Assembly (NCBI GenBank): GCA_039803545.1
Contig: JBDRYS010000001.1
Location: 747,866 to 811,865 of the forward strand
Source of the DNA: a candidate division WOR-3 bacterium
Lineage (GTDB): Bacteria; Hydrothermota; Hydrothermia; UBA1063
Direction of reading: 5' to 3'
DNA: 64,000 bases
Positions 1 to 64,000 of this stretch are shown here, in pieces (within the stretch, counting starts at the first letter, position 1; every line of letters begins with the position of its first letter). The position numbers and the translations under genes were made by a program. The notes below the pieces were generated by a model. It did no database searches, had not been told where the DNA came from, and worked only from the letters and a program-made list of their open reading frames with translations.

Positions 1-402
1 CTGCGCAGCGTTCACGATAATACAATGGTTTCCCACTTCTACATTATGGGCAAGATGGGCATATGCCATAATATAATTAGAATCACCCACCTTAGTAAAG
101 TTACCCTCTCCAGACGCAGTATGAATGGTCACAAACTCTCTAATGGTGTTGTTATTACCTATCTTGATAAAACTCTTCTCCCCTCTGTACGAAAGGTCCT
201 GAGGATGTCCACCGATATACGCATGAGGATAGATCAAATTCTTCTCACCTATCTCCACATTTCCTTCGATAACCACGTGAGAACCAATTTTAGTATCTTT
301 TCCAATACTAACATTACCTCTAATCACGGTATAGGGTCCAATTTCAACGCCTTCACCTATGACTACATCTCCCTCAATTATGCAAGTTGGGTGAATTTTC
401 AC
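1..402 (-). CDS. lpxA: Acyl-[ACP]--UDP-N-acetylglucosamine O-acyltransferase (partial, 3' end outside window)
   Basis: LpxA transfers a 3-hydroxyacyl group to the 3-OH of UDP-GlcNAc, the first step of lipid A synthesis in the cytosol. The 134 visible residues are a left-handed beta-helix with hexapeptide repeats (IGEGVEIGPY, IGKDTKIGSH and similar). They continue into the LpxA-typical stretch containing RGE, VTIH and AHLAH; His119 matches the E. coli catalytic His125. Translation starts at a GTG whose bases overlap the TGA stop of lpxC-fabZ, which suggests translational coupling. It is the last visible gene of the HAD-lpxD-lpxC-lpxA operon. The reading frame stays open to the window edge. Confidence 0.93.
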   Translation of the reverse strand, partial: MKIHPTCIIEGDVVIGEGVEIGPYTVIRGNVSIGKDTKIGSHVVIEGNVEIGEKNLIYPHAYIGGHPQDLSYRGEKSFIKIGNNNTIREFVTIHTASGEGNFTKVGDSNYIMAYAHLAHNVEVGNHCIIVNAAQ

Positions 403-1664
403 CTTTCAACCTCCGTAATCTGAGCCATAAGCTCTGCCTCAGCAACTACTTCACCTTGACACTTCGCAACAGCCCTTACCTTCGCCATCTTCCCACCAAA
501 CCTTAACAACTCGGCCTCTATTATCAAAGTATCACCGGGCTTGACGGGCTTGCGAAACCTTGCATTGTCAATACCTGCAAATAAAACAAGAACGTTGTTA
601 ACGTCTTTAACACGTTTTAAAATCAGAAAACCTCCTACCTGAGCCATCGCCTCTATGATCAAAACGCCCGGCATTACAGGGAATTCTGGGAAATGCCCCT
701 GGAAGAAGGGCTCATTTATGGTCACATTCTTAATACCAACAACCTTTTTTTCCGTTAGTGATTCAATCTTATCTACAAGGAGGAATGGATACCTGTGGGG
801 CATGACTTTAAGAATATCGTAGACGGAAAAATTGGCCCCACCAAAAAGTTTATCAAGTTCCTTGACGAGTTCCAGATGGGCCCTATGCCCTGCCCTCTCC
901 AGCACAAGCTTGCCACGAACCCTCTTCCCAAGAAGAGCAATGTCACCAATTAGGTCAAGAATCTTATGCCTCACAGGCTCATCGGGGTAATAAAGTCCGC
1001 CCTTAGCCTTAAATTCATTACTACCTACGACAACCACATTGTCGAGGCTTCCACCTCTCCCCAGCCCTGAGCTTAAAATAGTATTCACTTCCTCCTCTAA
1101 CAAAAAGGTCCTTGCCTTGCTAATCTCGCTAAAGTAAGTCTCAGGGGTAATTCTAAAATATGCATACTGGTAAGAGAGTAATGGATGGCCTGAGTATTGT
1201 ATGCCGTAACTCACTTCGAAGTCCCTTGAAGGAAAGGCAGAGATGGTAAAATCCGTTGAGGCAATATTAATTGGCTTTCTTATTTCAAGGTATTTTCTAT
1301 CCTTAGCTTGCTCAATTATTCCAACATCCATAATCGCCTTTGAAAATTCATAAGCAGAACCATCCAATCCAGGAATCTCAGGACCATCCACAACTATATA
1401 GGCGTTATCAACTCCACACCCCCACAGAGCAGAAAGGAGATGCTCAACGGTCATAACCACTGCATTCCCTTTACCCAGGTTCACTCCTCGGTTTATACTG
1501 TGGAGATTCTCATAATGAGCAGGAATCTGAACATCTTCAGGATACTTATGGAAAATTATTCCTGTGCCTTCCTCTGCCGGCTCAACAACTACAGTGCTTT
1601 CCTGTCCTGAATGTAATCCAATTCCTTTAAAATCAATCCTTTTCCTTATTGTCCTTTCCTTCAA
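399..1664 (-). CDS. lpxC-fabZ: Bifunctional UDP-3-O-acyl-N-acetylglucosamine deacetylase / 3-hydroxyacyl-ACP dehydratase
   Basis: This 421-residue protein fuses two enzymes. Residues ~1-275 are the zinc deacetylase LpxC, the committed step of lipid A synthesis: VEH with zinc His75, the HKILDLIGD zinc motif, and the catalytic-His motif AGHRAHLELVKEL. Residues ~281-421 are a FabZ hot-dog dehydratase with PHRYPFLLVD (catalytic His) and MPGVLIIEAMAQ (catalytic Glu). The same fusion is known in Bacteroidetes and Chlorobi. The start is a TTG, supported by GGAGG six bases upstream and by the N-terminus aligning with E. coli LpxC. It overlaps lpxD by 32 bp. The fusion couples lipid A commitment and fatty-acid elongation in one polypeptide. 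Confidence 0.95.
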   Translation of the reverse strand: MKERTIRKRIDFKGIGLHSGQESTVVVEPAEEGTGIIFHKYPEDVQIPAHYENLHSINRGVNLGKGNAVVMTVEHLLSALWGCGVDNAYIVVDGPEIPGLDGSAYEFSKAIMDVGIIEQAKDRKYLEIRKPINIASTDFTISAFPSRDFEVSYGIQYSGHPLLSYQYAYFRITPETYFSEISKARTFLLEEEVNTILSSGLGRGGSLDNVVVVGSNEFKAKGGLYYPDEPVRHKILDLIGDIALLGKRVRGKLVLERAGHRAHLELVKELDKLFGGANFSVYDILKVMPHRYPFLLVDKIESLTEKKVVGIKNVTINEPFFQGHFPEFPVMPGVLIIEAMAQVGGFLILKRVKDVNNVLVLFAGIDNARFRKPVKPGDTLIIEAELLRFGGKMAKVRAVAKCQGEVVAEAELMAQITEVER

Positions 1665-2640
1665 CTTTTTCCTCCAGCCTCTTTAACCTTTCATAGATCT
1701 CAGGTAACTTTTCCTCAAGGGCCCTTATTTTCAAAAATTTAGATCTTTCCCGAGCAAAGTATCCTCCGTAGATACCAGGCCCTTCAAGGCTCTTTGCAAC
1801 CCCTGCCTTTGCCAGTATGATAATGTTATCTCCTATTTCAAGATGATCGGCAATACCTACTTGGCCACCCATCATTACCCAGTTACCAACCTTAGTACTT
1901 CCAGCAATTCCCGTTTGTCCAGCAATAACCGTATGCTCGCCAATTTCAACATTGTGGCCAACGTGAACCTGATCATCAAGCTTGGTCCCTTTCTTAATAA
2001 TAGTATATCCAATTGTCGCTCTGTCAATAGTTGCATTGGCCCCTATCTCACAATCTTCTTCAATAATCACTCCTCCAACCTGAGGAATCTTAATGTAGCC
2101 ACTTTGCGTTCGATAAAAACCAAATCCATCTGCGCCAATCACAGCCCCAGAAAAAATAGTAGTATTGTTGCCAATTTTAACGTCATGACCTATATAAACA
2201 AAAGGATAGATTGTCACATTATCCCTTATTTCCGAATCACTTCCTATGAATACAAAGGGATGGATTCTCGTGCCCTTTCCAATCTTCACCCTTTTCCCGA
2301 TGAAACAAAAAGGAGGTATTTTAACATCTTCTGAAATCTCAGCCTCAGGTGAAACAGGATTCGCGATGTCAAACTCATCCTTCTTTTCGAAATGCCTTAA
2401 AACCTTTATCATCGCTTCATCTTTATTTTTTACTAAGATCAACGCAGAATATTTAGATTTCCGGGGTCTAAAGGTAGCAATTAATAACCCAAATTCCTTT
2501 TCTTCATCGAATTTTTCATCAAACAAAAAAGTAACATCCTCAGGACCAGCAACCTTAATGGGCGCTGGCTTCTTCACTGGAAAATCGGGGTTACCTTCTA
2601 ATATTCCATCCAGTTCAAGGGCAAGGTCACTTGCCTTCAC
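1633..2640 (-). CDS. lpxD: UDP-3-O-(3-hydroxyacyl)glucosamine N-acyltransferase
   Basis: LpxD N-acylates UDP-3-O-acyl-glucosamine, the third lipid A step. The 335-residue protein has the expected order: an N-terminal uridine-binding domain (~1-100), a hexapeptide-repeat left-handed beta-helix (~100-290) and a C-terminal charged helix (~300-335). VHVGHN at residues 225-230 carries the predicted catalytic His229 (E. coli His239). It overlaps the upstream HAD gene by 14 bp and the downstream lpxC-fabZ by 32 bp, so all are co-transcribed. Length and motifs are ordinary for the family. Confidence 0.95.
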   Translation of the reverse strand: MKASDLALELDGILEGNPDFPVKKPAPIKVAGPEDVTFLFDEKFDEEKEFGLLIATFRPRKSKYSALILVKNKDEAMIKVLRHFEKKDEFDIANPVSPEAEISEDVKIPPFCFIGKRVKIGKGTRIHPFVFIGSDSEIRDNVTIYPFVYIGHDVKIGNNTTIFSGAVIGADGFGFYRTQSGYIKIPQVGGVIIEEDCEIGANATIDRATIGYTIIKKGTKLDDQVHVGHNVEIGEHTVIAGQTGIAGSTKVGNWVMMGGQVGIADHLEIGDNIIILAKAGVAKSLEGPGIYGGYFARERSKFLKIRALEEKLPEIYERLKRLEEKVEGKDNKEKD

Positions 2641-3319
2641 TTTTATCTAACTCCTCAATTACTTTTAGGATTTCACTGACCGAATTTACTTCGTAATCAG
2701 CCCCAGAGACTACAGTGCCAAAAGTGTTCCCGTACCTCGCAAAAACCGTTATCATGCCAAGGGTTTTGGCTCCGACAATATCCCTTTCAGCCCAATCGCC
2801 AACCATGAGGGTTTCCTGTGGTTTGACCCCCAACTTGTTTAGTGCAAACAAAAAAGGTTCGGGGTCAGGTTTTCTCTTATTGGTATCTTCAAAGGCCACA
2901 ACAACTTCAAAGAAATGGTGCAGACCTGTCTGAACTAACCTTGTCCATGCCTGAAGCCTTGGAGCATCGGAAACTACCGCTAACCTCTTGCCCCGTTTGA
3001 GAAGCTCCATCAATGTATAGTACACCTTTGGGTATAGTACTAAAGCCCCTTCCTTAGCCCTACGGTAGCCAACAATTCCCGCTGCAAGAATTTTATAGTT
3101 TATCTCTCCATAAACTTCCATCAAAAATTTATCAAAAACCTTTTGATCCTCGATGCCTTCTCTATCATAAATTTCATAAATCTTTTTAATCGCCTCTTCC
3201 TTTGACATACTTAGTCCTGCGTCAATCATCGCATCCACCGCACCCTCAACGGCCATCTCCTTCATCTTCATAAAATCAACAAGGGTATTATCGAGGTCAA
3301 AGAGAACAGCCTTTATCAT
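2627..3319 (-). CDS. HAD-superfamily hydrolase (phosphatase-like)
   Basis: This is a 230-residue HAD-fold hydrolase. Motif I is DLDNT with nucleophile Asp8 and Asp10, motif II is VSD, the Lys region is KRKPDPEPF, and motif IV is VGDWAERDI. The helical cap between motifs I and II is of the C1 type, as in the archaeal/bacterial HAD subfamily resembling phosphoglycolate phosphatase and haloacid dehalogenase. The substrate cannot be told from sequence. It is the first gene of the lipid A operon, but no lipid A role is known for such a protein. Its promoter leaves only nine bases between the -10 element and the ATG. Confidence 0.85.
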   Translation of the reverse strand: MIKAVLFDLDNTLVDFMKMKEMAVEGAVDAMIDAGLSMSKEEAIKKIYEIYDREGIEDQKVFDKFLMEVYGEINYKILAAGIVGYRRAKEGALVLYPKVYYTLMELLKRGKRLAVVSDAPRLQAWTRLVQTGLHHFFEVVVAFEDTNKRKPDPEPFLFALNKLGVKPQETLMVGDWAERDIVGAKTLGMITVFARYGNTFGTVVSGADYEVNSVSEILKVIEELDKSEGK

Positions 3320-3328
3320 AGTGAATTA

Positions 3329-3357
3329 ATTATAACTCCTGAAATAGGCTTCTTCAA
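3329..3357 (-). promoter_or_regulatory. Promoter of the HAD-lpxD-lpxC-lpxA operon
   Basis: On the minus strand: TTGAAG (3357-3352), 17-bp spacer, TATAAT (3334-3329), then nine bases to the ATG at 3319. There is no Shine-Dalgarno sequence, and the predicted leader is only about 2-3 nt. It lies back to back with the K+ channel promoter. Confidence 0.7.
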
Positions 3358-3460
3358 GAAAAAAATTAAAGTAAAGCGAAAATTTAATAAAAACCAATCG
3401 GATAAAGTGCGTCAATTTCCAGCGTATCCCAATGCATTAATTTCTAACCCTCAACTAAGT

Positions 3461-3488
3461 TTGATTTTTACAACCCCCTTATTATAAT
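3461..3488 (+). promoter_or_regulatory. Promoter of the K+ channel gene, predicted leaderless transcript
   Basis: TTGATT (3461-3466), 16-bp spacer, TATAAT (3483-3488), then seven bases and the ATG at 3496. Transcription would start at or next to the A of the start codon. No ribosome binding site is present. Confidence 0.7.
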
Positions 3489-3495
3489 TTGAAAT

Positions 3496-4482
3496 ATGAA
3501 AGGTGGACATACTGAACAGAGGAGAATTTTAGTCTTATTAGTGGGGATATTTTTGATTATTTCCCTTGGAACACTGGGCTACATCAAAATCGAAAATATG
3601 TCTCCCCTCGATGCACTATACATGGCAATCATAACAATTTCCACCGTTGGCTTCAAAGAGGTTCACCCATTGAGCGATACTGGGAAAATATTCACCATCC
3701 TATACATCATCACTGGAATTGCCTTTGTATCCTATACCCTCTTTACAGTTGGCGAACTTTTGTTTGAAACAACTTTTAGCAATTTACTTTTGAAAAGGAG
3801 GAAAGAAATAAAAATGGAAGGGCATCACATTATCTGTGGCTTTGGGAGGATAGGCAGCATAGTAGCAAAGGAACTTCATGGAAAGAATGAAAAATTCGTG
3901 GTCATTGAAAAGGACCCTGAAAAAATAAGAATATTGCAGGAAAAGGGATTTCCTTACATTGAAGGAGATGCCACGGAAGAGGAAACTCTACTCATGGCTA
4001 ATATAAAAAAGGCAAAGGGAATTGCTTGCACACTCACAGAAGATGCTGACAACTTATATGTGGCACTTACCGCAAGAGAGTTAAACCCTAACATTGTGAT
4101 CGTCTCAAGAGCCGAAAACGAGTCTTCAGTTAAAAAACTAATAAAAGCCGGGGCAAATAAAGTAATTACCCCCTACGAAGAAGGTGCAATAAAAATAGCA
4201 GAATACCTCACGAAGAGGGAAATTGTAGAGATTGTAGATTTTATAATTAATGCAGAACCAGTCCAATATGCAATAAAACAATTGGTTCTTGACAAACATC
4301 ACCCACTGGTTAATAAGACATTGAGGGAAGCAGGCTTGAGACAAAAACACGGACTTCTTGTGATCGGTATAAGAAGAGGGGAAAAAACGATCTTTAATCC
4401 ATCGCCTGATGAAGTTTTAAGAGAAAACGATGTACTTGTCGTGATTGGTGAAGCGGAAAAGCTAAAAGGGGAGAATCTTTGA
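3496..4482 (+). CDS. Two-TM potassium channel with RCK (TrkA-N/TrkA-C) domains
   Basis: This 328-residue protein resembles MthK-type channels. TM1 spans ~11-28, the pore helix and filter ~42-55 and TM2 ~65-88. A cytosolic RCK/TrkA-N Rossmann domain (~110-230, with GFGRIGSIV) and a TrkA-C domain (~255-325) follow. It should form a tetrameric inner-membrane K+ channel gated by ligands bound to the RCK ring. The filter reads T50-V-G-F-K54, so the second glycine of canonical TVGYG is lysine. That variant occurs in RCK channels of this type from memory, but it lowers certainty about ion selectivity. It has its own promoter and is not overlapped by plsY. Confidence 0.88.
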   Translation: MKGGHTEQRRILVLLVGIFLIISLGTLGYIKIENMSPLDALYMAIITISTVGFKEVHPLSDTGKIFTILYIITGIAFVSYTLFTVGELLFETTFSNLLLKRRKEIKMEGHHIICGFGRIGSIVAKELHGKNEKFVVIEKDPEKIRILQEKGFPYIEGDATEEETLLMANIKKAKGIACTLTEDADNLYVALTARELNPNIVIVSRAENESSVKKLIKAGANKVITPYEEGAIKIAEYLTKREIVEIVDFIINAEPVQYAIKQLVLDKHHPLVNKTLREAGLRQKHGLLVIGIRRGEKTIFNPSPDEVLRENDVLVVIGEAEKLKGENL

Positions 4483-4507
4483 ACGTTTGAAGGATATCGG
4501 ATAATAT
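4479..4507 (+). promoter_or_regulatory. Promoter of plsY-gpsA, predicted leaderless transcript
   Basis: TTGAAC (4479-4484, overlapping the stop codon of the channel gene), 17-bp spacer, TAATAT (4502-4507), six bases, ATG at 4514. No Shine-Dalgarno sequence is present. Confidence 0.72.
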
Positions 4508-4513
4508 TATCCT

Positions 4514-5113
4514 ATGCAACCCTTTACTTTGCCACTATATTTAATAGCAACTTTTTTGGTTTCGGGAATACCCTTTGGACTCTTGTATGTTAAAATCTTT
4601 CACAAAAAGGACGTTAGGACCTTCGGCAGCGGTAACATTGGAGCTACCAACGTTCTAAGAGCAGCAGGGGCTGGAATAGCCTTACTAACGGCTGTATCGG
4701 ATATTTTAAAATCTTTTATTCCCGTTATTCTTGCCAGAAAGTTTTTCTCTGATTCTTTATTTCCCTACTTAGTCTGGATGACTGCGGTCCTTGGGCACTG
4801 CTTTTCACCTTATCTTAAGTTAAAAGGAGGCAAGGGTGTATCCACCTTCTTCGGGGGGCTTTTAGCCCTTGAGCCACTTGCGGCACTCATAACCTTCGTA
4901 ATCTGGGTTCTTGTTATAGCTGTATCGCAATATGTATCCTTAGGATCAATGATAGCCTCTGCAGTGCCCTTCGTAACATTTCTCACAAGAGGAGCAACTA
5001 CAGACATTTTATTGATTTCCTTCTTACTACCGCTTGTTATTGTCTATCGCCATAAAGATAACATCCGAAGGCTCTTAAATAAAACAGAAAACAAATTAAG
5101 ATTAAAGCAATGA
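4514..5113 (+). CDS. plsY: Acyl-phosphate:glycerol-3-phosphate acyltransferase
   Basis: PlsY makes 1-acyl-glycerol-3-phosphate from acyl-phosphate and G3P at the inner membrane. The 199-residue protein is strongly hydrophobic with several membrane segments. It carries the three conserved PlsY motifs: SGIPFGLL near the N-terminus, GSGNIGATNVLR at ~35-46, and GHCFSPYLKLKGGKGVSTFFG split around residue ~95-115. It overlaps gpsA by four bases (ATGA), so the supply of G3P and its acylation are coupled. The start codon is fixed by the leaderless promoter geometry and lack of an upstream alternative. Confidence 0.95.
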   Translation: MQPFTLPLYLIATFLVSGIPFGLLYVKIFHKKDVRTFGSGNIGATNVLRAAGAGIALLTAVSDILKSFIPVILARKFFSDSLFPYLVWMTAVLGHCFSPYLKLKGGKGVSTFFGGLLALEPLAALITFVIWVLVIAVSQYVSLGSMIASAVPFVTFLTRGATTDILLISFLLPLVIVYRHKDNIRRLLNKTENKLRLKQ

Positions 5114-6099
5114 GTAAAGTTGCAATAATCGGTTCGGGGAGCTGGGGGTTAACTCTTGCAATTTTATTAAATGAAAAGGGGCATCAGGTATCGGTACTCT
5201 GCAGGCGCTTAGAGAAAAAGATTGAATTGGAAACAAAAAGAATGGATCCCAAAAGACTCGGTGAATATAAAATCCCCGATTCTATTCGATTCACTTACGA
5301 ACCTCAAGAAATAGCCGATTCTGAATACCTCATTTTTGCTGTACCTTCACAACATTTGAGGGATTTATTGATTAGAGTGGCCCCAAAACTCAACCCATCA
5401 AAAATCGTATCTGTGATCAAGGGAGTCGAGGCGAAAAGTCACAAAACACCTTCAGAAATTCTTAAAGAATTTTTCCCTTCGTCTTACATTGCCGTATTAA
5501 CAGGTCCATCCATTGCAAGAGAAGTGCTAAAGAAGATACCAACCTCTGTGGTTGTGGCATCCGAAAATATTGAATTCGCTAAGGAAATCCAGAATCTCTT
5601 CCACACGGGATATTTTAGAGTTTACTATTCATCTGATGTGAAGGGATGTGAACTCGGGGGCGCCGTAAAAAATGTAATTGCAATCGCCGCGGGAATCCTT
5701 GACGGCTTAGGTTTTGGGGCAAACACCAAGGGGGCCCTAATCGTGAGAGGCGCAAGGGAAATGATGAGGCTTGGTGAGAAATTGGGGGCAAATCCTCTCA
5801 CCTTTTCAGGCCTTTCCGGGATTGGGGACCTCATAACGACCTGCTTCTCACCCTTCTCAAGAAATAGAATAGTAGGTGAGGCCATCGCAAAAGGTAAAAA
5901 GCCCGAGGATGTGCTCAAAGAGATGGATATGGTGGCAGAGGGGCTTGAAACTTCCCATGTAATTTTGGAAATTGCACAAAAAGTTGGTGTTGAAGTCCCT
6001 GTAGTAGAATATGTCCATAAGATTTTGAACGGTGAAATATCTCCACAAGAGGCCATTAATGCAATACTAAACAGACCACCAAAACCTGAGTTCTATTAA
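5110..6099 (+). CDS. gpsA: NAD(P)+-dependent glycerol-3-phosphate dehydrogenase
   Basis: GpsA reduces dihydroxyacetone phosphate to sn-glycerol-3-phosphate for phospholipid synthesis. The 329-residue protein begins with the dinucleotide-binding motif IIGSGSWGLTLA and has the conserved GAVKNVIAIAAG stretch with the catalytic lysine, and KGALIVRGAREM in the C-terminal helical domain. Length and motifs are normal for the family. Its start overlaps the plsY stop by four bases, giving a two-gene phospholipid operon. Confidence 0.95.
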   Translation: MSKVAIIGSGSWGLTLAILLNEKGHQVSVLCRRLEKKIELETKRMDPKRLGEYKIPDSIRFTYEPQEIADSEYLIFAVPSQHLRDLLIRVAPKLNPSKIVSVIKGVEAKSHKTPSEILKEFFPSSYIAVLTGPSIAREVLKKIPTSVVVASENIEFAKEIQNLFHTGYFRVYYSSDVKGCELGGAVKNVIAIAAGILDGLGFGANTKGALIVRGAREMMRLGEKLGANPLTFSGLSGIGDLITTCFSPFSRNRIVGEAIAKGKKPEDVLKEMDMVAEGLETSHVILEIAQKVGVEVPVVEYVHKILNGEISPQEAINAILNRPPKPEFY

Positions 6100-6109
6100 T
6101 AATAACCCT

Positions 6110-6138
6110 TTGACTGAACAAGGCTTTAATTTTAAAAT
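6110..6138 (+). promoter_or_regulatory. Promoter of cysS, predicted leaderless transcript
   Basis: TTGACT (6110-6115), 17-bp spacer, TAAAAT (6133-6138), six bases, ATG at 6145. No Shine-Dalgarno sequence lies upstream of the ATG. Confidence 0.75.
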
Positions 6139-6144
6139 CAAGTT

Positions 6145-7509
6145 ATGGCAATCAAGATTTACAACACTCTGCGAAAAGATTACGAAGATTTTATTCCCCT
6201 TTCCGATTCAAAAGTAGGCATTTATATGTGCGGGATGACAGTTCAAGACAGGCCCCACTTAGGTCACATGAGAACATTCCTATTTGGAGATGTGTTAAGG
6301 AGATATTTAGAATACAAGGGCTACGAAGTCATCTACATACAAAATTTCACCGATATTGATGATAAGATAATACAGAGGTCCAAATCAGAAAACGTAGATT
6401 GGCGGGCTCTTGGGGATAAGTACGAACAAGAGTTTTTAAAAGCCGCAGAAGCACTCAATGTTAAGTTAGCCACTTACTATCCTAAGGCCACACAGTTTAT
6501 CCAGGAAATTATAGAACTCATCGAAATCTTAGTTCGTAAAGGATTCGCATATGAGTCTAATGGAAACGTATATTTCGAGGTAGCAAAATTCAAAGATTAC
6601 GGAAAACTATCGGGTAAAAACATAGAAGACCTTAAAGAATCTTATAGGATTGAACCAGATCCAAACAAAAGAAACCCAATGGACTTTGCTCTCTGGAAAG
6701 CCCACAAAGAAGGAGAACCCTACTGGTATTCACCATGGGGCAAGGGAAGGCCAGGGTGGCACATTGAATGTTCAGTAATGTCTACTCATTTCCTGGGACA
6801 GCCTTTTGATATCCATATGGGAGGCCAAGACCTCATATTCCCACACCATGAAGATGAAATAGCCCAATCGGAGGCTGCCTACGAACGAGAATTTGTAAAG
6901 TATTGGATTCACTCAGCACCAATGTTAATCAAAGGAGAAAAAATGTCCAAGTCTACAGGACTTTACTTCGCCATAAGCGACTTGCTGGAAAAGTATACTC
7001 CAGAAGCCATCAGACTTTTCATCTTACAAAAGCACTATCGATCTCCAGCGGAATATGTGCCTGATTACCTTGAAGAAGCAGAAAGGGCAATCGGTAGGCT
7101 AAAGAGTTTTCTCAATCAAGTTACACCTGCCGACGGGAAAGTAATCGGGGAAAAGGTAAAGGAGTTCGAAGAGGCAATGGAAGACGATTTAAATACCCCG
7201 AAGGCAATTGGAATCGTCTTCGAACTTCTAAAGGAAGGAAACGTTAAGCTACAGAAAGGTGAAAGTGCGGCCGATGAAGGAGCTACTATCCTATTTATTT
7301 TAGAAATCCTCGGTTTTCGCATCACCGACTTTACTAAGAAAAAGCTTGACACGGAAAAGATAAGCGAACTTGTCCGTTTAATTCTCGACGTAAGACAGGA
7401 ATTAAGAAAAACCAAAAACTTTGAGCTTGCAGATAAAATAAGAAGTGACCTTGAACGGTTGGGAATAAAGGTGAAAGATACCCGTGAGGGTACCATCTTC
7501 GAACTTTGA
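6145..7509 (+). CDS. cysS: Cysteinyl-tRNA synthetase
   Basis: This enzyme charges tRNA-Cys. The 454-residue protein has the class I signatures HLGH (38-41, HIGH motif) and KMSKS (266-270). Zinc ligands are Cys29 in YMCGMTV, the Cys in WHIECS, and the HHEDE region. The C-terminal DALR-like helical domain ends with the usual short basic tail ([15 protein letters not shown]). Start choice rests on the N-terminus [12 protein letters not shown] aligning with typical CysRS and on the leaderless promoter. It stands alone between two promoters. Confidence 0.97.
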
Positions 7510-7534
7510 TTGAAAAAGGTGAAGGATTTATAAT
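7506..7534 (+). promoter_or_regulatory. Promoter of the substrate-binding protein gene (with leader)
   Basis: TTGATT (7506-7511, overlapping the cysS stop), 17-bp spacer, TATAAT (7529-7534). Unlike its neighbours this gene has a short leader with a perfect AAGGAGGT (7545-7552) just before the ATG at 7556. Confidence 0.75.
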
Positions 7535-7555
7535 TTAACACAATAAGGAGGTAAA

Positions 7556-8536
7556 ATGAGGAAGGTATGGATAATCTTAGATATTGTGCTCTTCGCAGTA
7601 CTGGTGTTCGTTCTCTCCTATCCTCAAATCCAAGCTGCTAAGGTAAAAGAGATTACCATTGTTCAATACAAATCCATAAATGCACTTCCCCTTTATGTCG
7701 CAATGGAGAACGGATACTTTGACTCCCTCAAGTTAAAAGTTACTCTCCAGGAAACCGACAAATTAGGCGAAGAAGTTGAGAAAGTCGGAAGGGGAGCCTT
7801 TGGTGCAGGTGCTGGCACGACCTGGGATCTTTTCGCATTAAAGGCATCGGCAAGCCCTGACCTCTTCAGGATTGTATACAACGCTAAGTCATCGATAGAT
7901 AACCCCCAATCTGCCCTCGTGGCACCGAAGAACAAACCAGTAAGGACCTTCAGGGATCTCGCAAGAAAGGGAATAAAGATTGGCTATCTCAAGGATTCCA
8001 GGCAAATGGATATGTTAAGATATATGCTTTCAGCTGAGAACATTAAAGAAGATAATTACAGTTTAGTCGCTTTAACACCAGCAGAAATGAAAGACACAAT
8101 GGCACTTCGCTTTGTAGATGCTCTACTTGTAACAGAGCCCTTGAGAACCTATCTAATAAGGAATAAACTCGTTAACATAGTTGAAGACGGTGTGTTGGAA
8201 AGAAGAATTATGTCACCATTCCTTTGTGGATTAGGTTATACCTCTAAGGTTAATGTTCAACTCAATAAAGAAGGCGTAAGGAGATTGGCAGAAGCTCTTA
8301 ACATGGCTATCGATTTCATAAGAAAAGAGCCACAGAAAACACAGGAAATCCTCAGAAAATATATGGAGCTCCAGGATACCTTCTCTGTGAATATTCCTGT
8401 TTTCGAGAAGTACACAGAACTGACAGATGTCTCCGAAATTGACAGAACAGTCAAGAAGTACATGGAAATGCAAGTGATATTCAGGGAAGTAAACTTCTCT
8501 AATTCAATCCTTAGAAAGGAAGAAATTCAGAAGTAA
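7556..8536 (+). CDS. ABC-type substrate-binding protein, SsuA/THI5-like (NMT1 family)
   Basis: This 326-residue exported protein starts with a signal peptide or membrane anchor (~1-28). A periplasmic-binding fold of the SsuA/THI5/NMT1 type follows: ITIVQYKSINALPLYVAMENGYF is broken here to ITIVQYK...LPLYVAMENGYF, and ALLVTEP lies mid-protein. Family members bind aliphatic sulfonates, pyrimidine precursors or nitrate-like ligands for an ABC importer. No permease or ATPase gene is near, so the ligand and transporter are unknown. Strong promoter, perfect ribosome binding site and a strong terminator suggest high expression. The next gene, lnt, begins inside or just after that terminator. Confidence 0.75.
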   Translation: MRKVWIILDIVLFAVLVFVLSYPQIQAAKVKEITIVQYKSINALPLYVAMENGYFDSLKLKVTLQETDKLGEEVEKVGRGAFGAGAGTTWDLFALKASASPDLFRIVYNAKSSIDNPQSALVAPKNKPVRTFRDLARKGIKIGYLKDSRQMDMLRYMLSAENIKEDNYSLVALTPAEMKDTMALRFVDALLVTEPLRTYLIRNKLVNIVEDGVLERRIMSPFLCGLGYTSKVNVQLNKEGVRRLAEALNMAIDFIRKEPQKTQEILRKYMELQDTFSVNIPVFEKYTELTDVSEIDRTVKKYMEMQVIFREVNFSNSILRKEEIQK

Positions 8537-8567
8537 AAAATGGGGCCCTTTCGGGCCCCATTTTTTT
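8534..8567 (+). terminator. Intrinsic terminator between the substrate-binding protein gene and lnt
   Basis: GGGGCCC (8542-8548), loop TTTC, GGGCCCC (8553-8559), then a run of seven T (8561-8567). The run of A before the stem pairs with the T tract, so it could also work on the minus strand. The lnt start codon at 8570 follows the T tract by two bases. Confidence 0.9.
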
Positions 8568-8569
8568 CA

Positions 8570-10024
8570 ATGCAGAGATTTATTTTAGTTTTCCTTTCCT
8601 TTGTTTTTTATCTTTTATCCTTCCCGCCATTTAAACTGTATCCCTTTGCTTTCTTTTCCCTGGTGCCCTTCTTCTCAGCCATAAAAGACCTTAAAAAAAG
8701 ACACATTATTCTAATGGGCCTTCTCTTCTTTTATCCTTTCTGGTTTTTCCATACCCACTGGATTCTCAATATGGAAGTAGAACCTTCTACAAGACCCTGG
8801 CTTGTTGCCGGCCTTGTAATTCTCCCTGCCTACCTTTCGCTATTTAATGCTATTCCTATACTCGGCGTAAAGAATAAGTGGAGGGTTCTGCTTATCCCCT
8901 CACTCTGGGTTATCTTCGAATATTTGAGAAGCTCTTTTTATACCGGCTTTCCATGGCTGAATATTGCGTACTCCCAACTCGAGAATCCTTATTTTAGAAT
9001 GCTGAACTCCATTGGTGGTATCTTCTTTACAGGGTTTTTATTAATCCTCTCCTCAACTCTATTATTTGAGTTCTGGGAAACAGCCAGGAAAATTTACCTT
9101 TACCTTTTCGCGGCGTTAATTCTGACTTCCCACCTTGTAGGCGCCATGCTCTATTACAAAAAAGAAGTGCCGGAAAAGGAGTTAAAGGTACTGATTTTTC
9201 AGCCAAATGTCTTGCCAAGGGAAGAGGACGACTACAGTGAATGGGTCGAAGTAGAAAGGTCTTATGCTAAACTCCTCGCAGAAATAAAAGATACCTACGA
9301 CCTTGTACTACTTCCCGAGTCTGCTCTTCCAGGATACTACCGTTTCTCTCTAAAAGCACAGGCCATTATTGACTCACTTTCACGGATTACCAATGCTCCA
9401 GTGCTTCTTGGGAGCGCGGATGTAGATTTCAATGGAAAAAGAAGGGTTTTCAATACGGCCCTCCTTATTCAAGGAGACTCTATTATTGGACAGTACAACA
9501 AAATCCACTTAGTGCCTTTCGGTGAATGGTTGCCTTATGAAAATAAGGTTAAATTCCTCCAGAAATTAGAATTTGGGCAAGGCGATTTCTCCCCAGGAGA
9601 TTCCGTAGTAATGTTATACGCTAAAGGTATACCCTTTGGAACTCTGATCTGTTTTGAATCTATCTTTCCCTATATTTCACGTCAATATGCATTGAAAGGT
9701 GCAGGTTTTCTCGTTAACATCACCAGCGATGGTTGGTATGGTAGATCTCTTGGACCTAAGGAACATTTTGAACTCCTTAGGTTTAGGGCTATCGAGACGG
9801 GCAAATTTATTGCCAGATCTGCTAAAACAGGGATTTCTGCGGTCATCGACCCCAAGGGCCGAATTGTAACCTCCCTTGGACTTTTTGAATGGGGTTTCAT
9901 ATCTTCTCATATCGGTGTTTTCTACAAAAAGACCCCTTATGCGAAATTTGGTGACTTTATCATTATAATTAGTCTTATGATAACATGTGTAGTGCTAATA
10001 CTAACGAAAAGGAGGAAAGGTTAA
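8570..10024 (+). CDS. lnt: Apolipoprotein N-acyltransferase
   Basis: Lnt adds the third acyl chain to lipoproteins in the inner membrane. The 484-residue protein has about seven N-terminal membrane segments (~1-195) and a nitrilase-fold catalytic domain. The triad is visible: Glu250 in LLPESAL, Lys311 in NKIHLVPFGEWLPY and Cys361 in ICFESIF. I place the start at the ATG at 8570 (MQRFIL); an in-frame ATG at 8540 would make codons out of the terminator hairpin. No ribosome binding site or separate promoter is visible, so expression probably depends on read-through of the terminator, an attenuator-like arrangement. Confidence 0.93.
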   Translation: MQRFILVFLSFVFYLLSFPPFKLYPFAFFSLVPFFSAIKDLKKRHIILMGLLFFYPFWFFHTHWILNMEVEPSTRPWLVAGLVILPAYLSLFNAIPILGVKNKWRVLLIPSLWVIFEYLRSSFYTGFPWLNIAYSQLENPYFRMLNSIGGIFFTGFLLILSSTLLFEFWETARKIYLYLFAALILTSHLVGAMLYYKKEVPEKELKVLIFQPNVLPREEDDYSEWVEVERSYAKLLAEIKDTYDLVLLPESALPGYYRFSLKAQAIIDSLSRITNAPVLLGSADVDFNGKRRVFNTALLIQGDSIIGQYNKIHLVPFGEWLPYENKVKFLQKLEFGQGDFSPGDSVVMLYAKGIPFGTLICFESIFPYISRQYALKGAGFLVNITSDGWYGRSLGPKEHFELLRFRAIETGKFIARSAKTGISAVIDPKGRIVTSLGLFEWGFISSHIGVFYKKTPYAKFGDFIIIISLMITCVVLILTKRRKG

Positions 10025-10025
10025 A

Positions 10026-13000
10026 ATGCTTAAGAGTTTAATGAAATGGTTTGCAATTTTATCGATGGGAAGTCTCTCGGCTCAAATAATACCGATAGAT
10101 TCATTACAGGGTTACGGCGACAGTTCTCCCTATGTGAACCGGACGGTTACCACCGTTGGTATCGTTACAGCAACGGTACAGGACTGGACAAGATACATTA
10201 AAGGCTTCTTCATTCAAGATGCTGAAGCTCCGTGGCATGGAATCTATGTCTACACTGGAAGTCTTGTGATTAATGTTGAAAGAGGGGATTCTGTAAAAGT
10301 AACTGGCCGCGTATCAGAGTATTATGGCTTAACTGAAATCTCGCCTTCATCTGCTGCTGATGTAGTTGTTCTAAAGAAAGGTGCAAGAATCCCGAGACCA
10401 TTAAAAATTTCAGCCTCTGCAGTGAATACAGAACCCTATGAAGGTGTCCTTATCCGGGTTGATAGTGTTACAGTAACCAATAGCAACTTAGGTAATTATC
10501 AATTCGAGATCAGAGACCCACAGGGAGGTACTACCATAGTCCAAAATTGCGCAGGATTTTCATACTCACCACAAGTCGGTGATTTCATCCTCTCCGTTGT
10601 AGGTGTTGATTATTATTCCTACAGTGCTTTCAAAATCGTACCCCGCAGAAATGAAGACCTTGTCTTCAATGGCGACGGTACAGGCTATTTCTATTTTGAA
10701 AACAACATCATAGCAACCTCAGAAGAAAAAGAAGTTATTTTAAGGGCGGAAGCATCGGCACCAGTGACCATTTCTAAAATCAAAATAGTGATACCCCTAA
10801 ATTTCCATGTTACAGGTGACATTGTACTCGGAGGCCCTGCCTTCTCACAGGCAACGTGGAATTTCACTAATGACACTCTTCTCGTTGAAAATGCTAAATT
10901 AAAACCTGATACTGCTGGTTTTATACAGTTTACGAGGCTTTATGCCCCCTCACAACCTGGTACTTATGGTTTTGAAATCTACACCCTTGCAAGCGCCAAT
11001 TTCTCTAAGAATCCAGATTCTCCGAAACTAAATGTCGTCAGCATCGTTGGAGGTGGTACGGCTAGCATAATTCCAAGTATCGTTCCATTGTCCATTCCAG
11101 GACAAGTAAGCATAACCATCAACAATAACTTTGGCACATTGAGAAAGGTTAAATTGCTCTTGCCAGATAGCGTTTATCAGTGGGACGGTAGCTTAATACT
11201 TTCAGGAGATGGCTTCCAGAATGCTATATACACGATAAGTGGCGATACCATAACCATTGACAGCGTTGCCATAGATTCACTCCGCAGCGGCCAGATTGTC
11301 TTAAATAACTTTTCCTTCACCCAGGAAGGTCTATCCCAGTTTATTGTATATACTGGAACGGTTGATTCTATCGCCCCCATCCAGAATTCACCTAAAATTT
11401 TCGTTGCCTCACCAGATAGCACTATTAAACTCAAATATTTCCATATTAATGAAACAAAAGGCTTCCTAATGGGGCAAACAGTTCTCATTAAAGGTGTAGT
11501 CTCGGGTGTAATTGGTGACAGAACTTATATCCAGGACTCAACAGGTGGAATAATAGCCTATAGAGCACCGAGCCTTGCAGAAAATACAGTTGTAAAACTC
11601 CAGGGACAATTTAGCGAGTACAAGAACTCCTCACAGCTCTATTCGGCACAGCTCGTTACTTCATACGGTAGTGGCCATGTTGACACTACGATAATCACTT
11701 CACCCCCTACTGAGAATAACGAAGGTATGCTCATAAAAGTAGAAAACCTTCTTCCACCTCCTGATGTAACCTATTTCATTCCCGATAGTGCTTTAGTATT
11801 CAGAGATTCGCTGAATAATCAGTACCGGATTTACGTTGCATCGACCAGCGATTTGGCCTATAAGCCAATCCCCCAGGGTAAAATGGATGTCGTAGGATGT
11901 GTTTATCAATTCGATTCCTACTACAACATCCAGCCCAGGAGAACTAAAGACATCACAGCCAAGGGAAATGGAACGGGCACCTTTTCCCTGAATCCACCCT
12001 ATACCTATTATAACCAGTCAAAGGACGTTGACCTTCTTATCTCGTCGCCCTTCGCACCTATTAAAACCTTAGAGGTCCAGTTCACGGGGGCCTCCATAGA
12101 CACCTTCAGGCTCATAGGTTCAGGGTTTGAGAATCCTGCCATTGATTCCTTCTACAAAGATTCCACGACCGTCTATTTAAAAATTTCCGGCACCATCGAT
12201 TTAACCTCTGATACATTAAGATTTATTGGCCTTAAACCCAGTGACAGCGTCGAATCCATAACCTTTAATGTAAAAACATCAGTAGATTCTGGAGGCTACC
12301 TTGCACCCACTCTAACACCTCCCATACTCTACGTTGCAACCCCTATTGGTTATGCAAGACAAAACGGCGAAGATGGCTTTACACCCGCCTTTTTAAATAG
12401 AACTTTCAGTGTCGTTGGAATTGTTACCGCTCCTCCACGAATCTTTTCCACCACAAGAACCTCTATGTATATTCAAGATGAAACAGGCGGAATCAATGTT
12501 TATTACTCAGGAAGTTACATAGACCTTAATGTAGGCGAACTTGTTAGAGTTAAAGGAACAATTTTACAGTACAACGGCCTGACCGAAATTTCACCAACCC
12601 TTTCCACAGACCTTGTAAGACTGGGAAGCGGTTTCAACGTTGAGCCCATGAAGTTAGAAGAAGGGAAGGCATTGAATGAGAGTCTTGAGGGCCTCTTAGT
12701 TACTGTTCAAGGAACAGTTGCCAACTCACCTTACGCATCGGGTTCAGGGATGTCTTTTACTCTATATAATGGAATGACGCCCATTGACGTTTACGTTTAC
12801 AACACCACTGGCATCAATCTAACTTCCATAACCCCTGGTTCAATTTACAAGGTTACGGGAGTTGTGGGTCAATACGATGCAACAACGCCCTACAGCTCCG
12901 GTTACCAAATCCTTCCGAGATTTCAGGAAGACATCGAGCTGGTTACACCCCCGGCTTCTGTAGGTGAAATTGCTCTCAACATCACACCTAAGGTTTTCTC

Positions 13001-13265
13001 TCCTTATCTTGGTGAGGCATTAAACATCGAAGTTTCTGTTCCCACAGGAACGATTTATAACCTTAAAATTTACAATTCATCCGGAAGACTAATAAAGACC
13101 CTCGCTACTGCCAAGAATATCCCCGCCGTTTTCCAGTGGAGAGGGGTCGATGAAAGAGAAAGCTTAATGCCTGCCGGACTCTACATACTCCTTCTGGAAT
13201 ACACAAAACCTGACGGAACTAATGGTAAAGTCCAAAAGGCGATAATCCTCTCAAGACCTAAATAA
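10026..13265 (+). CDS. Large secreted protein with three OB-fold-like repeats and a C-terminal FlgD/type IX-like module
   Basis: This 1079-residue protein has a signal peptide (~1-20). Three OB-fold-like units of the kind seen in extracellular nucleases (YhcR OB-type) start near residues 30, 468 and 775. Each carries a strand pattern like TVGIVTA, YIQDETGGI and GRVSEYYGLTEISP. Beta-sandwich spacers separate them. Residues ~978-1079 form a FlgD-like or type IX-like C-terminal module (LKIYNSSGRLIKTL, AGLYILLLE, KAIIL). No nuclease catalytic domain is present, unlike many OB-containing relatives, so it may bind nucleic acid or polysaccharide. It follows lnt after one base, with an AGGAAAGG ribosome site. 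Function unknown. Confidence 0.75.
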   Translation: MLKSLMKWFAILSMGSLSAQIIPIDSLQGYGDSSPYVNRTVTTVGIVTATVQDWTRYIKGFFIQDAEAPWHGIYVYTGSLVINVERGDSVKVTGRVSEYYGLTEISPSSAADVVVLKKGARIPRPLKISASAVNTEPYEGVLIRVDSVTVTNSNLGNYQFEIRDPQGGTTIVQNCAGFSYSPQVGDFILSVVGVDYYSYSAFKIVPRRNEDLVFNGDGTGYFYFENNIIATSEEKEVILRAEASAPVTISKIKIVIPLNFHVTGDIVLGGPAFSQATWNFTNDTLLVENAKLKPDTAGFIQFTRLYAPSQPGTYGFEIYTLASANFSKNPDSPKLNVVSIVGGGTASIIPSIVPLSIPGQVSITINNNFGTLRKVKLLLPDSVYQWDGSLILSGDGFQNAIYTISGDTITIDSVAIDSLRSGQIVLNNFSFTQEGLSQFIVYTGTVDSIAPIQNSPKIFVASPDSTIKLKYFHINETKGFLMGQTVLIKGVVSGVIGDRTYIQDSTGGIIAYRAPSLAENTVVKLQGQFSEYKNSSQLYSAQLVTSYGSGHVDTTIITSPPTENNEGMLIKVENLLPPPDVTYFIPDSALVFRDSLNNQYRIYVASTSDLAYKPIPQGKMDVVGCVYQFDSYYNIQPRRTKDITAKGNGTGTFSLNPPYTYYNQSKDVDLLISSPFAPIKTLEVQFTGASIDTFRLIGSGFENPAIDSFYKDSTTVYLKISGTIDLTSDTLRFIGLKPSDSVESITFNVKTSVDSGGYLAPTLTPPILYVATPIGYARQNGEDGFTPAFLNRTFSVVGIVTAPPRIFSTTRTSMYIQDETGGINVYYSGSYIDLNVGELVRVKGTILQYNGLTEISPTLSTDLVRLGSGFNVEPMKLEEGKALNESLEGLLVTVQGTVANSPYASGSGMSFTLYNGMTPIDVYVYNTTGINLTSITPGSIYKVTGVVGQYDATTPYSSGYQILPRFQEDIELVTPPASVGEIALNITPKVFSPYLGEALNIEVSVPTGTIYNLKIYNSSGRLIKTLATAKNIPAVFQWRGVDERESLMPAGLYILLLEYTKPDGTNGKVQKAIILSRPK

Positions 13266-14700
13266 AGTTCTTCTCAAAGTAATAAGCGAAATTAAAGAGC
13301 AAAGGCTCTGAAAGTACCTGCCCCTCCACCTGAAAACCGAGGGGCAGGTTATTTTTTGTCCTACCCCATGGTATTGCCATTGAAGGAATACCTGCTAAAT
13401 TTGCATGGATGCTAAATAGATCAAGGTAATAAAGTTCCACCGGATCCTTAATTTCATCTACTTTCGGTGCAGGGAAAGGAGACACCGGAAGGATTATTAA
13501 ATTAACCTTCTTAAAAGCCTCATCGAGGTCATTCTTAATTAGCCTTCTCACTTTTAAGGCCTTTAAATAATAGGCGTCGTAATATCCGTGAGATAAAGCA
13601 AAGGTTCCGATTGCAATCCTCCTTTTCACCTCTGCACCAAAGCCACTGCTCCTTGTTGAATTGTAAAGGTCTTCTAAGTCTTCGGCCTTCTTTCTGTAAC
13701 CATACCGTATTCCATCAAATCTTGCAAGGTTAGAGGAAGCCTCCGACGTTGCGATAATTTGATACACCTCTACGGAATATTTCAAGTGGGGTAAGGGGAC
13801 TTCCACAACTTTAAAACCCACCTTAGAGAGAACTTCAACCAACTTAAAAAAGTTATCCCTCACTTCTTCGTCCATTCGGGCCTTTTTAACCAGGTCTGGA
13901 TAACCAAGGACTATCTCAGATGGGTTTATTTCTCTAAGAAGGGATTCTAAAGAGGGTGCTTCAACACTTAAGGAAGTGGAATCCTTTGGATCAAAACCCG
14001 AAATGGAGACATAAGCCCTGGCAAGGTCATCAACATTCCTTGCAATGGGACCAATTTGATCTAAGGAAGAAGCAAAGGCAACAAGGCCATACCGAGAAAC
14101 GGTCCCATAAGTGGGTTTCAAACCAAAAACACCGCAAAAGGAGGCAGGCAACCTAATGGAGCCGCCCGTATCGGAGCCGAGGGATACTACTACTTCTCCT
14201 GCGGATACACTGGCAGCAGAACCACTGGATGAACCACCCGCAAGATATTCAGGATTTACAGGATTTTTAGTTGGCCCATAAAAGGAATAGGTACCAAGGG
14301 CGCCCATAGCAAACTCATCCATATTGAGTTTTCCCATAACTATAGCACCATCCCGCAGCAATCTATCAACCACCGTTGCGTTGTAAAGAGAGATATAACC
14401 TGAAAGGATTCTGGAAGCGCAGGTAGTCCCAACGCCCTTTACGTTAATATTATCTTTAATTCCTACTGGAACACCGAAGAGTCTCGGGAGAACGCCTTCT
14501 TTTCTGTATTTTTGTAAATACCCTTCCAGTTCCCTTGCCCTCTGCAAAGCATACTCATCGAGAATGCTGATAAAGGTATTCAAAATCGGCTGATTTTCTC
14601 TAATAACTCTAAGATGTTCGTTTACAACTTCCGTTGGGCTCAGCTCACCGGCTAAATACTTTCTGTGTAACTCAGAAATTGAGAAAAAATGCCCTGGCAT
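13258..14700 (-). CDS. gatA: Aspartyl/glutamyl-tRNA amidotransferase subunit A
   Basis: GatA liberates ammonia from glutamine for transamidation of Glu-tRNA-Gln or Asp-tRNA-Asn. The 480-residue protein has the amidase triad: Lys82 (PVGIKDNINVKG), Ser157 (GGSSSGSAAS) and Ser181 (GSDTGGSIRLPASF). gatB lies 13.5 kb away and gatC is not in the window. The gene is monocistronic with a leaderless-type promoter. Its 3' end overlaps the stop of the convergent 1079-residue gene by 8 bp, and a terminator for that gene lies within gatA coding sequence. Stop codon is TAG. Confidence 0.96.
   Translation of the reverse strand: MPGHFFSISELHRKYLAGELSPTEVVNEHLRVIRENQPILNTFISILDEYALQRARELEGYLQKYRKEGVLPRLFGVPVGIKDNINVKGVGTTCASRILSGYISLYNATVVDRLLRDGAIVMGKLNMDEFAMGALGTYSFYGPTKNPVNPEYLAGGSSSGSAASVSAGEVVVSLGSDTGGSIRLPASFCGVFGLKPTYGTVSRYGLVAFASSLDQIGPIARNVDDLARAYVSISGFDPKDSTSLSVEAPSLESLLREINPSEIVLGYPDLVKKARMDEEVRDNFFKLVEVLSKVGFKVVEVPLPHLKYSVEVYQIIATSEASSNLARFDGIRYGYRKKAEDLEDLYNSTRSSGFGAEVKRRIAIGTFALSHGYYDAYYLKALKVRRLIKNDLDEAFKKVNLIILPVSPFPAPKVDEIKDPVELYYLDLFSIHANLAGIPSMAIPWGRTKNNLPLGFQVEGQVLSEPLLFNFAYYFEKNFI
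13316..13357 (+). terminator. Intrinsic terminator of the OB-fold gene, embedded in antisense gatA
   Basis: An 11-bp stem, ACCTGCCCCTC (13316-13326) with GAGGGGCAGGT (13339-13349), is followed by TATTTTTTG. It lies about 50 bases past the stop of the plus-strand gene and inside the conserved 3' coding part of gatA, so the same bases serve both. Confidence 0.75.
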
Positions 14701-14706
14701 ACTATA

Positions 14707-14735
14707 ATTTTAATCGAACGCCTGCCATTATTCAA
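14707..14735 (-). promoter_or_regulatory. Promoter of gatA, predicted leaderless transcript
   Basis: On the minus strand: TTGAAT (14735-14730), 17-bp spacer, TAAAAT (14712-14707), six bases, ATG at 14700. No Shine-Dalgarno sequence is present. The rest of the 182-bp divergent region holds the AOR promoter. Confidence 0.75.
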
Positions 14736-14827
14736 ACAACAAATTCAACTTCTATAGGGAAAATCTAATTAATTCCCATTTCCATCACCCTGTCTATCCC
14801 GATTTTCTCGCAGTAATCTGTGAAAAT

Positions 14828-14856
14828 TTGAACAAGTTAAGAATCTTCGTTATAAT
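14828..14856 (+). promoter_or_regulatory. Promoter of the AOR operon (with leader)
   Basis: TTGAAC (14828-14833), 17-bp spacer, TATAAT (14851-14856). The leader of about 20 nt carries AGGAGG (14870-14875), seven bases before the ATG at 14883. Confidence 0.78.
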
Positions 14857-14882
14857 TTCTTAACTAAACAGGAGGCTTCTTC

Positions 14883-16769
14883 ATGAAAGGGTTTGCGGGA
14901 AAAATTTTAAGGGTCAATCTCACCACTAAAGAAATAAAAACCGAACCCCTAAAAGAAGAATTTGCAAGAAAGTTCATCGGAGGAGTGGGGTTCGGTGCAA
15001 AAATACTCTACGACGAAGTTCCCGCAAAGGCAAATCCCCTTGGCCCAGAAAATAAGCTGATCATAACACCAGGAAGCCTTGTAGCCACAGGCCTTCCAAC
15101 AATGTCAAAGACTGCACTCAACTTCAAATCGCCCCTCACCGGTGGCTATGGAAGGGCGATGGTTGGTGCCTACCTCGGTGAAGAACTTAAGAAAGCAGGA
15201 TACGATTGCCTTATTATTGAAGGTGCGTCAGAAAAGCCTGTATACATTTTAATAGAAGATAATAAAGTGGAAATCAAAGATGCCAGCGATCTCTGGGGAA
15301 CATTGACCAGTGAAGCTCATAAAAAGCTCCAGGAAAAACATGGTAAAGTAAGAACCGGAATTATTGGACCTGCTGGAGAAAAGCTTTCGAAAATTTCAGA
15401 AGTAGATTTTGAAGAGAGGCAAGCAGCAAGGGCCGGCGTCGGTGCTGTTATGGGTTCAAAGAAACTAAAGGCTATTGCCGTTAAAGGAACAGGAGAAATT
15501 GAATATTACGACAAAAACCTCCTAAAAGAACTCATAATTAAGTGGGGAAAGATTCTAAAAGAGCATCCCGCCACGGAAGCCGATATGAAGTATGGAAGCG
15601 GAGAGTTCTATGAGTGGGTAAACAGGGAAAGAGGAACCTTCCCCTCCCTCAACTGGAGATACGGTTATATGCCTGTTTACGATCAGCTCAAAGAGGGCGA
15701 AAGATCGCACCTCGACCCATATTACTGGGCTCCAAAATATACAGTGAAGAACAGGCCTTGCCCACATTGCACTAAGCCCTGTGGTAGATACATAAGGATA
15801 ACCGATGGGAAATATGCCGGTACTGAGGTCGAAGGCGTTGAATATGAAGTTCTCTATTCCCTTGGTGGCGTCCTCGGAATCGACGATATCGGTGCAGTAG
15901 CAAAAATGAACAAGCTCTGCGATGAGTACGGCCTTGACGCCATTTCTGCTGGAGTAACCTTAGCATGGGCTATGGAATGTTATGAACTCGGCCTCCTCAC
16001 AAAAGAGGATACTGACGGCCTTGATTTAAGATTCGGAAACGACGAAGCCGCCGTGAAGGCCATTGAAATGATGGGTAAGAAAGAGGGTAAACTTGGAGAA
16101 CTCCTCTTTAACGGTTCAAAGGAGGCTGCAGAAAAGCTCGGTAAGGATTCCTGGAAATACGCGGTACATATCAAAGGGCTCGAATTACCTGCTTACGATA
16201 TCAGAGGATTGAAGGGTGTTGCCCTTGCCTTTGCAGTCTCCACAAGAGGTGGCTGCCATCTCACCGGCGGAGCTTACGGAATCGAGCTTACTGGTAAATG
16301 GTGGAAGATGTGGAACGTCGACAGAACTAAGGGCGAATGGAAAGGCTTCGAAATAAAAACCTTAGAAGATTTAATGAGCCTTTACGACGCCACAGGCGCT
16401 TGCAAATTTTCAAGACACATGTTCTTTATCGAAGCCTTCCCGGAGATGTTCAAAGCCGTTACCGGTTGGGATATGAGCGAAGAAGAACTCTGGGTTGCCG
16501 GTGAAAGGATTTACAACGTAACAAAGATGTTCAATGTGAGGGAGGGATTTTCAAGAAAAGACGATCACTTACCATGGAAAGTCATGAACGCCCCCATACC
16601 TGCTGGACCTTCCAAGGGTCTTTATGTTTCTGAAGAAGAGTTTAATAGTATGCTTGACGAATACTATATGGCAAGAGGCTGGTCTAAAGAGGGAATTCCC
16701 ACCAAAGCCAAACTGTCGCAGCTCGGTTTGAAAGACCTGGCTGAAGAGCCTTTTGTAGCAGGAATATAA
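14883..16769 (+). CDS. Tungsten-dependent aldehyde:ferredoxin oxidoreductase family protein
   Basis: AOR-family enzymes oxidize aldehydes to acids with ferredoxin as acceptor, using a tungsto-bispterin cofactor and a [4Fe4S] cluster. The 628-residue protein starts with the family N-terminus (GKILRVNLTT, then RKFIGGVGFGAKIL). Cluster ligands are visible as C293-x2-C296-x3-C300 (CPHCTKPC) plus Cys507 (TGACKF). Length matches AOR. The aldehyde cannot be assigned; formaldehyde- and glyceraldehyde-type enzymes belong to the same family. Strong promoter and ribosome site suggest high expression. Its presence fits an anaerobic, possibly thermophilic lifestyle. tsaB follows after 34 bp containing a hairpin. 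Confidence 0.92.
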   Translation: MKGFAGKILRVNLTTKEIKTEPLKEEFARKFIGGVGFGAKILYDEVPAKANPLGPENKLIITPGSLVATGLPTMSKTALNFKSPLTGGYGRAMVGAYLGEELKKAGYDCLIIEGASEKPVYILIEDNKVEIKDASDLWGTLTSEAHKKLQEKHGKVRTGIIGPAGEKLSKISEVDFEERQAARAGVGAVMGSKKLKAIAVKGTGEIEYYDKNLLKELIIKWGKILKEHPATEADMKYGSGEFYEWVNRERGTFPSLNWRYGYMPVYDQLKEGERSHLDPYYWAPKYTVKNRPCPHCTKPCGRYIRITDGKYAGTEVEGVEYEVLYSLGGVLGIDDIGAVAKMNKLCDEYGLDAISAGVTLAWAMECYELGLLTKEDTDGLDLRFGNDEAAVKAIEMMGKKEGKLGELLFNGSKEAAEKLGKDSWKYAVHIKGLELPAYDIRGLKGVALAFAVSTRGGCHLTGGAYGIELTGKWWKMWNVDRTKGEWKGFEIKTLEDLMSLYDATGACKFSRHMFFIEAFPEMFKAVTGWDMSEEELWVAGERIYNVTKMFNVREGFSRKDDHLPWKVMNAPIPAGPSKGLYVSEEEFNSMLDEYYMARGWSKEGIPTKAKLSQLGLKDLAEEPFVAGI

Positions 16770-16775
16770 AAAACA

Positions 16776-16797
16776 GGGGGGGCCCGAAAGGGGCCCC
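16776..16797 (+). other. GC-only hairpin between the AOR gene and tsaB
   Basis: GGGGCCC (16779-16785) pairs with GGGCCCC (16791-16797) around a five-base GAAAG loop. No T tract follows on the plus strand. On the minus strand the stem is followed by a T-rich stretch. The tsaB ATG is only six bases past the stem, and the only purine-rich candidate ribosome site sits inside it. Confidence 0.7.
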
Positions 16798-16803
16798 AAC
16801 AAA

Positions 16804-17415
16804 ATGATTTCAATTTTTATAGGAAATCTTTCCAGTTACCCTTCCCTGTTGCTCAGCGATAATTACAGAAAGGAATACTACATAAAGTCCTTTATCAAAT
16901 ACTCACACCAGGAAAACATCATACTTCTTCTGGATTCCCTTCTCAAACTAAAAGGATTGACTTCCAACGACATTGACGAACTTATCATTTTTGAGGGCCC
17001 CGGCCTCTTTACCAGTCTTAGAATTGGATATGCTTTGGCAAAAGCCTTTTACCTGAAAAAACCCGAATATAGACTTTACACGATAAAATCCCTCGATGCC
17101 CTTGCCATTACAAAAGGGCCTGACAAAGGCTGTTATATCCCCTGTCTGCCTGCTCAAAAGGGTGAGGTCTTTTATGCCGTTTATGAAAACGGGAAGCAGG
17201 TTTCAGAAGTAAAAATCGATAACCTTCAAAACTTAAAGAATAATCATTGCAACCGTACAATTGAGTATTTCCCTGATTTTCCCGATGCCGATGTGCTTTA
17301 CGAGGCCTTTATTCAATTAAAGGACCATTTAAAGCCAGTTAATCCCGTTGAAGCAGAGCCCTTCTACGTTAGATTACCGGATGCCTATACAAAAATAAGG
17401 AAAAACTTAGAATGA
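16804..17415 (+). CDS. tsaB: tRNA threonylcarbamoyladenosine biosynthesis protein TsaB
   Basis: TsaB is the inactive TsaD-like partner in the complex that makes t6A37 in ANN-decoding tRNAs. The 203-residue protein has an ASKHA-like N-terminal half and the TsaB hallmark GPGLFTSLRIGYALAKA at ~60-76 (usual form GPGSFTGLRIG). Sequence is diverged but length and hallmark fit. tsaD and tsaE are not in the window. It overlaps DUF1614 by four bases. The start lies just after a GC hairpin that could hide the ribosome site. Confidence 0.85.
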   Translation: MISIFIGNLSSYPSLLLSDNYRKEYYIKSFIKYSHQENIILLLDSLLKLKGLTSNDIDELIIFEGPGLFTSLRIGYALAKAFYLKKPEYRLYTIKSLDALAITKGPDKGCYIPCLPAQKGEVFYAVYENGKQVSEVKIDNLQNLKNNHCNRTIEYFPDFPDADVLYEAFIQLKDHLKPVNPVEAEPFYVRLPDAYTKIRKNLE

Positions 17416-18047
17416 TTTTCATACCCTTTGGCATCATCCTCTTTCTTCTAATCCTGCTATTTTCAGGCATTTTCTTTACCCTCTGGATACTGGGCTTAAT
17501 CCCCTTCGCCTTCACAAAACTTGGCATAAGTTCTCAAACTGCCATATTTTTATACCTTGCCACCTTGCTGGGCAGCTTCATCAACATACCCCTCGCTAAA
17601 CAGACCTCTTACACCATAAGAAGGACTTTCTGGTTTGTAATCCCTGAAGTTCAGGAAACGATAGTCGGAATTAACGCAGGTGGAGCTATAATTCCCCTTG
17701 CGATTTCCCTTTACCTTTTGACCAAAATTAATCCCCTTCAATGCTTGATTCCAGTTCTCCTTACGGCCTTCATATGCAAATCCTTCACCAGGGTAGTACC
17801 CGGAAGGGGGTTTGTGATACCTGCTCTAATTCCCCCAATCGTTGCGATCCTTTTGGCTTACCTCTTTTATCCCGAAAACCCTGCAGCCTGCGCCTACGTG
17901 ACCGGAACCCTCGGGACTTTGATTGGTACAGACCTTATGAACTTACACAAAATAAAACAAATTAAAAGCACCTTTGTTAGTATAGGTGGAGCTGGAGTCT
18001 TTGATGGGATATTCTTGACGGGAATACTTTCCGCCCTTTTAGTGTAA
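17412..18047 (+). CDS. DUF1614 family membrane protein
   Basis: This 211-residue integral membrane protein has about six hydrophobic segments. Its C-terminal part (GTLGTLIGTDLMNL, then SIGGAGVFDGIFLTGI) matches the DUF1614 family as I remember it. The conserved acidic and glycine residues between helices hint at a transporter or intramembrane enzyme, but no function is established. It overlaps tsaB by four bases (ATGA). Its TAA stop abuts the stop of the convergent phospholipase gene with no base between and no terminator. Confidence 0.8.
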   Translation: MIFIPFGIILFLLILLFSGIFFTLWILGLIPFAFTKLGISSQTAIFLYLATLLGSFINIPLAKQTSYTIRRTFWFVIPEVQETIVGINAGGAIIPLAISLYLLTKINPLQCLIPVLLTAFICKSFTRVVPGRGFVIPALIPPIVAILLAYLFYPENPAACAYVTGTLGTLIGTDLMNLHKIKQIKSTFVSIGGAGVFDGIFLTGILSALLV

Positions 18048-20102
18048 TTACTTTATCTTTATAAGCCTTCCCGTAATGTTCCCCTTTTCATCCCTAACAA
18101 AGTAAATACCCGGCTTTACAAGCCTTCCTTGAGAATCCTTTCCATCCCAATACTTCTCAGAACCTACCTTCTTTACTTCCTTTCCACTGGCATCAAATAT
18201 CACAAGGTTCCCAACTGGGAACTTCACATTGTCGTAAAACAGAATGGTTTTAATTGCAACACCCTCGCCTGTCCCACTGTCTTTTACTCCAAGATAACCA
18301 CCTGCTTCCACAAAATGTGCCTTGAACCAGTCCCAATAAAGCCTTGCGACGCTGGAATTCCTTATTATTAAAAGGTTCTCGTCGTTATCACTCGTACCGT
18401 TATTCGACCAGTTCATTGAACCTGTTATAACATAAGCGGTATCCACAATCATCACCTTTGCATGCAAAAGATTATAGGGCGAAGAGATATTAGCCCAATA
18501 GACCTCAATCCCTGCATTTTGTAGATCAGCAAAAACGGGATTGATCCCCGCATTATCCTCATGAACTCCCCGCACAGAAATTCCACGGTTGTGCAGTGAA
18601 ATCAGAGTATCCCTCAAATCATACCTTGTAAAGCTATAGATAAGGTAAGAAATAGAAGACCTCGCTTTTGCGGCGAAATTGCACACGTATTGAATCGGGT
18701 TATCTTGCGGAGAAAAGTAAAGCCAAATTGTATCACTACCTGAGATGAAAAGGTGTTTACTAAGCACGTCACTCTTTCTCGTCCCTGTCCGAGATGCAAG
18801 GGTATCGGGACTTATTGAAGAACTGCCCCACATTTGATTAAACTCTTTAGTATAGGCATCAGCAAGCTCGGTACTTCTTATGGTTACTACATTGTCCACG
18901 TGTAAATAATCCCCAGCGTTAAAACTGCCTGTCCACACAAAATCGTTTGATGGATCAGAATCGCCAAAATCTCTAACGATGAATTTATTATGCATAATGT
19001 GGTCAGTGGAGTTGGCTCCCACGCCTTCGTGAATTACAGGGATACCATTACTTATCAATCTTTGAACCCCAGCCTCGTCGTAATATGTGCTATCTGTTAT
19101 AATCCTGATCCTGACCCCACGCCCTTTAGCAGCAATCAAGGAATCAACAATTGTACTGTTAAAAATTTCGTAGTAGCAGCAATCCAGTGAATATGTAGCA
19201 CCGTGTATGAATTCTCCGAGCCTTTCGACCAAATTATCATTTTCGAAATATACAGAAAAGGAAAAACCCCCAACCTGAAATCCAAAGGTATCGGAAAAGA
19301 CAGTGTGATACTGGTCCTTAGCTAAAAGGTAATATCTAACAAAAAATCCGCTGTTTTGGCCGGGTATACCAAAATAATAGGAATTGTTTCTACTGGAATC
19401 TGGCACTATACCCTGGAAAGAGCCAAAATTTAAACTATAATAAAGGCTACAAGCTACAATATCGTTATCTGGGTCTGATACCGTAGCCACCACATTAAAA
19501 GGCTGGTTTGGTTCAGGATATTCAGGACTCCTCACTATAGAGGTAAAACTAGGGGGAGTTCCCTGAGGAGGAGAATCGGTACGGTAGAACGAGGCCTTGT
19601 CCGCATATCCCCCAAGGACATTATCGGCATAACACCTTATCCTTAAAAGTGCATATGCAGCATTAGGTGGAGCATCTGCAACAATGGAATCAACCACCCA
19701 TGAATTTAGAACATTTGCATATTTTACATCTGTTGATGTTATAAATGAATTGCTCGATGTAAACCAACTTATTAAAAAACCAACACCTTTATTCCCTGTA
19801 CCATTTACCGCAAAAAGTGCTACCTTAAAGGTGTAAGATACCCCTGGAGTAACAGAAACATTCTGATAGACACCCGCATTTGTTGTACCTGTTGCCTGTA
19901 ACGCAATGCTATAGTTTCCGTGATATACAGGGTTAGTAGCCTGCGAAAGGTTTACTCCACTCTCCTTTAACCAGCCTGTAGGGACCCCATTACTCCAATC
20001 CTCAAAGCTTCCGTTGGTGATTAATTCCTGTGAGTGGGAATAGGTGGCAAAAGCCAAAACGCCCAAAATCCAGATTATTTTAAGATACCTTTTACCATTC
20101 AT
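18048..20102 (-). CDS. Secreted phospholipase D-like protein with type IX-like C-terminal module
   Basis: This 684-residue exported protein has a signal peptide (~1-25), then a carbohydrate-binding-like beta-sandwich (NGSFEDW, ~27-180) and an Ig-like spacer. Two phospholipase D HKD motifs follow: HNKFIVRD near 368 and HAKVMIVD near 545, each with a nearby G-S-x-N. Residues ~625-684 form a FlgD/type IX-like end (LVIFDASGKEVKKV, KPGIYFVRD). PLD proteins cleave phosphodiesters in lipids or nucleic acids; the surface location suggests scavenging. It lies 39 bp after purH at the end of the ten-gene operon and may be read with it. The native start has no clear ribosome site. Confidence 0.85.
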   Translation of the reverse strand: MNGKRYLKIIWILGVLAFATYSHSQELITNGSFEDWSNGVPTGWLKESGVNLSQATNPVYHGNYSIALQATGTTNAGVYQNVSVTPGVSYTFKVALFAVNGTGNKGVGFLISWFTSSNSFITSTDVKYANVLNSWVVDSIVADAPPNAAYALLRIRCYADNVLGGYADKASFYRTDSPPQGTPPSFTSIVRSPEYPEPNQPFNVVATVSDPDNDIVACSLYYSLNFGSFQGIVPDSSRNNSYYFGIPGQNSGFFVRYYLLAKDQYHTVFSDTFGFQVGGFSFSVYFENDNLVERLGEFIHGATYSLDCCYYEIFNSTIVDSLIAAKGRGVRIRIITDSTYYDEAGVQRLISNGIPVIHEGVGANSTDHIMHNKFIVRDFGDSDPSNDFVWTGSFNAGDYLHVDNVVTIRSTELADAYTKEFNQMWGSSSISPDTLASRTGTRKSDVLSKHLFISGSDTIWLYFSPQDNPIQYVCNFAAKARSSISYLIYSFTRYDLRDTLISLHNRGISVRGVHEDNAGINPVFADLQNAGIEVYWANISSPYNLLHAKVMIVDTAYVITGSMNWSNNGTSDNDENLLIIRNSSVARLYWDWFKAHFVEAGGYLGVKDSGTGEGVAIKTILFYDNVKFPVGNLVIFDASGKEVKKVGSEKYWDGKDSQGRLVKPGIYFVRDEKGNITGRLIKIK

Positions 20103-20141
20103 GATATCTCAAGGTTAAAGGTTGATTGGGAAACTTCAAAC

Positions 20142-21653
20142 TTAGTGCCTGAATCTCCTTATACCCGTAAACACAAGGTTGATGCCAAGCTCCCTTGCCC
20201 TTCTAATAACCTCATCATCCCTTACCGATCCGCCTGGTTCAACAATTAGCTTTATACCATGACTGTATGCAAGTTCAATACTATCAGTAAAGGGGAAGAA
20301 TCCATCAGAAACGAGAATGGAACCTCGAGCCCTCTCACCTGCTCTGCTTAAAGCAATTCGAAGGGCTTCTACCCTACTTGTCTGCCCCCCTCCTATACCC
20401 ACGGTCATACCCTCTTTGACAAGGATAATAGCATTGGATTTCACATATTTGATCACTTTGTCTCCAAAATAAACATCTTCAAACCAGTTCTCATCGAATT
20501 CTCCCGCAACCACTCTCAAATCCTCTCTCTTAAGTTCCCTTGTATCTCTTTCTTGAACGAGTAGATCCCTATCAATAAAGCGATACTCAAAAGAGGAGAA
20601 ACCCCCCTCTTTTACTTTGATGACCCTTCGCTTCTTCTTCTTTTTTAATAACTCAAGGGCCTTTTCTTCGTAATCTCGCGCCACAAGTACTTCAAAAAAG
20701 AAATCGTTAACGGTTTGGGCAAGTTTTTCGTCAACGATGCCGTTAAAGGCTACAATGCCACCATAGGCGGATTCCTCATCGGACTTTAAAGCCTTCCAGA
20801 AGGCATCTTCCAGATCGTTTCCTATTCCAACACCACAGGGGACATTGTGCTTTATGATGGCACAAGCTGGTTCTTTAAACTCGTTGACCACCTGCCAGGC
20901 TGAATAAAAATCAAGAATGTTGTTGTAAGAAAGCTCAGCGCCCCACAAAAGTTCTGCTCTCTTCAAAAAGGTATCCTCAAAGAGGGTATTAAAATAAACG
21001 GAGGCCTTTTGATGGGGATTCTCCCCATATCTCAAGTCAAAGGCCTTTTTAAAACTCCCCACAAGGAAGTTTTCATCTGCCTCGAATCTCCTGGAAAGTT
21101 CATAGTAAATGGCACTGTCGTACTCAATAGCCTTTCTGAACCCCCTCAAAGCGAGCAATTTTCTATCTTCAATGTTCAATGTACCGTTTTTGACTTTTTC
21201 CGCAACCCACTTGTAGTCCCCAGGTTCACACACCAGAGTTACCCAGAAATAATTCTTTGCTGCAGCCCTAATCAGCGAAATTCCGCCAATATCGATAAAT
21301 TCAAGAAGAGACTCCAGTTCGAGATCTAATTTCGCTCTAAAGGGATAAAGATTCACCACTACGAAATCAATTAATGGAATGTTGTGGGACTCAAGAAAGC
21401 GCAGATCCTCTTCCTTATTCCTGCGGGCGAGAATACCTGCAAAAATTACAGGATGAAGGGTTTTTACCCTTCCTCCTGGAGATTCAGGAAATCCCGTTAA
21501 TTCCTCGACACTTACAACGTTAAAGCCTCTGCCTCTCAAATATTCAAAGGTGCCACCCGTGGAGAGGATTTGATAACCTGCATCCTGAAAGGCAGATGCC
21601 AGTTCTTCGATACCTTCCTTGTAATACACACTAATGAGGGCAAATCTTTGCAT
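20142..21653 (-). CDS. purH: Bifunctional AICAR transformylase / IMP cyclohydrolase
   Basis: PurH catalyses the last two steps of IMP synthesis. The ~503-residue protein has an N-terminal IMP cyclohydrolase (MGS-like) domain (ILSTGGTFEYLR, GGRVKTLHP). Its AICAR transformylase domain has RYGENPHQKA, IIKHNVPCGVG, GIGGGQTSRVEA and the terminal SDGFFPF and EPGGSVRD motifs. I use the ATG at 21653; a TTG four codons upstream lies in the purN end. It sits four bases after purN, and purN makes the earlier formyl transfer, so the pair is functionally matched. Confidence 0.95.
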   Translation of the reverse strand: MQRFALISVYYKEGIEELASAFQDAGYQILSTGGTFEYLRGRGFNVVSVEELTGFPESPGGRVKTLHPVIFAGILARRNKEEDLRFLESHNIPLIDFVVVNLYPFRAKLDLELESLLEFIDIGGISLIRAAAKNYFWVTLVCEPGDYKWVAEKVKNGTLNIEDRKLLALRGFRKAIEYDSAIYYELSRRFEADENFLVGSFKKAFDLRYGENPHQKASVYFNTLFEDTFLKRAELLWGAELSYNNILDFYSAWQVVNEFKEPACAIIKHNVPCGVGIGNDLEDAFWKALKSDEESAYGGIVAFNGIVDEKLAQTVNDFFFEVLVARDYEEKALELLKKKKKRRVIKVKEGGFSSFEYRFIDRDLLVQERDTRELKREDLRVVAGEFDENWFEDVYFGDKVIKYVKSNAIILVKEGMTVGIGGGQTSRVEALRIALSRAGERARGSILVSDGFFPFTDSIELAYSHGIKLIVEPGGSVRDDEVIRRARELGINLVFTGIRRFRH

Positions 21654-21657
21654 TTTG

Positions 21658-22221
21658 CTACTCAAGAAGTTTTATAATCACATAAGGGTAAGTGCGATGC
21701 TCCAGTCTATGAATCCTTCGCTCGACACTTTCAAGACTTTCCCCTTCCCTTACTTTAATACACGCCTGTTCAATAATTGGACCCGAATCCACTCCTTCAT
21801 CCACATAATGGATGGTTATTCCCATAACTTTGCATCCTGCTTTATAAGCCCGCTCAATGGCGTTAAGCCCTGGAAAGGCTGGCAAAAGAGCTGGATGAAT
21901 ATTTACGATCTTCCATCTAAAACGTTCAACGATAAAGGGGGGCAAGATTCTCATATAACCAGCAAGGGCAATAAGGTCAGGATTGAGTTCCTCAAGCTTC
22001 CTAAGAAGCGCTTCATTATAAGCCTTTTTGCCTTCAAAACTTTTGTAATCCAGAATAAAATAGGGAACCTTTAATCTCTGAGCCCGTTTAATTGCCTTAG
22101 CCTCTGGATTGTCAGTGATCATCGCAACACATTCGATAGGCCAGGAATTTTTTCTTATTGTTTTGACTATGGCTTCAAAGTTACTACCATTACCTGAAGC
22201 GAGAACAACAAGCCTCTTCAT
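21658..22221 (-). CDS. purN: Phosphoribosylglycinamide formyltransferase
   Basis: PurN uses 10-formyl-THF to formylate GAR in purine synthesis. The 187-residue protein has the N-terminal LASGNGSNFEA motif, the HPALLPAFPG signature with the catalytic His, and DEGVDSGPII containing the conserved Asp. Length is normal. It overlaps the upstream nicotinate phosphoribosyltransferase gene by four bases and ends with TAG just before purH. Confidence 0.95.
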   Translation of the reverse strand: MKRLVVLASGNGSNFEAIVKTIRKNSWPIECVAMITDNPEAKAIKRAQRLKVPYFILDYKSFEGKKAYNEALLRKLEELNPDLIALAGYMRILPPFIVERFRWKIVNIHPALLPAFPGLNAIERAYKAGCKVMGITIHYVDEGVDSGPIIEQACIKVREGESLESVERRIHRLEHRTYPYVIIKLLE

Positions 22222-23405
22222 AACGAGAATTCAACTTGTTTAAGTTGCTCCAAAACGTAATTCCTTATCTCATCAACAGAAGGCAAGGGCCTCACTAACT
22301 TCCCGTTCTCTAAATACTTTTGCAATATAAGTTCCCCTTCTCCTCCGCAGGAGTGGCAGGTGGCTGTATCGGCCTCGTACGGAGTAACATAAAGAGCCTT
22401 GCACTTTTTACATCTCCAGACCTTCTTTCTGCCACTGAATTTCCCCTTCTTAGCAAGGGGAACACCTTCTACTTCCACGATATCCATAGCAAAGTCAATG
22501 GTAGGAGCATTGGAAATGGACGTTCCCACACCGAATCCAAAAGCACCAGCCTTTTTCAAAGGCGGTATGTCATCCTCATCAAGGCCACCGGAAACATAAA
22601 TTCTGACGTTTTTATAACCCCTCAAATCCAGCTCCCACCGAACTTCCCTCACAATTCTTTCCATGTTCCCCCTGCGAGATGCAGGGGTATCAAGCCTCAC
22701 ACCCAGAAGGTCCTTTATTTTAGATGCAGCCTCTAAGGAGGCGAACTTTTCATCACCAAAGGTGTCGATCAGGGCAATTCTGGGAATATCCTGCGGCATA
22801 ATTTCATCGTAAGCCTTCCATGCCTCTTCTTCACCCATAATGAGCATTAAAGCATGGGGCATAGTGCCCGTTGGTCTTTTACCGATGGCTTCGGCACCCA
22901 GTATGGAAGACACCCCGTCACAACCGCCTATATAAGCATTCCTGTCAATAAAGGGGGCAAGTGCGGGATGCATTCTTCTGACGCCAAAGGACAAAACTAC
23001 AGAGTCCTCTGCAGCTTTCTTAATCCTTGCAGATTTTGTAGCTATTCCCGATGCCTGACAGATAAGGCCAAGGGCAGGCGTTTCAAACTCAGAAAAGCTC
23101 GAATATTCTCCCTCAATAGCCATCACGGGTATCGGAACACCCTCTGGATCACGAGGGGTAAAAAGGGTGCCCTCAGGTATTGAATACAAAGTGATCGGAA
23201 GGCCTTCCAGGAGCTTAACCACATATTCTAACCCTGCGAAAACTGCCCATGGGTATTTATCTGGTAAAGAACCAACGGTAAACTCCGCCAACACCGATTT
23301 CTTTACCTTTTTATGCCGTAAAATTTCTACCGTCCGCTTAAAATAAATGTCTGTAGTTAATCCTTTCTTTATCTCGTCACCTGATGCAATGTGGAAAAGG
23401 TCCAC
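22218..23405 (-). CDS. pncB: Nicotinate phosphoribosyltransferase with C-terminal zinc ribbon
   Basis: The enzyme converts nicotinate and PRPP to nicotinate mononucleotide for NAD synthesis. The 395-residue protein is of the compact archaeal/thermophile type: FGVRRMHPALAPFID and GKRPTGTMPHAL in the active-site region, and YVSGGLDEDDI in the phosphate-binding barrel. Residues ~333-360 are a zinc ribbon (CKKCKALY, then CHSCGGEG), which some archaeal-type members have. Start is GTG with GGGAGG six bases upstream. It follows PIN-TRAM after one base. The gene symbol is used in the broad functional sense. Confidence 0.88.
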   Translation of the reverse strand: MDLFHIASGDEIKKGLTTDIYFKRTVEILRHKKVKKSVLAEFTVGSLPDKYPWAVFAGLEYVVKLLEGLPITLYSIPEGTLFTPRDPEGVPIPVMAIEGEYSSFSEFETPALGLICQASGIATKSARIKKAAEDSVVLSFGVRRMHPALAPFIDRNAYIGGCDGVSSILGAEAIGKRPTGTMPHALMLIMGEEEAWKAYDEIMPQDIPRIALIDTFGDEKFASLEAASKIKDLLGVRLDTPASRRGNMERIVREVRWELDLRGYKNVRIYVSGGLDEDDIPPLKKAGAFGFGVGTSISNAPTIDFAMDIVEVEGVPLAKKGKFSGRKKVWRCKKCKALYVTPYEADTATCHSCGGEGELILQKYLENGKLVRPLPSVDEIRNYVLEQLKQVEFSL

Positions 23406-23406
23406 A

Positions 23407-24402
23407 CTAAGCCTCCCCCTTTAATCTGGCGAAAACAATCCGCCCTGTCTCCGTCTGTAATACCGAGTGAACTATAACCTCAATCTCCTGACCTATATAA
23501 GAACTCGCTCCATCAACAACCACCATGGTACCATCCACAAGATACCCTACCCCTTGTTTTTTATCCCTTTCCTTGCCCTCACGAACAATCTTGATCTTTA
23601 TAATGTCTCCAGAATTTAATGGTAATTTAAGTCGCTCTGTAAGTTCGTTTACATTTAACACAGAAACCCCCTGGACCTCAGCGACCTTTTTTAAATTGTA
23701 ATCAGTGGTGATGAGCTTAGTGCCAGTTTTCCTTGCCAGCTCTATGAGTTTTTCATCCACATCGTGCTTTCCGGGAACATCCTCCCGAACGATAATCAGT
23801 CTATCTTTCAATAAATCCCTTAGCTTATCCAGCATTTCCATCCCCCGTCTTCCCTTTTCCCTCTTATCGGGATCCTTTGAATCTGCAATGTTTTGAAGTT
23901 CTTTCAGCACAAAGGCGGGAACTGCCAGATTGCCTTCCAGAAATCCAAGTTCCACCATATCCACGATCCTTCCATCTATTAGTGCACTGGTATCAACAAG
24001 CTTTGTGTACTTTTTCATCTCGCCTTTGATCTTATCCTTAGACTTAATAAGCTCATCCTTTCTGGACAAGACATAAGCGACAAAAAGATAAATTGCAGCG
24101 GTATTTGTAATGAGAAAGACCCATCCCCTGGTCTCTGGCCGCCTAAAATCGGGAAACTGGATGATCAAAAAGCCTATAAAGGTTCCAAAAAGGGCTCCCG
24201 CTATGATAGTCGCAAGAAAAACAGCCACCTCTCTAAAGGTTCTATGGGAGAGAAGTTTTTCAAGGGCTATAACGGAGTAGGAAATGAGCGCGGCAACAGT
24301 CACCGCCAAATAGTAAGATAAGTGGGCCCTTATACCTACGAAGGTGATAAGGCCGAACAGCACCAAAAATACGATAATACGCCGTATATTTAACCAAGAC
24401 AT
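23407..24402 (-). CDS. Membrane-anchored PIN-TRAM domain protein (YacL-like)
   Basis: This 331-residue protein has four membrane segments (~7-135). A PIN-type RNase-like domain (~137-245) carries conserved acidic residues in KLVDTSALIDGRI and TDYNLKKVAEV, and a C-terminal TRAM domain (~255-325, GVGYLVDGTMVVVDG) follows. YacL-family proteins are widespread in bacteria; RNA cleavage at the membrane is inferred from the domains, with no defined substrate. It overlaps radA by 13 bp, a pairing that also occurs near radA/disA loci in other bacteria. Confidence 0.9.
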   Translation of the reverse strand: MSWLNIRRIIVFLVLFGLITFVGIRAHLSYYLAVTVAALISYSVIALEKLLSHRTFREVAVFLATIIAGALFGTFIGFLIIQFPDFRRPETRGWVFLITNTAAIYLFVAYVLSRKDELIKSKDKIKGEMKKYTKLVDTSALIDGRIVDMVELGFLEGNLAVPAFVLKELQNIADSKDPDKREKGRRGMEMLDKLRDLLKDRLIIVREDVPGKHDVDEKLIELARKTGTKLITTDYNLKKVAEVQGVSVLNVNELTERLKLPLNSGDIIKIKIVREGKERDKKQGVGYLVDGTMVVVDGASSYIGQEIEVIVHSVLQTETGRIVFARLKGEA

Positions 24403-25706
24403 AGCTTAACAACCTCCTCAACACTTTTAAATTCTAATGGAGAAAATACATTTATAAAACCAAGCCTCTTCGCTTCCTCAATTCTTCTCTGAAGATTTGC
24501 AACCCGGCGAACTTCCCCGCCGAGTCCCACTTCCCCGATAAAAACTGCATTATCGGGTAAAGCCCTCTTTTTGTAGGAAGATATAACAGAGGCCACCACT
24601 GCCAAATCGGCAGAGGAGTCCTCTACCCTCATACCCCCTGTTACATTTAAGAAAATATCCATACCCCTTAAATTCACCCCGGTAAACCTTTCCACGACAG
24701 CAAGAAGCATGTAAAGCCTTTTTGTATCAAAACCTGTTGTAACCCTTTGAGGTGTCGGGAAAAAGGTTGGTAGCACAAGGGACTGAATTTCAACCAGTAT
24801 GGGCCTTTTACCCTCCATAAGTACAGTATAAGCAATACCCTCTTTTCTCACATGATCCTTTGAAATAAACAAAGTTGCCGCATCGCTAACCTCCTTAAGG
24901 CCACTGGAGGTCATCTCAAAAATGCCAATCTCATCAGAACTTCCATAGCGATTCTTAGTACACCTTAAAATCCTCAAGTCTGAACCCTTTTCCCCCTCTA
25001 AGTACAGGACAACATCAACCATATGCTCTAATGTTTTAGGGCCAGCAAGGGTTCCGTCTTTGGTAACGTGCCCTACAATGATTGTACTCATTAACCTTTC
25101 CTTGGTCATTCTTAGAAACTCAGCTCCGCATTCCCTTACCTGGGTTACACTACCCACCACCTGGTCAATTTCCGGTTTGTAAACCGTTTGAATGGAATCT
25201 ATTATGAGTAGAAATGGTTCAATTTTTTCAACAACAGACTTAATCTCAGAAACATCCTGCTCGCCTATTACGTAAAGAAAATTACTGGAAATGCCTACTC
25301 TTATTGCCCTCCCTTTTACCTGTTCAGGAGACTCCTCCCCTGAAACATAAAGAACCTTTAACCCCTTGTCCGTTAAAGCCTTTGCAATTTGAAGCAAAAG
25401 AGTAGACTTACCTATACCCGGTTCGCCCCCAATCAAAATAAGACTGGAAGGTGTAATCCCCTCTTCCAATACCCTGTCAAACTCATAAATACCCGTCGGA
25501 ACTTTCCTGTACTCCTTGATTTCAATCTCGCTGATCTTCTTAACCCTCTCTATCCCTGAGGAAGTCTTAGCTCCGGTAGGCTCATCTCTAAACTCTTTAA
25601 AGGTATTCCACTGACCACAATTAGGACACCTGCCAAGCCATTTTACACTTTCATAGCCACAATTGGAGCAAACAAAATAAGTTCTTGATTTTTGAGATCT
25701 ACCCAT
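24390..25706 (-). CDS. radA: DNA repair protein RadA (Sms)
   Basis: RadA is a RecA-like ATPase and branch-migration helicase used in recombination. The 438-residue protein has an N-terminal zinc finger (CSNCGYES, then CPNCGQW), Walker A GGEPGIGKST, Walker B LLIIDSIQTV, the RadA signature KNRYGSSDEIG and a Lon-like C-terminal domain. All motifs are intact and length is normal. It follows the MlaD-like gene by one base. Confidence 0.96.
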   Translation of the reverse strand: MGRSQKSRTYFVCSNCGYESVKWLGRCPNCGQWNTFKEFRDEPTGAKTSSGIERVKKISEIEIKEYRKVPTGIYEFDRVLEEGITPSSLILIGGEPGIGKSTLLLQIAKALTDKGLKVLYVSGEESPEQVKGRAIRVGISSNFLYVIGEQDVSEIKSVVEKIEPFLLIIDSIQTVYKPEIDQVVGSVTQVRECGAEFLRMTKERLMSTIIVGHVTKDGTLAGPKTLEHMVDVVLYLEGEKGSDLRILRCTKNRYGSSDEIGIFEMTSSGLKEVSDAATLFISKDHVRKEGIAYTVLMEGKRPILVEIQSLVLPTFFPTPQRVTTGFDTKRLYMLLAVVERFTGVNLRGMDIFLNVTGGMRVEDSSADLAVVASVISSYKKRALPDNAVFIGEVGLGGEVRRVANLQRRIEEAKRLGFINVFSPLEFKSVEEVVKLCLG

Positions 25707-25707
25707 T

Positions 25708-26472
25708 TCAGAAAAGTTTCAACTTCGCCTTAATCTCGACGCCTTTCTTAAACTCCTGTGAAATCGACCGCAACATATCAAAAACAGAATCGATTTTGCT
25801 GTAAAGGGTATCATTTGCAAGGAGTGGATTTTTTCTCAAAATCTTCATTGTTGAATCCGCCTCAATGAGAACGGTATCCAACCTTTTCAAAACCACGGTA
25901 AGGTTCTCATTCTGCTGAGAGATTGCTACAAGGGCTGTATCTCGGAATCCCCTTAAGGTCTTATCAACCTCAACAAGAGCTCTGTCTAAGTTTGAGATCA
26001 CGGGTTTTAATTCCTTCATACTGGTTCTCAACTCTCCTAAGAAACTTACAAGGGTATCAGAGAGGTTCAGAAGCTCCCTCACAAGGTCATCATAGCTTCT
26101 GGTCTTTATACCTTGAAATCGGTAATTCCTTGGCACAGGTTTGCCGTCTCCTGGAATTATCAGGAGTCTCACTTGACCCAAAAGTCCCACGGTTTCAAGA
26201 ATAACGTTAGATCCTTCATTGAGTTTATATCTTTCCGTATAAAAGGTTAAAACTACCTTGTTATCCTCGATTCGAACATCAGAAACCCTACCCATTGGAA
26301 CGCCGAGAACCGTTACTACATCGCCCTTTCTCACATTCACTGGACCTTCAAAGACCGCTTCGTAATATGCTCTGTTTCTGCGAACATTAAAATCTCTCGT
26401 CAAAAATAGCCCACCAATCAGAAGGAAAAGGAGAAAGGTAATTGTTAGACCAACCTTCTCTTCAAGGGTCAT
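25708..26472 (-). CDS. MlaD/MCE-family substrate-binding protein
   Basis: This 254-residue protein has one N-terminal membrane anchor (~8-27), an MCE domain (~35-125; VRKGDVVTVLGVPMGRVSDV, then GLLGQVRL), and an extended helical tail (~130-254) that may oligomerize. MCE proteins form hexameric rings that ferry lipids between membranes with MlaE/MlaF-type ABC partners. No such partner is encoded nearby, so it is an orphan here. It sits between the transaldolase gene (8 bp) and radA (1 bp). Confidence 0.87.
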   Translation of the reverse strand: MTLEEKVGLTITFLLFLLIGGLFLTRDFNVRRNRAYYEAVFEGPVNVRKGDVVTVLGVPMGRVSDVRIEDNKVVLTFYTERYKLNEGSNVILETVGLLGQVRLLIIPGDGKPVPRNYRFQGIKTRSYDDLVRELLNLSDTLVSFLGELRTSMKELKPVISNLDRALVEVDKTLRGFRDTALVAISQQNENLTVVLKRLDTVLIEADSTMKILRKNPLLANDTLYSKIDSVFDMLRSISQEFKKGVEIKAKLKLF

Positions 26473-26479
26473 CTAATTT

Positions 26480-27127
26480 CTATTTCCCCTTTAACTTTTC
26501 CCAGTCCTTTAGAAACCTTTCAATTCCTATGTCTGTCAGCGGGTGATTGACCAATTGTCTTATAACCTTAGGAGGCACTGTAACAATAGGCGCTCCCATC
26601 AGTGCAGCCTCAAGAACATGGAGTGGATGCCTGACAGAGGCCACAATCACCTCCGTTTCGAACCCGTAATTTTCATAAATCTGTAAAATTTGCTCAACAA
26701 TGTCAAGGCCGTAGTGGCTTATGTCATCAAGCCTTCCTACAAAGGGAGAAACATAGGTTGCTCCAGCTTTGGCAGCAAGTAAAGCCTGCAAAGGCTGGAA
26801 AATAAGGGTAACGTTCGTCTTAATCCCCTCCTGTGAAAGGGTTTTCACTGCCCTCAATCCGTCAGCGGTCATCGGTATCTTAATAACTACGTGCTCGTCA
26901 ATCTTTGCCAGTTCCCTTGCCTCCTTTACCATTCCCTCATAATCTGTGGAGACCACTTCTGCTGAAACAGGACCCTTTAAAATCTCACAAATTCTCTTAA
27001 TTACCTTGACCGGGTCTCCACCCTCCTGTGAAAGGAGTGTGGGGTTTGTTGTTGCACCTTCTATAATCCCCCACTGAGCAAGCTCTTCAATCTCCTTAAC
27101 GTTTGCAGTATCGACAAAGATTTTCAT
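26480..27127 (-). CDS. Transaldolase / fructose-6-phosphate aldolase family protein
   Basis: This 215-residue TIM-barrel aldolase is of the short transaldolase type (MipB/TalC). It has [10 protein letters not shown] at the N-terminus, GATTNPTLL and Schiff-base Lys83 in VVIKIPMT. The C-terminus [18 protein letters not shown] is typical. It probably acts as transaldolase in the non-oxidative pentose phosphate pathway; fructose-6-phosphate aldolase activity in the same family cannot be excluded. AAGGAGG lies just before the ATG. It is the third gene of the DUF3467 operon. Confidence 0.92.
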
Positions 27128-27140
27128 TACAGTCCTCCTT

Positions 27141-27869
27141 TTAATATTTAACCTCTAACAGCGTCAAACCCTTTGCAGGGGCAACGATGACCTTCCTTTC
27201 TCTCCCCTCTAAAAAATTCTGAAAAAATTCAATGCTGCAAAACTTTTTAAAGGAATAAACCATACTGCCAACAAGGGTCCTTACAAGCCTGTAAAGAAAA
27301 TGACTTCCCTCCACATAGAAAACGATCTCATCCTCCTCTCTACGCCAGTAAGCATTGTAAAACCGTACCCTTTTATCCTCTTTTTCCTTGACCATCTCAA
27401 GGAAGGAAAAATCAATTTCGCCCTTTATAAGCTCCGAACACTGTGAAAGGATTTTCTCATCTAAAGGATACGGCAACTCCCATACATACCTTGACCTGAG
27501 TGGAGAGCGTTTACCATCCAGAATTCTGTATCGATAAACCTTTGATTTTGCTGAGAATCTCGCGTGAAAATCGTCCGGGGCAGGCTCCAGAGATTTAACA
27601 TGGACATCTTGAGGCAAAATCGCATTCAAAGACCTCTTCAGCTGGTTCAGATCAAGTTGCAAATCCGAATCAAAGTGCACACTGAAAACCTGATTTTCTG
27701 CATGGACACCGGCATCCGTCCTCGATGCACCGATTAGCCGAAAATCAACGTCCCTAAACAGGGTTTTCAAAGCCTCTTTCAAAACCCCTTGAACCGTTCT
27801 TCGGTCTTTCTGAATTTGCCAACCGAAAAAATCTGTTCCGTCGTATTCCACGACACCCTTTATTACCAT
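27141..27869 (-). CDS. truA: tRNA pseudouridine(38-40) synthase
   Basis: TruA isomerizes uridines 38-40 of the tRNA anticodon arm. The 242-residue protein has the family N-terminus [12 protein letters not shown], the catalytic Asp52 motif SRTDAGVHA, the mid-protein YRYRI and the C-terminal [11 protein letters not shown]. All are complete. It is second in the operon, four bases after DUF3467. Confidence 0.95.
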
Positions 27870-27872
27870 TCA

Positions 27873-28169
27873 CTATTTTTCCTCAGGTGCAAAACCGAGC
27901 TTCCGCTGTTCCATACCGAACAATTTTACCTCTCCAAATTTAGCTTCATACTGCTTGATGTTGTCCTCGAGGGCTTTTAAAAGCAATTTTGCATGCTGTG
28001 GCGTCATCAAGACCCTCGCCTGGACCTTTGCCTTTGGAAGCCCTGGTAAAATCTTTGCAAAATCGATCACAAATTCACTCGGTGAAAAGGAGATCATCAC
28101 CATATTAGAATAAACGCCCTGAGCTACATTCTCATCTAACTCTATTTCAAAAGGTTTTTGAATTTCCAT
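27873..28169 (-). CDS. DUF3467 family protein
   Basis: This 98-residue cytosolic protein has the DUF3467 pattern YSNMVMISFSPSEFVIDFA, ARVLMTPQHAKLLLKAL and a final helix. The family has no established role. It is the first gene of the ten-gene minus-strand operon, with its own promoter and AGGAGGT directly before the ATG. Ends with TAG. Small size and complete motifs argue it is intact. Confidence 0.85.
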   Translation of the reverse strand: MEIQKPFEIELDENVAQGVYSNMVMISFSPSEFVIDFAKILPGLPKAKVQARVLMTPQHAKLLLKALEDNIKQYEAKFGEVKLFGMEQRKLGFAPEEK

Positions 28170-28190
28170 ATAACCTCCTGTACTGCTTTA

Positions 28191-28219
28191 ATTTTACATG
28201 ATTTTTTCAAGTCTTTCAA
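28191..28219 (-). promoter_or_regulatory. Promoter of the DUF3467-truA-...-PLD operon (with leader)
   Basis: On the minus strand: TTGAAA (28219-28214), 17-bp spacer, TAAAAT (28196-28191), then a ~20-nt leader with AGGAGGT before the ATG at 28169. It interleaves with the gatB promoter on the other strand, so the two polymerases could compete. Confidence 0.72.
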
Positions 28220-28233
28220 AAGACCTGTAAAAT
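28205..28233 (+). promoter_or_regulatory. Promoter of gatB, predicted leaderless transcript
   Basis: TTTCAA (28205-28210, weak -35), 17-bp spacer, TAAAAT (28228-28233), six bases, ATG at 28240. No Shine-Dalgarno sequence is present. Confidence 0.62.
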
Positions 28234-28239
28234 TTTTAC

Positions 28240-29664
28240 ATGCAGGAAAATTATTACACGCGGATAGGCCTTGAAATCCACATTCAGTTAAAAACAAAAA
28301 CAAAACTCTTCTGCGGATGCAAAAACGAGTATGGTGCCATCCCCAACACCAACGTCTGTCCCGTTTGCCTTGGCTACCCCGGAGTTCTTCCCGTGCTAAA
28401 TCAGGAAGCGGTGAAAATGGCCATCAAAGTAGCCCTTGCCCTCAACGCGAGAATCAACAAACGATCAAGATTTTACAGGAAAAACTACTTCTATCCCGAC
28501 CTTCCCAAGGGCTACCAAATTACCCAGTACAGCGAATCGATAGCAGAAGATGCCTTTTTGGAGATCACTGTTCACGACGAGTCTAAAAGAATTGAAATCG
28601 AACGCATGAATATTGAAGAGGAGGCCGCTCGCTCAATTCACACGCCCCAAGGTGAAGTTCTCCTCGATTTCAACCGTAGCGGAATTCCACTCCTCGAGAT
28701 AGTTACAAAACCCTGTATAAGTTCCCCCATTGAAGCAAAACTATTCTTGGAAAAGTTCCGCGATTATATAAGGTATTTAAAAATCTCTGATTGTGATATG
28801 GAGAAGGGAGAGCTAAGGGTGGATGCCAACATATCCCTTTCACTGGATCCAAATACTTACGGCACCAAGGTAGAACTCAAAAACCTCAACTCTTTTAAAG
28901 CCGTTTATGATGCATTGACTTTTGAAAAGGAGAGGCAGGAAAAACTATTAAAAGAAGGCAAGAAAATTCACCAAGAAACTCGAATGTGGGACGAATACTT
29001 AGGTGAATCAAGACCGATGAGGACCAAAGAAGAGAGTATGGATTACCGGTACTTCCCTGAACCCGACTTGCCCGTCTTGATCCTCGACGATAAATTCATC
29101 GAAGAGGTAAAGAGGGAGATGCCCGAATTACCCGACAAAAAATACGCAAGATATGTTGAAAATTACAAATTGTCGCCGGAACAAGCCAAGCTTATCGCCT
29201 TCGATAGGGAATATTCCGAATTTTTTGATAGGATCTCAAAGGAAGTAAAAGACAAGAAATTGGTGGCCAACTGGCTCACCGTGATTTTCCCTGCCTACAT
29301 CGGTAAAACCCACCGATTTGAAGACCTGGATCCTGTGGAATTTGTGAGACTCGCCCACGCCTTAGAAATTGGTGAAATAAACAACAACCAGGCAAAGGAG
29401 GCTCTTACAAGGTTCTTCGAAAAAGGTATTTCCATTTCTAAGAGCATTCAGGAATTTGAAGAATCTTCAAAGAAATTTGATGAAACGGAACTGGAAAAGG
29501 TTATCGATGAGGTATTGGAAGAACAAAGGGAACTGGTAGAAAAGTACCTCTCGGGTAAAACCGGTGTCTTTCAGGCCATCCTCGGCCAGTGTATGAAAAA
29601 ATTGAAGGGAAGCGGTGACCCTATCAAGGTGAAGGAAATCCTTGAAAGGAAACTGAAAGGGTAA
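28240..29664 (+). CDS. gatB: Aspartyl/glutamyl-tRNA amidotransferase subunit B
   Basis: GatB carries the kinase/transamidase site that turns mischarged Glu-tRNA-Gln or Asp-tRNA-Asn into the correct product, with GatA supplying ammonia. The 474-residue protein has the GatB signature CPVCLGYPGVLPVLN at ~36-50. GIPLLEIVTKP and MRTKEESMDYRYFPEPDLP follow, and the YqeY-like C-terminal tail domain (~325-474) is present. It is monocistronic and far from gatA. Confidence 0.96.
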   Translation: MQENYYTRIGLEIHIQLKTKTKLFCGCKNEYGAIPNTNVCPVCLGYPGVLPVLNQEAVKMAIKVALALNARINKRSRFYRKNYFYPDLPKGYQITQYSESIAEDAFLEITVHDESKRIEIERMNIEEEAARSIHTPQGEVLLDFNRSGIPLLEIVTKPCISSPIEAKLFLEKFRDYIRYLKISDCDMEKGELRVDANISLSLDPNTYGTKVELKNLNSFKAVYDALTFEKERQEKLLKEGKKIHQETRMWDEYLGESRPMRTKEESMDYRYFPEPDLPVLILDDKFIEEVKREMPELPDKKYARYVENYKLSPEQAKLIAFDREYSEFFDRISKEVKDKKLVANWLTVIFPAYIGKTHRFEDLDPVEFVRLAHALEIGEINNNQAKEALTRFFEKGISISKSIQEFEESSKKFDETELEKVIDEVLEEQRELVEKYLSGKTGVFQAILGQCMKKLKGSGDPIKVKEILERKLKG

Positions 29665-30105
29665 AAAAAAGCCCTGTTTTAAGTTGTGATAAAACCGCTC
29701 TACTTTCTCGACATTAAGTCTTATTGAACGATCTTCTATTGCAGGTTCGACGCCCTTTTAGGCTCCTCTTCTTGTCGTAAGCCCTGTCTAACTCCATTTA
29801 TAATTTGATTATCGCTTGCGTTAATTTTATTATGCTCATGTTATCCCTCAATCTCTCAAATTCTTTTTCACTTCCCATACGCCTTCGACTCTTAACTTTG
29901 CCTGTTTAACGGCGCCCCTATCTCATACCTCTTTACCTTTCTACCGTTCATTTTGTGTTTCTTGCCACCTTCATTTGCTACAACTACATTGCGTTTATTC
30001 ATGCTGTAAGAACAAAAGATGTAGTATGGTCGCCGTTTTACTATGTTGTTATTTTTGATGAAACAATCCCATTTCGAGTAGATTAATTTTGAGGAACCCG
30101 CCCTC

Positions 30106-30134
30106 TTGACAAAACGGAGCATATAGTATACAAT
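30106..30134 (+). promoter_or_regulatory. Promoter of the small gene-dinB operon, predicted leaderless transcript
   Basis: Consensus TTGACA (30106-30111), 17-bp spacer, TACAAT (30129-30134), seven bases, ATG at 30142. The -10 element lies inside a 14-bp perfect palindrome. Confidence 0.75.
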
Positions 30135-30140
30135 TGTATA
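30127..30140. promoter_or_regulatory. Palindromic candidate operator over the -10 element of the dinB operon
   Basis: TATACAATTGTATA is a perfect 14-bp inverted repeat that overlaps the -10 element and ends two bases before the start codon. A dimeric repressor bound here would block transcription. The position upstream of a damage-type polymerase suggests a LexA-like or other damage-responsive regulator; none is encoded nearby. Confidence 0.55.
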
Positions 30141-30141
30141 T

Positions 30142-30387
30142 ATGGAGAACCTCAACCGGAAGGTCAATGTGATAGCTCGGTTCAACGGAACAGGGGAGGT
30201 ATATCCCATCTATATTGAATTTTCCGGTTCCCTCGTTAAACTCAGAAAGCCCGATGCCGTCTGGAAAGAGAGGGTCGGAAGGAATCTCATCACCCGGTTC
30301 TCCTCCTCCGATGGTGCAAACAGGTATATCCTCGCCTTTAACCATGAGACCCTTGAATGGAAATTGGAGGGGATAATCTATGAGTAG
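30142..30387 (+). CDS. Small beta-rich protein encoded with dinB (unknown function)
   Basis: This 81-residue soluble protein has no signal peptide. Its pattern of alternating hydrophobic strands (VNVIARF, VYPIYIEFSG, ANRYILAFN, WKLEGIIYE) suggests a small beta-barrel. It ends eight bases inside dinB, so it is almost surely translationally coupled. Small beta domains such as DUF6504 sit beside Y-family polymerases in other bacteria; a similar role here is only a guess. I do not recognise the family. It is leaderless and under the palindromic operator. Confidence 0.7.
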   Translation: MENLNRKVNVIARFNGTGEVYPIYIEFSGSLVKLRKPDAVWKERVGRNLITRFSSSDGANRYILAFNHETLEWKLEGIIYE

Positions 30388-31570
30388 AAAGTTCCTCCTC
30401 GTAGACATGGATGCCTTTTTCGTATCCTGTGAGGTCGCAGCGCGTCCGGAGTTAAAAGGCAAACCAGTGGGGGTGGTAACAGGGGCCCAGAGGCACGGCG
30501 TTGTCGCATCGGTATCCTATGAAGCAAGAAAATACGGGGTCAAGGCGGGAATGCCCACTTACAAGGCGATGGACCTATGCCCTTCCATAGTATTAATCCC
30601 TGCCGATATAGTGAAATATGCCTACATCTCCGAGTCTATAATGGATTACCTCAGGGGAAACTTTAATAAGGTGGAGGTCTTTTCCGTGGATGAGGCCTTT
30701 ATCGATGTGAGCGACATCCCGGACCCTGTGGAAACGGGTAAAGAGATAAAGAAATACATAAAGGAGCATTTTCACGTACCTTTAACCGTTGGCATTGGTC
30801 CCTCGAGGGTCATAGCCAAGATGGCTTGTGAACTCGCAAAGCCCGATGGATTAATGGAGATAAAGGAAAATGAAATTCTGGAAAAGTTGGGGGACTTGGA
30901 CGTTGAAGAAATACCGGGTATAGGCGAGAGGAGTGCAGAAGCCCTGAGGTCTATAGGCATAAGAACGGTAAGGGATCTGTGGATAACCGATGAAGAGGTC
31001 TTAGTGAGAAAATTTGGTATCAGGGGGAAATGGTTTAAAGACATGGCAATGGGAAAGGATGCAGGATACTTCACCCTTTTAGAAAATGGCCTTCAGATGA
31101 AAAGCATAGGCCATTCTGAGACCTTTCCGAGAGATGTAATAAATCCCGATGAAATCCGGGCCTATCTACTATACCTGTGTGAAAAAACGGGCAGGCGGAT
31201 GAGGAAACACAACCTTATGGGTTATGGGGTATCGGTGTACATTAGATATTCAGACTTCACCGGCAACGGAATTTCAAAGAAATTCTCAAAACCCGTCATC
31301 ACCAGCACTGAAATTTACCAAAACGCACTCTTCCTTCTCAACAGAATCCTTGAGATAAAGCCTATAAGGCTCATAGGGGTTTCCATCTTTGACCTCGAAC
31401 CCTTGAGATTGCAACTTTCCCTTTTTGAAAACAAAGAAAGAGAAATAAGACTGGAGTTTTCCCTGGATACAATAAACGATACCTATGGCGATTTTACCGT
31501 CAAACGTGCCCGCCTTGCTGGGTTAAAGATTTCCCACAGCGTAATCCCGCCAAGGGGAATACCGAGATAG
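30380..31570 (+). CDS. dinB: Y-family DNA polymerase IV
   Basis: DinB is an error-prone translesion polymerase. The 396-residue protein has metal ligands Asp9 (LVDMDAFF) and Asp104-Glu105 (FSVDEAFID). It also has the steric/finger stretch SYEARKYGVKAGMP, the thumb HhH motif EEIPGIGERSAEALRSIGI and a C-terminal little-finger domain (~240-350). No obvious beta-clamp motif stands out except QLSLFE near residue 350, which fits a clamp-binding QLxLF peptide. It overlaps the 81-residue gene by eight bases, and they are co-regulated. Confidence 0.95.
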   Translation: MSRKFLLVDMDAFFVSCEVAARPELKGKPVGVVTGAQRHGVVASVSYEARKYGVKAGMPTYKAMDLCPSIVLIPADIVKYAYISESIMDYLRGNFNKVEVFSVDEAFIDVSDIPDPVETGKEIKKYIKEHFHVPLTVGIGPSRVIAKMACELAKPDGLMEIKENEILEKLGDLDVEEIPGIGERSAEALRSIGIRTVRDLWITDEEVLVRKFGIRGKWFKDMAMGKDAGYFTLLENGLQMKSIGHSETFPRDVINPDEIRAYLLYLCEKTGRRMRKHNLMGYGVSVYIRYSDFTGNGISKKFSKPVITSTEIYQNALFLLNRILEIKPIRLIGVSIFDLEPLRLQLSLFENKEREIRLEFSLDTINDTYGDFTVKRARLAGLKISHSVIPPRGIPR

Positions 31571-31573
31571 ATT

Positions 31574-31849
31574 TTAGGTTTCCAGCCTTTCAAACCTCAC
31601 TAAAAACTTCCCAAAGGTAGGCCTTTTCATCTCCGTGATTTCAAAGTCCATCCCTGTAAAATCCTTAAGGTAGTAAATAAAATCCTGGGCATGCTCGTCG
31701 AAACAACAACTACAGGCAGCAGTAGTCCCTGTGAATTCCACAAGGAGAGAGTCTCGCTCTACCGAAACCACACTTGCTTCACACTCTGGGCTTCGGGTTT
31801 CGTTAAATTCTTTAACGAGTTTGCTTATGACTTCTTTAAAGTCCTGCAA
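31574..31849 (-). CDS. Small cysteine-containing protein of unknown function
   Basis: This 91-residue protein has a cluster ACSCCFDEHAQDF at ~49-61 with three cysteines and a nearby His and Asp. That resembles a metal or Fe-S site. The surroundings (VSVERDSLLVEFTG before, a short helix and strand after) suggest a compact alpha/beta fold a little like NifU-type domains, but I do not recognise the family. The start is TTG, supported by GGGAGG five bases upstream. It is convergent with dinB, three bases apart. Confidence 0.65.
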   Translation of the reverse strand: MQDFKEVISKLVKEFNETRSPECEASVVSVERDSLLVEFTGTTAACSCCFDEHAQDFIYYLKDFTGMDFEITEMKRPTFGKFLVRFERLET

Positions 31850-31959
31850 ATCATCCTCCCATAAATATTTTAATGCAAAGAAAGCGTATCTTTATTCCAA
31901 TCTTGGAGATAGTTACATTAGAACAACAAAGCAAGGAAGAATCAAAAACAAAAACTATA

Positions 31960-32003
31960 AAATTCAAAACTACCCTTGGCTTCCTTAAGAAAGCCAAGGG
32001 TAG
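31960..32003 (-). terminator. Terminator of the secreted protein gene at 32022
   Basis: CTACCCTTGGCTT (31970-31982) pairs with AAGCCAAGGGTAG (31991-32003), a 13-bp stem with an eight-base loop. On the minus strand it is followed by TTTTGAATTTT. It lies just past the stop at 32022. Confidence 0.85.
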
Positions 32004-32021
32004 TGAGCTGCCTTTCTTCAA

Positions 32022-32867
32022 TTAGAACTTTATTACCTTATACTGCCTATTAACCCCTTCTCCCCTCACATCGACGAAATAGACCCCACTCTTCAGTTCT
32101 TTCATAGAGAATTCATTTTTATAAGTGCCGTTTACCATGCCGCTGTAAAGATCCCTAATTTTTCTTCCGTCAGCACCGTAGAGAGAGATGTTGATATTTA
32201 AAGCTCTATTTACTGAATATTCCACAGGAAGGCTGTTAAAAACAATCTCAGGTACCCTAAGGTCAAAATTCACCCTTTCAGGGACCGAGACTACAAGGGG
32301 TCCAAAGTAGGCATTGTCGATATATACTGAATCCTCTGTGGTAGCATACTTATAGATCCTGAAATCGTACTTAAAGGTAACGGCACTATCAGCAGGCCTT
32401 ACAGTTTTAAAACTAATTTCTTGCCACTCTGAAGAGTTAGCGCTATAACCACTGTAGACTGCACTACCCACATTATTTCCAGCAGAATCTTGCCAGTAGC
32501 AATAAAGCCTCCCACCAATATTTGTTGAGTTCTCTTTAACCCATATGCTTACAAGAAAAGTATCATTTGCAAAAGGTAAGGTATCTATCCTGTTAACGTA
32601 GTGGTAAAAACTCGCATCATAGCCGGATGTATCTCCTACCACAGCTATTTTTACTCCAAAACCTTCATAACCAGGAACCTTCGCTACTGACCCTGAGACA
32701 CCACCTCCGGTACCTCTTATGTATAGATGCCAGTATTTCGGCATAGAATCTTGTCCAGTTGATGATGTATCCCACAGCTCAAAGCCTGGATTCAATAGCA
32801 TATTATAACCCTCTGCCCAAAGGGGCACTGCAAGTGCTAACCCAATAACTACTAACAACTTTTTCAT
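32022..32867 (-). CDS. Secreted protein with carbohydrate-binding-like domain and type IX-like C-terminal module
   Basis: This ~281-residue exported protein has a signal peptide (~1-18). A beta-sandwich (~20-190) follows, with NPGFELWD, WVKENS and VYIDNAYFGP, resembling CBM4_9-like jelly-rolls. The last ~75 residues form a FlgD/type IX-like module (ISLYGADGRKIRDLYSG, LKSGVYFVDVRGEG, VIKF). It is probably a surface protein binding sugars or anchored to the envelope. The ATG at 32867 has AGGAGGT just upstream; a GTG two codons before is less likely. Monocistronic with its own promoter and terminator. Confidence 0.8.
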   Translation of the reverse strand: MKKLLVVIGLALAVPLWAEGYNMLLNPGFELWDTSSTGQDSMPKYWHLYIRGTGGGVSGSVAKVPGYEGFGVKIAVVGDTSGYDASFYHYVNRIDTLPFANDTFLVSIWVKENSTNIGGRLYCYWQDSAGNNVGSAVYSGYSANSSEWQEISFKTVRPADSAVTFKYDFRIYKYATTEDSVYIDNAYFGPLVVSVPERVNFDLRVPEIVFNSLPVEYSVNRALNINISLYGADGRKIRDLYSGMVNGTYKNEFSMKELKSGVYFVDVRGEGVNRQYKVIKF

Positions 32868-32890
32868 ACACACCTCCTGTGCTTAGATAA

Positions 32891-32919
32891 ATAATAATGG
32901 GATAAAATTAAATAATCAA
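32891..32919 (-). promoter_or_regulatory. Promoter of the 32022 secreted protein gene (with leader)
   Basis: On the minus strand: TTGATT (32919-32914), 17-bp spacer, TATTAT (32896-32891). A ~20-nt leader with AGGAGGT precedes the ATG at 32867. Confidence 0.7.
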
Positions 32920-33103
32920 CACTAATAAAAGGTCGACGAAGTATGAAAATTTCTGCGCATGATGAAGACTAATATGATCCTGGGACTTAAAAGCCGGTAC
33001 CCATTTGAACTTCTTAGGTCAAAATACTACGCTTTTTTCTCTGAAACTTTAGACAAAGTACGGCTAAATGTTACACTTAGTTAGCTCTCAGTCTTTATTT
33101 CCC

Positions 33104-33849
33104 CTACTTCACTCCCAGCCGTTTCAAGATGGCATTCTCAACATCAGGTTCTGCTACCGAAGTAATTCTATTAATCAGCGGGGTGCCAACGTAAAAATAT
33201 GTATATGCAGGAGTGTTACCCCCATACAAAAATCCTTTAACAAAACCTTGCATATTAGACGTAGCTCCAGCTCTAATCACGGGTCCAGTAAGAGTAAATA
33301 CATATAAGCCTACATCATAATAGGCTGCATTAGAATCGCTAAAGAAACTTGCAGGTAATGTAAAGACGGTATCTACAACAAAGGTATCTGCCTGAATTAT
33401 ATGGATTGTATAGCCAGCATTGTTAAAAGAATAAATCCGGAAATATAAATAGTAAAAAGATGCGTTTTGGACCTTTCTCCACACCGTAAGGATATCATAT
33501 CCCACCCTAAAGGTATCTTCCCGGACAGGCTGAATGATGTACGTAGTATCAGGGATTACACATGTGCCCTGGCAACCTCCAATATTTGAGGTTAAAGTAA
33601 CTTTGTATGTTTTCCTTGATTTGTATCCCATTCGACCTTGACCTTTGATACTGTTAAGTCCGCAATTGGATCTGAGAAAAGAAAAGCTTTTTGTCCGTAA
33701 GATTTAATAAAACATACAAAAGTGGCGCTTATATTTGTGGTATCATGAACGAATACGGTATCGGGTTTAACTGTACAACCTTCGTTAACTATGGTAGATA
33801 TTTGATTACAAAACTCTGTATTCTGGCATTCAAGAACTTGAAAGAACAC
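33104..33849 (-). pseudogene. Frameshifted and 5'-truncated gene for a probable exported protein
   Basis: Two overlapping frames read as one protein: the upstream part (33849-33592, with CTVKPDTVFVHDTTN) and the downstream part (33631-33104, with YKVTLTSNIGGCQGTC and a final AEPDVENAILKRLGVK). Joining WDTNQGK to TYKVTL needs one extra base, possibly in the short A run near 33620. The upstream part has no signal peptide and starts with a weak GTG, so the 5' end also looks lost. The 5' side faces the promoter of the divergent ABC operon. The family is unknown; an assembly error is possible. Confidence 0.6.
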
Positions 33850-33866
33850 ACCTGTTACAACATTAT
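33838..33866 (+). promoter_or_regulatory. Possible promoter of the ABC/FtsX operon
   Basis: TTGAAA (33838-33843), 17-bp spacer, CATTAT (33861-33866). A leader follows with GGGAGG (33885-33890) before the ATG at 33895. The -10 is weaker than others in the window. Confidence 0.4.
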
Positions 33867-33894
33867 TATATTATTGTTTAATACGGGAGGTACG

Positions 33895-34572
33895 ATGCCT
33901 CTTTTAAAGCTGGAGAAGGTTGAAAAAATTTATATTGCAGGCAAAGTAAAGGTTCATGCTCTAAAAGGAGTTGACCTCGAGGTGGAAAAAGGTGAGATTA
34001 TCGCCCTTGTGGGGCCTTCAGGCTCCGGAAAGACAACCCTTCTTAACATCATCGGATGCATCGATAAACCGACCAGTGGAAAAGTTATAATGGAAGATAT
34101 CCTTTTAAACGAGAAGAGCCCTGATGAGCTTGCAAACCTTAGAAGATACTACTTCGGATTCATATTTCAAAGTTTCAACCTTATACCAGTTCTAAACGTT
34201 TACGAAAATGTTGAAATAGCTTTAAACCTTAAGTATCCCAAACTCTCAAAAAGGGAAAAGGAGCGCAAAATCTTTGAGATCTTGGAACTTGTCGGTTTAA
34301 AGGACAAAAAGGATGCGAAACCCCTTGAACTTTCTGGTGGTGAACAACAAAGGGTTTCCATTGCAAGGGCATTGGTTAAAGACCCTGAATTTGTCCTGGC
34401 CGACGAACCCACTGCCAACTTAGATTCAGAAACAGGAAAGAATATAGTCCACCTTATGAAAGAACTAAACGAAAAAAGAGGTGTGACCTTTATCTTTTCC
34501 ACCCACGATCCACTAATAATGCAATACGCAAAGAGGATAATTAAACTCAGAGACGGAAAAATAGAGGTATAG
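33895..34572 (+). CDS. ABC transporter ATP-binding protein, LolD/MacB type
   Basis: This 225-residue ATPase has Walker A GPSGSGKTTLLN, signature LSGGEQQRVSIARAL, Walker B FVLADEPTANLD and a switch His in FSTHD. The LolD/MacB/FtsE family works with FtsX-like permeases to extract lipoproteins or other envelope cargo. The ATG at 33895 is chosen because GGGAGG lies four bases upstream and the protein then starts like its relatives; the frame is open further upstream but without support. It is the first gene of a five-gene operon with two permeases, a LolA-like protein and a barrel. Confidence 0.92.
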   Translation: MPLLKLEKVEKIYIAGKVKVHALKGVDLEVEKGEIIALVGPSGSGKTTLLNIIGCIDKPTSGKVIMEDILLNEKSPDELANLRRYYFGFIFQSFNLIPVLNVYENVEIALNLKYPKLSKREKERKIFEILELVGLKDKKDAKPLELSGGEQQRVSIARALVKDPEFVLADEPTANLDSETGKNIVHLMKELNEKRGVTFIFSTHDPLIMQYAKRIIKLRDGKIEV

Positions 34573-34573
34573 C

Positions 34574-35773
34574 ATGATAAAAAACGCCTTCAGAAACTTG
34601 TTAAGGCATAAAAGAAGAACGCTTTTAACCTTTTCAATTCTCAGCGTGGCCATAATGTATTACATTGTTATTCAAGGGATGCTGGATGGGTTTGAAATCG
34701 AATCCATAAAAAATTTTTTGAGCTTAGAAACCGGGCATATCAAGATCACATCAAAAGAATACAATCCTGAGACCTTTGAGGGAAGAATACCAACTTATAA
34801 TGAAGTTGAAAACAAACTCAAATCCTTTCCCTATGTTGTTGGAATAGCTCCGAGGCTCAAAATTTCAGGATTCCTCGACAACGGAATAGATGAATACCCT
34901 GTAATCATCGTCGGTATAGATCCCGAGAAAGATGCAACAGTTTTTGATCTTCGAAAATACGTTCAGAAACCACTTGGACCCGAATCGATTTGGATTGGCA
35001 CGGTGATTGCAGACCGATTTAAAGTCAAGGAGGGCGACATTCTCTACTTAACCTTCAAAGGAAAAAAGGGTTCAATCGTCTCAAAAGAATTCGAAATAGC
35101 AGGCATTATAGATGCCCCCAGTTTTGTTATCAACAATTTACAGGCCTTTGCCGACCTTAGGACAATCAACGAAATCGGCGAATTTGACGGGGAAATATCA
35201 GAAATTTCAATAAAAACAGCCAATTTTAACAAAGTCCAACAGTATAAGGCAGAAATTGAAAAAGCCCTTCCGGATTTTTCCATAAAGACCTGGCAGGAAG
35301 AAGGGAAAGACTTCCTTTCTATAAGTGAGGCGAAGAAGTTTTCACAGAACATTTTGCTTTTCTTTATCATCCTGATTGGTATAATAGGAACCACTAATAC
35401 ACTGATGATTGCAGTGTATGAAAGGATTAGGGAAATTGGGACGTTAAAAGCAATTGGAATGAGAGACTACGAGGTGATGAAACTATTTATAATCGAGGGC
35501 ACACTTATAGGTATTGCTGGCTCCATTGGTGGAGTTATACTCGGTGTAATAGTTAACTATCTCCTTGTGAAGTACGGAATCGACTGGTCGCCCCTCCTTC
35601 CCAAAAACATGAATTTTGGTTACAGGGTTTCCGGAATAATTAAAAATACCTGGAATCTTAAAAGTATATGGATTTCTTTAATTCTGGGGCCTGTTTCCAC
35701 TTTGGTCGCCAGTTATTTTCCGGCAAAAAGGGCAAAGAAGCTATTGCCGGCGGAGTGTTTAAGATGGATATAA
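34574..35773 (+). CDS. FtsX/LolCE-like ABC permease (first)
   Basis: This 399-residue permease has one N-terminal membrane segment (~20-40) and a large periplasmic MacB-PCD-like domain (~45-245). Three C-terminal segments of the FtsX type (~260-390) follow, with the motif ERIREIGTLKAIGM. It starts one base after the ATPase gene. It is likely to pair with the second permease as a heterodimer, as LolC/LolE do. Substrate is unknown; lipoproteins are suggested by the LolA-like neighbour. Confidence 0.88.
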   Translation: MIKNAFRNLLRHKRRTLLTFSILSVAIMYYIVIQGMLDGFEIESIKNFLSLETGHIKITSKEYNPETFEGRIPTYNEVENKLKSFPYVVGIAPRLKISGFLDNGIDEYPVIIVGIDPEKDATVFDLRKYVQKPLGPESIWIGTVIADRFKVKEGDILYLTFKGKKGSIVSKEFEIAGIIDAPSFVINNLQAFADLRTINEIGEFDGEISEISIKTANFNKVQQYKAEIEKALPDFSIKTWQEEGKDFLSISEAKKFSQNILLFFIILIGIIGTTNTLMIAVYERIREIGTLKAIGMRDYEVMKLFIIEGTLIGIAGSIGGVILGVIVNYLLVKYGIDWSPLLPKNMNFGYRVSGIIKNTWNLKSIWISLILGPVSTLVASYFPAKRAKKLLPAECLRWI

Positions 35774-36978
35774 AAAAACTTGCCTTTAGAAATTTATTAA
35801 GGAACAAACGAAGGACCCTTTTGACTGCACTATCCCTCTTCGTATCAGGCTTTGTGATTGTTGCCTTACATGGCTATTTAAGAGGCGCCCTTGATGCCTC
35901 AAAGGAAATGATAATAAAACTGGACACCGGGCATGTCCTTATAACGACAAAGGAGTATTTTGAAAGGAGAATATTTTTACCACAGGAAGAATACATTCAA
36001 GATCTTGATGAGGTTCAAAAAATTCTTGATAACTCAAATTATGTCGATTTTTACGCCCTTCGGATTAAAGCGGGTTCTATGATCTTCACTAAGAATGGTG
36101 CTACAAAACCTGCCTACATTTTTGCCATAGACCCACAAAAAGAGAAAAAAACCTTTGACTTGAGTAGGAAGATTGTAGAAGGAGAAAATGACCTTACAAA
36201 GGGAGGTGTTTTGGCTATCGACTTAGCGAGGGCTCTAAGGGTGAGGCCTGGAGATACCATAATAATCCTCTCTCGTAGTGTCTATGGAGGGTTATCCGCC
36301 ATTAAAATTCCAATATCAGGAATTGCCACCATCGGCTATGCTGCCTTTGACCGTTCCCTTGTGATACTATCCTTCGAAAACGCCAGAAAACTCTTGAAAA
36401 TGGCTGACGGAGCTCATGAAATCTTGGTCTTTCTGAAAAAAGAGGGAGACATTAATAAATTCATAAGGTCCTTAAAGTTGCCCGAAAATTTAGTGGCTAA
36501 CCCCTATACCTTCGTACTTGGAGGTTTTGCCTTCTTTTATAAATTTGCAGACATCTTTTATATGGCGATTTATATTCTGATCACCCTTCTTGCCGCCTTT
36601 GCTATCGTCAATACGATGACCGTCGCTGTCTTTGAAAGGATGAGGGAGATAGGGACCCTAAAAGCCTTAGGAATGACCGACAACGAGATCTTTCTCCTCT
36701 TTGGGTTAGAGGGGACGATAATAGGGACTGCTGGAGGCCTGGCAGGTGGTTTAGCGGGCCTCTTTACCAATGCTATTCTGCATATTAAAGGCATGAACTT
36801 TGAATCCATGATCAAGGGGATTGAGTTTCCCTTCCCTTACGTAATAAGACCCTCCGTGAACCCATGGACTCTGCTAATTGCCTTTGTAATTGTAACGTCA
36901 ATGTCTTTTTTAGCTTCAACACTTCCTGCTCTGCAGGCTAAGAAACTATCACCACAAGAAGCCCTGAGAACCTTATAG
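35764..36978 (+). CDS. FtsX/LolCE-like ABC permease (second)
   Basis: This 404-residue permease is a paralogue of the previous one: similar N-terminus (LAFRNLLRNKRRTLLTALSLF) and C-terminal ERMREIGTLKALGMTDNE. A periplasmic domain lies between TM1 and three C-terminal segments. The ATG at 35764 lies ten bases before the stop of the first permease. A longer frame opens upstream, but its extra residues overlap the first gene and have no hydrophobic or conserved pattern. Confidence 0.88.
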   Translation: MDIKKLAFRNLLRNKRRTLLTALSLFVSGFVIVALHGYLRGALDASKEMIIKLDTGHVLITTKEYFERRIFLPQEEYIQDLDEVQKILDNSNYVDFYALRIKAGSMIFTKNGATKPAYIFAIDPQKEKKTFDLSRKIVEGENDLTKGGVLAIDLARALRVRPGDTIIILSRSVYGGLSAIKIPISGIATIGYAAFDRSLVILSFENARKLLKMADGAHEILVFLKKEGDINKFIRSLKLPENLVANPYTFVLGGFAFFYKFADIFYMAIYILITLLAAFAIVNTMTVAVFERMREIGTLKALGMTDNEIFLLFGLEGTIIGTAGGLAGGLAGLFTNAILHIKGMNFESMIKGIEFPFPYVIRPSVNPWTLLIAFVIVTSMSFLASTLPALQAKKLSPQEALRTL

Positions 36979-36987
36979 GAGGATATT

Positions 36988-37695
36988 ATGAATATCGCTT
37001 TAATCATAACGCTATTGTTTCAGCAAATTTCCCCCTCTGAGGTTTTATTAAGCCTCAGAAAGAATCTAAAGTATAACACCTCTACCTTTTCTGCCCAGCT
37101 TGAAATCAGAAAAGGCAAAAGGGTGCTTAACAAGTCCTTCAAGGGTTACAGCAAGGGTGAAAACTTCTATCTTGAATTCACAAATCCGGAAGACAAAGGT
37201 GTAAAATACCTAAAACTTAAAGGCGACTTATACATCTATTTGCCTGACATTGACGATGTTGTAAGACTATCGGGAGACATGCTCAAACAATCCTTTATGG
37301 GAAGCGACTTATCTTACGAAGATTTAATGCAGGAAGACCCATTGAAATATTATAAACCAGTCTCCATGAGAGATACCACCTTAGAAGGGAAAATTTATTT
37401 TATACTGGAGCTTGAGGATACCACGGGAAATGCCCCTTATTACAGGGTTCGAATGGTCGTTGACTTAGATAGAAACATATGGCTTAGAGAGGAGCTAATT
37501 ACAAAAAGCGGAAGGAAAATCAAAGAGATTGAAGCCCTTGAGTTCAAAAACATCAAAGGGAAACATTATCCGACCTCGATAGCGATGCGTGACCTGAGAC
37601 TAAAAGACTCCTATACCAAGTTTGTTTTTAAAGAAGTCGACTTTGATATCCCCATCCCGGATAAGTACTTCTCGCTGAGTGAACTCAAAAAATGA
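36988..37695 (+). CDS. LolA-like outer-membrane lipoprotein-sorting protein (COG2834 type)
   Basis: This 235-residue exported protein has a short signal peptide (~1-17). A LolA/LppX-like half-barrel follows, with the family motif LKQSFMGSDLSYEDLM at ~105-120, and KYFSLSEL at the end. Such proteins chaperone lipids or lipoproteins across the periplasm. AGGAGG lies before the ATG. The order ATPase, two permeases, LolA-like, barrel suggests a trans-envelope export route for a lipid-like cargo. Confidence 0.85.
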   Translation: MNIALIITLLFQQISPSEVLLSLRKNLKYNTSTFSAQLEIRKGKRVLNKSFKGYSKGENFYLEFTNPEDKGVKYLKLKGDLYIYLPDIDDVVRLSGDMLKQSFMGSDLSYEDLMQEDPLKYYKPVSMRDTTLEGKIYFILELEDTTGNAPYYRVRMVVDLDRNIWLREELITKSGRKIKEIEALEFKNIKGKHYPTSIAMRDLRLKDSYTKFVFKEVDFDIPIPDKYFSLSELKK

Positions 37696-38603
37696 AATTT
37701 TTTGTTATTTTATTGTTCTCCTCCATAAGGATCGGCTTATCTACCTTTGGCCTTTATGACTTTAAGGACCATAGACTTACAGGCATGTTGAAACCTTCGG
37801 CCAACTTGAATCTCACCTTCCAGGATTTCCGATTCTACTCAGATCTGGGTCTAAAGGTTATAAAAACTGAAGATTCTTTAAACTCAGAGTGGAAACTCTA
37901 CCAGTGCTATTTGAAGTATCAGAAAAACAACCTGGAAATCAAGGGCGGAAAAATCCTCTTCATCCCGGGGTTTGCCGGGCTTTTTAATCCCTTCTTTAAC
38001 AAACCAGCCTTCGAAACCGTTGAAACAGACCTTGAAGGTGAAAAGGGCGTCTTTTTGAGATTTACAAGCAGAGTAGCAACACCGACCCTCTTTGCCACTT
38101 TTGATAGTCTAACCTACAATTTAAAAGCACAACTTTGCCGAAGTTTTTCAAAATACGAGATAGGGATATACTCAGAATTTTCAAAACAATTAAATCTTGG
38201 CGCCTTTGTAGGGTATTTTGGAAGCCGGGTAGTAAAAATACAGGGCTTTTTAGAGAATTCCCTATTGAAATTGTCGGCTAATATAGAATTCCCGGTAAAA
38301 AGTACCTTAATTTCCCTCTGGTACTCTCACCGTAGCCAACCTGAATTTACAGCAATCCCTTTAACCTACCTTTTAACGAGAAACCTGCTTGCCTTAGAAA
38401 TCAAATTTCCCGAGAAGATCTTTGAAATCCCATATCTTTTAGTCTTCTACGACTCAGACAACAAAACTTTGACTCTCCTTCTTGATTACAGATATGTAAT
38501 TGGCAACAACTTTTTACTGGAAACAGGCTTTACATCAAGCATCAACAAAGGGAAATTAAACTACGCAATTTACGGTGGATTCAAACTCACCAAGGGTTTT
38601 TAG
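37692..38603 (+). CDS. Predicted outer-membrane beta-barrel protein of the ABC export operon
   Basis: This 303-residue protein starts with a signal peptide (~1-17). Its body is made of alternating amphipathic strands (KVQLEGK-like patterns such as YSDLGLKVIK and LKLSANIEFP) and it ends in Phe, typical for outer-membrane barrels. No family is recognised. It overlaps the LolA-like gene by four bases (ATGA), so it belongs to that operon and could be the outer-membrane end of the export route. Its stop overlaps the convergent DUF6029-like gene by four bases. Confidence 0.7.
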   Translation: MKFFVILLFSSIRIGLSTFGLYDFKDHRLTGMLKPSANLNLTFQDFRFYSDLGLKVIKTEDSLNSEWKLYQCYLKYQKNNLEIKGGKILFIPGFAGLFNPFFNKPAFETVETDLEGEKGVFLRFTSRVATPTLFATFDSLTYNLKAQLCRSFSKYEIGIYSEFSKQLNLGAFVGYFGSRVVKIQGFLENSLLKLSANIEFPVKSTLISLWYSHRSQPEFTAIPLTYLLTRNLLALEIKFPEKIFEIPYLLVFYDSDNKTLTLLLDYRYVIGNNFLLETGFTSSINKGKLNYAIYGGFKLTKGF

Positions 38604-39982
38604 TAACCAATATTTAAACCCAATTTTAATCCATCGAAGGAAGGCAGGATTCTGCACATTCCTCCAGAGCAGACAAGTCCTCCGCGTTTTTTACCGTATG
38701 CCAAGGACACGCTGCCATTTTCAAACCGGTATAAAAGCTCAAAATTTGCCCAGAAATTGTCGTTGTCGAAGCGTGGGATCTTCATAGAAGCGTATTCAAT
38801 CTGGAAAGAGGCAGTGAGGTCTTTAAGTAAATCTACCCCTCCTGTAAATTCGGTCATCCAGTATTTTAAACTGTCCTCATAATTTCGAGTAACTTTCACA
38901 GAGAACTCCGTTGGCAATTTCGCGTCCACCTTTGAATGGGTCTCAAAATAATAGGAGAGCAATTTTTGGTATTCTGGCTCCACCCTCAAATACTTTTCCC
39001 GGGCGCCTTTCAAATCAAAGTGAAATTTCCCGAAGTCACCTTCGAACTTGAAATATCCCTCTTGATAAGCCTTACCAAGGGAAGGATTTAATAAATTGTC
39101 ATCCTTTAAATTTACGATACTGGCAAGCTGGAGTTCAAAATAGTAGTCTCCAAAACCGTATGCACCCAGAAAACTGAGTCCCTTATCAGCATTCCCTGCA
39201 TTAGGTAAAAGCTCTTTTTCTGTAATGACAGGTGGCAGGTTGTAATTCCAGAAATTTATCGAATCATAGTAAATACCAGACAGGCCAAGGTCCAAACCAT
39301 CAAAACTACCTGCAAGGTCAACGTTTACCCCAAGCCCTTTAATCCTGGAATAGGTAATAGGATCAACACCCCATTTCCTTGCCAAGTTAATTTCAAACCT
39401 TCCCCAATCCATTGAAAGCTTATTGCGGAGACCGTAGATCTCTTGAAAAGAGTAACTTTCCGGCATATTCTTTCTATTAAGCCTCACATAAGTGGCTTCA
39501 AAACCCGTAATCCCCTTCCCATAATTTAGGTTTAAAGCCCTCACAACATCGGATGTGTCATTGTTTAAAAGGAAAAGAAAATTCTCGTAATCGTAGGAGG
39601 CTAATTGACCACTTAAAAGTGTAAGGCTCAAACCATTGAGTTTCCCGGTAAGTTCAATTCCCCTGACGTATCTCAACTTCCTGAACTGAAAATCACTCAA
39701 CTGAGAAAAAACAAGGCCTTTCTGAAATTGTGCTTGAAAATCGAGAAGTGCAAGTTCTATAAAAGCATTTTTGAAGGAGAATTGAGGACTCAACATTAAA
39801 AGCCTCTTATCCCATTGAGAAGGCTGCTGCACTAAAAAATCGGCCGAAATTTTAAAATCAAGAAAAGAATGCTGCAACTGACCAAAGGCTAAAGCATACT
39901 CTTCAAGAGAGTTCCTATCCAGCAGGTAATCGCCATTGAGATTAAAGTTAAACTGAATCAAAAGGGTTAAGAGGAACCTCAT
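38600..39982 (-). CDS. DUF6029-like outer-membrane beta-barrel protein
   Basis: This 460-residue protein has a signal peptide (~1-18) and a long series of amphipathic strands. The C-terminal YGKKRGGLVCSGGMCRILP and GLKLGLNIGY match the DUF6029 barrels of Bacteroidetes as I remember them. A cysteine pair C-x4-C (CSGGMC) lies near the end and is likely a disulfide. It is the last gene of the Omp28-CTD-TlpA operon, three bases after tlpA. Role unknown. Confidence 0.78.
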   Translation of the reverse strand: MRFLLTLLIQFNFNLNGDYLLDRNSLEEYALAFGQLQHSFLDFKISADFLVQQPSQWDKRLLMLSPQFSFKNAFIELALLDFQAQFQKGLVFSQLSDFQFRKLRYVRGIELTGKLNGLSLTLLSGQLASYDYENFLFLLNNDTSDVVRALNLNYGKGITGFEATYVRLNRKNMPESYSFQEIYGLRNKLSMDWGRFEINLARKWGVDPITYSRIKGLGVNVDLAGSFDGLDLGLSGIYYDSINFWNYNLPPVITEKELLPNAGNADKGLSFLGAYGFGDYYFELQLASIVNLKDDNLLNPSLGKAYQEGYFKFEGDFGKFHFDLKGAREKYLRVEPEYQKLLSYYFETHSKVDAKLPTEFSVKVTRNYEDSLKYWMTEFTGGVDLLKDLTASFQIEYASMKIPRFDNDNFWANFELLYRFENGSVSLAYGKKRGGLVCSGGMCRILPSFDGLKLGLNIGY

Positions 39983-39985
39983 AGG

Positions 39986-40423
39986 TTATTCCCTTTCTAC
40001 CATTGATTTTAAAAGCTCTTTATCCTTCGGTGCAAATCCCGTGAATCTCTTTAGGAGTTCCCTTTTAGGTGAAAACAAAAAAGAAGTAGGAAGGGCACTT
40101 ACACCATAAGACTTCATCAGCGACTGATCCGCGTCCATAACAATGGGAAAATCCCATTTTTTGGCCTTTACAAAGGACGCTACCCGACTCTCTTTCCTTA
40201 AGCCATCCTCATTTACTGCAATAACAAAGATACCCAAGGAGTCTTTAATCCTGTTAATTTCATCAAGCTCCTTTATGCAATTAGTACACCAGATTGCCCA
40301 GAAGCTGATGTATACGGGCCTTTTGCCCCAGACCGTATCCATACTCACAACGCCGTAATTGAGGGTCCTCACCTCTTTCGCGTTAAGGAGAGTAAAAGTC
40401 AATAAAACCAGCACTTTCAACAT
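39986..40423 (-). CDS. TlpA/ResA-like thioredoxin-fold protein
   Basis: This ~145-residue exported or anchored protein has a hydrophobic N-terminus (~1-15) and a thioredoxin fold. The active site C-T-N-C lies in FWAIWCTNCIKEL and the cis-Pro loop is SALPTSF. TlpA/ResA proteins reduce or handle disulfides outside the inner membrane. I choose the ATG at 40423 with GGAGG seven bases upstream. It sits between a CTD protein and a barrel that both have C-x4-C pairs, which makes them natural client candidates. Confidence 0.88.
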   Translation of the reverse strand: MLKVLVLLTFTLLNAKEVRTLNYGVVSMDTVWGKRPVYISFWAIWCTNCIKELDEINRIKDSLGIFVIAVNEDGLRKESRVASFVKAKKWDFPIVMDADQSLMKSYGVSALPTSFLFSPKRELLKRFTGFAPKDKELLKSMVERE

Positions 40424-41016
40424 CACTCGACCTCCACTATTTTCAAGTTCTCAATTCCATAAACCGTATAGACCTTCAAAAAATAAACACCTTTTTCGAG
40501 TTTAAGGGTTACAAATCCTACCGAACCAAAATCCCTTGTAAAAAGGAGCGCCCCTTTTACATCGTAGACCTCGACTTTCTTGATTGCTGCGCCATAAAGT
40601 TTTCCTGATTTATAGTAAACCTTTCTGGGAAAATCCTTCACGGGCACCTGCCCTGTTATAAAAATAGAATCCCTATCCTGCGGCCTATTGGCGTCGTAAA
40701 CCTTGTATATGGCATTCAATGGACCTGCTTCGGAACCAGCATAAAAGTCAAGTTGTATGGTATCGGTAACCCCTGCAGGAACGGAAACTTGCACGCTATC
40801 AAGAGGATAGCACATCCCCCGTACGCATTGCATAAACTGGAAATCTGACGGTACGGATAATCTTACAAAGTGGAACACAAAACTCCGTGGCAAATTGTCA
40901 TTTACCAGTTCTATTCTTAAATTTGACGATTGATTCAAGTCGAGATAGACAAAGGTTGAACCGAGTGGTCTAAGGGCAAAAATGGAAACCATAATTGCAA
41001 AAACAAAGTTACCCAT
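40423..41016 (-). CDS. Exported cysteine-pair protein with type IX-like C-terminal module
   Basis: This 197-residue protein has a signal peptide (~1-20) and a beta-sandwich domain containing the pair C-x4-C (CVRGMC, ~62-67). A C-terminal FlgD/type IX-like module follows (VEVYDVKGALLF, LEKGVYFLKVYT). Similar short CTD proteins next to Omp28 are common in Bacteroidetes. The ATG at 41016 is one base inside the upstream stop, with AGGAGG before it. Function unknown; probably surface-displayed and disulfide-bonded. Confidence 0.75.
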   Translation of the reverse strand: MGNFVFAIMVSIFALRPLGSTFVYLDLNQSSNLRIELVNDNLPRSFVFHFVRLSVPSDFQFMQCVRGMCYPLDSVQVSVPAGVTDTIQLDFYAGSEAGPLNAIYKVYDANRPQDRDSIFITGQVPVKDFPRKVYYKSGKLYGAAIKKVEVYDVKGALLFTRDFGSVGFVTLKLEKGVYFLKVYTVYGIENLKIVEVE

Positions 41017-41714
41017 CAAAACCTCCTTTGTACGACACTTAATATTTTTAAATTCATTGTATCTTGTAAGAGAGCCACAAAATTCCCTCCCGTTAAAATA
41101 TTTTCAGCAATTTTTAATTCGAAAGGGAATTGGGGTTCCGCTGAAAGATAAAACCTTATCACATTGTTGAAAATAGAATCCGGTGCTCCTGATTGCTTGA
41201 AAAATACGCTATCCCTTGTAACAAACAAAAACAGCTTTTTACCTTGAAAATCAATGGGATTTTCCACGCCTACGATGAGCTTTGCGGTGTCACCTTGATC
41301 TATGTGAGTAAGTTTCAAAACTACCGAATCTTCTCGATTCCTCAGTGCCCTGTAGTAATTTTCAAACATACTCAAACTAACCCCGGAAGCGCCTTCAATT
41401 CTTTCCTCACCATGGACGATGGTTACCGGTGCCGAAAAACCTATGTTGTATAATGCTTGCCTTTCAGAAATAGAAGCGGGAGATAGGGTATCGCCGAGGA
41501 TTCTCATGTGATATTGCAAAACAACAACAGAATCACCAAATTCCTGTTTCAAAGTATCAAGAGATTTCTCTACGACAGGACAATTGGAGCACCTTGCGTA
41601 GCCAAAGACTTCAAAAACGGGTATTACAGGCATTGTAGTATGTTCAGGTAATTGAGGCAACCTGGAACAACTTATAAGAAAAACAAGCAAAGCTAAAAGA
41701 AATTCACGCGACAT
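41016..41714 (-). CDS. Omp28-like lipoprotein with thioredoxin fold
   Basis: This 232-residue lipoprotein has a signal peptide with lipobox LISC (Cys ~16). An N-terminal thioredoxin-like domain (FEVFGYARCSNCPVVEK, C-S-N-C) and a C-terminal beta domain follow, as in Omp28 proteins of Bacteroidetes. It may be a surface redox lipoprotein. AGGAGGTGG precedes the ATG. First gene of a four-gene operon with overlaps of one base or short gaps. Confidence 0.8.
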   Translation of the reverse strand: MSREFLLALLVFLISCSRLPQLPEHTTMPVIPVFEVFGYARCSNCPVVEKSLDTLKQEFGDSVVVLQYHMRILGDTLSPASISERQALYNIGFSAPVTIVHGEERIEGASGVSLSMFENYYRALRNREDSVVLKLTHIDQGDTAKLIVGVENPIDFQGKKLFLFVTRDSVFFKQSGAPDSIFNNVIRFYLSAEPQFPFELKIAENILTGGNFVALLQDTMNLKILSVVQRRF

Positions 41715-41758
41715 TAGCTATCCACCTCCTCTTCAAAAACTGATTATCTCAACAACAT

Positions 41759-42895
41759 TTAAATTCTCCCGAGATACAGGCAATTATTAACTTTATCCAC
41801 GATACAAATAGAATCCTTTTCCTCCTTCGCCTTTAAAAGGGCAAAATCTGCTAAAGCATAAAAGAAGAACTCATCCTGATTTGTTTCCAGGCTGCTCACA
41901 AGAACACAACCTACAGAAAAAGTTGATTTGCTTTGTAAGTCCATTTGAGAATTCACATACTCTTCTTTTATTTCTCTGAAGGCATTAACTATTCTACCAG
42001 TATCAGACATTCCGACAAGAATCACACCAAATTCGTCTCCCCCGACACGGCCTACGTAATCCGTTGCGCGGAACCTTTTGGCCAATATCTTGCCAAAATT
42101 CTTTAAATATTCATCACCTTTTAAGTGGCCAAAATAATCGTTAATCTATTTAAAGTTATCAAGGTCAATCATACAAAAGACCAAACTATTATCTCTGTTA
42201 GCCGATTTCTGTATTTCTATTTTGAGTGTGCTGACAAGGGAATTCCGATTCATAACACCAGTCAAGCCATCGGTTTCAGCTATCTTCTTAAGAAGCAAAG
42301 TATTCAAGAAATTCTCCCTTTCCAATCTCTCTAAAACATATGCCACAAAAAGCCCACCCACATAAGTGGAAACGAGAAAGAAGTTGTTATTGATAAAAAC
42401 TTCCTTTGGTAATGGATTCAATTTTAAACTAACAAACTGGAAGCCAACTAAAAGAATAAGACCGTTTATCGCTGCGTAACCAAACCGTAATCTTAAAAGA
42501 GTAAAGTTGAAAAACAAAACGAGGGTCAACCCCTGAGAATACAAGTACATTGAAGGGGGTTTTATTACTGCGAGCATTGCGAGAATGCCAAATCCTCCAA
42601 TTAAAACAGCAACTGAAGCAAGGAAATCAAAATGCACCTTGAGAGGCTTTAAAAGACTCAACAGTACAATGATAATTACGATTGGAATAACGAATTCAAA
42701 CCTGATTCTCCAGATTATATCCTTTAAGGGCCCGACTATGACTGAATCGAGCAAGGCAAAGATCGCATACAAAAAAATTCCGAAAAGAAGCGCAAATCGG
42801 AAAATTGGCAAGGATTTTGTAGAATATTCTTCCAGAAACTTTTGCTCGAGGGCTTTTTCCCTAAACTTTAGAGATAAAAACTTCAACTCTGCCAT
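41759..42895 (-). pseudogene. Membrane diguanylate cyclase (GGDEF) interrupted by an in-frame TAG
   Basis: The frame reads as one ~378-residue protein. About six membrane segments (~20-200) are followed by a GGDEF domain with DGLTGVMNR, DLDNFK, then TAG, then INDYFGH and VGGDEFGVIL. The TAG (42148-42146) replaces a variable residue in the conserved metal-loop motif DNFK-x-IND. Everything after it remains in frame and intact. TAG is a real stop elsewhere here (gatA, purN, dinB), so this is most likely a nonsense mutation or sequencing error. The start at 42895 fits a promoter ten bases upstream. Confidence 0.8.
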
Positions 42896-42905
42896 AGCAG
42901 GCATA

Positions 42906-42934
42906 ATTTTAAACGAGTAAGTATTTAGATTCAA
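42906..42934 (-). promoter_or_regulatory. Promoter of the interrupted diguanylate cyclase gene
   Basis: On the minus strand: TTGAAT (42934-42929), 17-bp spacer, TAAAAT (42911-42906), ten bases to the ATG at 42895. The near-leaderless geometry picks this ATG over upstream alternatives. Confidence 0.62.
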
Positions 42935-43034
42935 TCTGGCCAAACAAACTAAGGAAATTGTTCTCAATTTTAGTTAAAAGCAGTCACTAAAATGCTTTGA
43001 TTTTAAAAAGGCTTTAAAGTCTCCCGTTTATCCC

Positions 43035-43970
43035 TTACTTATAAATATGCGTTCCAAATCCATTGTAAAGGGCGTCGTGGGCCCTTTCTATGGAGGTTAT
43101 GATTACCTTACTGCCCCCGTTCTCAAGAAAATCAAAGGCTGCCTCGATCTTAGGCCCCATTGAACCTTCAGGGAACTGTCCCTCTTCGTAATATTTTTTC
43201 AATTCACTCACACTCACCTCTTTCAATGGTCTTGCATCTGGTTTTCCAAAGTTTACATAAACGTAATCCACTTCTGTTAAAATCATAAAAAGATCAGCCT
43301 TTATTTCTCTACCAAGTAGGGCAGAGGCCCGGTCTTTGTCTATTACCGCCTCAACCCCCTTCAACACCCCATCTTCTTCAACGACAGGGATGCCGCCTCC
43401 ACCTGAGGCAATAACGATAACTCCCTCATCCACAAGCTTAGAGATGATAGGAGCTTCTACTGTCCTTAGGGGTTTGGGAGACGGCACAACCACTCTATAA
43501 CCCCTCCCTGCATCCTCCTTCATAATCCAGCCAAAATTTTTCATCAATTCTTCAGCCTCTTCTTTTGTAAAGAAATCACCGATCGGTTTTGTTGGTTTTT
43601 TAAAAGCAGGATCATCCTTATCAACGACTACCTGCGTAACAAGGGCGACAACTTCCTTATCGATTTTGTCTTCCCTTAACTGCTTTCTAACAGCCCTTGA
43701 AATTACATATCCAATCCAGCCCTGAGTTTCAGCGTTTAGAGCATCAAGAGGATAAGGGGGAAACTTATGCCTCGAATAAATATTTCTGAAAAACTCCACC
43801 CCAACCTGTGGACCATTTCCATGGGTTATACAGATCTTGTAGCCCTCTTCAGCAAGAGCAACAACGGGCTTGATTACCTTTGATGCATTCATATATTGAT
43901 GTTCTATAGTAAAAGGTTCCCCTTTTCTTCTGAGTGCGTTTCCGCCAAGAGCTATGATGATCTTCTCCAT
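43035..43970 (-). CDS. arcC: Carbamate kinase
   Basis: Carbamate kinase makes ATP from carbamoyl phosphate and ADP, usually in arginine or purine fermentation. The 311-residue protein has the amino-acid kinase N-terminus IIIALGGNAL, the THGNGPQVG motif and the SMGPKIEAA stretch near the end. AAGGAGG lies before the ATG at 43970; eight upstream codons are open but without a better site. It is the last gene of the pdxS operon, one base after acpS. No arginine deiminase genes are nearby, so the carbamoyl phosphate source is unknown. Confidence 0.93.
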   Translation of the reverse strand: MEKIIIALGGNALRRKGEPFTIEHQYMNASKVIKPVVALAEEGYKICITHGNGPQVGVEFFRNIYSRHKFPPYPLDALNAETQGWIGYVISRAVRKQLREDKIDKEVVALVTQVVVDKDDPAFKKPTKPIGDFFTKEEAEELMKNFGWIMKEDAGRGYRVVVPSPKPLRTVEAPIISKLVDEGVIVIASGGGGIPVVEEDGVLKGVEAVIDKDRASALLGREIKADLFMILTEVDYVYVNFGKPDARPLKEVSVSELKKYYEEGQFPEGSMGPKIEAAFDFLENGGSKVIITSIERAHDALYNGFGTHIYK

Positions 43971-43971
43971 C

Positions 43972-44316
43972 TCAAACCTCCTTAATAAAGGCACACACCG
44001 CTACCGCAAAGTCCCTTTCATGGGATACACTTATTGAAACGCCATTAATAACTTCTCCGTTTACTACAACAAACGGAGCACCGTCTGAATTCAAAATTTC
44101 AATATCTTTCAAACTTACATTTTTAAGGGACAAAGCTTTTATCACGGCCTCCTTGGCCGCAAATTTCCCTGCAAAACAAATAGGAGGGTCTTTTTTGCCG
44201 TTGCAATAATTCCTTTCACTTTTCGAATAAACCCTCTCAAGGAATCGATTCCCATACCTTTCAATCAAAAAAGAAATTCTTCTCACACTCACAATATCAA
44301 CTCCCACGGAAATCAT
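43972..44316 (-). CDS. acpS: Holo-[acyl-carrier-protein] synthase
   Basis: AcpS transfers phosphopantetheine from CoA to apo-ACP. The 114-residue protein has the family motifs GVDIVSV with Asp7 and FAGKFAAKEAV with the catalytic Glu, then SVSHERDFA. Length is normal. It is in an operon after a large barrel gene and before arcC. Confidence 0.94.
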   Translation of the reverse strand: MISVGVDIVSVRRISFLIERYGNRFLERVYSKSERNYCNGKKDPPICFAGKFAAKEAVIKALSLKNVSLKDIEILNSDGAPFVVVNGEVINGVSISVSHERDFAVAVCAFIKEV

Positions 44317-44317
44317 C

Positions 44318-46699
44318 TTAAAAAGAGTAATCTAAACTCAGCTGGAGGTTAACCACCCTCCTTTGATCTACAAAAGGTAAATAAACCTCATTACCGTCTG
44401 CGTCAACAATTTTCCTTCCTAACAACCCTGTATGCGGGTAAGTTGTCAACTTGTCTTTTATTTTAAAACGAAGACCAAGGTTTGGTTTAAGCCTCTCGAC
44501 AATCGATACAAACCACTTGCTACCATCCCCGTAGAGAAAATCGATTCCCGTATCTTCAAAGTGCCAGAGTGAATAACCATTGGTTGCCCATACCACGGCA
44601 CCTGCCTTGACTGAGAGGCCTGAAGTGATATCTCGGTCAACGTAGAAAGACAAGAAAGAGCCATAAATTGAGGTTCTGAAATCGATGCCCCTTTCGGTTA
44701 ATTTCATTATAGAATTCCTATATTCTGCGGTAAAAAAGGTGCCACCAAAGGGGATCATAAATTGCAAAGAATTTTCGTTAAGCCGGCTGGTTGAAATTCC
44801 GAGATATCTAATGTTTGATTTCATCTGCATCCTATTGGTGTATCGGACTCTAAACTGGTTAATGACCCGGTATTCCACCTGGAATTGTGCCCTGTAATTA
44901 TTTTGTAAATCCGATTTATCCCGCCACAAATCCAAGTATAATCTTGGGAAAAGCAGTCTCGCAAAGGGTTGATACCTTGCTTCAATATAAACACCCTGCT
45001 CAGGTTTGGGAAAGGGGAGATTACCGAGACTGGCATACAAAGGATCGATAAGCCTGTAACTCCGAGTTAAAATGGTGTACCTGAAACGGGTATCTTCATA
45101 GAAAGGCCTTGCATAAGGATTCGTATAGTCAACATCGTAATCTCTGTAAAGGATCGTGAGATTAAAGAGGCTCTGCTGGATCCTTCCCTTTACCCAAAAG
45201 GCATCGCCTCCCCGTATCTCCTTTGCATACTCCATCTCAAGAGAAAAGGGATAAAGGACCGTTCTACCTGAAAACTGGACAAATTTCTTTTCCTGTCCAC
45301 CTATCCAGTTAAAAACAGGGTCAGAAAAGTCCTCCCTATCCAATGGAATATCCATAAAGGAAAAGTTGCAAACCATTGGGCGAGAATACCAGATCCTCAT
45401 GCCTGAAAATCCGATTTGTGTGCCCGGCACCCTCTCCAGCACATCGAGTTTTACGTTAAATCCCTGAACCTTCTCATAAAACTTGTCCTGGAAAGTGGAG
45501 GGTATAAAATCCCCATCATAGTAAAAGATCAAGTTCCCGTTTTTATCCTCAACACCGTTTTTTAATGTGTAAGAATGCCAAAGAGAGACTTTAAATGGCC
45601 CCTTAACTGCCTCAATTGCCCCTCCGTAAAGTGAAAAAGCATCATACCTCGAAAGGTCACCAAAAATTCCAAAAACCCTATCCATCAACCTGGATCTCCC
45701 CTCATCGCTATTGTCAATGAGAAGTCCCTGATCGAGGGTAACGCGGTAGTATCCGAGAACTCCCTTGTTCAAAACCAATCCTAAGGGCAACTTTAACTTT
45801 TCCACTGATGCATAATACTTTGGCAAAGGCTTAGTTAAATAAGGATTATCATAAAGAGAAAGCCCGATCCTAAATTTACCCCAGGCAAGACCGTTAAATT
45901 TGAACCTTAGGTAAGGCTCTGGTTTTAAAAGAGATGACTCCTCTTTTTCCTTTGTAAGTTGATTGGCAAGCCAGAGGCTATCCTGGGCAGTCCATCCTGC
46001 TGCTTTTAGGTTTGACCACAAAGTTACAGTTGTATCTGATATTGAGGAAGTTAACTGTTCAAGACGGGCCTCAATGTCGCTACTCTCTTCTTGGAAAAGC
46101 TCTGAATAATGACTAACATTTAAAGTAATCCAGCCTGTGAAGGGAATTGGTTTGGGGTCTCTAAAAGTAACGTAGGGGAGCATATTACGGTATCCATAGT
46201 AGGAAAGCCCCGGGGTCCTTCTGAGATGAGAAGGCCTTAAAAAACCAACCATCTTTGCCCTTTTATAGGTCTGGACTGCATCAATAAGTGAGACACCATA
46301 AATGGAGTAGAGTTCATCAATGGAAGCCTTGTTTACATTAATAGGATTAGCAAGGGCACTAAACCAGTAATCCAGTGCCGTTTCTTGAGGGCTCTCTTCT
46401 GTGACCGTTCTTTCCTTTACTTCCTCAGCATAATAAGAAAAATAGCCTTCCCTTCCCTTCTGACTGAAATAAACCTTCTCCTTTAGAATTTTTACATCTT
46501 CTGAGGTAAGAAAAGGCAAATTAGCGACATCATAAATATTCTGGAAAGGTCCATAACTTTCACGATAGTTGTAGAGCTTGACTATTTTCACACTATCAAT
46601 AGGTAGGGCCTTTAGAAGCTCATCCAAATTAGCCCTGTTGAGATCAATTTTCCCATCAGCCTGGGAAAATAAAAGGAAAAAGAGAAGATATCTAATCAC
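44318..46699 (-). CDS. Helix-hairpin-helix protein fused to a predicted outer-membrane barrel
   Basis: This ~793-residue exported protein has a signal peptide (~1-18). Two ComEA-like helix-hairpin-helix units follow (DLNRANLDELLKALP ~20-70; NVNKASIDELYSIYG ~120-165). A long C-terminal region of amphipathic strands ends in Phe (LQLSLDYSF), typical for an outer-membrane barrel. HhH units bind DNA or act as protein modules; the fusion to a barrel is known in Bacteroidetes relatives, but its role is not. The start is most likely a GTG with AGGAGG five bases upstream, just past the TGA of the PorV-like gene. Confidence 0.75.
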   Translation of the reverse strand: MIRYLLFFLLFSQADGKIDLNRANLDELLKALPIDSVKIVKLYNYRESYGPFQNIYDVANLPFLTSEDVKILKEKVYFSQKGREGYFSYYAEEVKERTVTEESPQETALDYWFSALANPINVNKASIDELYSIYGVSLIDAVQTYKRAKMVGFLRPSHLRRTPGLSYYGYRNMLPYVTFRDPKPIPFTGWITLNVSHYSELFQEESSDIEARLEQLTSSISDTTVTLWSNLKAAGWTAQDSLWLANQLTKEKEESSLLKPEPYLRFKFNGLAWGKFRIGLSLYDNPYLTKPLPKYYASVEKLKLPLGLVLNKGVLGYYRVTLDQGLLIDNSDEGRSRLMDRVFGIFGDLSRYDAFSLYGGAIEAVKGPFKVSLWHSYTLKNGVEDKNGNLIFYYDGDFIPSTFQDKFYEKVQGFNVKLDVLERVPGTQIGFSGMRIWYSRPMVCNFSFMDIPLDREDFSDPVFNWIGGQEKKFVQFSGRTVLYPFSLEMEYAKEIRGGDAFWVKGRIQQSLFNLTILYRDYDVDYTNPYARPFYEDTRFRYTILTRSYRLIDPLYASLGNLPFPKPEQGVYIEARYQPFARLLFPRLYLDLWRDKSDLQNNYRAQFQVEYRVINQFRVRYTNRMQMKSNIRYLGISTSRLNENSLQFMIPFGGTFFTAEYRNSIMKLTERGIDFRTSIYGSFLSFYVDRDITSGLSVKAGAVVWATNGYSLWHFEDTGIDFLYGDGSKWFVSIVERLKPNLGLRFKIKDKLTTYPHTGLLGRKIVDADGNEVYLPFVDQRRVVNLQLSLDYSF

Positions 46700-46701
46700 C
46701 A

Positions 46702-47514
46702 TCACCTCCTGAAGCTAAGCCCGAAGGAATGAGACGGTGACAGCTCAAAATTTGTCGAATAGGCGTAATCTATAATGAAATTCTTCAAATTGATCCCCAG
46801 TCCGAAAGAAGCCTTCTTATAATCCTCTCCGTAATTCAAACCGCCCCTAATTTTAAGAAATCCATTTGCCAGTGTGACCTCTTCACCCAGCATAAAGATC
46901 GGTGAATTACCTGGGCTCATGCGAAAACTCAAGTATGTTGAGCTTAATCCCTGGATTGATATGCCCATTCCCATGTCTAAGTACTGAGGTAATTCATTCC
47001 CCCTTAGACTACTTCTCGTTATATTTTTATAGAAAACACCAGCGGAGACGAAGTCGGAGACAGCGGACTGTATGCCCAGGTCAATGCCCCCTGTATAGTC
47101 TGTACCAAACCTCGGATCCTGAAACTTGTATACATTTACACTTCCACCAACGTTTATAACACCTATGTTCCTCCCATAGGACAGTATATACATTCCTTCG
47201 GCGTACCTGCCTTCACCCTCTAAATTTAAAAAGTATTCGCTTATCCCGAGCGCGAAATTAGAGTACTTAAATCCGAGGATTGCGGACTTGAGTCCCTCTA
47301 TATCGCCATATGGAACTTCGTAAGAAACAAGGAGTTCTACTTTAGAGCCAGAAGAGATACCTGCGGGATTAATAAAAAGTGCATCTACACCGGAAATGGA
47401 GGCAACGCCACTTTCAGAGATTGACCTTGAGTAAGGAGTAATTCCCACATTTTCATGGGATGCGAAGAGTGTGCCCACTGCAATAAAAAGAGCCAATGCA
47501 CTTATTTTTCTCAT
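46702..47514 (-). CDS. PorV/PorQ-like outer-membrane protein
   Basis: This 270-residue protein has a signal peptide (~1-19), then a barrel like FadL/PorV/PorQ proteins: [13 protein letters not shown] early, and the end [22 protein letters not shown] ends at residue 270 with the usual aromatic-basic close (read as two short motifs, [11 protein letters not shown] and HSFGLSFRR). In type IX secretion PorV shuttles cargo to the attachment complex. Several secreted proteins in the window carry type IX-like modules, so it could serve them. It overlaps glyA by four bases. Confidence 0.72.
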
Positions 47515-48779
47515 AAAAGTCTCCTCATACTCTCATAACGCTCCTGGTATAGAGGAAATGCATCACAAAGTTCCTGCACTTCCTTTCTAACCTCTGAGAT
47601 CACTTTCTCATCATCGGGTGACCTTAAAACTTTGCTAATCAACTTGCCTATCTTTACCATTTCATCCTCCTTCATGCCTCTCGTAGTTACCGCCGGTGTT
47701 CCTATCCTTATGCCACTGGTTACCGTTGGTTTCTCGGGATCAAAGGGGATGGTATTCTTATTTACCGTAATTCCCGCTTTTTCGAGAGCCTTTTCAGCTA
47801 TGTTTCCAGTAATTTTGAAGGGTCTCAAATCCACGAGCATAAGGTGATTATCCGTACCCCCTGTTACAAGACGCAATCCTTCAGAAATAAGAGTTTCAGC
47901 CAATTTTTTGGCGTTCTTAACGATTTGCTCCTGATATTGCTTAAACTCCGGCGTAAGTGCCTCTTTCAGGGCAACAGCCTTTGCCGCTATCACATGCATT
48001 AAAGGCCCACCCTGAGCGCCAGGAAATACTGCTTTATCAATATCCTTAGCAAACTCCGCCTTGCACATTATCATACCGCCTCTTGGCCCACGAAGGGTTT
48101 TGTGGGTAGTAGTAGTTACAAAATGGGCGTAAGGAATTGGTGAAGGATGAATTCCAGCGGCCACCAGTCCCGCAATGTGAGCTATGTCCGCCATAAAGTA
48201 TGCCCCTACCTCATCAGCAATCTCTCTGAACTTATCCCATTCAATAATCCTTGGATAGGCAGAATATCCGGCAAGGATAAGCTTTGGCTTATGCTCTAAA
48301 GCAAGCTTTCTCACTAAATCAAAATCAATTCTCTCGGTTTCAGGATGGACGGTATAATGAACAACATTGTAGAGTTTCCCTGAGAAAGAAACCTTATGAC
48401 CATGAGAAAGATGCCCACCGTGGGAAAGTTGCATCGATAAAATTGTGTCTCCTGGGTTCAATACCGCAAAATAAACTGCCATATTGGCTTGAACACCTGA
48501 ATGAGGCTGAACATTAACGTGATCAGCGCCAAAGAGCTGCTTTGCCCTTTCAATAGCAAGTCTCTCCGCAACATCTACAAACTCGCAACCGCCGTAGTAT
48601 CTTGCACCCGGGTATCCTTCGGCGTATTTATTGGTCATCACATTGCCCATCGCTTCCATTACCGCATCGGAGGTGAAATTTTCAGAAGCGATAAGTTCAA
48701 GGCCATTCCTTTGCCTTTGAAGCTCATTAAAAATGGCCTCAAATATCTCAGGGTCTGTTCTTCTTAAATTCTCAAACAT
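47511..48779 (-). CDS. glyA: Serine hydroxymethyltransferase
   Basis: GlyA converts serine and THF to glycine and methylene-THF using PLP. The 422-residue protein has the PLP lysine motif [13 protein letters not shown], the N-terminal [12 protein letters not shown], and [13 protein letters not shown]. Length is normal. It follows pdxT by one base, and pdxST makes its cofactor, which gives a logical operon. Confidence 0.97.
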
Positions 48780-48780
48780 G

Positions 48781-49365
48781 CTACTTTCTCCCTTTTGCTA
48801 ATTTTAAGAAATAATCGTAAATCTCCGTGCCTTCTTCCAGTTCAGGGTGAAAGGTCATAGCAAGGATGTTTCCCTGCCTTACAATGACCGGCGACCCCTC
48901 AAAACTCCCGAGAACTTGAACCTCTTTCCCAACTTCTACAATCTTTGGAGCCCTTATAAACACACCTGTAATCTCAACCTCATTACCGTCTAAGGTTAAC
49001 TTCAAAGGAGCTTCAAAGGATTCCCTTTGTCTCCCGTAAGCATTTCTTCTCACCGTAATATCAAGGACACCAAGGGGAGTAACTTCCCTTTCACTCCCTT
49101 CGAATCTCTTTGCAAGCATTATCAAACCAGCACAAGTCGCAAACACTGGAAGGCCATTTTCAATCCTCTCTCTTAAGATTTCGTCCAGGGCATATCTACC
49201 AAGAATTTTGGTGATAGTCGTACTTTCTCCACCTGGCAATATTATTCCGTCAATCTCGTCCAGCTGTGTAGCCTTTTTCACTAACAAATATTCATTACCC
49301 GTTTCTAATATTTTACGTGCATGGAGTTCAAAATCACCCTGAATTGCAAGGATTCCGATCTTCAC
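48781..49365 (-). CDS. pdxT: Pyridoxal 5'-phosphate synthase glutaminase subunit
   Basis: PdxT supplies ammonia from glutamine to PdxS. The ~194-residue class I glutaminase has [22 protein letters not shown], the nucleophile Cys in [10 protein letters not shown] and the His-Glu pair in [11 protein letters not shown] choose the GTG at 49365, which overlaps the pdxS TAG; another GTG two codons upstream is possible. [12 protein letters not shown] is the usual family start. Confidence 0.95.
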
Positions 49366-50255
49366 TACCACCCCCTTGTTTGTAACAACTCTTCCTGAGA
49401 CAACTTTGTAACGTCAATACCTCGCATTGGCTCTCCAAGTCCCCTTGAAATCCTTGCAAGGATCTCCGGGTCGTCGTAATAAGTAACAGCTTCAACGATG
49501 GCTCTTGCCCTCTTTTCCGGATTTTCAGATTTAAAAATGCCACTACCCACAAATACAGATTCCGCTCCCAATTGCATCATCAGTGCAGCATCTGCTGGCG
49601 TGGCAATACCGCCCGCTGCAAAGTTTGGAACAGGTAATTTACCATGATCGTGCACATACTTTACCAGTTCGTAAGGGGCACCAAGCTTTTTAGCCTCGGT
49701 AACCAGTTCTTCTTCCCCAAGGGTTGTTAACCTTTTAATTTCTGACTGTATTTTTCTCATGTGCCTTACAGCTTCTACGACATTTCCTGTACCTGCTTCA
49801 CCCTTCGTTCTAATCATCGCTGCACCCTCTGCAATCCTTCTTAAAGCCTCACCAAGGTCTCTTGCCCCACAAACAAAGGGTACCTTGAAGACGTGTTTAT
49901 TAATATGGTACTCTTCATCGGCAGGTGTCAAAACTTCACTTTCATCAATAAAGTCAACTCCAAGGGCTTCAAGAATCTGTGCTTCAACGAAATGTCCAAT
50001 TCTGACCTTTGCCATAACAGGAATAGAAACAGCCTCCATAATTTCAATAATTTTCTCAGGGTCAGCCATTCTGGCCACACCGCCTTCTTTTCTAATATCG
50101 GCGGGAACTCTCTCAAGGGCCATAACTGCAACAGCACCGGCCTGCTCAGCAATTTTCGCCTGTTCTGCGGAAGTTACATCCATAATAACCCCGCCTTTAA
50201 GCATTTCAGCAAGCCCAACCTTTAACCTGAATGTTCCTGTCAAAATAGTTGACAT
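49365..50255 (-). CDS. pdxS: Pyridoxal 5'-phosphate synthase synthase subunit
   Basis: PdxS builds PLP from ribose 5-phosphate, glyceraldehyde 3-phosphate and ammonia. The 296-residue TIM barrel has [22 protein letters not shown] (quoted in part: [18 protein letters not shown]), [17 protein letters not shown], and [15 protein letters not shown]. The start at 50255 (MSTILTG) has GGGAGGTGA seven bases upstream; an ATG five codons earlier overlaps that site. First gene of the pdxS-pdxT-glyA-PorV-HhH-acpS-arcC operon with its own promoter. Confidence 0.96.
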
Positions 50256-50278
50256 TTTCTCACCTCCCATCTGCTTTC

Positions 50279-50307
50279 AGTATATAACTTTTTACGTGTA
50301 AGGTCAA
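50279..50307 (-). promoter_or_regulatory. Promoter of the pdxS operon (with leader)
   Basis: On the minus strand: TTGACC (50307-50302), 17-bp spacer, TATACT (50284-50279). A short leader carries GGGAGGTGA before the ATG at 50255. Confidence 0.75.
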
Positions 50308-50346
50308 GGATTATAAGTATTTCTGGCATATTCCGACAACATTCCG

Positions 50347-50352
50347 TAAAAT
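50347..50352 (+). promoter_or_regulatory. Probable -10 element of the D-amino-acid transaminase gene
   Basis: TAAAAT (50347-50352), six bases, ATG at 50359. No clear -35 at 17 bp; TGGCAT is the best match. The spacing matches the leaderless genes. Confidence 0.45.
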
Positions 50353-50358
50353 TTTCTT

Positions 50359-51144
50359 ATGGCAAAAAGAATCTACTTTATCGATGGTAAGTTTAAAAGA
50401 AATCCCCTTTCAACGATTGAAGATAGGGGATTCTTTTTCGCCGATAGCATATACGAGGTAATCCGAGCAAGAAATGGAAAACCTTTCTTCTTAGAAGAGC
50501 ATCTCACGAGGCTGGAGAAAGGGCTGAAGGAGATAAAGATTGACCTCAAGCTGGATAGCGGTTACCTTGAGGAGGTGATTAAAAAATCGCTAAAAAAACT
50601 TAAGAAAAAAGAAGCGGCAATATACTTGCAGATAACGAGAGGAAAGGAGCCAAGAAGCCACTTACCAAGAAGAAAAACAAAACCCACAATAATCATAATA
50701 ACCAGCGAATTCAGGCCGCTTGCACCAAGGCTCTTTAAAGAAGGGGTGTCCCTAATACTCTACCCCGATATCCGATGGGCCCGATGTGATATAAAAACCA
50801 CTATGCTTTTACCCAATGTACTTGCAAAAATTGAAGCAAAGGAAAGAGGATTTTTTGATGCCCTGTTTTACAAAAATGGCTATATTACCGAGAGCACCTC
50901 TTCTTCCTTCTTTGGAATTATTGGCGGGAAGCTCTTTACTCACCCTGCCACCCATGACATACTTCCTTCTATAACAAGGGAAAAGGTACTTCAAATCGCG
51001 AAGAACCTTGAAATACCGATAGAAGAAAGACCTTTAGCCCTTGAAGAGATCAGAAAACTTGAGGGGGCATTCCTCGCTGGCACAACCTACGATATTCTTC
51101 CTGTAAAAAGGATTGAGGAAGTTGAAATTCCGTTGAGCTCATAG
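50359..51144 (+). CDS. dat: D-amino-acid transaminase (class IV aminotransferase)
   Basis: This 261-residue PLP enzyme resembles D-alanine transaminase: PLP Lys146 in RCDIKTTMLLPNVLAK, the substrate-carboxylate R-x-H motif at 99-101 (RSHLP), and TESTSSSFFGI. It would make D-glutamate or D-alanine for peptidoglycan. It is about 20 residues shorter at the C-terminus than usual; the frame stays open for 18 more codons after its TAG (TSQIQIEYAKLLEKLSL), so a nonsense truncation is possible. No Shine-Dalgarno sequence; leaderless geometry. Confidence 0.85.
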   Translation: MAKRIYFIDGKFKRNPLSTIEDRGFFFADSIYEVIRARNGKPFFLEEHLTRLEKGLKEIKIDLKLDSGYLEEVIKKSLKKLKKKEAAIYLQITRGKEPRSHLPRRKTKPTIIIITSEFRPLAPRLFKEGVSLILYPDIRWARCDIKTTMLLPNVLAKIEAKERGFFDALFYKNGYITESTSSSFFGIIGGKLFTHPATHDILPSITREKVLQIAKNLEIPIEERPLALEEIRKLEGAFLAGTTYDILPVKRIEEVEIPLSS

Positions 51145-51251
51145 ACTTCGCAAATACAAATAGAATACGCTAAGCTCTTGGAAAAACTGAGTTTATAGAA
51201 GGTTTTTAGACCTGAAGAAAAAACTTGAACAAATAGAAAGGTATTCTTTAT

Positions 51252-51257
51252 TATAAT
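51252..51257 (+). promoter_or_regulatory. Probable -10 element of the GGDEF-STAND operon
   Basis: TATAAT (51252-51257) lies ten bases before the ATG at 51268. A -35 is not clear (TTGAAC at 51225 gives a 21-bp spacer). No ribosome site is present, so the leader is a few bases at most. Confidence 0.4.
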
Positions 51258-51267
51258 AAGCCAGATT

Positions 51268-54200
51268 ATGTTTTTAGAACTTGTAGACAATCTGCGAGAC
51301 GAACTTACGCAGGTTTACAACCGCCGCTATCTCGATTTTATCTTTTCCCAGGAATTGAAGAAAATAAGAAGGTATGGCGGTCAATTCTCCGTTCTCTATA
51401 TTGATCTCGATGACTTCAACCTTATAAATAACCTTTACGGTCATCGGGAAGGAGACAGACTTTTATATGAATTTGCCCAGTTTCTCGCTAAATCTTTGCG
51501 GGAAACTGACTCAGTAATAAGGTTGAGCGGCGACGAGTTTATTGTTATTCTAACTCACACCCCTGCCTCTAACGCAAAAGCTGTGTGTGAAAGGATAATT
51601 AATGAACTCAAAAAGAAAGATTTTAAAAACAGCAAACTGTCTTGTTCCATAGGGGTCGTTGAAGTTCCAACCAACGGAACAGATTGGCACACTATTTTTT
51701 CAAGACTGGAAGTGGCACTATTTAAAGCCAAAAAGTCTGGGAAAGGGACATATTACGTCTTACAGGAAAAGGACGCTGTTAGTCCCATCATACCTGCTCC
51801 CGTTATTTCTGGAAGGAAAAAGGAATTGGCCTGGCTAATTGAAAGAATCAACAATTCAGAGGTTTCATTGATAGCAGTTTCAGGTGCCCCTGGAGTAGGG
51901 AAATCTACCCTAATCAAAGAAGCGCTAAAGAATCTAAGAGATACTCTTGTTGTTATTGCAAAATCATCGATAGATGAATCATCGGGACCTTTCTCACCCT
52001 TTAGAACGATTCTGAAAAAAATTAAAGAGTTTGACTACTTCGCTTTTAAGGAAGCCTTTGAAACCCTTGACGAAACCGAAAGGGTAACCCTCGGGTTACT
52101 CTATCCTGAGCTGGGATACATACCAGAGAATGTGGATAGATATAAATTTTACGACGCCTACGTGAAACTAATTTCGATACTTTCTGACCGCCAGAAAATT
52201 GTTGCCTTCATAGACGATATACACTTAGCAGATTCTACAACCCTTGAACTCTTGTATTATTTACTGCATGCAGATTTGAAGAAAATTAAATTTGTAATTG
52301 CATTCAGAAAGGAAGACCATGAAAACAAGGGTTTTGAGAAGTTCTATTCCCATGTAACGAGGGAAAGACTTATTGAAGAGTTGCAACTAAAAGAATTAAG
52401 CCGGGCTGAAGCCTTTGACTTAATCGAAACTATTCTCCAGAGGAAATGTTCTGAAAACTTAAAGGAAAGGTTATACGAGAAATGCGATGGAAATCCCTAT
52501 TTCCTTGAGGAGACGATTAAAGAGTTCTTTAAGCATGAAATCATTTACCTTGACGGAGAAAACTGGAATATCAAGGCCGATTTTAAGGACCACGTTCCAG
52601 AGTCTATCCAGAACATTTTAACTGAGAGATTAAAACGTTTCCAAAGCGAAAAACTTCTGGAAATAATGGCTTGCCTTGGAAATGAATTCAATCTTAAAAT
52701 CCTCGAGCTTGTTACACAAACGAACTTAGGTGAAATCTTTGACACGATCGACAAATTGATAAGAAGTGGAATCCTTGTAGAAAGAAACGTTGATACCTTC
52801 GCTTTCAAGGAAGGATTAACACGGGAAATGATACTATCCCAGTTAAATGAACCTCGAAAAAGATTCATACACAGGAGCATCTTATCAGTTTTAGAAAAAC
52901 ACGCGGAAGTTCTAAAGATACCAGAAGAGAAGCTTGCTTACCATGCATATTACGCTGGTGAAAAGGAAAAAGTGAAAAAATACTCACTAAATGCAGCGAG
53001 AAAATGTAAAAAGTTCTATGCTTACGAAGAGGCGAAAAAATATTACAAATGGTACTTATGGAATGAAGATGACCTTCAAAAGGCAAAGGAAGCCGCCATT
53101 GAATATGCAGATCTACTTTTGCTTACTGGAGACATATCGGAAGCAATTGACGAATTGAACTCATACTTATTGAGATTTGGAGAAGATGCAGCTATATTGG
53201 ATAAATTAGCCGAAGCCTATTCAAAATCTGGAAAATTTTACGAGGCAGTTGAAAGTATTGAGAAGGCAATTAAAATTGAACCTAAAAATATTTACATTTT
53301 GAGGAAGGCCTGGCTCCTTCTATATGCAGAAAAGATAAGGGAAGCGTTGAATATTCTCGAAGAGTTTAAGAAAAGGGAGAAGGAACTCACAGAGCAGGAA
53401 AAGGCTTATTATTTTAACACCTTTGCCCTTCTCCTTATGGAGGAGGAAGAATACGAAGAAGCCGAAAAATATTTTAAAAGGGCTTTAGAACTGCGGGAAA
53501 AACTCGGAAATGAAAGAGGCGTAGCGAATATCCACTTAAATCTGGGAACTTTATATGCAAATCAGGGCCTTCATGTCAAAGCCTTAGAGGAATATGAAAA
53601 GGCTAAGGAAACTTACGACGCCATCGGCGACAAAAGAGGGATGCTAACGGCAATTCACAACTATAGCGATACCTTGAGATACTTAAGGAGACACGAAGAA
53701 GCTATAAAGGGTCTTGAAAATGCAATAAAAATAGCCAGGCAAATCAGAGATGATATGTCTTTGATATTGGGTTTATGCAATTTGGCTTCCATATATATCG
53801 AAATTGGTGAATTTGAAAAAGTAGAGAAACTCCTAACTGAAGCAGAACAGATGTCAAAAAGTCTACAAATCGAAGCGCTGGATATTTACGTCAAAAAAAT
53901 ACTCATGTCCTTTTACAGCAAGGGCAATAGAGATGAAGGAACAGCATTAAGAGTTTTTGAAGAGATTAAAGAACTACTACCTAAAATTGACTCGAGGGCC
54001 ACCCTTATTGATGCTGTCCTCGAGACCGCAGAAAGCTTGCTATTACTTGGAAAGATAGACCTTGCGAAGCCACTAATCGAAAAGTTCGAGAACATCCTGG
54101 AAGAATCAAAAACCTTCGACTTCAGATTGAAATATTACATTATCAAAGCTATTCTGAGCCACAAATTCCATGACAAACAAGCCTACGCAGAATCGTTGAA

Positions 54201-54408
54201 GAAACTTGGATTACTGCGAAAGGATTTAAGAGAAGATGAAAAGGCTCGATATATTGAGTACTTAGCAATCCTTCTTGGAACCATAGGTAAAACAGAGGGG
54301 ATGAAAAAAATGATATCCAGATTAATGGAAAATGCCCAAAAAGAAATGTTTAATCTTGAAATTGTGAGACTAACCCTACTAAAGGAAAATTTGGAAAGGA
54401 CTTTTTAA
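51268..54408 (+). CDS. GGDEF - STAND-type AAA ATPase - TPR signalling protein (first)
   Basis: This 1046-residue cytosolic protein has three parts. Residues ~1-165 are a diguanylate cyclase domain with LTQVYNRRYLD, IDLDDFNLINNLYGHREGD and the signature S-G-D-E-F at 87-91. An inhibitory RxxD site (R78-D81) lies five residues before. Residues ~180-560 are an AAA_16/STAND-like NTPase: Walker A GAPGVGKST at 206-214, Walker B FIDDIHLAD near 315. Residues ~590-900 are TPR-like helical repeats. The layout mirrors adenylate cyclase-AAA-TPR proteins with the cyclase replaced by GGDEF. It abuts its paralogue. No membrane segment. Confidence 0.85.
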   Translation: MFLELVDNLRDELTQVYNRRYLDFIFSQELKKIRRYGGQFSVLYIDLDDFNLINNLYGHREGDRLLYEFAQFLAKSLRETDSVIRLSGDEFIVILTHTPASNAKAVCERIINELKKKDFKNSKLSCSIGVVEVPTNGTDWHTIFSRLEVALFKAKKSGKGTYYVLQEKDAVSPIIPAPVISGRKKELAWLIERINNSEVSLIAVSGAPGVGKSTLIKEALKNLRDTLVVIAKSSIDESSGPFSPFRTILKKIKEFDYFAFKEAFETLDETERVTLGLLYPELGYIPENVDRYKFYDAYVKLISILSDRQKIVAFIDDIHLADSTTLELLYYLLHADLKKIKFVIAFRKEDHENKGFEKFYSHVTRERLIEELQLKELSRAEAFDLIETILQRKCSENLKERLYEKCDGNPYFLEETIKEFFKHEIIYLDGENWNIKADFKDHVPESIQNILTERLKRFQSEKLLEIMACLGNEFNLKILELVTQTNLGEIFDTIDKLIRSGILVERNVDTFAFKEGLTREMILSQLNEPRKRFIHRSILSVLEKHAEVLKIPEEKLAYHAYYAGEKEKVKKYSLNAARKCKKFYAYEEAKKYYKWYLWNEDDLQKAKEAAIEYADLLLLTGDISEAIDELNSYLLRFGEDAAILDKLAEAYSKSGKFYEAVESIEKAIKIEPKNIYILRKAWLLLYAEKIREALNILEEFKKREKELTEQEKAYYFNTFALLLMEEEEYEEAEKYFKRALELREKLGNERGVANIHLNLGTLYANQGLHVKALEEYEKAKETYDAIGDKRGMLTAIHNYSDTLRYLRRHEEAIKGLENAIKIARQIRDDMSLILGLCNLASIYIEIGEFEKVEKLLTEAEQMSKSLQIEALDIYVKKILMSFYSKGNRDEGTALRVFEEIKELLPKIDSRATLIDAVLETAESLLLLGKIDLAKPLIEKFENILEESKTFDFRLKYYIIKAILSHKFHDKQAYAESLKKLGLLRKDLREDEKARYIEYLAILLGTIGKTEGMKKMISRLMENAQKEMFNLEIVRLTLLKENLERTF

Positions 54409-57400
54409 ATGATATCTGAAACCATGAAAAATTTCGTTGACGATTTAACGGGCGCACTCGCAAGGGGTGCAATATATTCGCTCTTAGAGCAGGAGATAAA
54501 ACGAATTAAAAGATACGGAGGGAAAAGTTCTCTATTATTCATCGACCTTGATAATTTTAAGGCTTTAAATGACCTCCACGGACATCTTGAAGGCGACAAA
54601 GCATTAGTCTCCTTTGTTCAGCTCTTAAAAAATACATTGCGCGAATCCGATACCATCACAAGGTACGGTGGTGATGAATTTATTGTTCTACTTCCTAACA
54701 CACCTTTGGAAAGTGCAGAAAGCGTTGCCGAAAGGATTATCAAAAATCTTCAAAAGGAAAATTCGGAGATTTCTTGCTCCATTGGTATCGTCGAAATCCC
54801 AACCCACGGAACCGAAACGGAAATTTTAATTGAAAAAGCTGACAAAGCTATGTATAGGGCTAAGCAGACAGGCAAAGGAAGATTTCTCGTCTACATCGAA
54901 GAAACTTTGTATCCAAAGATTCCATCTAAAATTTTTGTCGGGCGGCAAAAGGAAAAAGCAAAACTGACTCACCTGCTTAAAGAAAACTATTCTATAATTT
55001 TAATTAAAGGAGAGGTGGGAGTTGGCAAAACTCGATTTGCACTCGAAAGTCTGAACCTACTGGAAGACACAAAAATTTTAAGTACGCAGTGCTACGGGAG
55101 CCTTTCGGAGATCCCATATGTACCCTTCCAGGAGCTTATAAAAAAGTACAGAGAAAAAAATGAAATAGGGTTTAGAGAAATCTACTCTAAATTGGACCCT
55201 TACCAAAAACAGGCCTTAAACCCCATCATCCCAGATTTAACTCAGCCACAAGCCGCTGATATAGGGGTTTTCAAATTCTTTGAAACTTTCATGCAATTAC
55301 TGGAAGAAATAGCCAGCAATAAACAATTAATCGTATACATTGACGACATCCACTGGATTGACAGCAGCTCAGCAAACTTAATCAATTACATCGTAAGAAA
55401 CATGCCGAACAATATAAAAATTTTGGGAACGGCCAGAACTGAAGAACTTGAAAGATCAAAGGTAAAAGAGATACTCACTAAGCTTTCTGATGAAAAACTC
55501 CTTACAGAACTCGAAGTATTACCCCTTGATGAAGCCTCGACCTTCGAACTTGTGGAGTCAATCCTGCAAGCTTCAGTCAATGAAGACCTCAAGAAACTGG
55601 TTTATCAAAAAACCGGTGGGAACCCATTATTCGTTGAGGAAACGATAAAACAACTTTTTGACCGAGGCCATATAGTCTACGAAGACGATGAATGGAAATT
55701 AAAAGATATAAGCACAAACTTTCTACCTGAAACTGTTGAAGTTCTTATAAAGAATAAACTAAAAAAGTTCTCAGGTGAAAAGGTTCTGGAAGTGGCGGCG
55801 ATAATAGGGCAGGAGTTTCACATTGACCTTTTAGCAAGTGTCACAAACTTGAACCGTGGTTACATATACGAGGTTATCAACAAACTCTTAAAAGAGAATT
55901 TAATAGAGCCTTTAGGTGAAGACTACTTTGCCTTCAAAGAAGGTCTTATAAGAGATGCAATTTTAAGCGAAATCAGCGAAGCTAAGAAAAGGTATATCTC
56001 GAAGACGATTTTAGAGGTCCTTGAAAATAAACTTCCCAGTTTCTCTGGAAAGGAAGAGCTGTGTGCCTACCATGCGTGGCGTGCACAGGAAAAAGAAAAA
56101 GTTAAATTTTACTCAAAACATGCTGCAGACAAGCTAAAGAAAAATTTTGCTTACGACGAAGCCATAAAGTTCTTGCAATGGTACATAGAGGTTGAAGAAA
56201 ACGATGCAGAGAGGGAAAAAGCCTTCACAGAATACGTCACCCTTCTCTCCTTCAAGGGCGAATTGAAAAGGGCGATACAACTCCTTAGAAGCTATATCGA
56301 GAATAACAAGGTAACGGCACTTTCTTACAGGAAGTTGGCTGAACTTCTAATTGAAAGTGGTGATCCTAAGGGTGCTTTAGAGGCAATTGAGAGAGCCTTA
56401 GAACTCGAAGAAAGCGCAGACTCTCTCGTCCTTAAAGCATGGATACTGAAAAGGCAATTCAAAATCCAGGAGTCTTACAACCTCCTCGAGAATCTTTTAA
56501 ATCGAAAAGATCTTACCATTGACGAAAAAACCCTTGCAGACGCTTACACTGTACAAGCATTAAATCTAATGGATTTAAATCAAGTCGAAAAGGCTTTAGA
56601 ACTCCTTGATAAAGCAGAAGAACTTAGAAATAAGCTACAAAACATACGAGGGCTTGGAAGTGTCTGTGTAAACCGAGCGCTTGTCTTATCAAGAATCGGA
56701 AAATACGAAGAAACCCTTAAAGAATACGACAGAGCAGAATTTTACTACAGGAAGGCTGGATACAAACCTGGCCTTATAACTGTTCTTAATAATAAAGCTT
56801 CCATTTACCTTGATCTAAGGAAATTTAATGAAGCCCTCGACAACTTCAAAAAGGCAGCCACGGAATCTAAAAAGATTTTCGACAGGCATCTTCTTGCCCT
56901 TGCTTTAAACAACATTTCTGTAACCCTTAGATACATGGAATACCATGAGGAGGCACTAAAAGCTATTCAAGAAGCATACGAAGTTGCGAGCGAACTCGGG
57001 ATGAAAGACGCCTTAATTTCAATCCGAAGAAATATGGCATACAGTTATGCCGTTGGATTCAAAAACTTAGACAAGGCAATTCCAATTATAAGCGAAGTTT
57101 TAGAGGAAATTGGTGGACCCAGCAAAACCTATGCAAGTCTCTTAGTGTACTTGCAGGCAATAGAAATCTTTCTTATTGCAAGAGATTATAATAAGGTTAA
57201 AGAACTTTTCGATGCCCTCAATAAAGTTATTGATAACAGTGTTTACGATGAAATAAAAATAGGTGCATACTCCACCGAAATGGCATTCAAATTGTACCTC
57301 GGACAAAGGGAAGACTTTAAGGGGGCTTCACAAAAAGCACTTTCGATCCTTGAAAAAGCAGACCCACATCTTAGACCTATCCTATGGATAAGTTTTTTGG

Positions 57401-57573
57401 AAGGTATAGCTGACACCTTTTCCTACCTCGGAAGAAGCGATGTATCTCTTAAAATTCTGGATTACCTTCTAAAATATTGCAGGAAGCACTCTTTTACTCA
57501 GGACATTGACCGCCTCCAGAGAAAAATTGAACGGATTAGAAAACTTTTCCCAGTTGACTCTTCACAAAAATAA
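54409..57573 (+). CDS. GGDEF - STAND-type AAA ATPase - TPR signalling protein (second)
   Basis: This 1054-residue paralogue of the previous protein has the same order. Its GGDEF domain is canonical (G-G-D-E-F at 87-91) with an intact RxxD site (R78-D81). Walker A is GEVGVGKT at 201-208 and Walker B is YIDDIHWID. TPR repeats follow the ATPase (~590-930). Its ATG follows the first gene's stop directly, with an AAAGGA site inside that gene. The pair likely arose by tandem duplication. The likely output is c-di-GMP made under control of ATPase and TPR sensing, possibly of a protein ligand. Confidence 0.87.
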   Translation: MISETMKNFVDDLTGALARGAIYSLLEQEIKRIKRYGGKSSLLFIDLDNFKALNDLHGHLEGDKALVSFVQLLKNTLRESDTITRYGGDEFIVLLPNTPLESAESVAERIIKNLQKENSEISCSIGIVEIPTHGTETEILIEKADKAMYRAKQTGKGRFLVYIEETLYPKIPSKIFVGRQKEKAKLTHLLKENYSIILIKGEVGVGKTRFALESLNLLEDTKILSTQCYGSLSEIPYVPFQELIKKYREKNEIGFREIYSKLDPYQKQALNPIIPDLTQPQAADIGVFKFFETFMQLLEEIASNKQLIVYIDDIHWIDSSSANLINYIVRNMPNNIKILGTARTEELERSKVKEILTKLSDEKLLTELEVLPLDEASTFELVESILQASVNEDLKKLVYQKTGGNPLFVEETIKQLFDRGHIVYEDDEWKLKDISTNFLPETVEVLIKNKLKKFSGEKVLEVAAIIGQEFHIDLLASVTNLNRGYIYEVINKLLKENLIEPLGEDYFAFKEGLIRDAILSEISEAKKRYISKTILEVLENKLPSFSGKEELCAYHAWRAQEKEKVKFYSKHAADKLKKNFAYDEAIKFLQWYIEVEENDAEREKAFTEYVTLLSFKGELKRAIQLLRSYIENNKVTALSYRKLAELLIESGDPKGALEAIERALELEESADSLVLKAWILKRQFKIQESYNLLENLLNRKDLTIDEKTLADAYTVQALNLMDLNQVEKALELLDKAEELRNKLQNIRGLGSVCVNRALVLSRIGKYEETLKEYDRAEFYYRKAGYKPGLITVLNNKASIYLDLRKFNEALDNFKKAATESKKIFDRHLLALALNNISVTLRYMEYHEEALKAIQEAYEVASELGMKDALISIRRNMAYSYAVGFKNLDKAIPIISEVLEEIGGPSKTYASLLVYLQAIEIFLIARDYNKVKELFDALNKVIDNSVYDEIKIGAYSTEMAFKLYLGQREDFKGASQKALSILEKADPHLRPILWISFLEGIADTFSYLGRSDVSLKILDYLLKYCRKHSFTQDIDRLQRKIERIRKLFPVDSSQK

Positions 57574-57582
57574 CACTAATAT
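57554..57582 (+). promoter_or_regulatory. Promoter of the ARPP-1 gene, predicted leaderless transcript
   Basis: TTGACT (57554-57559, inside the end of the second GGDEF-STAND gene), 17-bp spacer, TAATAT (57577-57582), six bases, ATG at 57589. No ribosome site. It is therefore transcribed separately as well as by read-through. Confidence 0.75.
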
Positions 57583-57588
57583 TTAACT

Positions 57589-58503
57589 ATGAAACCAATC
57601 GAAATATGGCCATTTAAAACTTTAAAAGTTGGTAGTCCATTTTTCATACATAACGTTAAAATTTACCCTGTAGAAGGACAACTGGGGCACGATGGCTTTA
57701 CCACTCTCGAGGAAGCAATTAAAGAGAACCATATCGTTCTCAAGGATATTTACGGTGTTGACCAAATATCCATTCATAACAGTGGAGGAAGTCCTGTCTT
57801 TGCCATTGACGGTGAAGAACTTCTCGGAGCAAGGCAAAACCGGATCATAAATGTGGATGCATTTATCGAGCCTCAGAGGGAATATGTGGTTCCGGTTACC
57901 TGCATTGAACAACACCGGTGGTCTGGAAGTCCCATTTTCAGCGAAGGTGGATTTACAATAACCCCCTCCCTAAGAAGTACCTTAGCTCAAACCGTCAAAA
58001 CCTCCCTCGAAAAAAAGCAGGGATTTAAGAGCAACCAGTCACTAATCTGGTCACAGATCGACAGCACCCTCAAAGCAACAAAGATAAGTAGTATGACCAG
58101 TTCCTTCCATGACATTTACAAATCCCTTAATGATGTGATTGAAGAATTTATGGAAGGATTTGACACCATCGAAAATTCCATCGGATTTTTAGCATACGTA
58201 AAGGATGAATTCATAGGATGCGACATCTTCGGTTCAAACTCGACCTACAGAAAATTCGAGAAAAAATTGTTAAAAAGTTACGTTCTCGATGGATACATCC
58301 GGAGATATGTTAAAGGTCCCGCTTTGCCCGCATCGCCTGAAGAGGTAATGAACCTCGTGGGCGAAACAACGGTAAAAAAACATAAATCGCCGACAGAAGG
58401 GGAAGTTTTAATAGGAGGCAAAGAAGGCCTAATTACAAAGATATTCCACCTCCAAGGTAATCTCTTACATGCAGCTGCTTTCCCCGTTGGAACAAGCTCT
58501 TGA
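57589..58503 (+). CDS. ARPP-1 domain protein (DUF6569-like)
   Basis: This 304-residue protein has the ARPP-1 pattern: FAIDGEELLGARQNRIINVD at ~72-91, VPVTCIEQHRWSG at ~102-114, and QSLIWSQID further on. ARPP-1 was named for its association with ADP-ribosylglycohydrolase and rhodanese-phosphatase domains in other genomes. Its biochemical role is not established. It has its own leaderless promoter just after the GGDEF-STAND pair, 15 bases past the stop. A functional link to them is only suggested by position. Confidence 0.65.
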   Translation: MKPIEIWPFKTLKVGSPFFIHNVKIYPVEGQLGHDGFTTLEEAIKENHIVLKDIYGVDQISIHNSGGSPVFAIDGEELLGARQNRIINVDAFIEPQREYVVPVTCIEQHRWSGSPIFSEGGFTITPSLRSTLAQTVKTSLEKKQGFKSNQSLIWSQIDSTLKATKISSMTSSFHDIYKSLNDVIEEFMEGFDTIENSIGFLAYVKDEFIGCDIFGSNSTYRKFEKKLLKSYVLDGYIRRYVKGPALPASPEEVMNLVGETTVKKHKSPTEGEVLIGGKEGLITKIFHLQGNLLHAAAFPVGTSS

Positions 58504-58510
58504 GGTTTTA

Positions 58511-59014
58511 CTAACCTTTATCCACGGAAAAATTTGAAAATTCTTTTAAAAGTTCCTTCTCATTAACCAAATTAAGTTCCGATTTTATAAGCTTATCTTC
58601 GTTGAAGTAGTAATTTGCGATAAAGTAATTCCCCTTAATTACATGGGGAAGCCACTCCCTATCGTCCTCCCACATCTCATCGTAGGGGATTTCACTTAGA
58701 TTGAACCATTTAGGATAAACTTCTTCGCTCTCAGAAATTTCACCTTTGAACTGGGATGTCCTAAAGACGCAGACTTCCCAATCTTTCCCGTAAACGTTGT
58801 AAAAGTAAATAATCCCATGGAGTTTTACATCCGTGACATCTATTCCAACCTCTTCTTTTGCTTCCCTTATTACTCCTTCTACAGGTGATTCATCATCGGC
58901 AATCTTGCCACCAACTCCATTCCACTTTCCCTTGCCATGGCCCCTCTTCTTGTAAACCAGTAAGATCTTACCCTCTTTCACGATATAAAGTAAGGTCGCT
59001 TTAATAGGCTTCAT
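58511..59014 (-). CDS. MTH1-like Nudix hydrolase (probable oxidized-nucleotide pyrophosphatase)
   Basis: This 167-residue Nudix protein has the full box: Gly, five residues, Glu, seven residues, REAKEEVGI (GKIADDESPVEGVIREAKEE). It also has MTH1/NUDT1-like surroundings: KKRGHGKGKWNGVGGK before and MWEDDREWLP after. In human MTH1 the equivalent W-DD region reads oxidized bases, so 8-oxo-dGTP hydrolysis is likely. It ends the seven-gene operon and overlaps the YfiM-like gene by four bases. It lies convergent to ARPP-1 with only seven bases between. Confidence 0.88.
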   Translation of the reverse strand: MKPIKATLLYIVKEGKILLVYKKRGHGKGKWNGVGGKIADDESPVEGVIREAKEEVGIDVTDVKLHGIIYFYNVYGKDWEVCVFRTSQFKGEISESEEVYPKWFNLSEIPYDEMWEDDREWLPHVIKGNYFIANYYFNEDKLIKSELNLVNEKELLKEFSNFSVDKG

Positions 59015-59274
59015 AAAAGTAAACCCAATGCAACACCTGCCAGATCATAAATAAGGTCTTTGAAACTGAAAAAGGTCTTCTTAACTTTTTTGTCGTAAAC
59101 TTCTTTTCCCACAGATAGAGTCACAACAATAGCAGCGGAATATCTCCTGTCTATACCTGCCTGCATCGACGACTTAGTCAAAACATAAGCGGTTGCAAAA
59201 TGCCTGACCTTATCTTTCGCCCACCACGGGTCACTTTGAGCAAATAAAACTACGCAAAGAAGCAGGCTACCCAT
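59011..59274 (-). CDS. YfiM/DUF2279-like small envelope protein
   Basis: This 87-residue protein has an N-terminal hydrophobic segment (~1-13) and a DUF2279/YfiM-like core: DKVRHFATAYVLT, VGKEVYDKK and DLIYDLAGVALGLLL. Family members are small envelope proteins of unknown role. It overlaps the nitrilase gene by eight bases and the Nudix gene by four, so it is translated in a coupled series. Confidence 0.7.
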   Translation of the reverse strand: MGSLLLCVVLFAQSDPWWAKDKVRHFATAYVLTKSSMQAGIDRRYSAAIVVTLSVGKEVYDKKVKKTFFSFKDLIYDLAGVALGLLL

Positions 59275-60081
59275 TCAATATCTCGCCGTACAAATCGATT
59301 CTTCTATCATTAAATACGTTATTCAAGGCTGTAACATTCTTATTTTCCGCCTCTTTTAAATCAACTTCAACGATTTTTACCTCCTCATCCCCTTCACCAC
59401 TTTGAGCAAGGATTTCACCCTTTGGGCTAACTATTTGGCTCATCCCTGTAAATTGTAGAGATTCGCCATCAGAAGCCCTTTCAAATCCAGTTCGATTTGC
59501 AACAATGGAAAAAACTCTATTCTCCACAGACCTTATAAACATACCCTTTTGACCCAAGCCAGGGAGCACTAAATTTGCTGAAAGTGCAAATAAATGAACC
59601 CCCTTTAAAGCAAGTACTCTTGAAAACTCAGGGAAAAACCAATCGAAGCACACCATCATGCCGATCTTAGCACCCTTATGCTCCACGATGACCGGCCCCG
59701 TGTCCCCAGGAGCAAATACGAGTTTTTCTTTGAAAAAAAGGTGGCTTTTTCTATAAACCACAATCTCTCCAGAGGGCAAAAAGGCATATTGACTGTTGTA
59801 AAGCTTAACGCCGGCCTTTTCAGGAAAACCACATAGGATTAATGCATTCTTTTGCATTGCAAGTTCCTTCAAAAACTGAGCAGGCCTGCTTCTAAAACCC
59901 TCGTCAGCATAGGGGAGAATTTCTTCCGGTTTTATGTAAAAATAACCGGAAAAGGCCAGTTCAGGAAGTACAAGGATATCAAATTCCTTATCCTTTAGCA
60001 AACCCTCAACCTTTTCAATATTTTTTTTTCAGGATTACCCTTTTCTGGGAAATATTGCAAATAGCCAATTAAAAAATTCAT
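59267..60081 (-). CDS. Nitrilase-superfamily carbon-nitrogen hydrolase, frame interrupted at an A9 run
   Basis: The catalytic triad is visible: Glu in PELAFSGY, Lys in YRKSHLF and Cys in MVCFDWFFPE. The natural start is the ATG at 60081, whose ATGA overlaps the stop of the M24 gene. It encodes MNFLIGYLQYFPEKGNPEK before the frame breaks at a run of nine A (60029-60021). One more A would give NIEKVEGLLKDKEFDILVLPE in two halves, the standard family N-terminus. Either polymerase slippage on the A run restores the frame, or it is an assembly or real 1-nt deletion. Likely amidase substrate unknown. Confidence 0.8.
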
Positions 60082-61217
60082 AACACAGTTAATTCCTGAG
60101 GAAAGGGTATTAAGGTTTTAGCGCCTTCCTTTTCAATTAGGAAAGTATCTTCGATTCCCATTATTCCAAAAGATCTGTCGAAGATTTTTGGCTCTACAGC
60201 AACCACCATACTTTGCTCTAATTGTAATGAAAACCCCTTTGCGATAAAGGGAAATTCGTCCACCTCAAGCCCCACACCATGGCCTATAAACTTCACTCTA
60301 TCCTGTCCAGTCCCCATAAATAGATTGCCCATTCCAAGGGAATCTGCGTAGGATAAAGTCTTGGTGTAGATATCCTCGCAAACATTTCCAGGTACGAGTA
60401 AATCCCTTACGAATCGAAAAATCGAAATTAGTTTCTCCCAATAATCCTTAATCTCGTCACTCACCTCACCATAAATAAAGGTCCTCGTTGCATCAGCGAT
60501 GTAACCATCGTAATTTATCATCACATCTACTGTAAAAGGTTTACCAGACTCAATTTTTTTTAGGGAAGCGCCCTGTGGAAAGGCCTCCGAGATACCCCTA
60601 CCTCCCGTGGGCGCATCGAGATAGGATGGGAAGAAGGCATCATCGCCTTGAATAATGTGGGAAAAGGACGCCTCATTCCCAAAGGAGTGCATTCTATAAA
60701 CACCGAGATTCCCGAGTTTTTTTGAAAAATACTCAAGCTCTAAAAGTAAATCAAACTCCGTCATTACCGGGGTAAAAACCTCTCTTGCCCTCTCAAACAC
60801 CCTACCCACAATCTCACCCGCCCTCTTGATTTTTTCAATCTCAACCTCGACCTTTTTCATTCTGATAAGGCGGATTTCATTGGATATATCAAAAACTTCT
60901 CTAATTCCAAAGGTTGAAACTATCTTCAATACGGTGTTATAAGGTATTGAATCCAGCTCAAGCCCTACATTATTAAGGGGAAGTGATATAAACGGCTTTA
61001 TATCCTTGAAGGAGTTAATGTAAACAACTTCAGCCTTCGAATTAAGGGACCTCTCTTTCGGCCTCCTTACAAAAAGTACAGGCTTTTCGCCACCAATGTA
61101 AAGCAAACCATTCACGTAAGCCCCCGTAAAGTAAAAGATGTTAAGAGGCTTCAGAACAAAAATAGCATCCAAAGATTTATCCTCAAGGAGTTTAAAAAGT
61201 CTATCAATGCGCCCCAT
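60078..61217 (-). CDS. M24-family Xaa-Pro peptidase
   Basis: This 379-residue protein has an N-terminal creatinase-like domain (~1-125) and a pita-bread catalytic domain. Metal ligands are seen in DVMINYDGYIADATR (two Asp), FIGHGVGLEVDE (His), AVEPKIF (Glu) and GIEDTFLIE (Glu). It removes N-terminal residues before proline or cleaves X-Pro dipeptides. It overlaps PanE-like by 14 bp and the nitrilase start by four bases. Confidence 0.9.
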   Translation of the reverse strand: MGRIDRLFKLLEDKSLDAIFVLKPLNIFYFTGAYVNGLLYIGGEKPVLFVRRPKERSLNSKAEVVYINSFKDIKPFISLPLNNVGLELDSIPYNTVLKIVSTFGIREVFDISNEIRLIRMKKVEVEIEKIKRAGEIVGRVFERAREVFTPVMTEFDLLLELEYFSKKLGNLGVYRMHSFGNEASFSHIIQGDDAFFPSYLDAPTGGRGISEAFPQGASLKKIESGKPFTVDVMINYDGYIADATRTFIYGEVSDEIKDYWEKLISIFRFVRDLLVPGNVCEDIYTKTLSYADSLGMGNLFMGTGQDRVKFIGHGVGLEVDEFPFIAKGFSLQLEQSMVVAVEPKIFDRSFGIMGIEDTFLIEKEGAKTLIPFPQELTVL

Positions 61218-62127
61218 AAAGTTCCTCCATCCTGGTGATTAGCTCATATATCATCTGATTTAAGGGAATATCGATTCCATGCTTCTTTGCTAAACGAAGA
61301 AGGTATCCATTTATGTAATCAATCTCGGTTTTTTTCTTCTTTTCAAGATCTTGAAGCATAGAACACTTGTTCTCTGAAGTTGCCTTTATAACTGATTTCA
61401 AATCTTCCAGTACTTGTGATGGACTTAATGAAATACCCTCGTAAGATAACACCTTTAGGGCCTCATTAATCAAACCGAGTACTGTTTCTGTATGTAACAT
61501 TTTGATGAGATAACCATTCTTCACCTTTAAAATCGAGGCAAGGGGATTTATAACGCTGTTTATAACAAGCTTTTCGTACAAAACAGTCATAGCCCCAAAA
61601 GAAACGGTAGCAGGTATCCCTGATGAGTTTAATAGTTCTGCAAATTTCTGCATAGATTCTCGGGTCGCAGTGAGGGACGTTACAACATTTTCTACATTGC
61701 CATCACTTACATTTCTTATTTTGTGCAAATCAAAGGCATAAAGGCCTTCCCTTATGGAAAGGATTAAGTGATCCTCACCAAACATCTGAGAGGCCTTAAA
61801 GTGAGATTCAATGCCATTCTGAACAGTCACTATGTAATTGAAATTAAAATGCCTTTCCTTTAGGTCGCCAAGAATTTGAAGTGCCTCTCTCGTTTTGGTC
61901 GCAAGGATGAAATAATCTGTATCGATCTCCATTAAATCTTCGTAAACATAGCAAGGAACTTTGATCACATAACGTTTATCCTTCTGAAAATATTCAATCC
62001 CTTCAACTTCTATCAATCGCTTATTGGACCTCTTGCTAACAATGGCTTCAACTGTATTCCCCGCTAAGGCGAGCTTCGATATAAGATACCCTCCAACTGA
62101 ACCCACACCGAGAACAATAAATTTCAT
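61204..62127 (-). CDS. panE: Ketopantoate reductase family protein (PanE/ApbA-like)
   Basis: This 307-residue NADP-dependent reductase has the Rossmann motif VLGVGSVGGYL, the VQNGIES substrate-side motif, the catalytic Lys region (YEKLVINSVINPLASI) and a C-terminal helical domain with EIDYINGYL. Ketopantoate reduction for pantothenate/CoA synthesis is most likely, but other 2-keto acid reductases share the fold. Overlaps both neighbours. Confidence 0.82.
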   Translation of the reverse strand: MKFIVLGVGSVGGYLISKLALAGNTVEAIVSKRSNKRLIEVEGIEYFQKDKRYVIKVPCYVYEDLMEIDTDYFILATKTREALQILGDLKERHFNFNYIVTVQNGIESHFKASQMFGEDHLILSIREGLYAFDLHKIRNVSDGNVENVVTSLTATRESMQKFAELLNSSGIPATVSFGAMTVLYEKLVINSVINPLASILKVKNGYLIKMLHTETVLGLINEALKVLSYEGISLSPSQVLEDLKSVIKATSENKCSMLQDLEKKKKTEIDYINGYLLRLAKKHGIDIPLNQMIYELITRMEELYGAH

Positions 62128-63014
62128 ATTACAACCTTAAGTGAGGCAGGCTTAACGGTAATCTTTATATTTCTCAGATTTTGTGCAAGTTCGCCATCTA
62201 ATTGAAGATTAAACGGATTATTGGACCTTACAGTAATCACATCTGACTTTAAGTATGTAACCTCTGGAAGGGTGACGTGTCTTCCTTTAAAAGCTTTGTA
62301 AAAATTAGTGAAAAACCTCATCGGTCTTAAAGGCCCTATGATGGAAATATCCAGCTTACCGTCCCTTAAACTTGCCTTAGGGAACAATCTGAACCCGCCT
62401 CCGAGATATTGCCCATTACCCACGTTAAAGAGCAAAAATCTGCCAGAAAGGGATATTTCGCCATTATTCAAAAAGACTTCCAATTCCGTACCTTTGAATT
62501 GCAAAAAGGTAAGCAAAACTGCGCTTGTATAAAGAAAATCCCCTTTAAGTAGCTTGATTTTCTTCATGTTATTGAGGACTTCTGAATCAAAGCCTATCCC
62601 CATACCGTTAATGAAATACCTTTTTATATTCTCGCCTTCTAAAAGCCCCACATCGATGCTGAGCGTCCTCTCAGAAAGTAAATGTTTTTCTAAAATGGTA
62701 TCATATTTTTGGCGAGGGTAAAAAAATTTGACAAAATCATTCCCTGTTCCAAGAGGTAACGGTAGGATAGGAAGCTCACTTCCTACAAGGGCTTGTGCCA
62801 CCTCATTTACCGTACCATCGCCCCCCAAAACCAAAATCTTTTCGAACTTTCCAGAATCCTTAATCTCTTTTGCCATTCGCGTTGCCTCACCGGGAGCTTT
62901 TGTTATGAACACTTCATAGGCTAATCCCAATTTTCTAATAATCTTTTCAACCTCTGGAAGCTTTGTAAGAGCATTCCCCCTACCTGCTATTGGATTAACA
63001 ATTAGAGCAATCAT
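62124..63014 (-). CDS. Diacylglycerol kinase family lipid kinase (DagK/YegS-like)
   Basis: This 296-residue soluble lipid kinase has the N-terminal VNPIAGRG, catalytic-loop GGDGTVNEVAQAL at ~65-77, PLPLGTGNDF and the C-terminal beta domain. It probably phosphorylates diacylglycerol or a related lipid. It overlaps its OmpA-like and PanE-like neighbours by four bases each. Confidence 0.9.
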   Translation of the reverse strand: MIALIVNPIAGRGNALTKLPEVEKIIRKLGLAYEVFITKAPGEATRMAKEIKDSGKFEKILVLGGDGTVNEVAQALVGSELPILPLPLGTGNDFVKFFYPRQKYDTILEKHLLSERTLSIDVGLLEGENIKRYFINGMGIGFDSEVLNNMKKIKLLKGDFLYTSAVLLTFLQFKGTELEVFLNNGEISLSGRFLLFNVGNGQYLGGGFRLFPKASLRDGKLDISIIGPLRPMRFFTNFYKAFKGRHVTLPEVTYLKSDVITVRSNNPFNLQLDGELAQNLRNIKITVKPASLKVVI

Positions 63015-63493
63015 TTGACCCTTATAATGATTAAATCCTTCTCACCCGTTTTATTTATACGCGCGAAGACCTTATCTACATTCAGCCCCTGTGAAATTAG
63101 TTGCCTTTTTATAGCAAGAGCTCTATTAACTTGCAATTGGCCACCCGGGAAAAGAACAATTTCGATGGTATCATAAGGGATCGCGGAAAGGGATCTGGAG
63201 ATTTCTTCAAGACGCGATATAGCGCTCCTTGTTAGCCTATCGGAATTTTTCACAAAAAAATCCTCAATTTTGTATTTTACCTCATAGGGCAAATTTACTG
63301 TCCTTTCGGTTTTCCGAACTTCCGATATACCTTTGGGCAACAGCTTAAGTAAACTATCCCTCAACACTTGGTTTTCTTTGGTCAAAGTTTCAAGCCGATT
63401 GATTTCGGGAATATATTTAAATTGGTAAAAGTAAAGAAAGTACCCCAAAAGGCCAACGGTCGCTACAAAAAAAAACCATCCAAGCTTTTTCAT
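63011..63493 (-). CDS. Inner-membrane anchored OmpA-like domain protein
   Basis: This ~160-residue protein has one membrane anchor (~4-22), a short coiled coil (~27-45) and a C-terminal OmpA/MotB-like domain (~75-160; FFVKNSDRLTRSAISRLEEI, then NRALAIKRQLISQGL). It may hold the envelope to peptidoglycan, but the usual peptidoglycan-binding residues are not all clear. The ATG at 63493 follows the promoter by six bases; codons upstream of it lie in the -10 region and are not used. First gene of the seven-gene operon. Confidence 0.68.
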   Translation of the reverse strand: MKKLGWFFFVATVGLLGYFLYFYQFKYIPEINRLETLTKENQVLRDSLLKLLPKGISEVRKTERTVNLPYEVKYKIEDFFVKNSDRLTRSAISRLEEISRSLSAIPYDTIEIVLFPGGQLQVNRALAIKRQLISQGLNVDKVFARINKTGEKDLIIIRVK

Positions 63494-63499
63494 AGCAAA

Positions 63500-63528
63500 A
63501 TTATACATAAACATAATGGGTCAATCAA
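63500..63528 (-). promoter_or_regulatory. Promoter of the OmpA-like-to-Nudix operon, predicted leaderless transcript
   Basis: On the minus strand: TTGATT (63528-63523), 17-bp spacer, TATAAT (63505-63500), six bases, ATG at 63493. It sits back to back with the rlpA promoter. Confidence 0.78.
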
Positions 63529-63541
63529 ACAGCGAGAAACT

Positions 63542-63570
63542 TTGACAAGCCAGCCAAAATATCTTATCAT
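63542..63570 (+). promoter_or_regulatory. Promoter of rlpA
   Basis: Consensus TTGACA (63542-63547), 17-bp spacer, TATCAT (63565-63570), nine bases to the ATG at 63580. The leader would be only 2-3 nt. Confidence 0.7.
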
Positions 63571-63579
63571 TAAGGATAG

Positions 63580-63963
63580 ATGATATCTTTTAAAACTTCT
63601 CCTTTAATCTTTATCGCAATTATACTTTTAGCCTCAGCTTGTGCACCGAGAATAAAACCAAAGACTTTCACTCAAGTAGGCTATGCTTCCTTTTATGGAA
63701 AAGAATTCAAAGGGAGAAAAACTGCATCGGGCGAAAGATACGACCCCGGTAAGTTAACGGCTGCCCATCCCACTCTACCCTTTAATACCTATGTTAAAGT
63801 AACCAACTTAGAAAATGGAAAATCTGTAGTAGTGAGAATAAACGATAGAGGCCCACACAAAAAGGGAAGGATTGTGGACCTATCAGAAAAGGCTGCAGAA
63901 ATATTAGATATGAAAACTAAAGGTACAGTTTTAGTAAGACTGGAGGTCGTTGCATGGCCATAA
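63580..63963 (+). CDS. rlpA: RlpA-like septal lipoprotein
   Basis: This 127-residue lipoprotein has a signal peptide ending in the lipobox LASAC (Cys21) and a double-psi beta-barrel: [32 protein letters not shown] and [18 protein letters not shown]. RlpA acts at the cell wall, often as a lytic transglycosylase; this one has only the barrel, without a SPOR domain. The next gene starts ten bases before its stop. Confidence 0.9.
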
Positions 63964-64000
63964 AATTAATAAAATACCCTCTCAACGATAGCTTAGAGCT
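63954..64000 (+). CDS. Start of an unidentified gene (cut by window edge)
   Basis: An ATG at 63954 with GGAGG eight bases upstream overlaps the rlpA end by ten bases. The visible [15 protein letters not shown] is too short to name. Confidence 0.55.

Follow-up and report, generated by a model that had tools for sequence, protein, structure and literature searches.

The window, a stretch of 64,000 nucleotides from the genome of a candidate division WOR-3 bacterium, carries a series of genes in which a TATAAT-like box lies a few base pairs ahead of the start codon. The number of base pairs separating box and start codon is referred to here as the gap. On the forward strand, the candidate leaderless promoter of plsY (4479–4513; PF02660) consists of TTGAAC (4479–4484), a 17-bp spacer and TAATAT (4502–4507), and a gap of 6 leads to ATG 4514. 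This gene is situated 31 bp behind another one, and co-transcription is possible too. The same arrangement, with a spacer of 17 and a gap of 6, was found on the forward strand for cysS (6110–6144; TTGACT 6110–6115, TAAAAT 6133–6138, ATG 6145; PF01406), gatB (28205–28239; TTTCAA 28205–28210, TAAAAT 28228–28233, ATG 28240; PF02934) and the ARPP-1 gene (57554–57588; TTGACT 57554–57559, TAATAT 57577–57582, ATG 57589; PF20208), and on the reverse strand for gatA (14701–14735; TTGAAT 14735–14730, TAAAAT 14712–14707, ATG 14700; PF01425). The reverse-strand promoter of the OmpA-like operon (63494–63528; TTGATT 63528–63523, TATAAT 63505–63500) has the same spacer, and its gap is also 6 if the third ATG (63493) is the start; the longer ORF, with its start at 63514, would place the box within the ORF. 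No Pfam family was found for 63011–63493 of this operon.

In the forward-strand promoter of the dinB operon (30106–30141), TTGACA (30106–30111) and TACAAT (30129–30134) are separated by 17 bp, and a gap of 7 precedes ATG 30142, which opens a small ORF, the first of the operon, ahead of dinB itself (PF00817). The K+ channel gene (PF07885, PF02254) is preceded on the same strand by TTGATT (3461–3466), a 16-bp spacer and TATAAT (3483–3488), with a gap of 7 to ATG 3496 (promoter 3461–3495), and dat (PF01063) by TAAAAT (50347–50352) at gap 6 from ATG 50359 without a clear −35 (50347–50358, forward). Gaps of 9 were observed for the reverse-strand HAD gene (3320–3357; TTGAAG 3357–3352, TATAAT 3334–3329; PF13419) and for rlpA on the forward strand (63542–63579; TTGACA 63542–63547, TATCAT 63565–63570; PF03330); these two genes may be leaderless, or may have leaders of 2–3 nt. 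The original prediction had located the promoters of the seven genes from plsY to the dinB operon at these very places, six at gap 6 and dinB at gap 7, and had read their −35 elements correctly as TTGAnn or TTTCAA at a 17-bp spacer, TTTCAA being that of gatB; the K+ channel gene and dat were also as it described. Its gaps of 9–10 stood for the HAD gene and rlpA, while that of a broken GGDEF gene with an uncertain start was not reproduced.

Promoters of the same kind also occur in the window at a greater distance from the start codon, together with a Shine–Dalgarno (SD) sequence. The AOR gene (PF01314) has TTGAAC (14828–14833) and TATAAT (14851–14856) with a gap of 26 and the SD AGGAGG (14828–14882, forward), and the substrate-binding protein gene (PF09084) has TTGATT (7506–7511) and TATAAT (7529–7534) with a gap of 21 and the SD AAGGAGGT (7506–7555, forward). 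The DUF3467 gene (PF11950) is preceded on the reverse strand by TTGAAA (28219–28214) and TAAAAT (28196–28191) at gap 21, also with an SD (28191–28219); this promoter is divergent from that of gatB and overlaps with it. The gene at 32022 has its box at gap 23 and an SD. All four had been listed as leadered genes with an SD; pdxS, the fifth on that list, fits the pattern only if the second ATG (50255) is its start. No Rfam element was found in the window.

The analysis was extended to 806 kb, half of the genome, comprising 250 operon-leading and 321 operon-internal genes. Genes were called with a home-made caller, in which start codons were set by coding score alone, blind to upstream signals. 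A box at exactly gap 6 (first T at −12) was found for 33 of the 250 operon-first genes, as compared with a mean of 1.5 and a maximum of 6 in 200 dinucleotide shuffles of their upstream regions. The peak at gap 6 is sharp, with a shoulder at gaps 7–9; the gap is thus near-fixed, not strictly fixed as had been proposed. The peak was absent at operon-internal genes, at ATGs within genes and at intergenic ATGs that are not starts. Just 4 of the 321 operon-internal genes had a gap-6 box, the signal being restricted to operon-proximal genes. The pattern TTGANN-N(16–18)-TATAAT-N6-ATG gave 12 matches in the genome and none when read backwards. A+T content is about 65% in the upstream regions, so that base composition, or the choice of starts near AT-rich DNA, might be held to generate such a signal. 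This is practically negligible as an explanation, since coding score was the sole criterion for the starts, the peak was reproduced by none of the shuffles, control ATGs or backwards patterns, and the signal was strong in a relative with 55% GC. The peak over shuffled sequence, with few SD sequences among its genes, is the outcome on which the original prediction had staked itself.

Upstream of the boxes, TTG at a spacer of 17 was enriched in this genome. TTGA at a spacer of 16–18 bp occurred in 10 of the 33 gap-6 promoters against a background of 4%, and in all ten the spacer was exactly 17. The box could alternatively be a T/A-rich translation enhancer, a site for ribosomal protein S1 or another AT-rich element, as proposed for Bacteroidota; S1 is present, and AT-rich sites upstream of starts are found in other phyla (PMC5397173). 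The resemblance of the box to the −10 consensus with TTG 17 bp upstream, its position precise to one base and its absence from operon-internal genes of the same genome make this very improbable. The near-start boxes very probably belong to housekeeping (sigma-70-type) promoters with the −10 box 6–8 bp from the start codon, though proximity to a start codon is not in itself proof that a given box is part of the main promoter.

An SD was present in 8% of the box genes compared with 58% of the other operon-first genes (Fisher p = 1e-10), and in 69% of the operon-internal genes. Box and SD are in this sense mutually exclusive, and the two initiation classes proposed for this genome were borne out. 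The 3′ end of the 16S rRNA reads GGATCACCTCCTTT and a full-length S1 gene is present, which points to an intact SD route. About 21% of operon-first genes, equal to about 8% of all genes, are very probably leaderless, judging from sequence, beside an ordinary leadered SD class; the leaderless class is 'widespread', as had been claimed, in the sense of these two proportions. At the leaderless genes, RNA polymerase would most likely initiate at, or 1–3 nt from, the first base of the start codon, with the A of ATG as the predicted transcription start. As no SD is present, the resulting mRNAs would probably be translated by ribosomes that bind the 5′-terminal AUG or GUG directly. The mRNAs of the second class would be leadered, with SD sites that match the intact anti-SD of the 16S rRNA.

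The base at −1 was a pyrimidine in 29 of the 33 gap-6 genes (88%), against a fraction of 0.51–0.54 in other operon-first genes, which is what the base immediately before an RNA start would be expected to show. TTG start codons were found in none of 71 box genes and in 11 of 179 genes elsewhere (p = 0.037), as expected if the RNA begins with a purine. It may be argued that the mRNAs have short leaders, with a 5′ UTR of about 1–5 nt, and are not strictly leaderless, a reading with which the shoulder at gaps 7–9 and a gap-8 peak in the related family f9 agree. Given the sharp peak at gap 6 and the −1 pyrimidine, we consider it improbable, though a serious contender.

The original prediction also had the two classes split by function. 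The Pfam matches give a hint that repair, RNA-modification and cofactor genes tend to be leaderless, and that outer-membrane receptors, chaperones and abundant proteins of metabolism tend to be SD-led (GroES, pyruvate kinase and ferredoxin oxidoreductases are among the latter). Neither codon adaptation (Mann–Whitney p = 0.13) nor hydrophobic N-termini (p = 0.45) set the classes apart significantly, and the leaderless class also holds membrane proteins, transporters and secreted peptidases. On these comparisons the claim found no support, and assignment of initiation class by gene function is unlikely.

Leaderless genes of this kind are already known. In TA-led genes the first T of TANNNT lies about 12 bp ahead of the start codon, and the box reads TAtaaT in medium-GC groups; WOR-3 was not named (Zheng et al. 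2011, PMC3160421). They resemble the present genes in the place and TAtaaT form of the box, the coexistence of SD-led genes and the limit to operon-proximal positions. In Deinococcus-Thermus, TANNNT is similarly found 6–7 bp before the ORF, in about one-third of D. radiodurans genes; there it acts as a promoter by reporters and qPCR, with no pathway bias, and TAnnnT mutation lowers RNA as well as protein (PMC12340547, 2025). The Deinococcus −10 is often without a −35, whereas the genome studied here is not of this −10-only type: TTG is enriched at spacer 17, a C occurs at −26 and the box is nearer the full TATAAT. Leaderless and leadered SD mRNAs also share one genome in Mycobacterium (PMC3898074, PMC4633059), where the leaderless mRNAs were established by 5′-end mapping, while ours are predicted from sequence. 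According to the summary in PMC9581028, GeneMarkS-2 (Lomsadze 2018) predicted bacterial leaderless genomes and, as here, used the promoter signal near the start for start prediction. A search of open-licence papers returned no report of leaderless genes in WOR-3 or candidate phyla.

Samples of eight related genomes were compared. For six box genes there was a comparable orthologue in G001, G004 or G020 (39–88% protein identity), and all six keep their class; gatB has its box at gap 6 in UBA5631 and UBA1063 as well. Other families of the same taxonomic class also showed a box peak at gaps 6–9. The leaderless share varies, from about 21% of operon-first genes here to about 55% in G019, the sampled genome of family f9. 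In a small sample of 47 operon-first genes from G040, which belongs to another class of the phylum, there was no peak. By a first exact-pattern search, f9 and some others had appeared to be without leaderless genes; signal-blind gene calls reversed this for f9, which the exact pattern had missed on account of a gap of 8 and a different −35.

Since the leaderless genes would anchor the RNA start, elements within the spacer could be read. In the order of the window's genome, promoters have a C at −26; in family f9, C is present at −18 in about 95% of gap-8 promoters, and no −35 was visible in G019. The chances are about even that the housekeeping promoter has here a third, lineage-specific spacer base, which in the window's order would be a C at about −26 beside the −35 and in f9 a near-invariant C at about −18 (with CC at −15/−14) apparently replacing the −35, and that RNA polymerase contacts have been rewired within one WOR-3 class. 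RpoD regions 2.4–4.2 did not readily explain the f9 element in an alignment of G005, G019 and G032, the loci of G000, G001 and G020 having yielded no full-length ORF. Nothing relevant to a conserved spacer cytosine was found among open-licence papers, the sole related item being the Z element, with which beta-prime Y47/R48 make contact (review PMC10911233).

WOR-3, represented almost only by metagenome assemblies, thus joins the groups with a leaderless class, in several of its families. The spacing makes start codons predictable, as had been proposed, and the rule can be used in annotation to correct WOR-3 starts, as for the OmpA-like operon, from the first to the third ATG. A cultured WOR-3 strain (sy37; PMC12285271) exists, with 60.6% GC and growth at 70 °C, so 5′-end mapping is feasible. 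With the start codon as a marker of the probable RNA start, the architecture of promoters becomes readable from sequence in bacteria that are rarely grown, and it is in this way that C(−26) and C(−18) were found; these spacer elements, which differ between lineages, may matter more than the leaderless class itself.

The genome containing the window (1.67 Mb, four contigs, 99% complete) encodes a GatB sharing 72-73% identity with its counterparts in candidate division WOR-3 bacteria UBA5631 and UBA1063 and 57% with that of a Candidatus Hydrothermota bacterium, which places the organism in candidate phylum WOR-3 (Hydrothermota). Genes were called in 806 kb (half of the genome, window included) with starts picked solely by coding score, and these starts are predictions from a simple model. 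Of the 646 genes called, the 250 lying at least 40 bp from their upstream neighbour were classed as operon-first. A TATAAT-like -10 box was defined as TAnnnT in which two or all three of the middle bases agree with TAA; the gap is the number of bp between box and start codon.

When the 250 operon-first genes were examined, 33 had a box at gap 6, whereas 200 dinucleotide shuffles averaged 1.5 and never exceeded 6. The gap-6 peak over shuffled sequence that the original prediction of widespread leaderless transcription had called for is present. Boxes at gaps 7, 8 and 9 occurred in 8, 6 and 12 genes (about 1.5 expected each), and after background subtraction gaps 6-9 account for about 53 of the 250 genes (21%), corresponding to about 8% of all genes. 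No gap-6 peak was observed for operon-internal genes (4 of 321), for ATGs inside genes or for intergenic ATGs that are not starts. Independent pattern counts over the whole genome agreed with the gene-call result: TTGANN-N(16-18)-TATAAT-N6-ATG matched 12 times and never when read backwards, and TAWAAT-N6-ATG matched 134 times against 40 backwards.

A Shine-Dalgarno (SD) match of at least 4 bases preceded 8% of the genes whose box lies at gap 5-8, compared with 58% of the remaining operon-first genes (p = 1e-10); the figure for operon-internal genes was 69%. The 16S rRNA 3' end is GGATCACCTCCTTT, with the anti-SD intact, and full-length S1 is present. The base preceding the start codon was a pyrimidine, the usual preference before an RNA start, in 88% of gap-6 genes versus 51-54% of other operon-first genes. 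TTG starts were absent from the 71 genes with a near-start box and present in 11 of 179 elsewhere (p = 0.037), as a requirement for a purine at the first RNA position would predict. Ten of the 33 gap-6 promoters carried TTGA at a 16-18 bp spacer, against a 4% background, and the spacer was 17 in every one. Several independent signals support the leaderless reading, in which the RNA 5' end would lie at or close to the start codon.

It had also been proposed that the leaderless and SD-led classes divide by function. This was not borne out by codon adaptation, with ribosomal, RNA polymerase and chaperonin genes as reference (p = 0.13), or by hydrophobic N-termini (p = 0.45). Pfam annotation of 30 genes from each class gave only the impression of a functional tendency, the leaderless genes including uvrB, mutS, pseudouridine synthase, folD, ispG, cmk and ribD, and the SD-led ones GroES, pyruvate kinase, pyruvate:ferredoxin oxidoreductase, an aldehyde ferredoxin oxidoreductase and TonB-type receptors.

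Promoter elements named earlier were located base by base for plsY, cysS, gatA, gatB, ARPP-1 and the OmpA-like and dinB operons. Those of the K+ channel, dat, HAD and rlpA also fit, as did the leadered ones of AOR, the substrate-binding protein, DUF3467, the 32022 gene and, if read from its second ATG, pdxS. The GGDEF promoter was not reproduced, because the start of that gene is uncertain. The GGDEF protein (41759-42967, minus strand) is divided between two ORFs, and the gene looks broken, since the upstream ORF stops inside the domain (profile positions 1-44 of 161) and the downstream ORF bears the GGDEF motif. For the OmpA-like operon (63493-63514, minus strand), the longest-ORF start at 63514 encloses the -10 box, and the promoter position predicts the third ATG, 63493, as the true start. 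A perfect 14-bp palindrome, TATACAATTGTATA, covers the -10 box of the dinB operon (30127-30140) and is possibly an operator for a damage-response repressor. At 28191-28239 gatB (leaderless) and DUF3467 (SD-led) have divergent, interlocking promoters, with both -35 elements located between the two -10 boxes; UBA5631 and UBA1063 also keep much of this stretch. The product of the 32022 gene (32022-32867, minus strand, SD-led) is a secreted protein with a weak, below-cut-off match (E = 2e-4) to PF18962, a type IX secretion C-terminal sorting domain. The window holds two copies of a GGGGCCC...GGGCCCC hairpin (8540-8564 and 16779-16797). Since the longest ORF from 8540 traverses one copy, the real start of that gene is probably further downstream; coding score favours 8771.

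Among reciprocal-best pairs that were operon-first in both genomes, the box class was kept in all six orthologues of this genome's box genes (relatives G001, G004 and G020), at protein identities of 39-88% and with the surrounding DNA diverged. The gatB box, TAAAAT at gap 6, is retained in UBA5631 and UBA1063. In gene calls on eight relatives (small samples), a box peak at gaps 6-9 extended from the genus, family and order of this genome to further families of its class. It was strongest in a 55% GC genome of another family, f9 (31 of 56 operon-first genes). G040, the sole genome from another class, gave no box peak in a small sample.

Of 953 bacterial genomes, 207 were predicted by Zheng et al. 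2011 (PMC3160421) to contain leaderless genes, marked by TANNNT about 12 bp upstream of the start, and GeneMarkS-2 predictions, as reported in PMC9581028, put the share of bacterial genomes with leaderless transcription at 21.6%. In Deinococcus radiodurans, about one-third of ORFs are preceded, at 6-7 bp, by a -10 motif that reporters showed to be the promoter (PMC12340547). The phenomenon is therefore already known, and the spacing rule originally predicted is the known one. No paper tying WOR-3 to leaderless genes was found in the open-licence literature.

When the leaderless promoters of this genome were aligned on the -10 box, TTG appeared at spacer 17, and within the spacer a C stood 14 bp before the box, at about -26, in 27 of 47 promoters against a 16% background (p = 2e-10). 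This C was also enriched at leadered-gene boxes (41 of 103, p = 1e-8) and reached 64% when the order relatives G001, G004 and G005 were pooled. Promoters of this type were seen in G000, G001, G004 and G005; those in the window include cysS, ARPP-1, OmpA-like, the dinB operon, dat, HAD and rlpA. In the f9 genome G019, no -35 was visible in 31 aligned leaderless promoters. At about -18, 6 bp before the box, essentially all of them carried a C, whose frequency with pseudocounts was 0.95, the highest attainable for n=31. This C also preceded the box at three tRNA genes and was not enriched at the few non-leaderless boxes (2 of 6). A CC at -15/-14 was also noted in G019. Across eight f9 genomes (G019, G025, G028, G030, G032, G034, G036 and G038), the gap-8 TAKAAT pattern occurred 969 times with the C and 180 times without it (36 and 128 read backwards), a background-subtracted share of 95%. 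The f9 RpoD region 4.2 keeps the RERVRQ core with different flanking sequence. Both C elements are statistical signals, and the Z element, which is contacted by beta-prime residues (PMC10911233), may offer a lead, rather than a test, as to what reads them.

Follow-up and report, generated by a model that had tools for sequence, protein, structure and literature searches.

Abutting genes for two GGDEF-STAND-TPR proteins, candidate NTPase-gated second-messenger switches, in a candidate division WOR-3 bacterium

Results

We report that two abutting genes in the window (the whole 64,000-nucleotide stretch of DNA analyzed here) encode large proteins that combine a GGDEF domain, a molecular switch of the STAND ATPase type, to which MalT and APAF1 also belong, and a TPR sensor. 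Both genes lie on the plus strand, as do all of their features described below. The first, P1 (51268..54408), is 1046 residues long and has a GGDEF active site with substitutions (SGDEF, FN for FK and NN for ND), and the second, P2 (54409..57573), is 1054 residues long and has a canonical one; 0 bp separate the two ORFs. A gene for an ARPP-1 family protein (57589..58503, plus strand; PF20208, E 7e-62 in Pfam) starts 15 bp past the end of P2 and is probably co-transcribed with the pair. The layout agrees with the original prediction, which placed ARPP-1 directly after two adjacent genes of about 1050 residues each and also described a broken third cyclase at 42 kb: the GGDEF part of that gene (41816-42280, minus strand) is interrupted by a single in-frame TAG within the domain, and its orthologues in genus-mates are open at the equivalent place.

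Pfam matches above the gathering scores identify GGDEF, AAA_16 and many TPR models in each chain, the combination that had been predicted. In P1, a GGDEF domain (residues 10-159; 51295..51744; PF00990, E 8.6e-40) is followed by a STAND NOD core that comprises an NBD with Walker A (GAPGVGKS) and Walker B (IDD) motifs, a helical domain and a winged helix (approximately residues 176-515; 51793..52812; AAA_16 E 1.3e-15), by an arm domain of helical hairpins, assigned in the model by analogy with PH0952 (approximately residues 516-600; 52813..53067; PMC6468293), and by a TPR sensor superhelix (residues 603-1044; 53074..54399). P2 has the same order, with a GGDEF domain (residues 9-157; 54433..54879; PF00990, E 4.9e-41), a NOD core with Walker A (GEVGVGKT), Walker B (IDD), helical domain and winged helix (approximately residues 172-511; 54922..55941; AAA_16 E 1.5e-16), an arm seen in the model (approximately residues 512-596; 55942..56196) and a TPR superhelix (residues 599-1046; 56203..57546). 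NCBIfam confirmed GGDEF in both proteins and gave no named equivalog above its cut-off, and Pfam detected no effector domain besides GGDEF in either chain. Both chains are free of membrane segments (highest 19-residue Kyte-Doolittle mean 1.37), in keeping with their earlier description as soluble.

A STAND-specific winged helix after an AAA+-type NBD and a helical domain defines STAND proteins; they follow the layout NBD-HD-WHD-arm-TPR with an effector at either end, and PH0952 was the first solved STAND protein with a TPR sensor (PMC6468293). We modeled P1 and P2 with AlphaFold2 from an alignment of 26 homologues (mean pLDDT 86.5 and 88.8, respectively), and both models contain the GGDEF domain, NBD, helical domain, winged helix, arm and a TPR superhelix of ~440 residues, with the secondary structure and order of a NOD core. 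The modeled GGDEF domains fit solved isolated GGDEF domains to 1.4-3 Å, and the top PDB match of Foldseek for both models is PH0952 (6mfv; E 3e-15 and 5e-15). For the middle region of P1, a sequence search of the PDB gave no match, whereas fold comparison did. When whole chains are superposed on PH0952, the fit is poor (TM 0.42 and 0.32 by target length, rmsd 12-25 Å) because domain orientations differ; the similarity lies in the order of the domains and in their local fold and does not extend to how the domains are posed. Among the STAND columns, G206, G209, G211 and K212 of Walker A, D316 of Walker B, and G408 and N409 are invariant in the 26 homologues, and P410 of the GNP motif is nearly so. 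Since these motifs are conserved and the fold is PH0952-like, the assignment of P1 and P2 to the STAND class is supported, and the AAA/STAND fold on which the original prediction had staked its case is present by motifs, models and the Foldseek match.

The same alignment shows invariant GGDEF columns at D46, D48, N54, D63, R78, D81, G88 and D89, which include metal- and base-binding residues (D46, D48, N54 and D63) and the RxxD inhibitory-site motif (R78 and D81; 51499..51510 in P1). The SGDEF of P1 (51526..51540), the GGDEF of P2 (residues 87-91) and the RxxD of both (residues 78-81 in P2; 54640..54681 spans the two P2 motifs) had all been read correctly at the outset. P2 keeps every PleD-equivalent catalytic position examined, with a GG[DE]EF motif and the equivalents of PleD D327, N335, D344 and E370, and should be an active diguanylate cyclase. 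P1 has D46, N54, D63, D89 and E90 in place, together with S87 for G, N55 for D and N51 (51418..51420) at the position of PleD K332, which is Lys (once Arg) in every family member outside the P1 type. Neither protein shows any sign of a Hypr-type (cGAMP) substrate change, for which we take the PleD D344 position to be the marker: it is Asp in P1 and P2. All four P1-type proteins have Asn at the K332 position, giving FN for FK, and NN or NT for ND; three of them carry SGDEF and one GGDKF, and the clade retains RxxD, D46/D48, N54, D63 and the Walker motifs. The substitutions in P1 may abolish catalysis. In our view, the GGDKF orthologue is hard to reconcile with catalysis and makes a purely catalytic role for the P1 clade unlikely.

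All four genomes of the genus share a syntenic slot for these genes, flanked by a D-amino-acid-transaminase-like gene and ARPP-1. It contains two genes in the genome of the window (G000) and in G002, where the P1-type and P2-type genes stand in the same order, and one gene in G001 and G003. In the tree, all six proteins from the slot cluster together (support 99/99); among them, P1 groups with the products of the single genes in G001 and G003, whereas P2 falls outside, and a P1-type copy is present in all four species. The two proteins had been called paralogues, which they are, but they are merely ~32% identical and anciently diverged. An AU test rejected a recent tandem duplication in the G000/G002 line (p = 1.4e-5). 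On this phylogeny the duplication predates the genus, and the simplest history would be an old tandem pair from which P2 was lost in the G001/G003 line. We are less sure that P2 is nearer to P1 than to a third paralogue: a tree with fewer rows groups P2 with P1 (support 93/95), and a grouping of P2 with the third paralogue is not rejected (AU p 0.07).

Between congeners, the proteins are 74-77% identical with dN of 0.14-0.16, the whole-protein dS being saturated and dN alone usable; these values point to strong constraint. GGDEF is more conserved than TPR in these comparisons, and the GGDEF domain of P1 is the best-kept domain between G000 and its nearest congener (84% identity, dN 0.088); it is therefore under constraint although altered. 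We saw ARPP-1 next to the slot genes in the four genus genomes only. Its candidacy as a functional partner finds no support outside the genus: many members of the class have ARPP-1, but the ~1.5-kb flanks that we inspected there contain no GGDEF-STAND-TPR gene.

The original prediction implied that the architecture is rare, which proved wrong. We ran a profile search over 147 genomes of the phylum and counted those in which a match extended from the GGDEF domain up to the beginning of the TPR region or further; at least ~46 genomes from 11 families have this GGDEF-STAND-TPR order, and Pfam confirmed GGDEF, AAA_16 and TPR in members from other families. The 1.67-Mb genome G000 has 12 GGDEF genes, four of them with this architecture; in two genomes of the same order, ORF length puts ~14 of 26 (G006) and ~8 of 22 (G005) GGDEF genes in the same class. 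These counts describe a lineage-expanded family in a phylum that has been little studied, not an oddity of the window. On plasmids, the best matches are confined to the ATPase-TPR part; those with an annotation are called AAA ATPases or adenylate/guanylate cyclases. Proteins with the GGDEF-STAND-TPR order did not come up in our full-text searches of the open-access literature, and TPR and STAND go unmentioned in a review of c-di-GMP sensing (PMC8846402).

Besides its GGDEF genes, G000 encodes one EAL, ten HD-GYP and three MshEN proteins. We found no PilZ proteins in G000 and 12 relatives (13 genomes), and no RNA families, c-di-GMP riboswitches included, in the window. The c-di-GMP-binding MshEN motif consists of two tandem 24-residue units (PMC5013675). 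One MshEN ATPase of G000 carries KLGEILLNMGFITETELKLALEEQ-TRTGE-KLGEILLRLGLVTEEEISYAIAHQ, with Lys for Arg relative to the tandem motif; a PilB-like ATPase with such a near-intact c-di-GMP-binding motif, and thus type IV pilus control, is a plausible target. No conserved neighbor links the P1/P2 pair to a c-di-GMP output. Elsewhere in G000, a paralogue at 70 kb of contig C1 adjoins sugar transferase and glycosyltransferase genes, a layout found also in congeners, and this neighborhood hints at polysaccharide.

Discussion

An NTPase-gated second-messenger switch is, from the sequences and models together, the most likely reading of P1 and P2. We lean toward a particular form of it, in which both are cytosolic STAND proteins with GGDEF as the effector and STAND-gated activation, P2 being active and P1 weaker or regulatory. 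At rest, each protein would be a monomer whose nucleotide-binding core is held closed on ADP by the arm and the TPR sensor. Binding of a ligand or partner to the TPR superhelix would open the core, which would then swap ADP for ATP and multimerize. The multimer would set the N-terminal GGDEF domains face to face, as diguanylate cyclases need, and the paired domains would make c-di-GMP until product at RxxD stops synthesis; the c-di-GMP could then act on the MshEN-bearing pilus ATPases. The GGDEF domain sits at the extreme N terminus with no dimerizing coiled coil of its own, so its dimerization, judging from the sequence, must come from elsewhere. Our AlphaFold models are of single chains and oligomerization is outside their reach; the analysis establishes the anatomy, the fold, the motifs, the evolutionary history and the presence of c-di-GMP pathway genes, while nucleotide-driven assembly, GGDEF pairing, catalysis, the target and the role of P1 are what we infer. 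P1 itself could be a weaker cyclase or a regulatory or receptor version, and the two possibilities are close rivals.

Information might instead flow in reverse, with GGDEF as an input: by sensing GTP in its active site or c-di-GMP at RxxD, it would control the state of the STAND core, and the multimer of that core would act on a protein partner. We regard this as unlikely but deserving serious consideration. It fits the P1 type best, where the inhibitory site and the residues D46/D48, N54 and D63 are kept alongside FN, NN or NT, and S or K in the motif, where GGDEF is the most conserved domain, and where the copy concerned is the one retained in every species; degenerate GGDEF domains that sense GTP or c-di-GMP are also known, as in FimX and PopA (PMC8846402; PMC3974145). 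However, SGDEF cyclases such as ECA3270 and MbaA can be active (PMC3974145; PMC8079147), P2 and most of the GGDEF-STAND-TPR family are canonical, and the chains offer no other effector domain.

We think it quite unlikely that P1 and P2 are simply independent, ordinary diguanylate cyclases, both active on their own signals, with the ATPase as a scaffold that does little switching. Such genes are many per genome and scattered among unrelated neighborhoods, as this would predict, but the Walker A lysine and Walker B aspartate are invariant across the 26 homologues, which argues for a nucleotide-dependent function. The original prediction had suggested a heterodimer, and abutting genes for one altered and one canonical GGDEF protein, in the same two-gene order in a second species, could indeed encode the subunits of a dedicated heteromeric cyclase, P1 being the regulatory and P2 the catalytic half. 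That idea is weakened by the genus-wide comparison and now seems quite unlikely: in the slot, two of four congeneric genomes have a P1-type gene alone, so P1 works without P2 there, and because the duplication is older than the genus, P2 must have been dispensable in the line that lost it. With an old pair and a single slot gene in half of the congeners, an obligate P1-P2 heterodimer is disfavored. STAND-TPR architectures are common in defense, which counts toward reading the pair as an anti-phage or conflict system. NTP-dependent conflict systems, too, in rare cases use GGDEF to generate the signal (PMC7159879), but PADLOC returned merely generic TPR and weak matches that do not amount to a defense model, and the conserved slot stretch, with its stable housekeeping context across the genus and no mobile-element neighbors, leaves this reading hardly credible.

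The STAND-gated cyclase that we favor would matter because STAND switches are best known for the control of transcription and immunity. If the output of a large natural family is a second-messenger enzyme, nucleotide-driven assembly would be tied to c-di-GMP levels, which would account for a possible conversion of internal cues into c-di-GMP signals in these bacteria. Comparing P1 with P2 would also test directly whether a GGDEF domain turns into a sensor once it is altered. A wider speculation, which we rate as doubtful when taken in full, is that c-di-GMP switches gated through assembly by STAND rather than by PAS, GAF or REC operate throughout the phylum and that the P1 clade has given up c-di-GMP synthesis and reads GTP or c-di-GMP to set its STAND core; if this reading of P1 were true, a second messenger would be the input to an NLR-like hub.

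Among known systems, PH0952 of Pyrococcus horikoshii (6mfv) and MalT of E. coli share with P1 and P2 the order and fold of NBD, helical domain, winged helix, arm and TPR, but their effectors bind DNA (ArsR-like in PH0952, LuxR-like in MalT), whereas here the effector is GGDEF. A Clostridium thermocellum protein with a kinase, six TPRs and GGDEF likewise unites GGDEF and TPR in one large chain, but its GGDEF is C-terminal behind a Ser/Thr kinase and its domain list has no STAND core (PMC1262709). PleD, WspR and DosC have in common with P1 and P2 the GGDEF domain, its motifs and the RxxD site, and the catalytic positions examined in P2 are PleD-like; unlike them, P1 and P2 have no PAS, GAF, REC or membrane input, and their GGDEF domain leads into a STAND core and a TPR superhelix. 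Class III cyclase-AAA_16-TPR proteins of the soluble adenylyl cyclase type place an N-terminal cyclase before a P-loop NTPase and then TPRs. In P1 and P2, by comparison, the catalytic domain is GGDEF, the domain of c-di-GMP synthesis, with one per chain.

GGDEF genes beyond the tandem pair

The third GGDEF-STAND-TPR paralogue (L032:3977-7225 in the retrieved genome stretches; also L037, L038 and L039) is kept in all four genus genomes. In G000, which holds the window, it adjoins genes for a Bac_transf sugar transferase and a family 2 glycosyltransferase, a gene layout shared by the other genus genomes; a link between this paralogue and exopolysaccharide is possible. The fourth such gene of G000 encodes 893 aa (L033:5919-8600) and is followed 30 bp later, in a different frame, by a 237-aa TPR ORF (L033:8630-9343). 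Its likely orthologue in the congener G002 is one unbroken 1142-aa frame, and the G000 gene is probably split into these two ORFs.

Within the window, the sequence also contains a membrane-type GGDEF gene on the minus strand (about 41740-42900), whose GGDEF domain (41816-42280) carries a single in-frame TAG. At the equivalent place, the three congeners (G001, G002, G003) have GGDEF genes with an open frame. The interrupted copy is either a recent pseudogene or a sequence error.

Wider c-di-GMP gene set and ARPP-1

A PilB-like ATPase (L053; G000:C1:727500-730000) harbors two tandem MshEN c-di-GMP motifs, with Lys replacing Arg, making it a candidate c-di-GMP receptor. The gene downstream of the pair (window 57589-58503; also L076) encodes ARPP-1, which a search of 41 genomes detected in 25. 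In the host genus, as well as in G005, a relative from the same order, ARPP-1 has a Nudix gene next to it.

G003 encodes only 7 GGDEF and 2 HD-GYP proteins, compared with 11-12 and 10, respectively, in its congeners, and its single protein at the position of the pair carries a GGDKF motif (L035:6472-9618). Taken together, these features suggest that the c-di-GMP network may be shrinking in G003.
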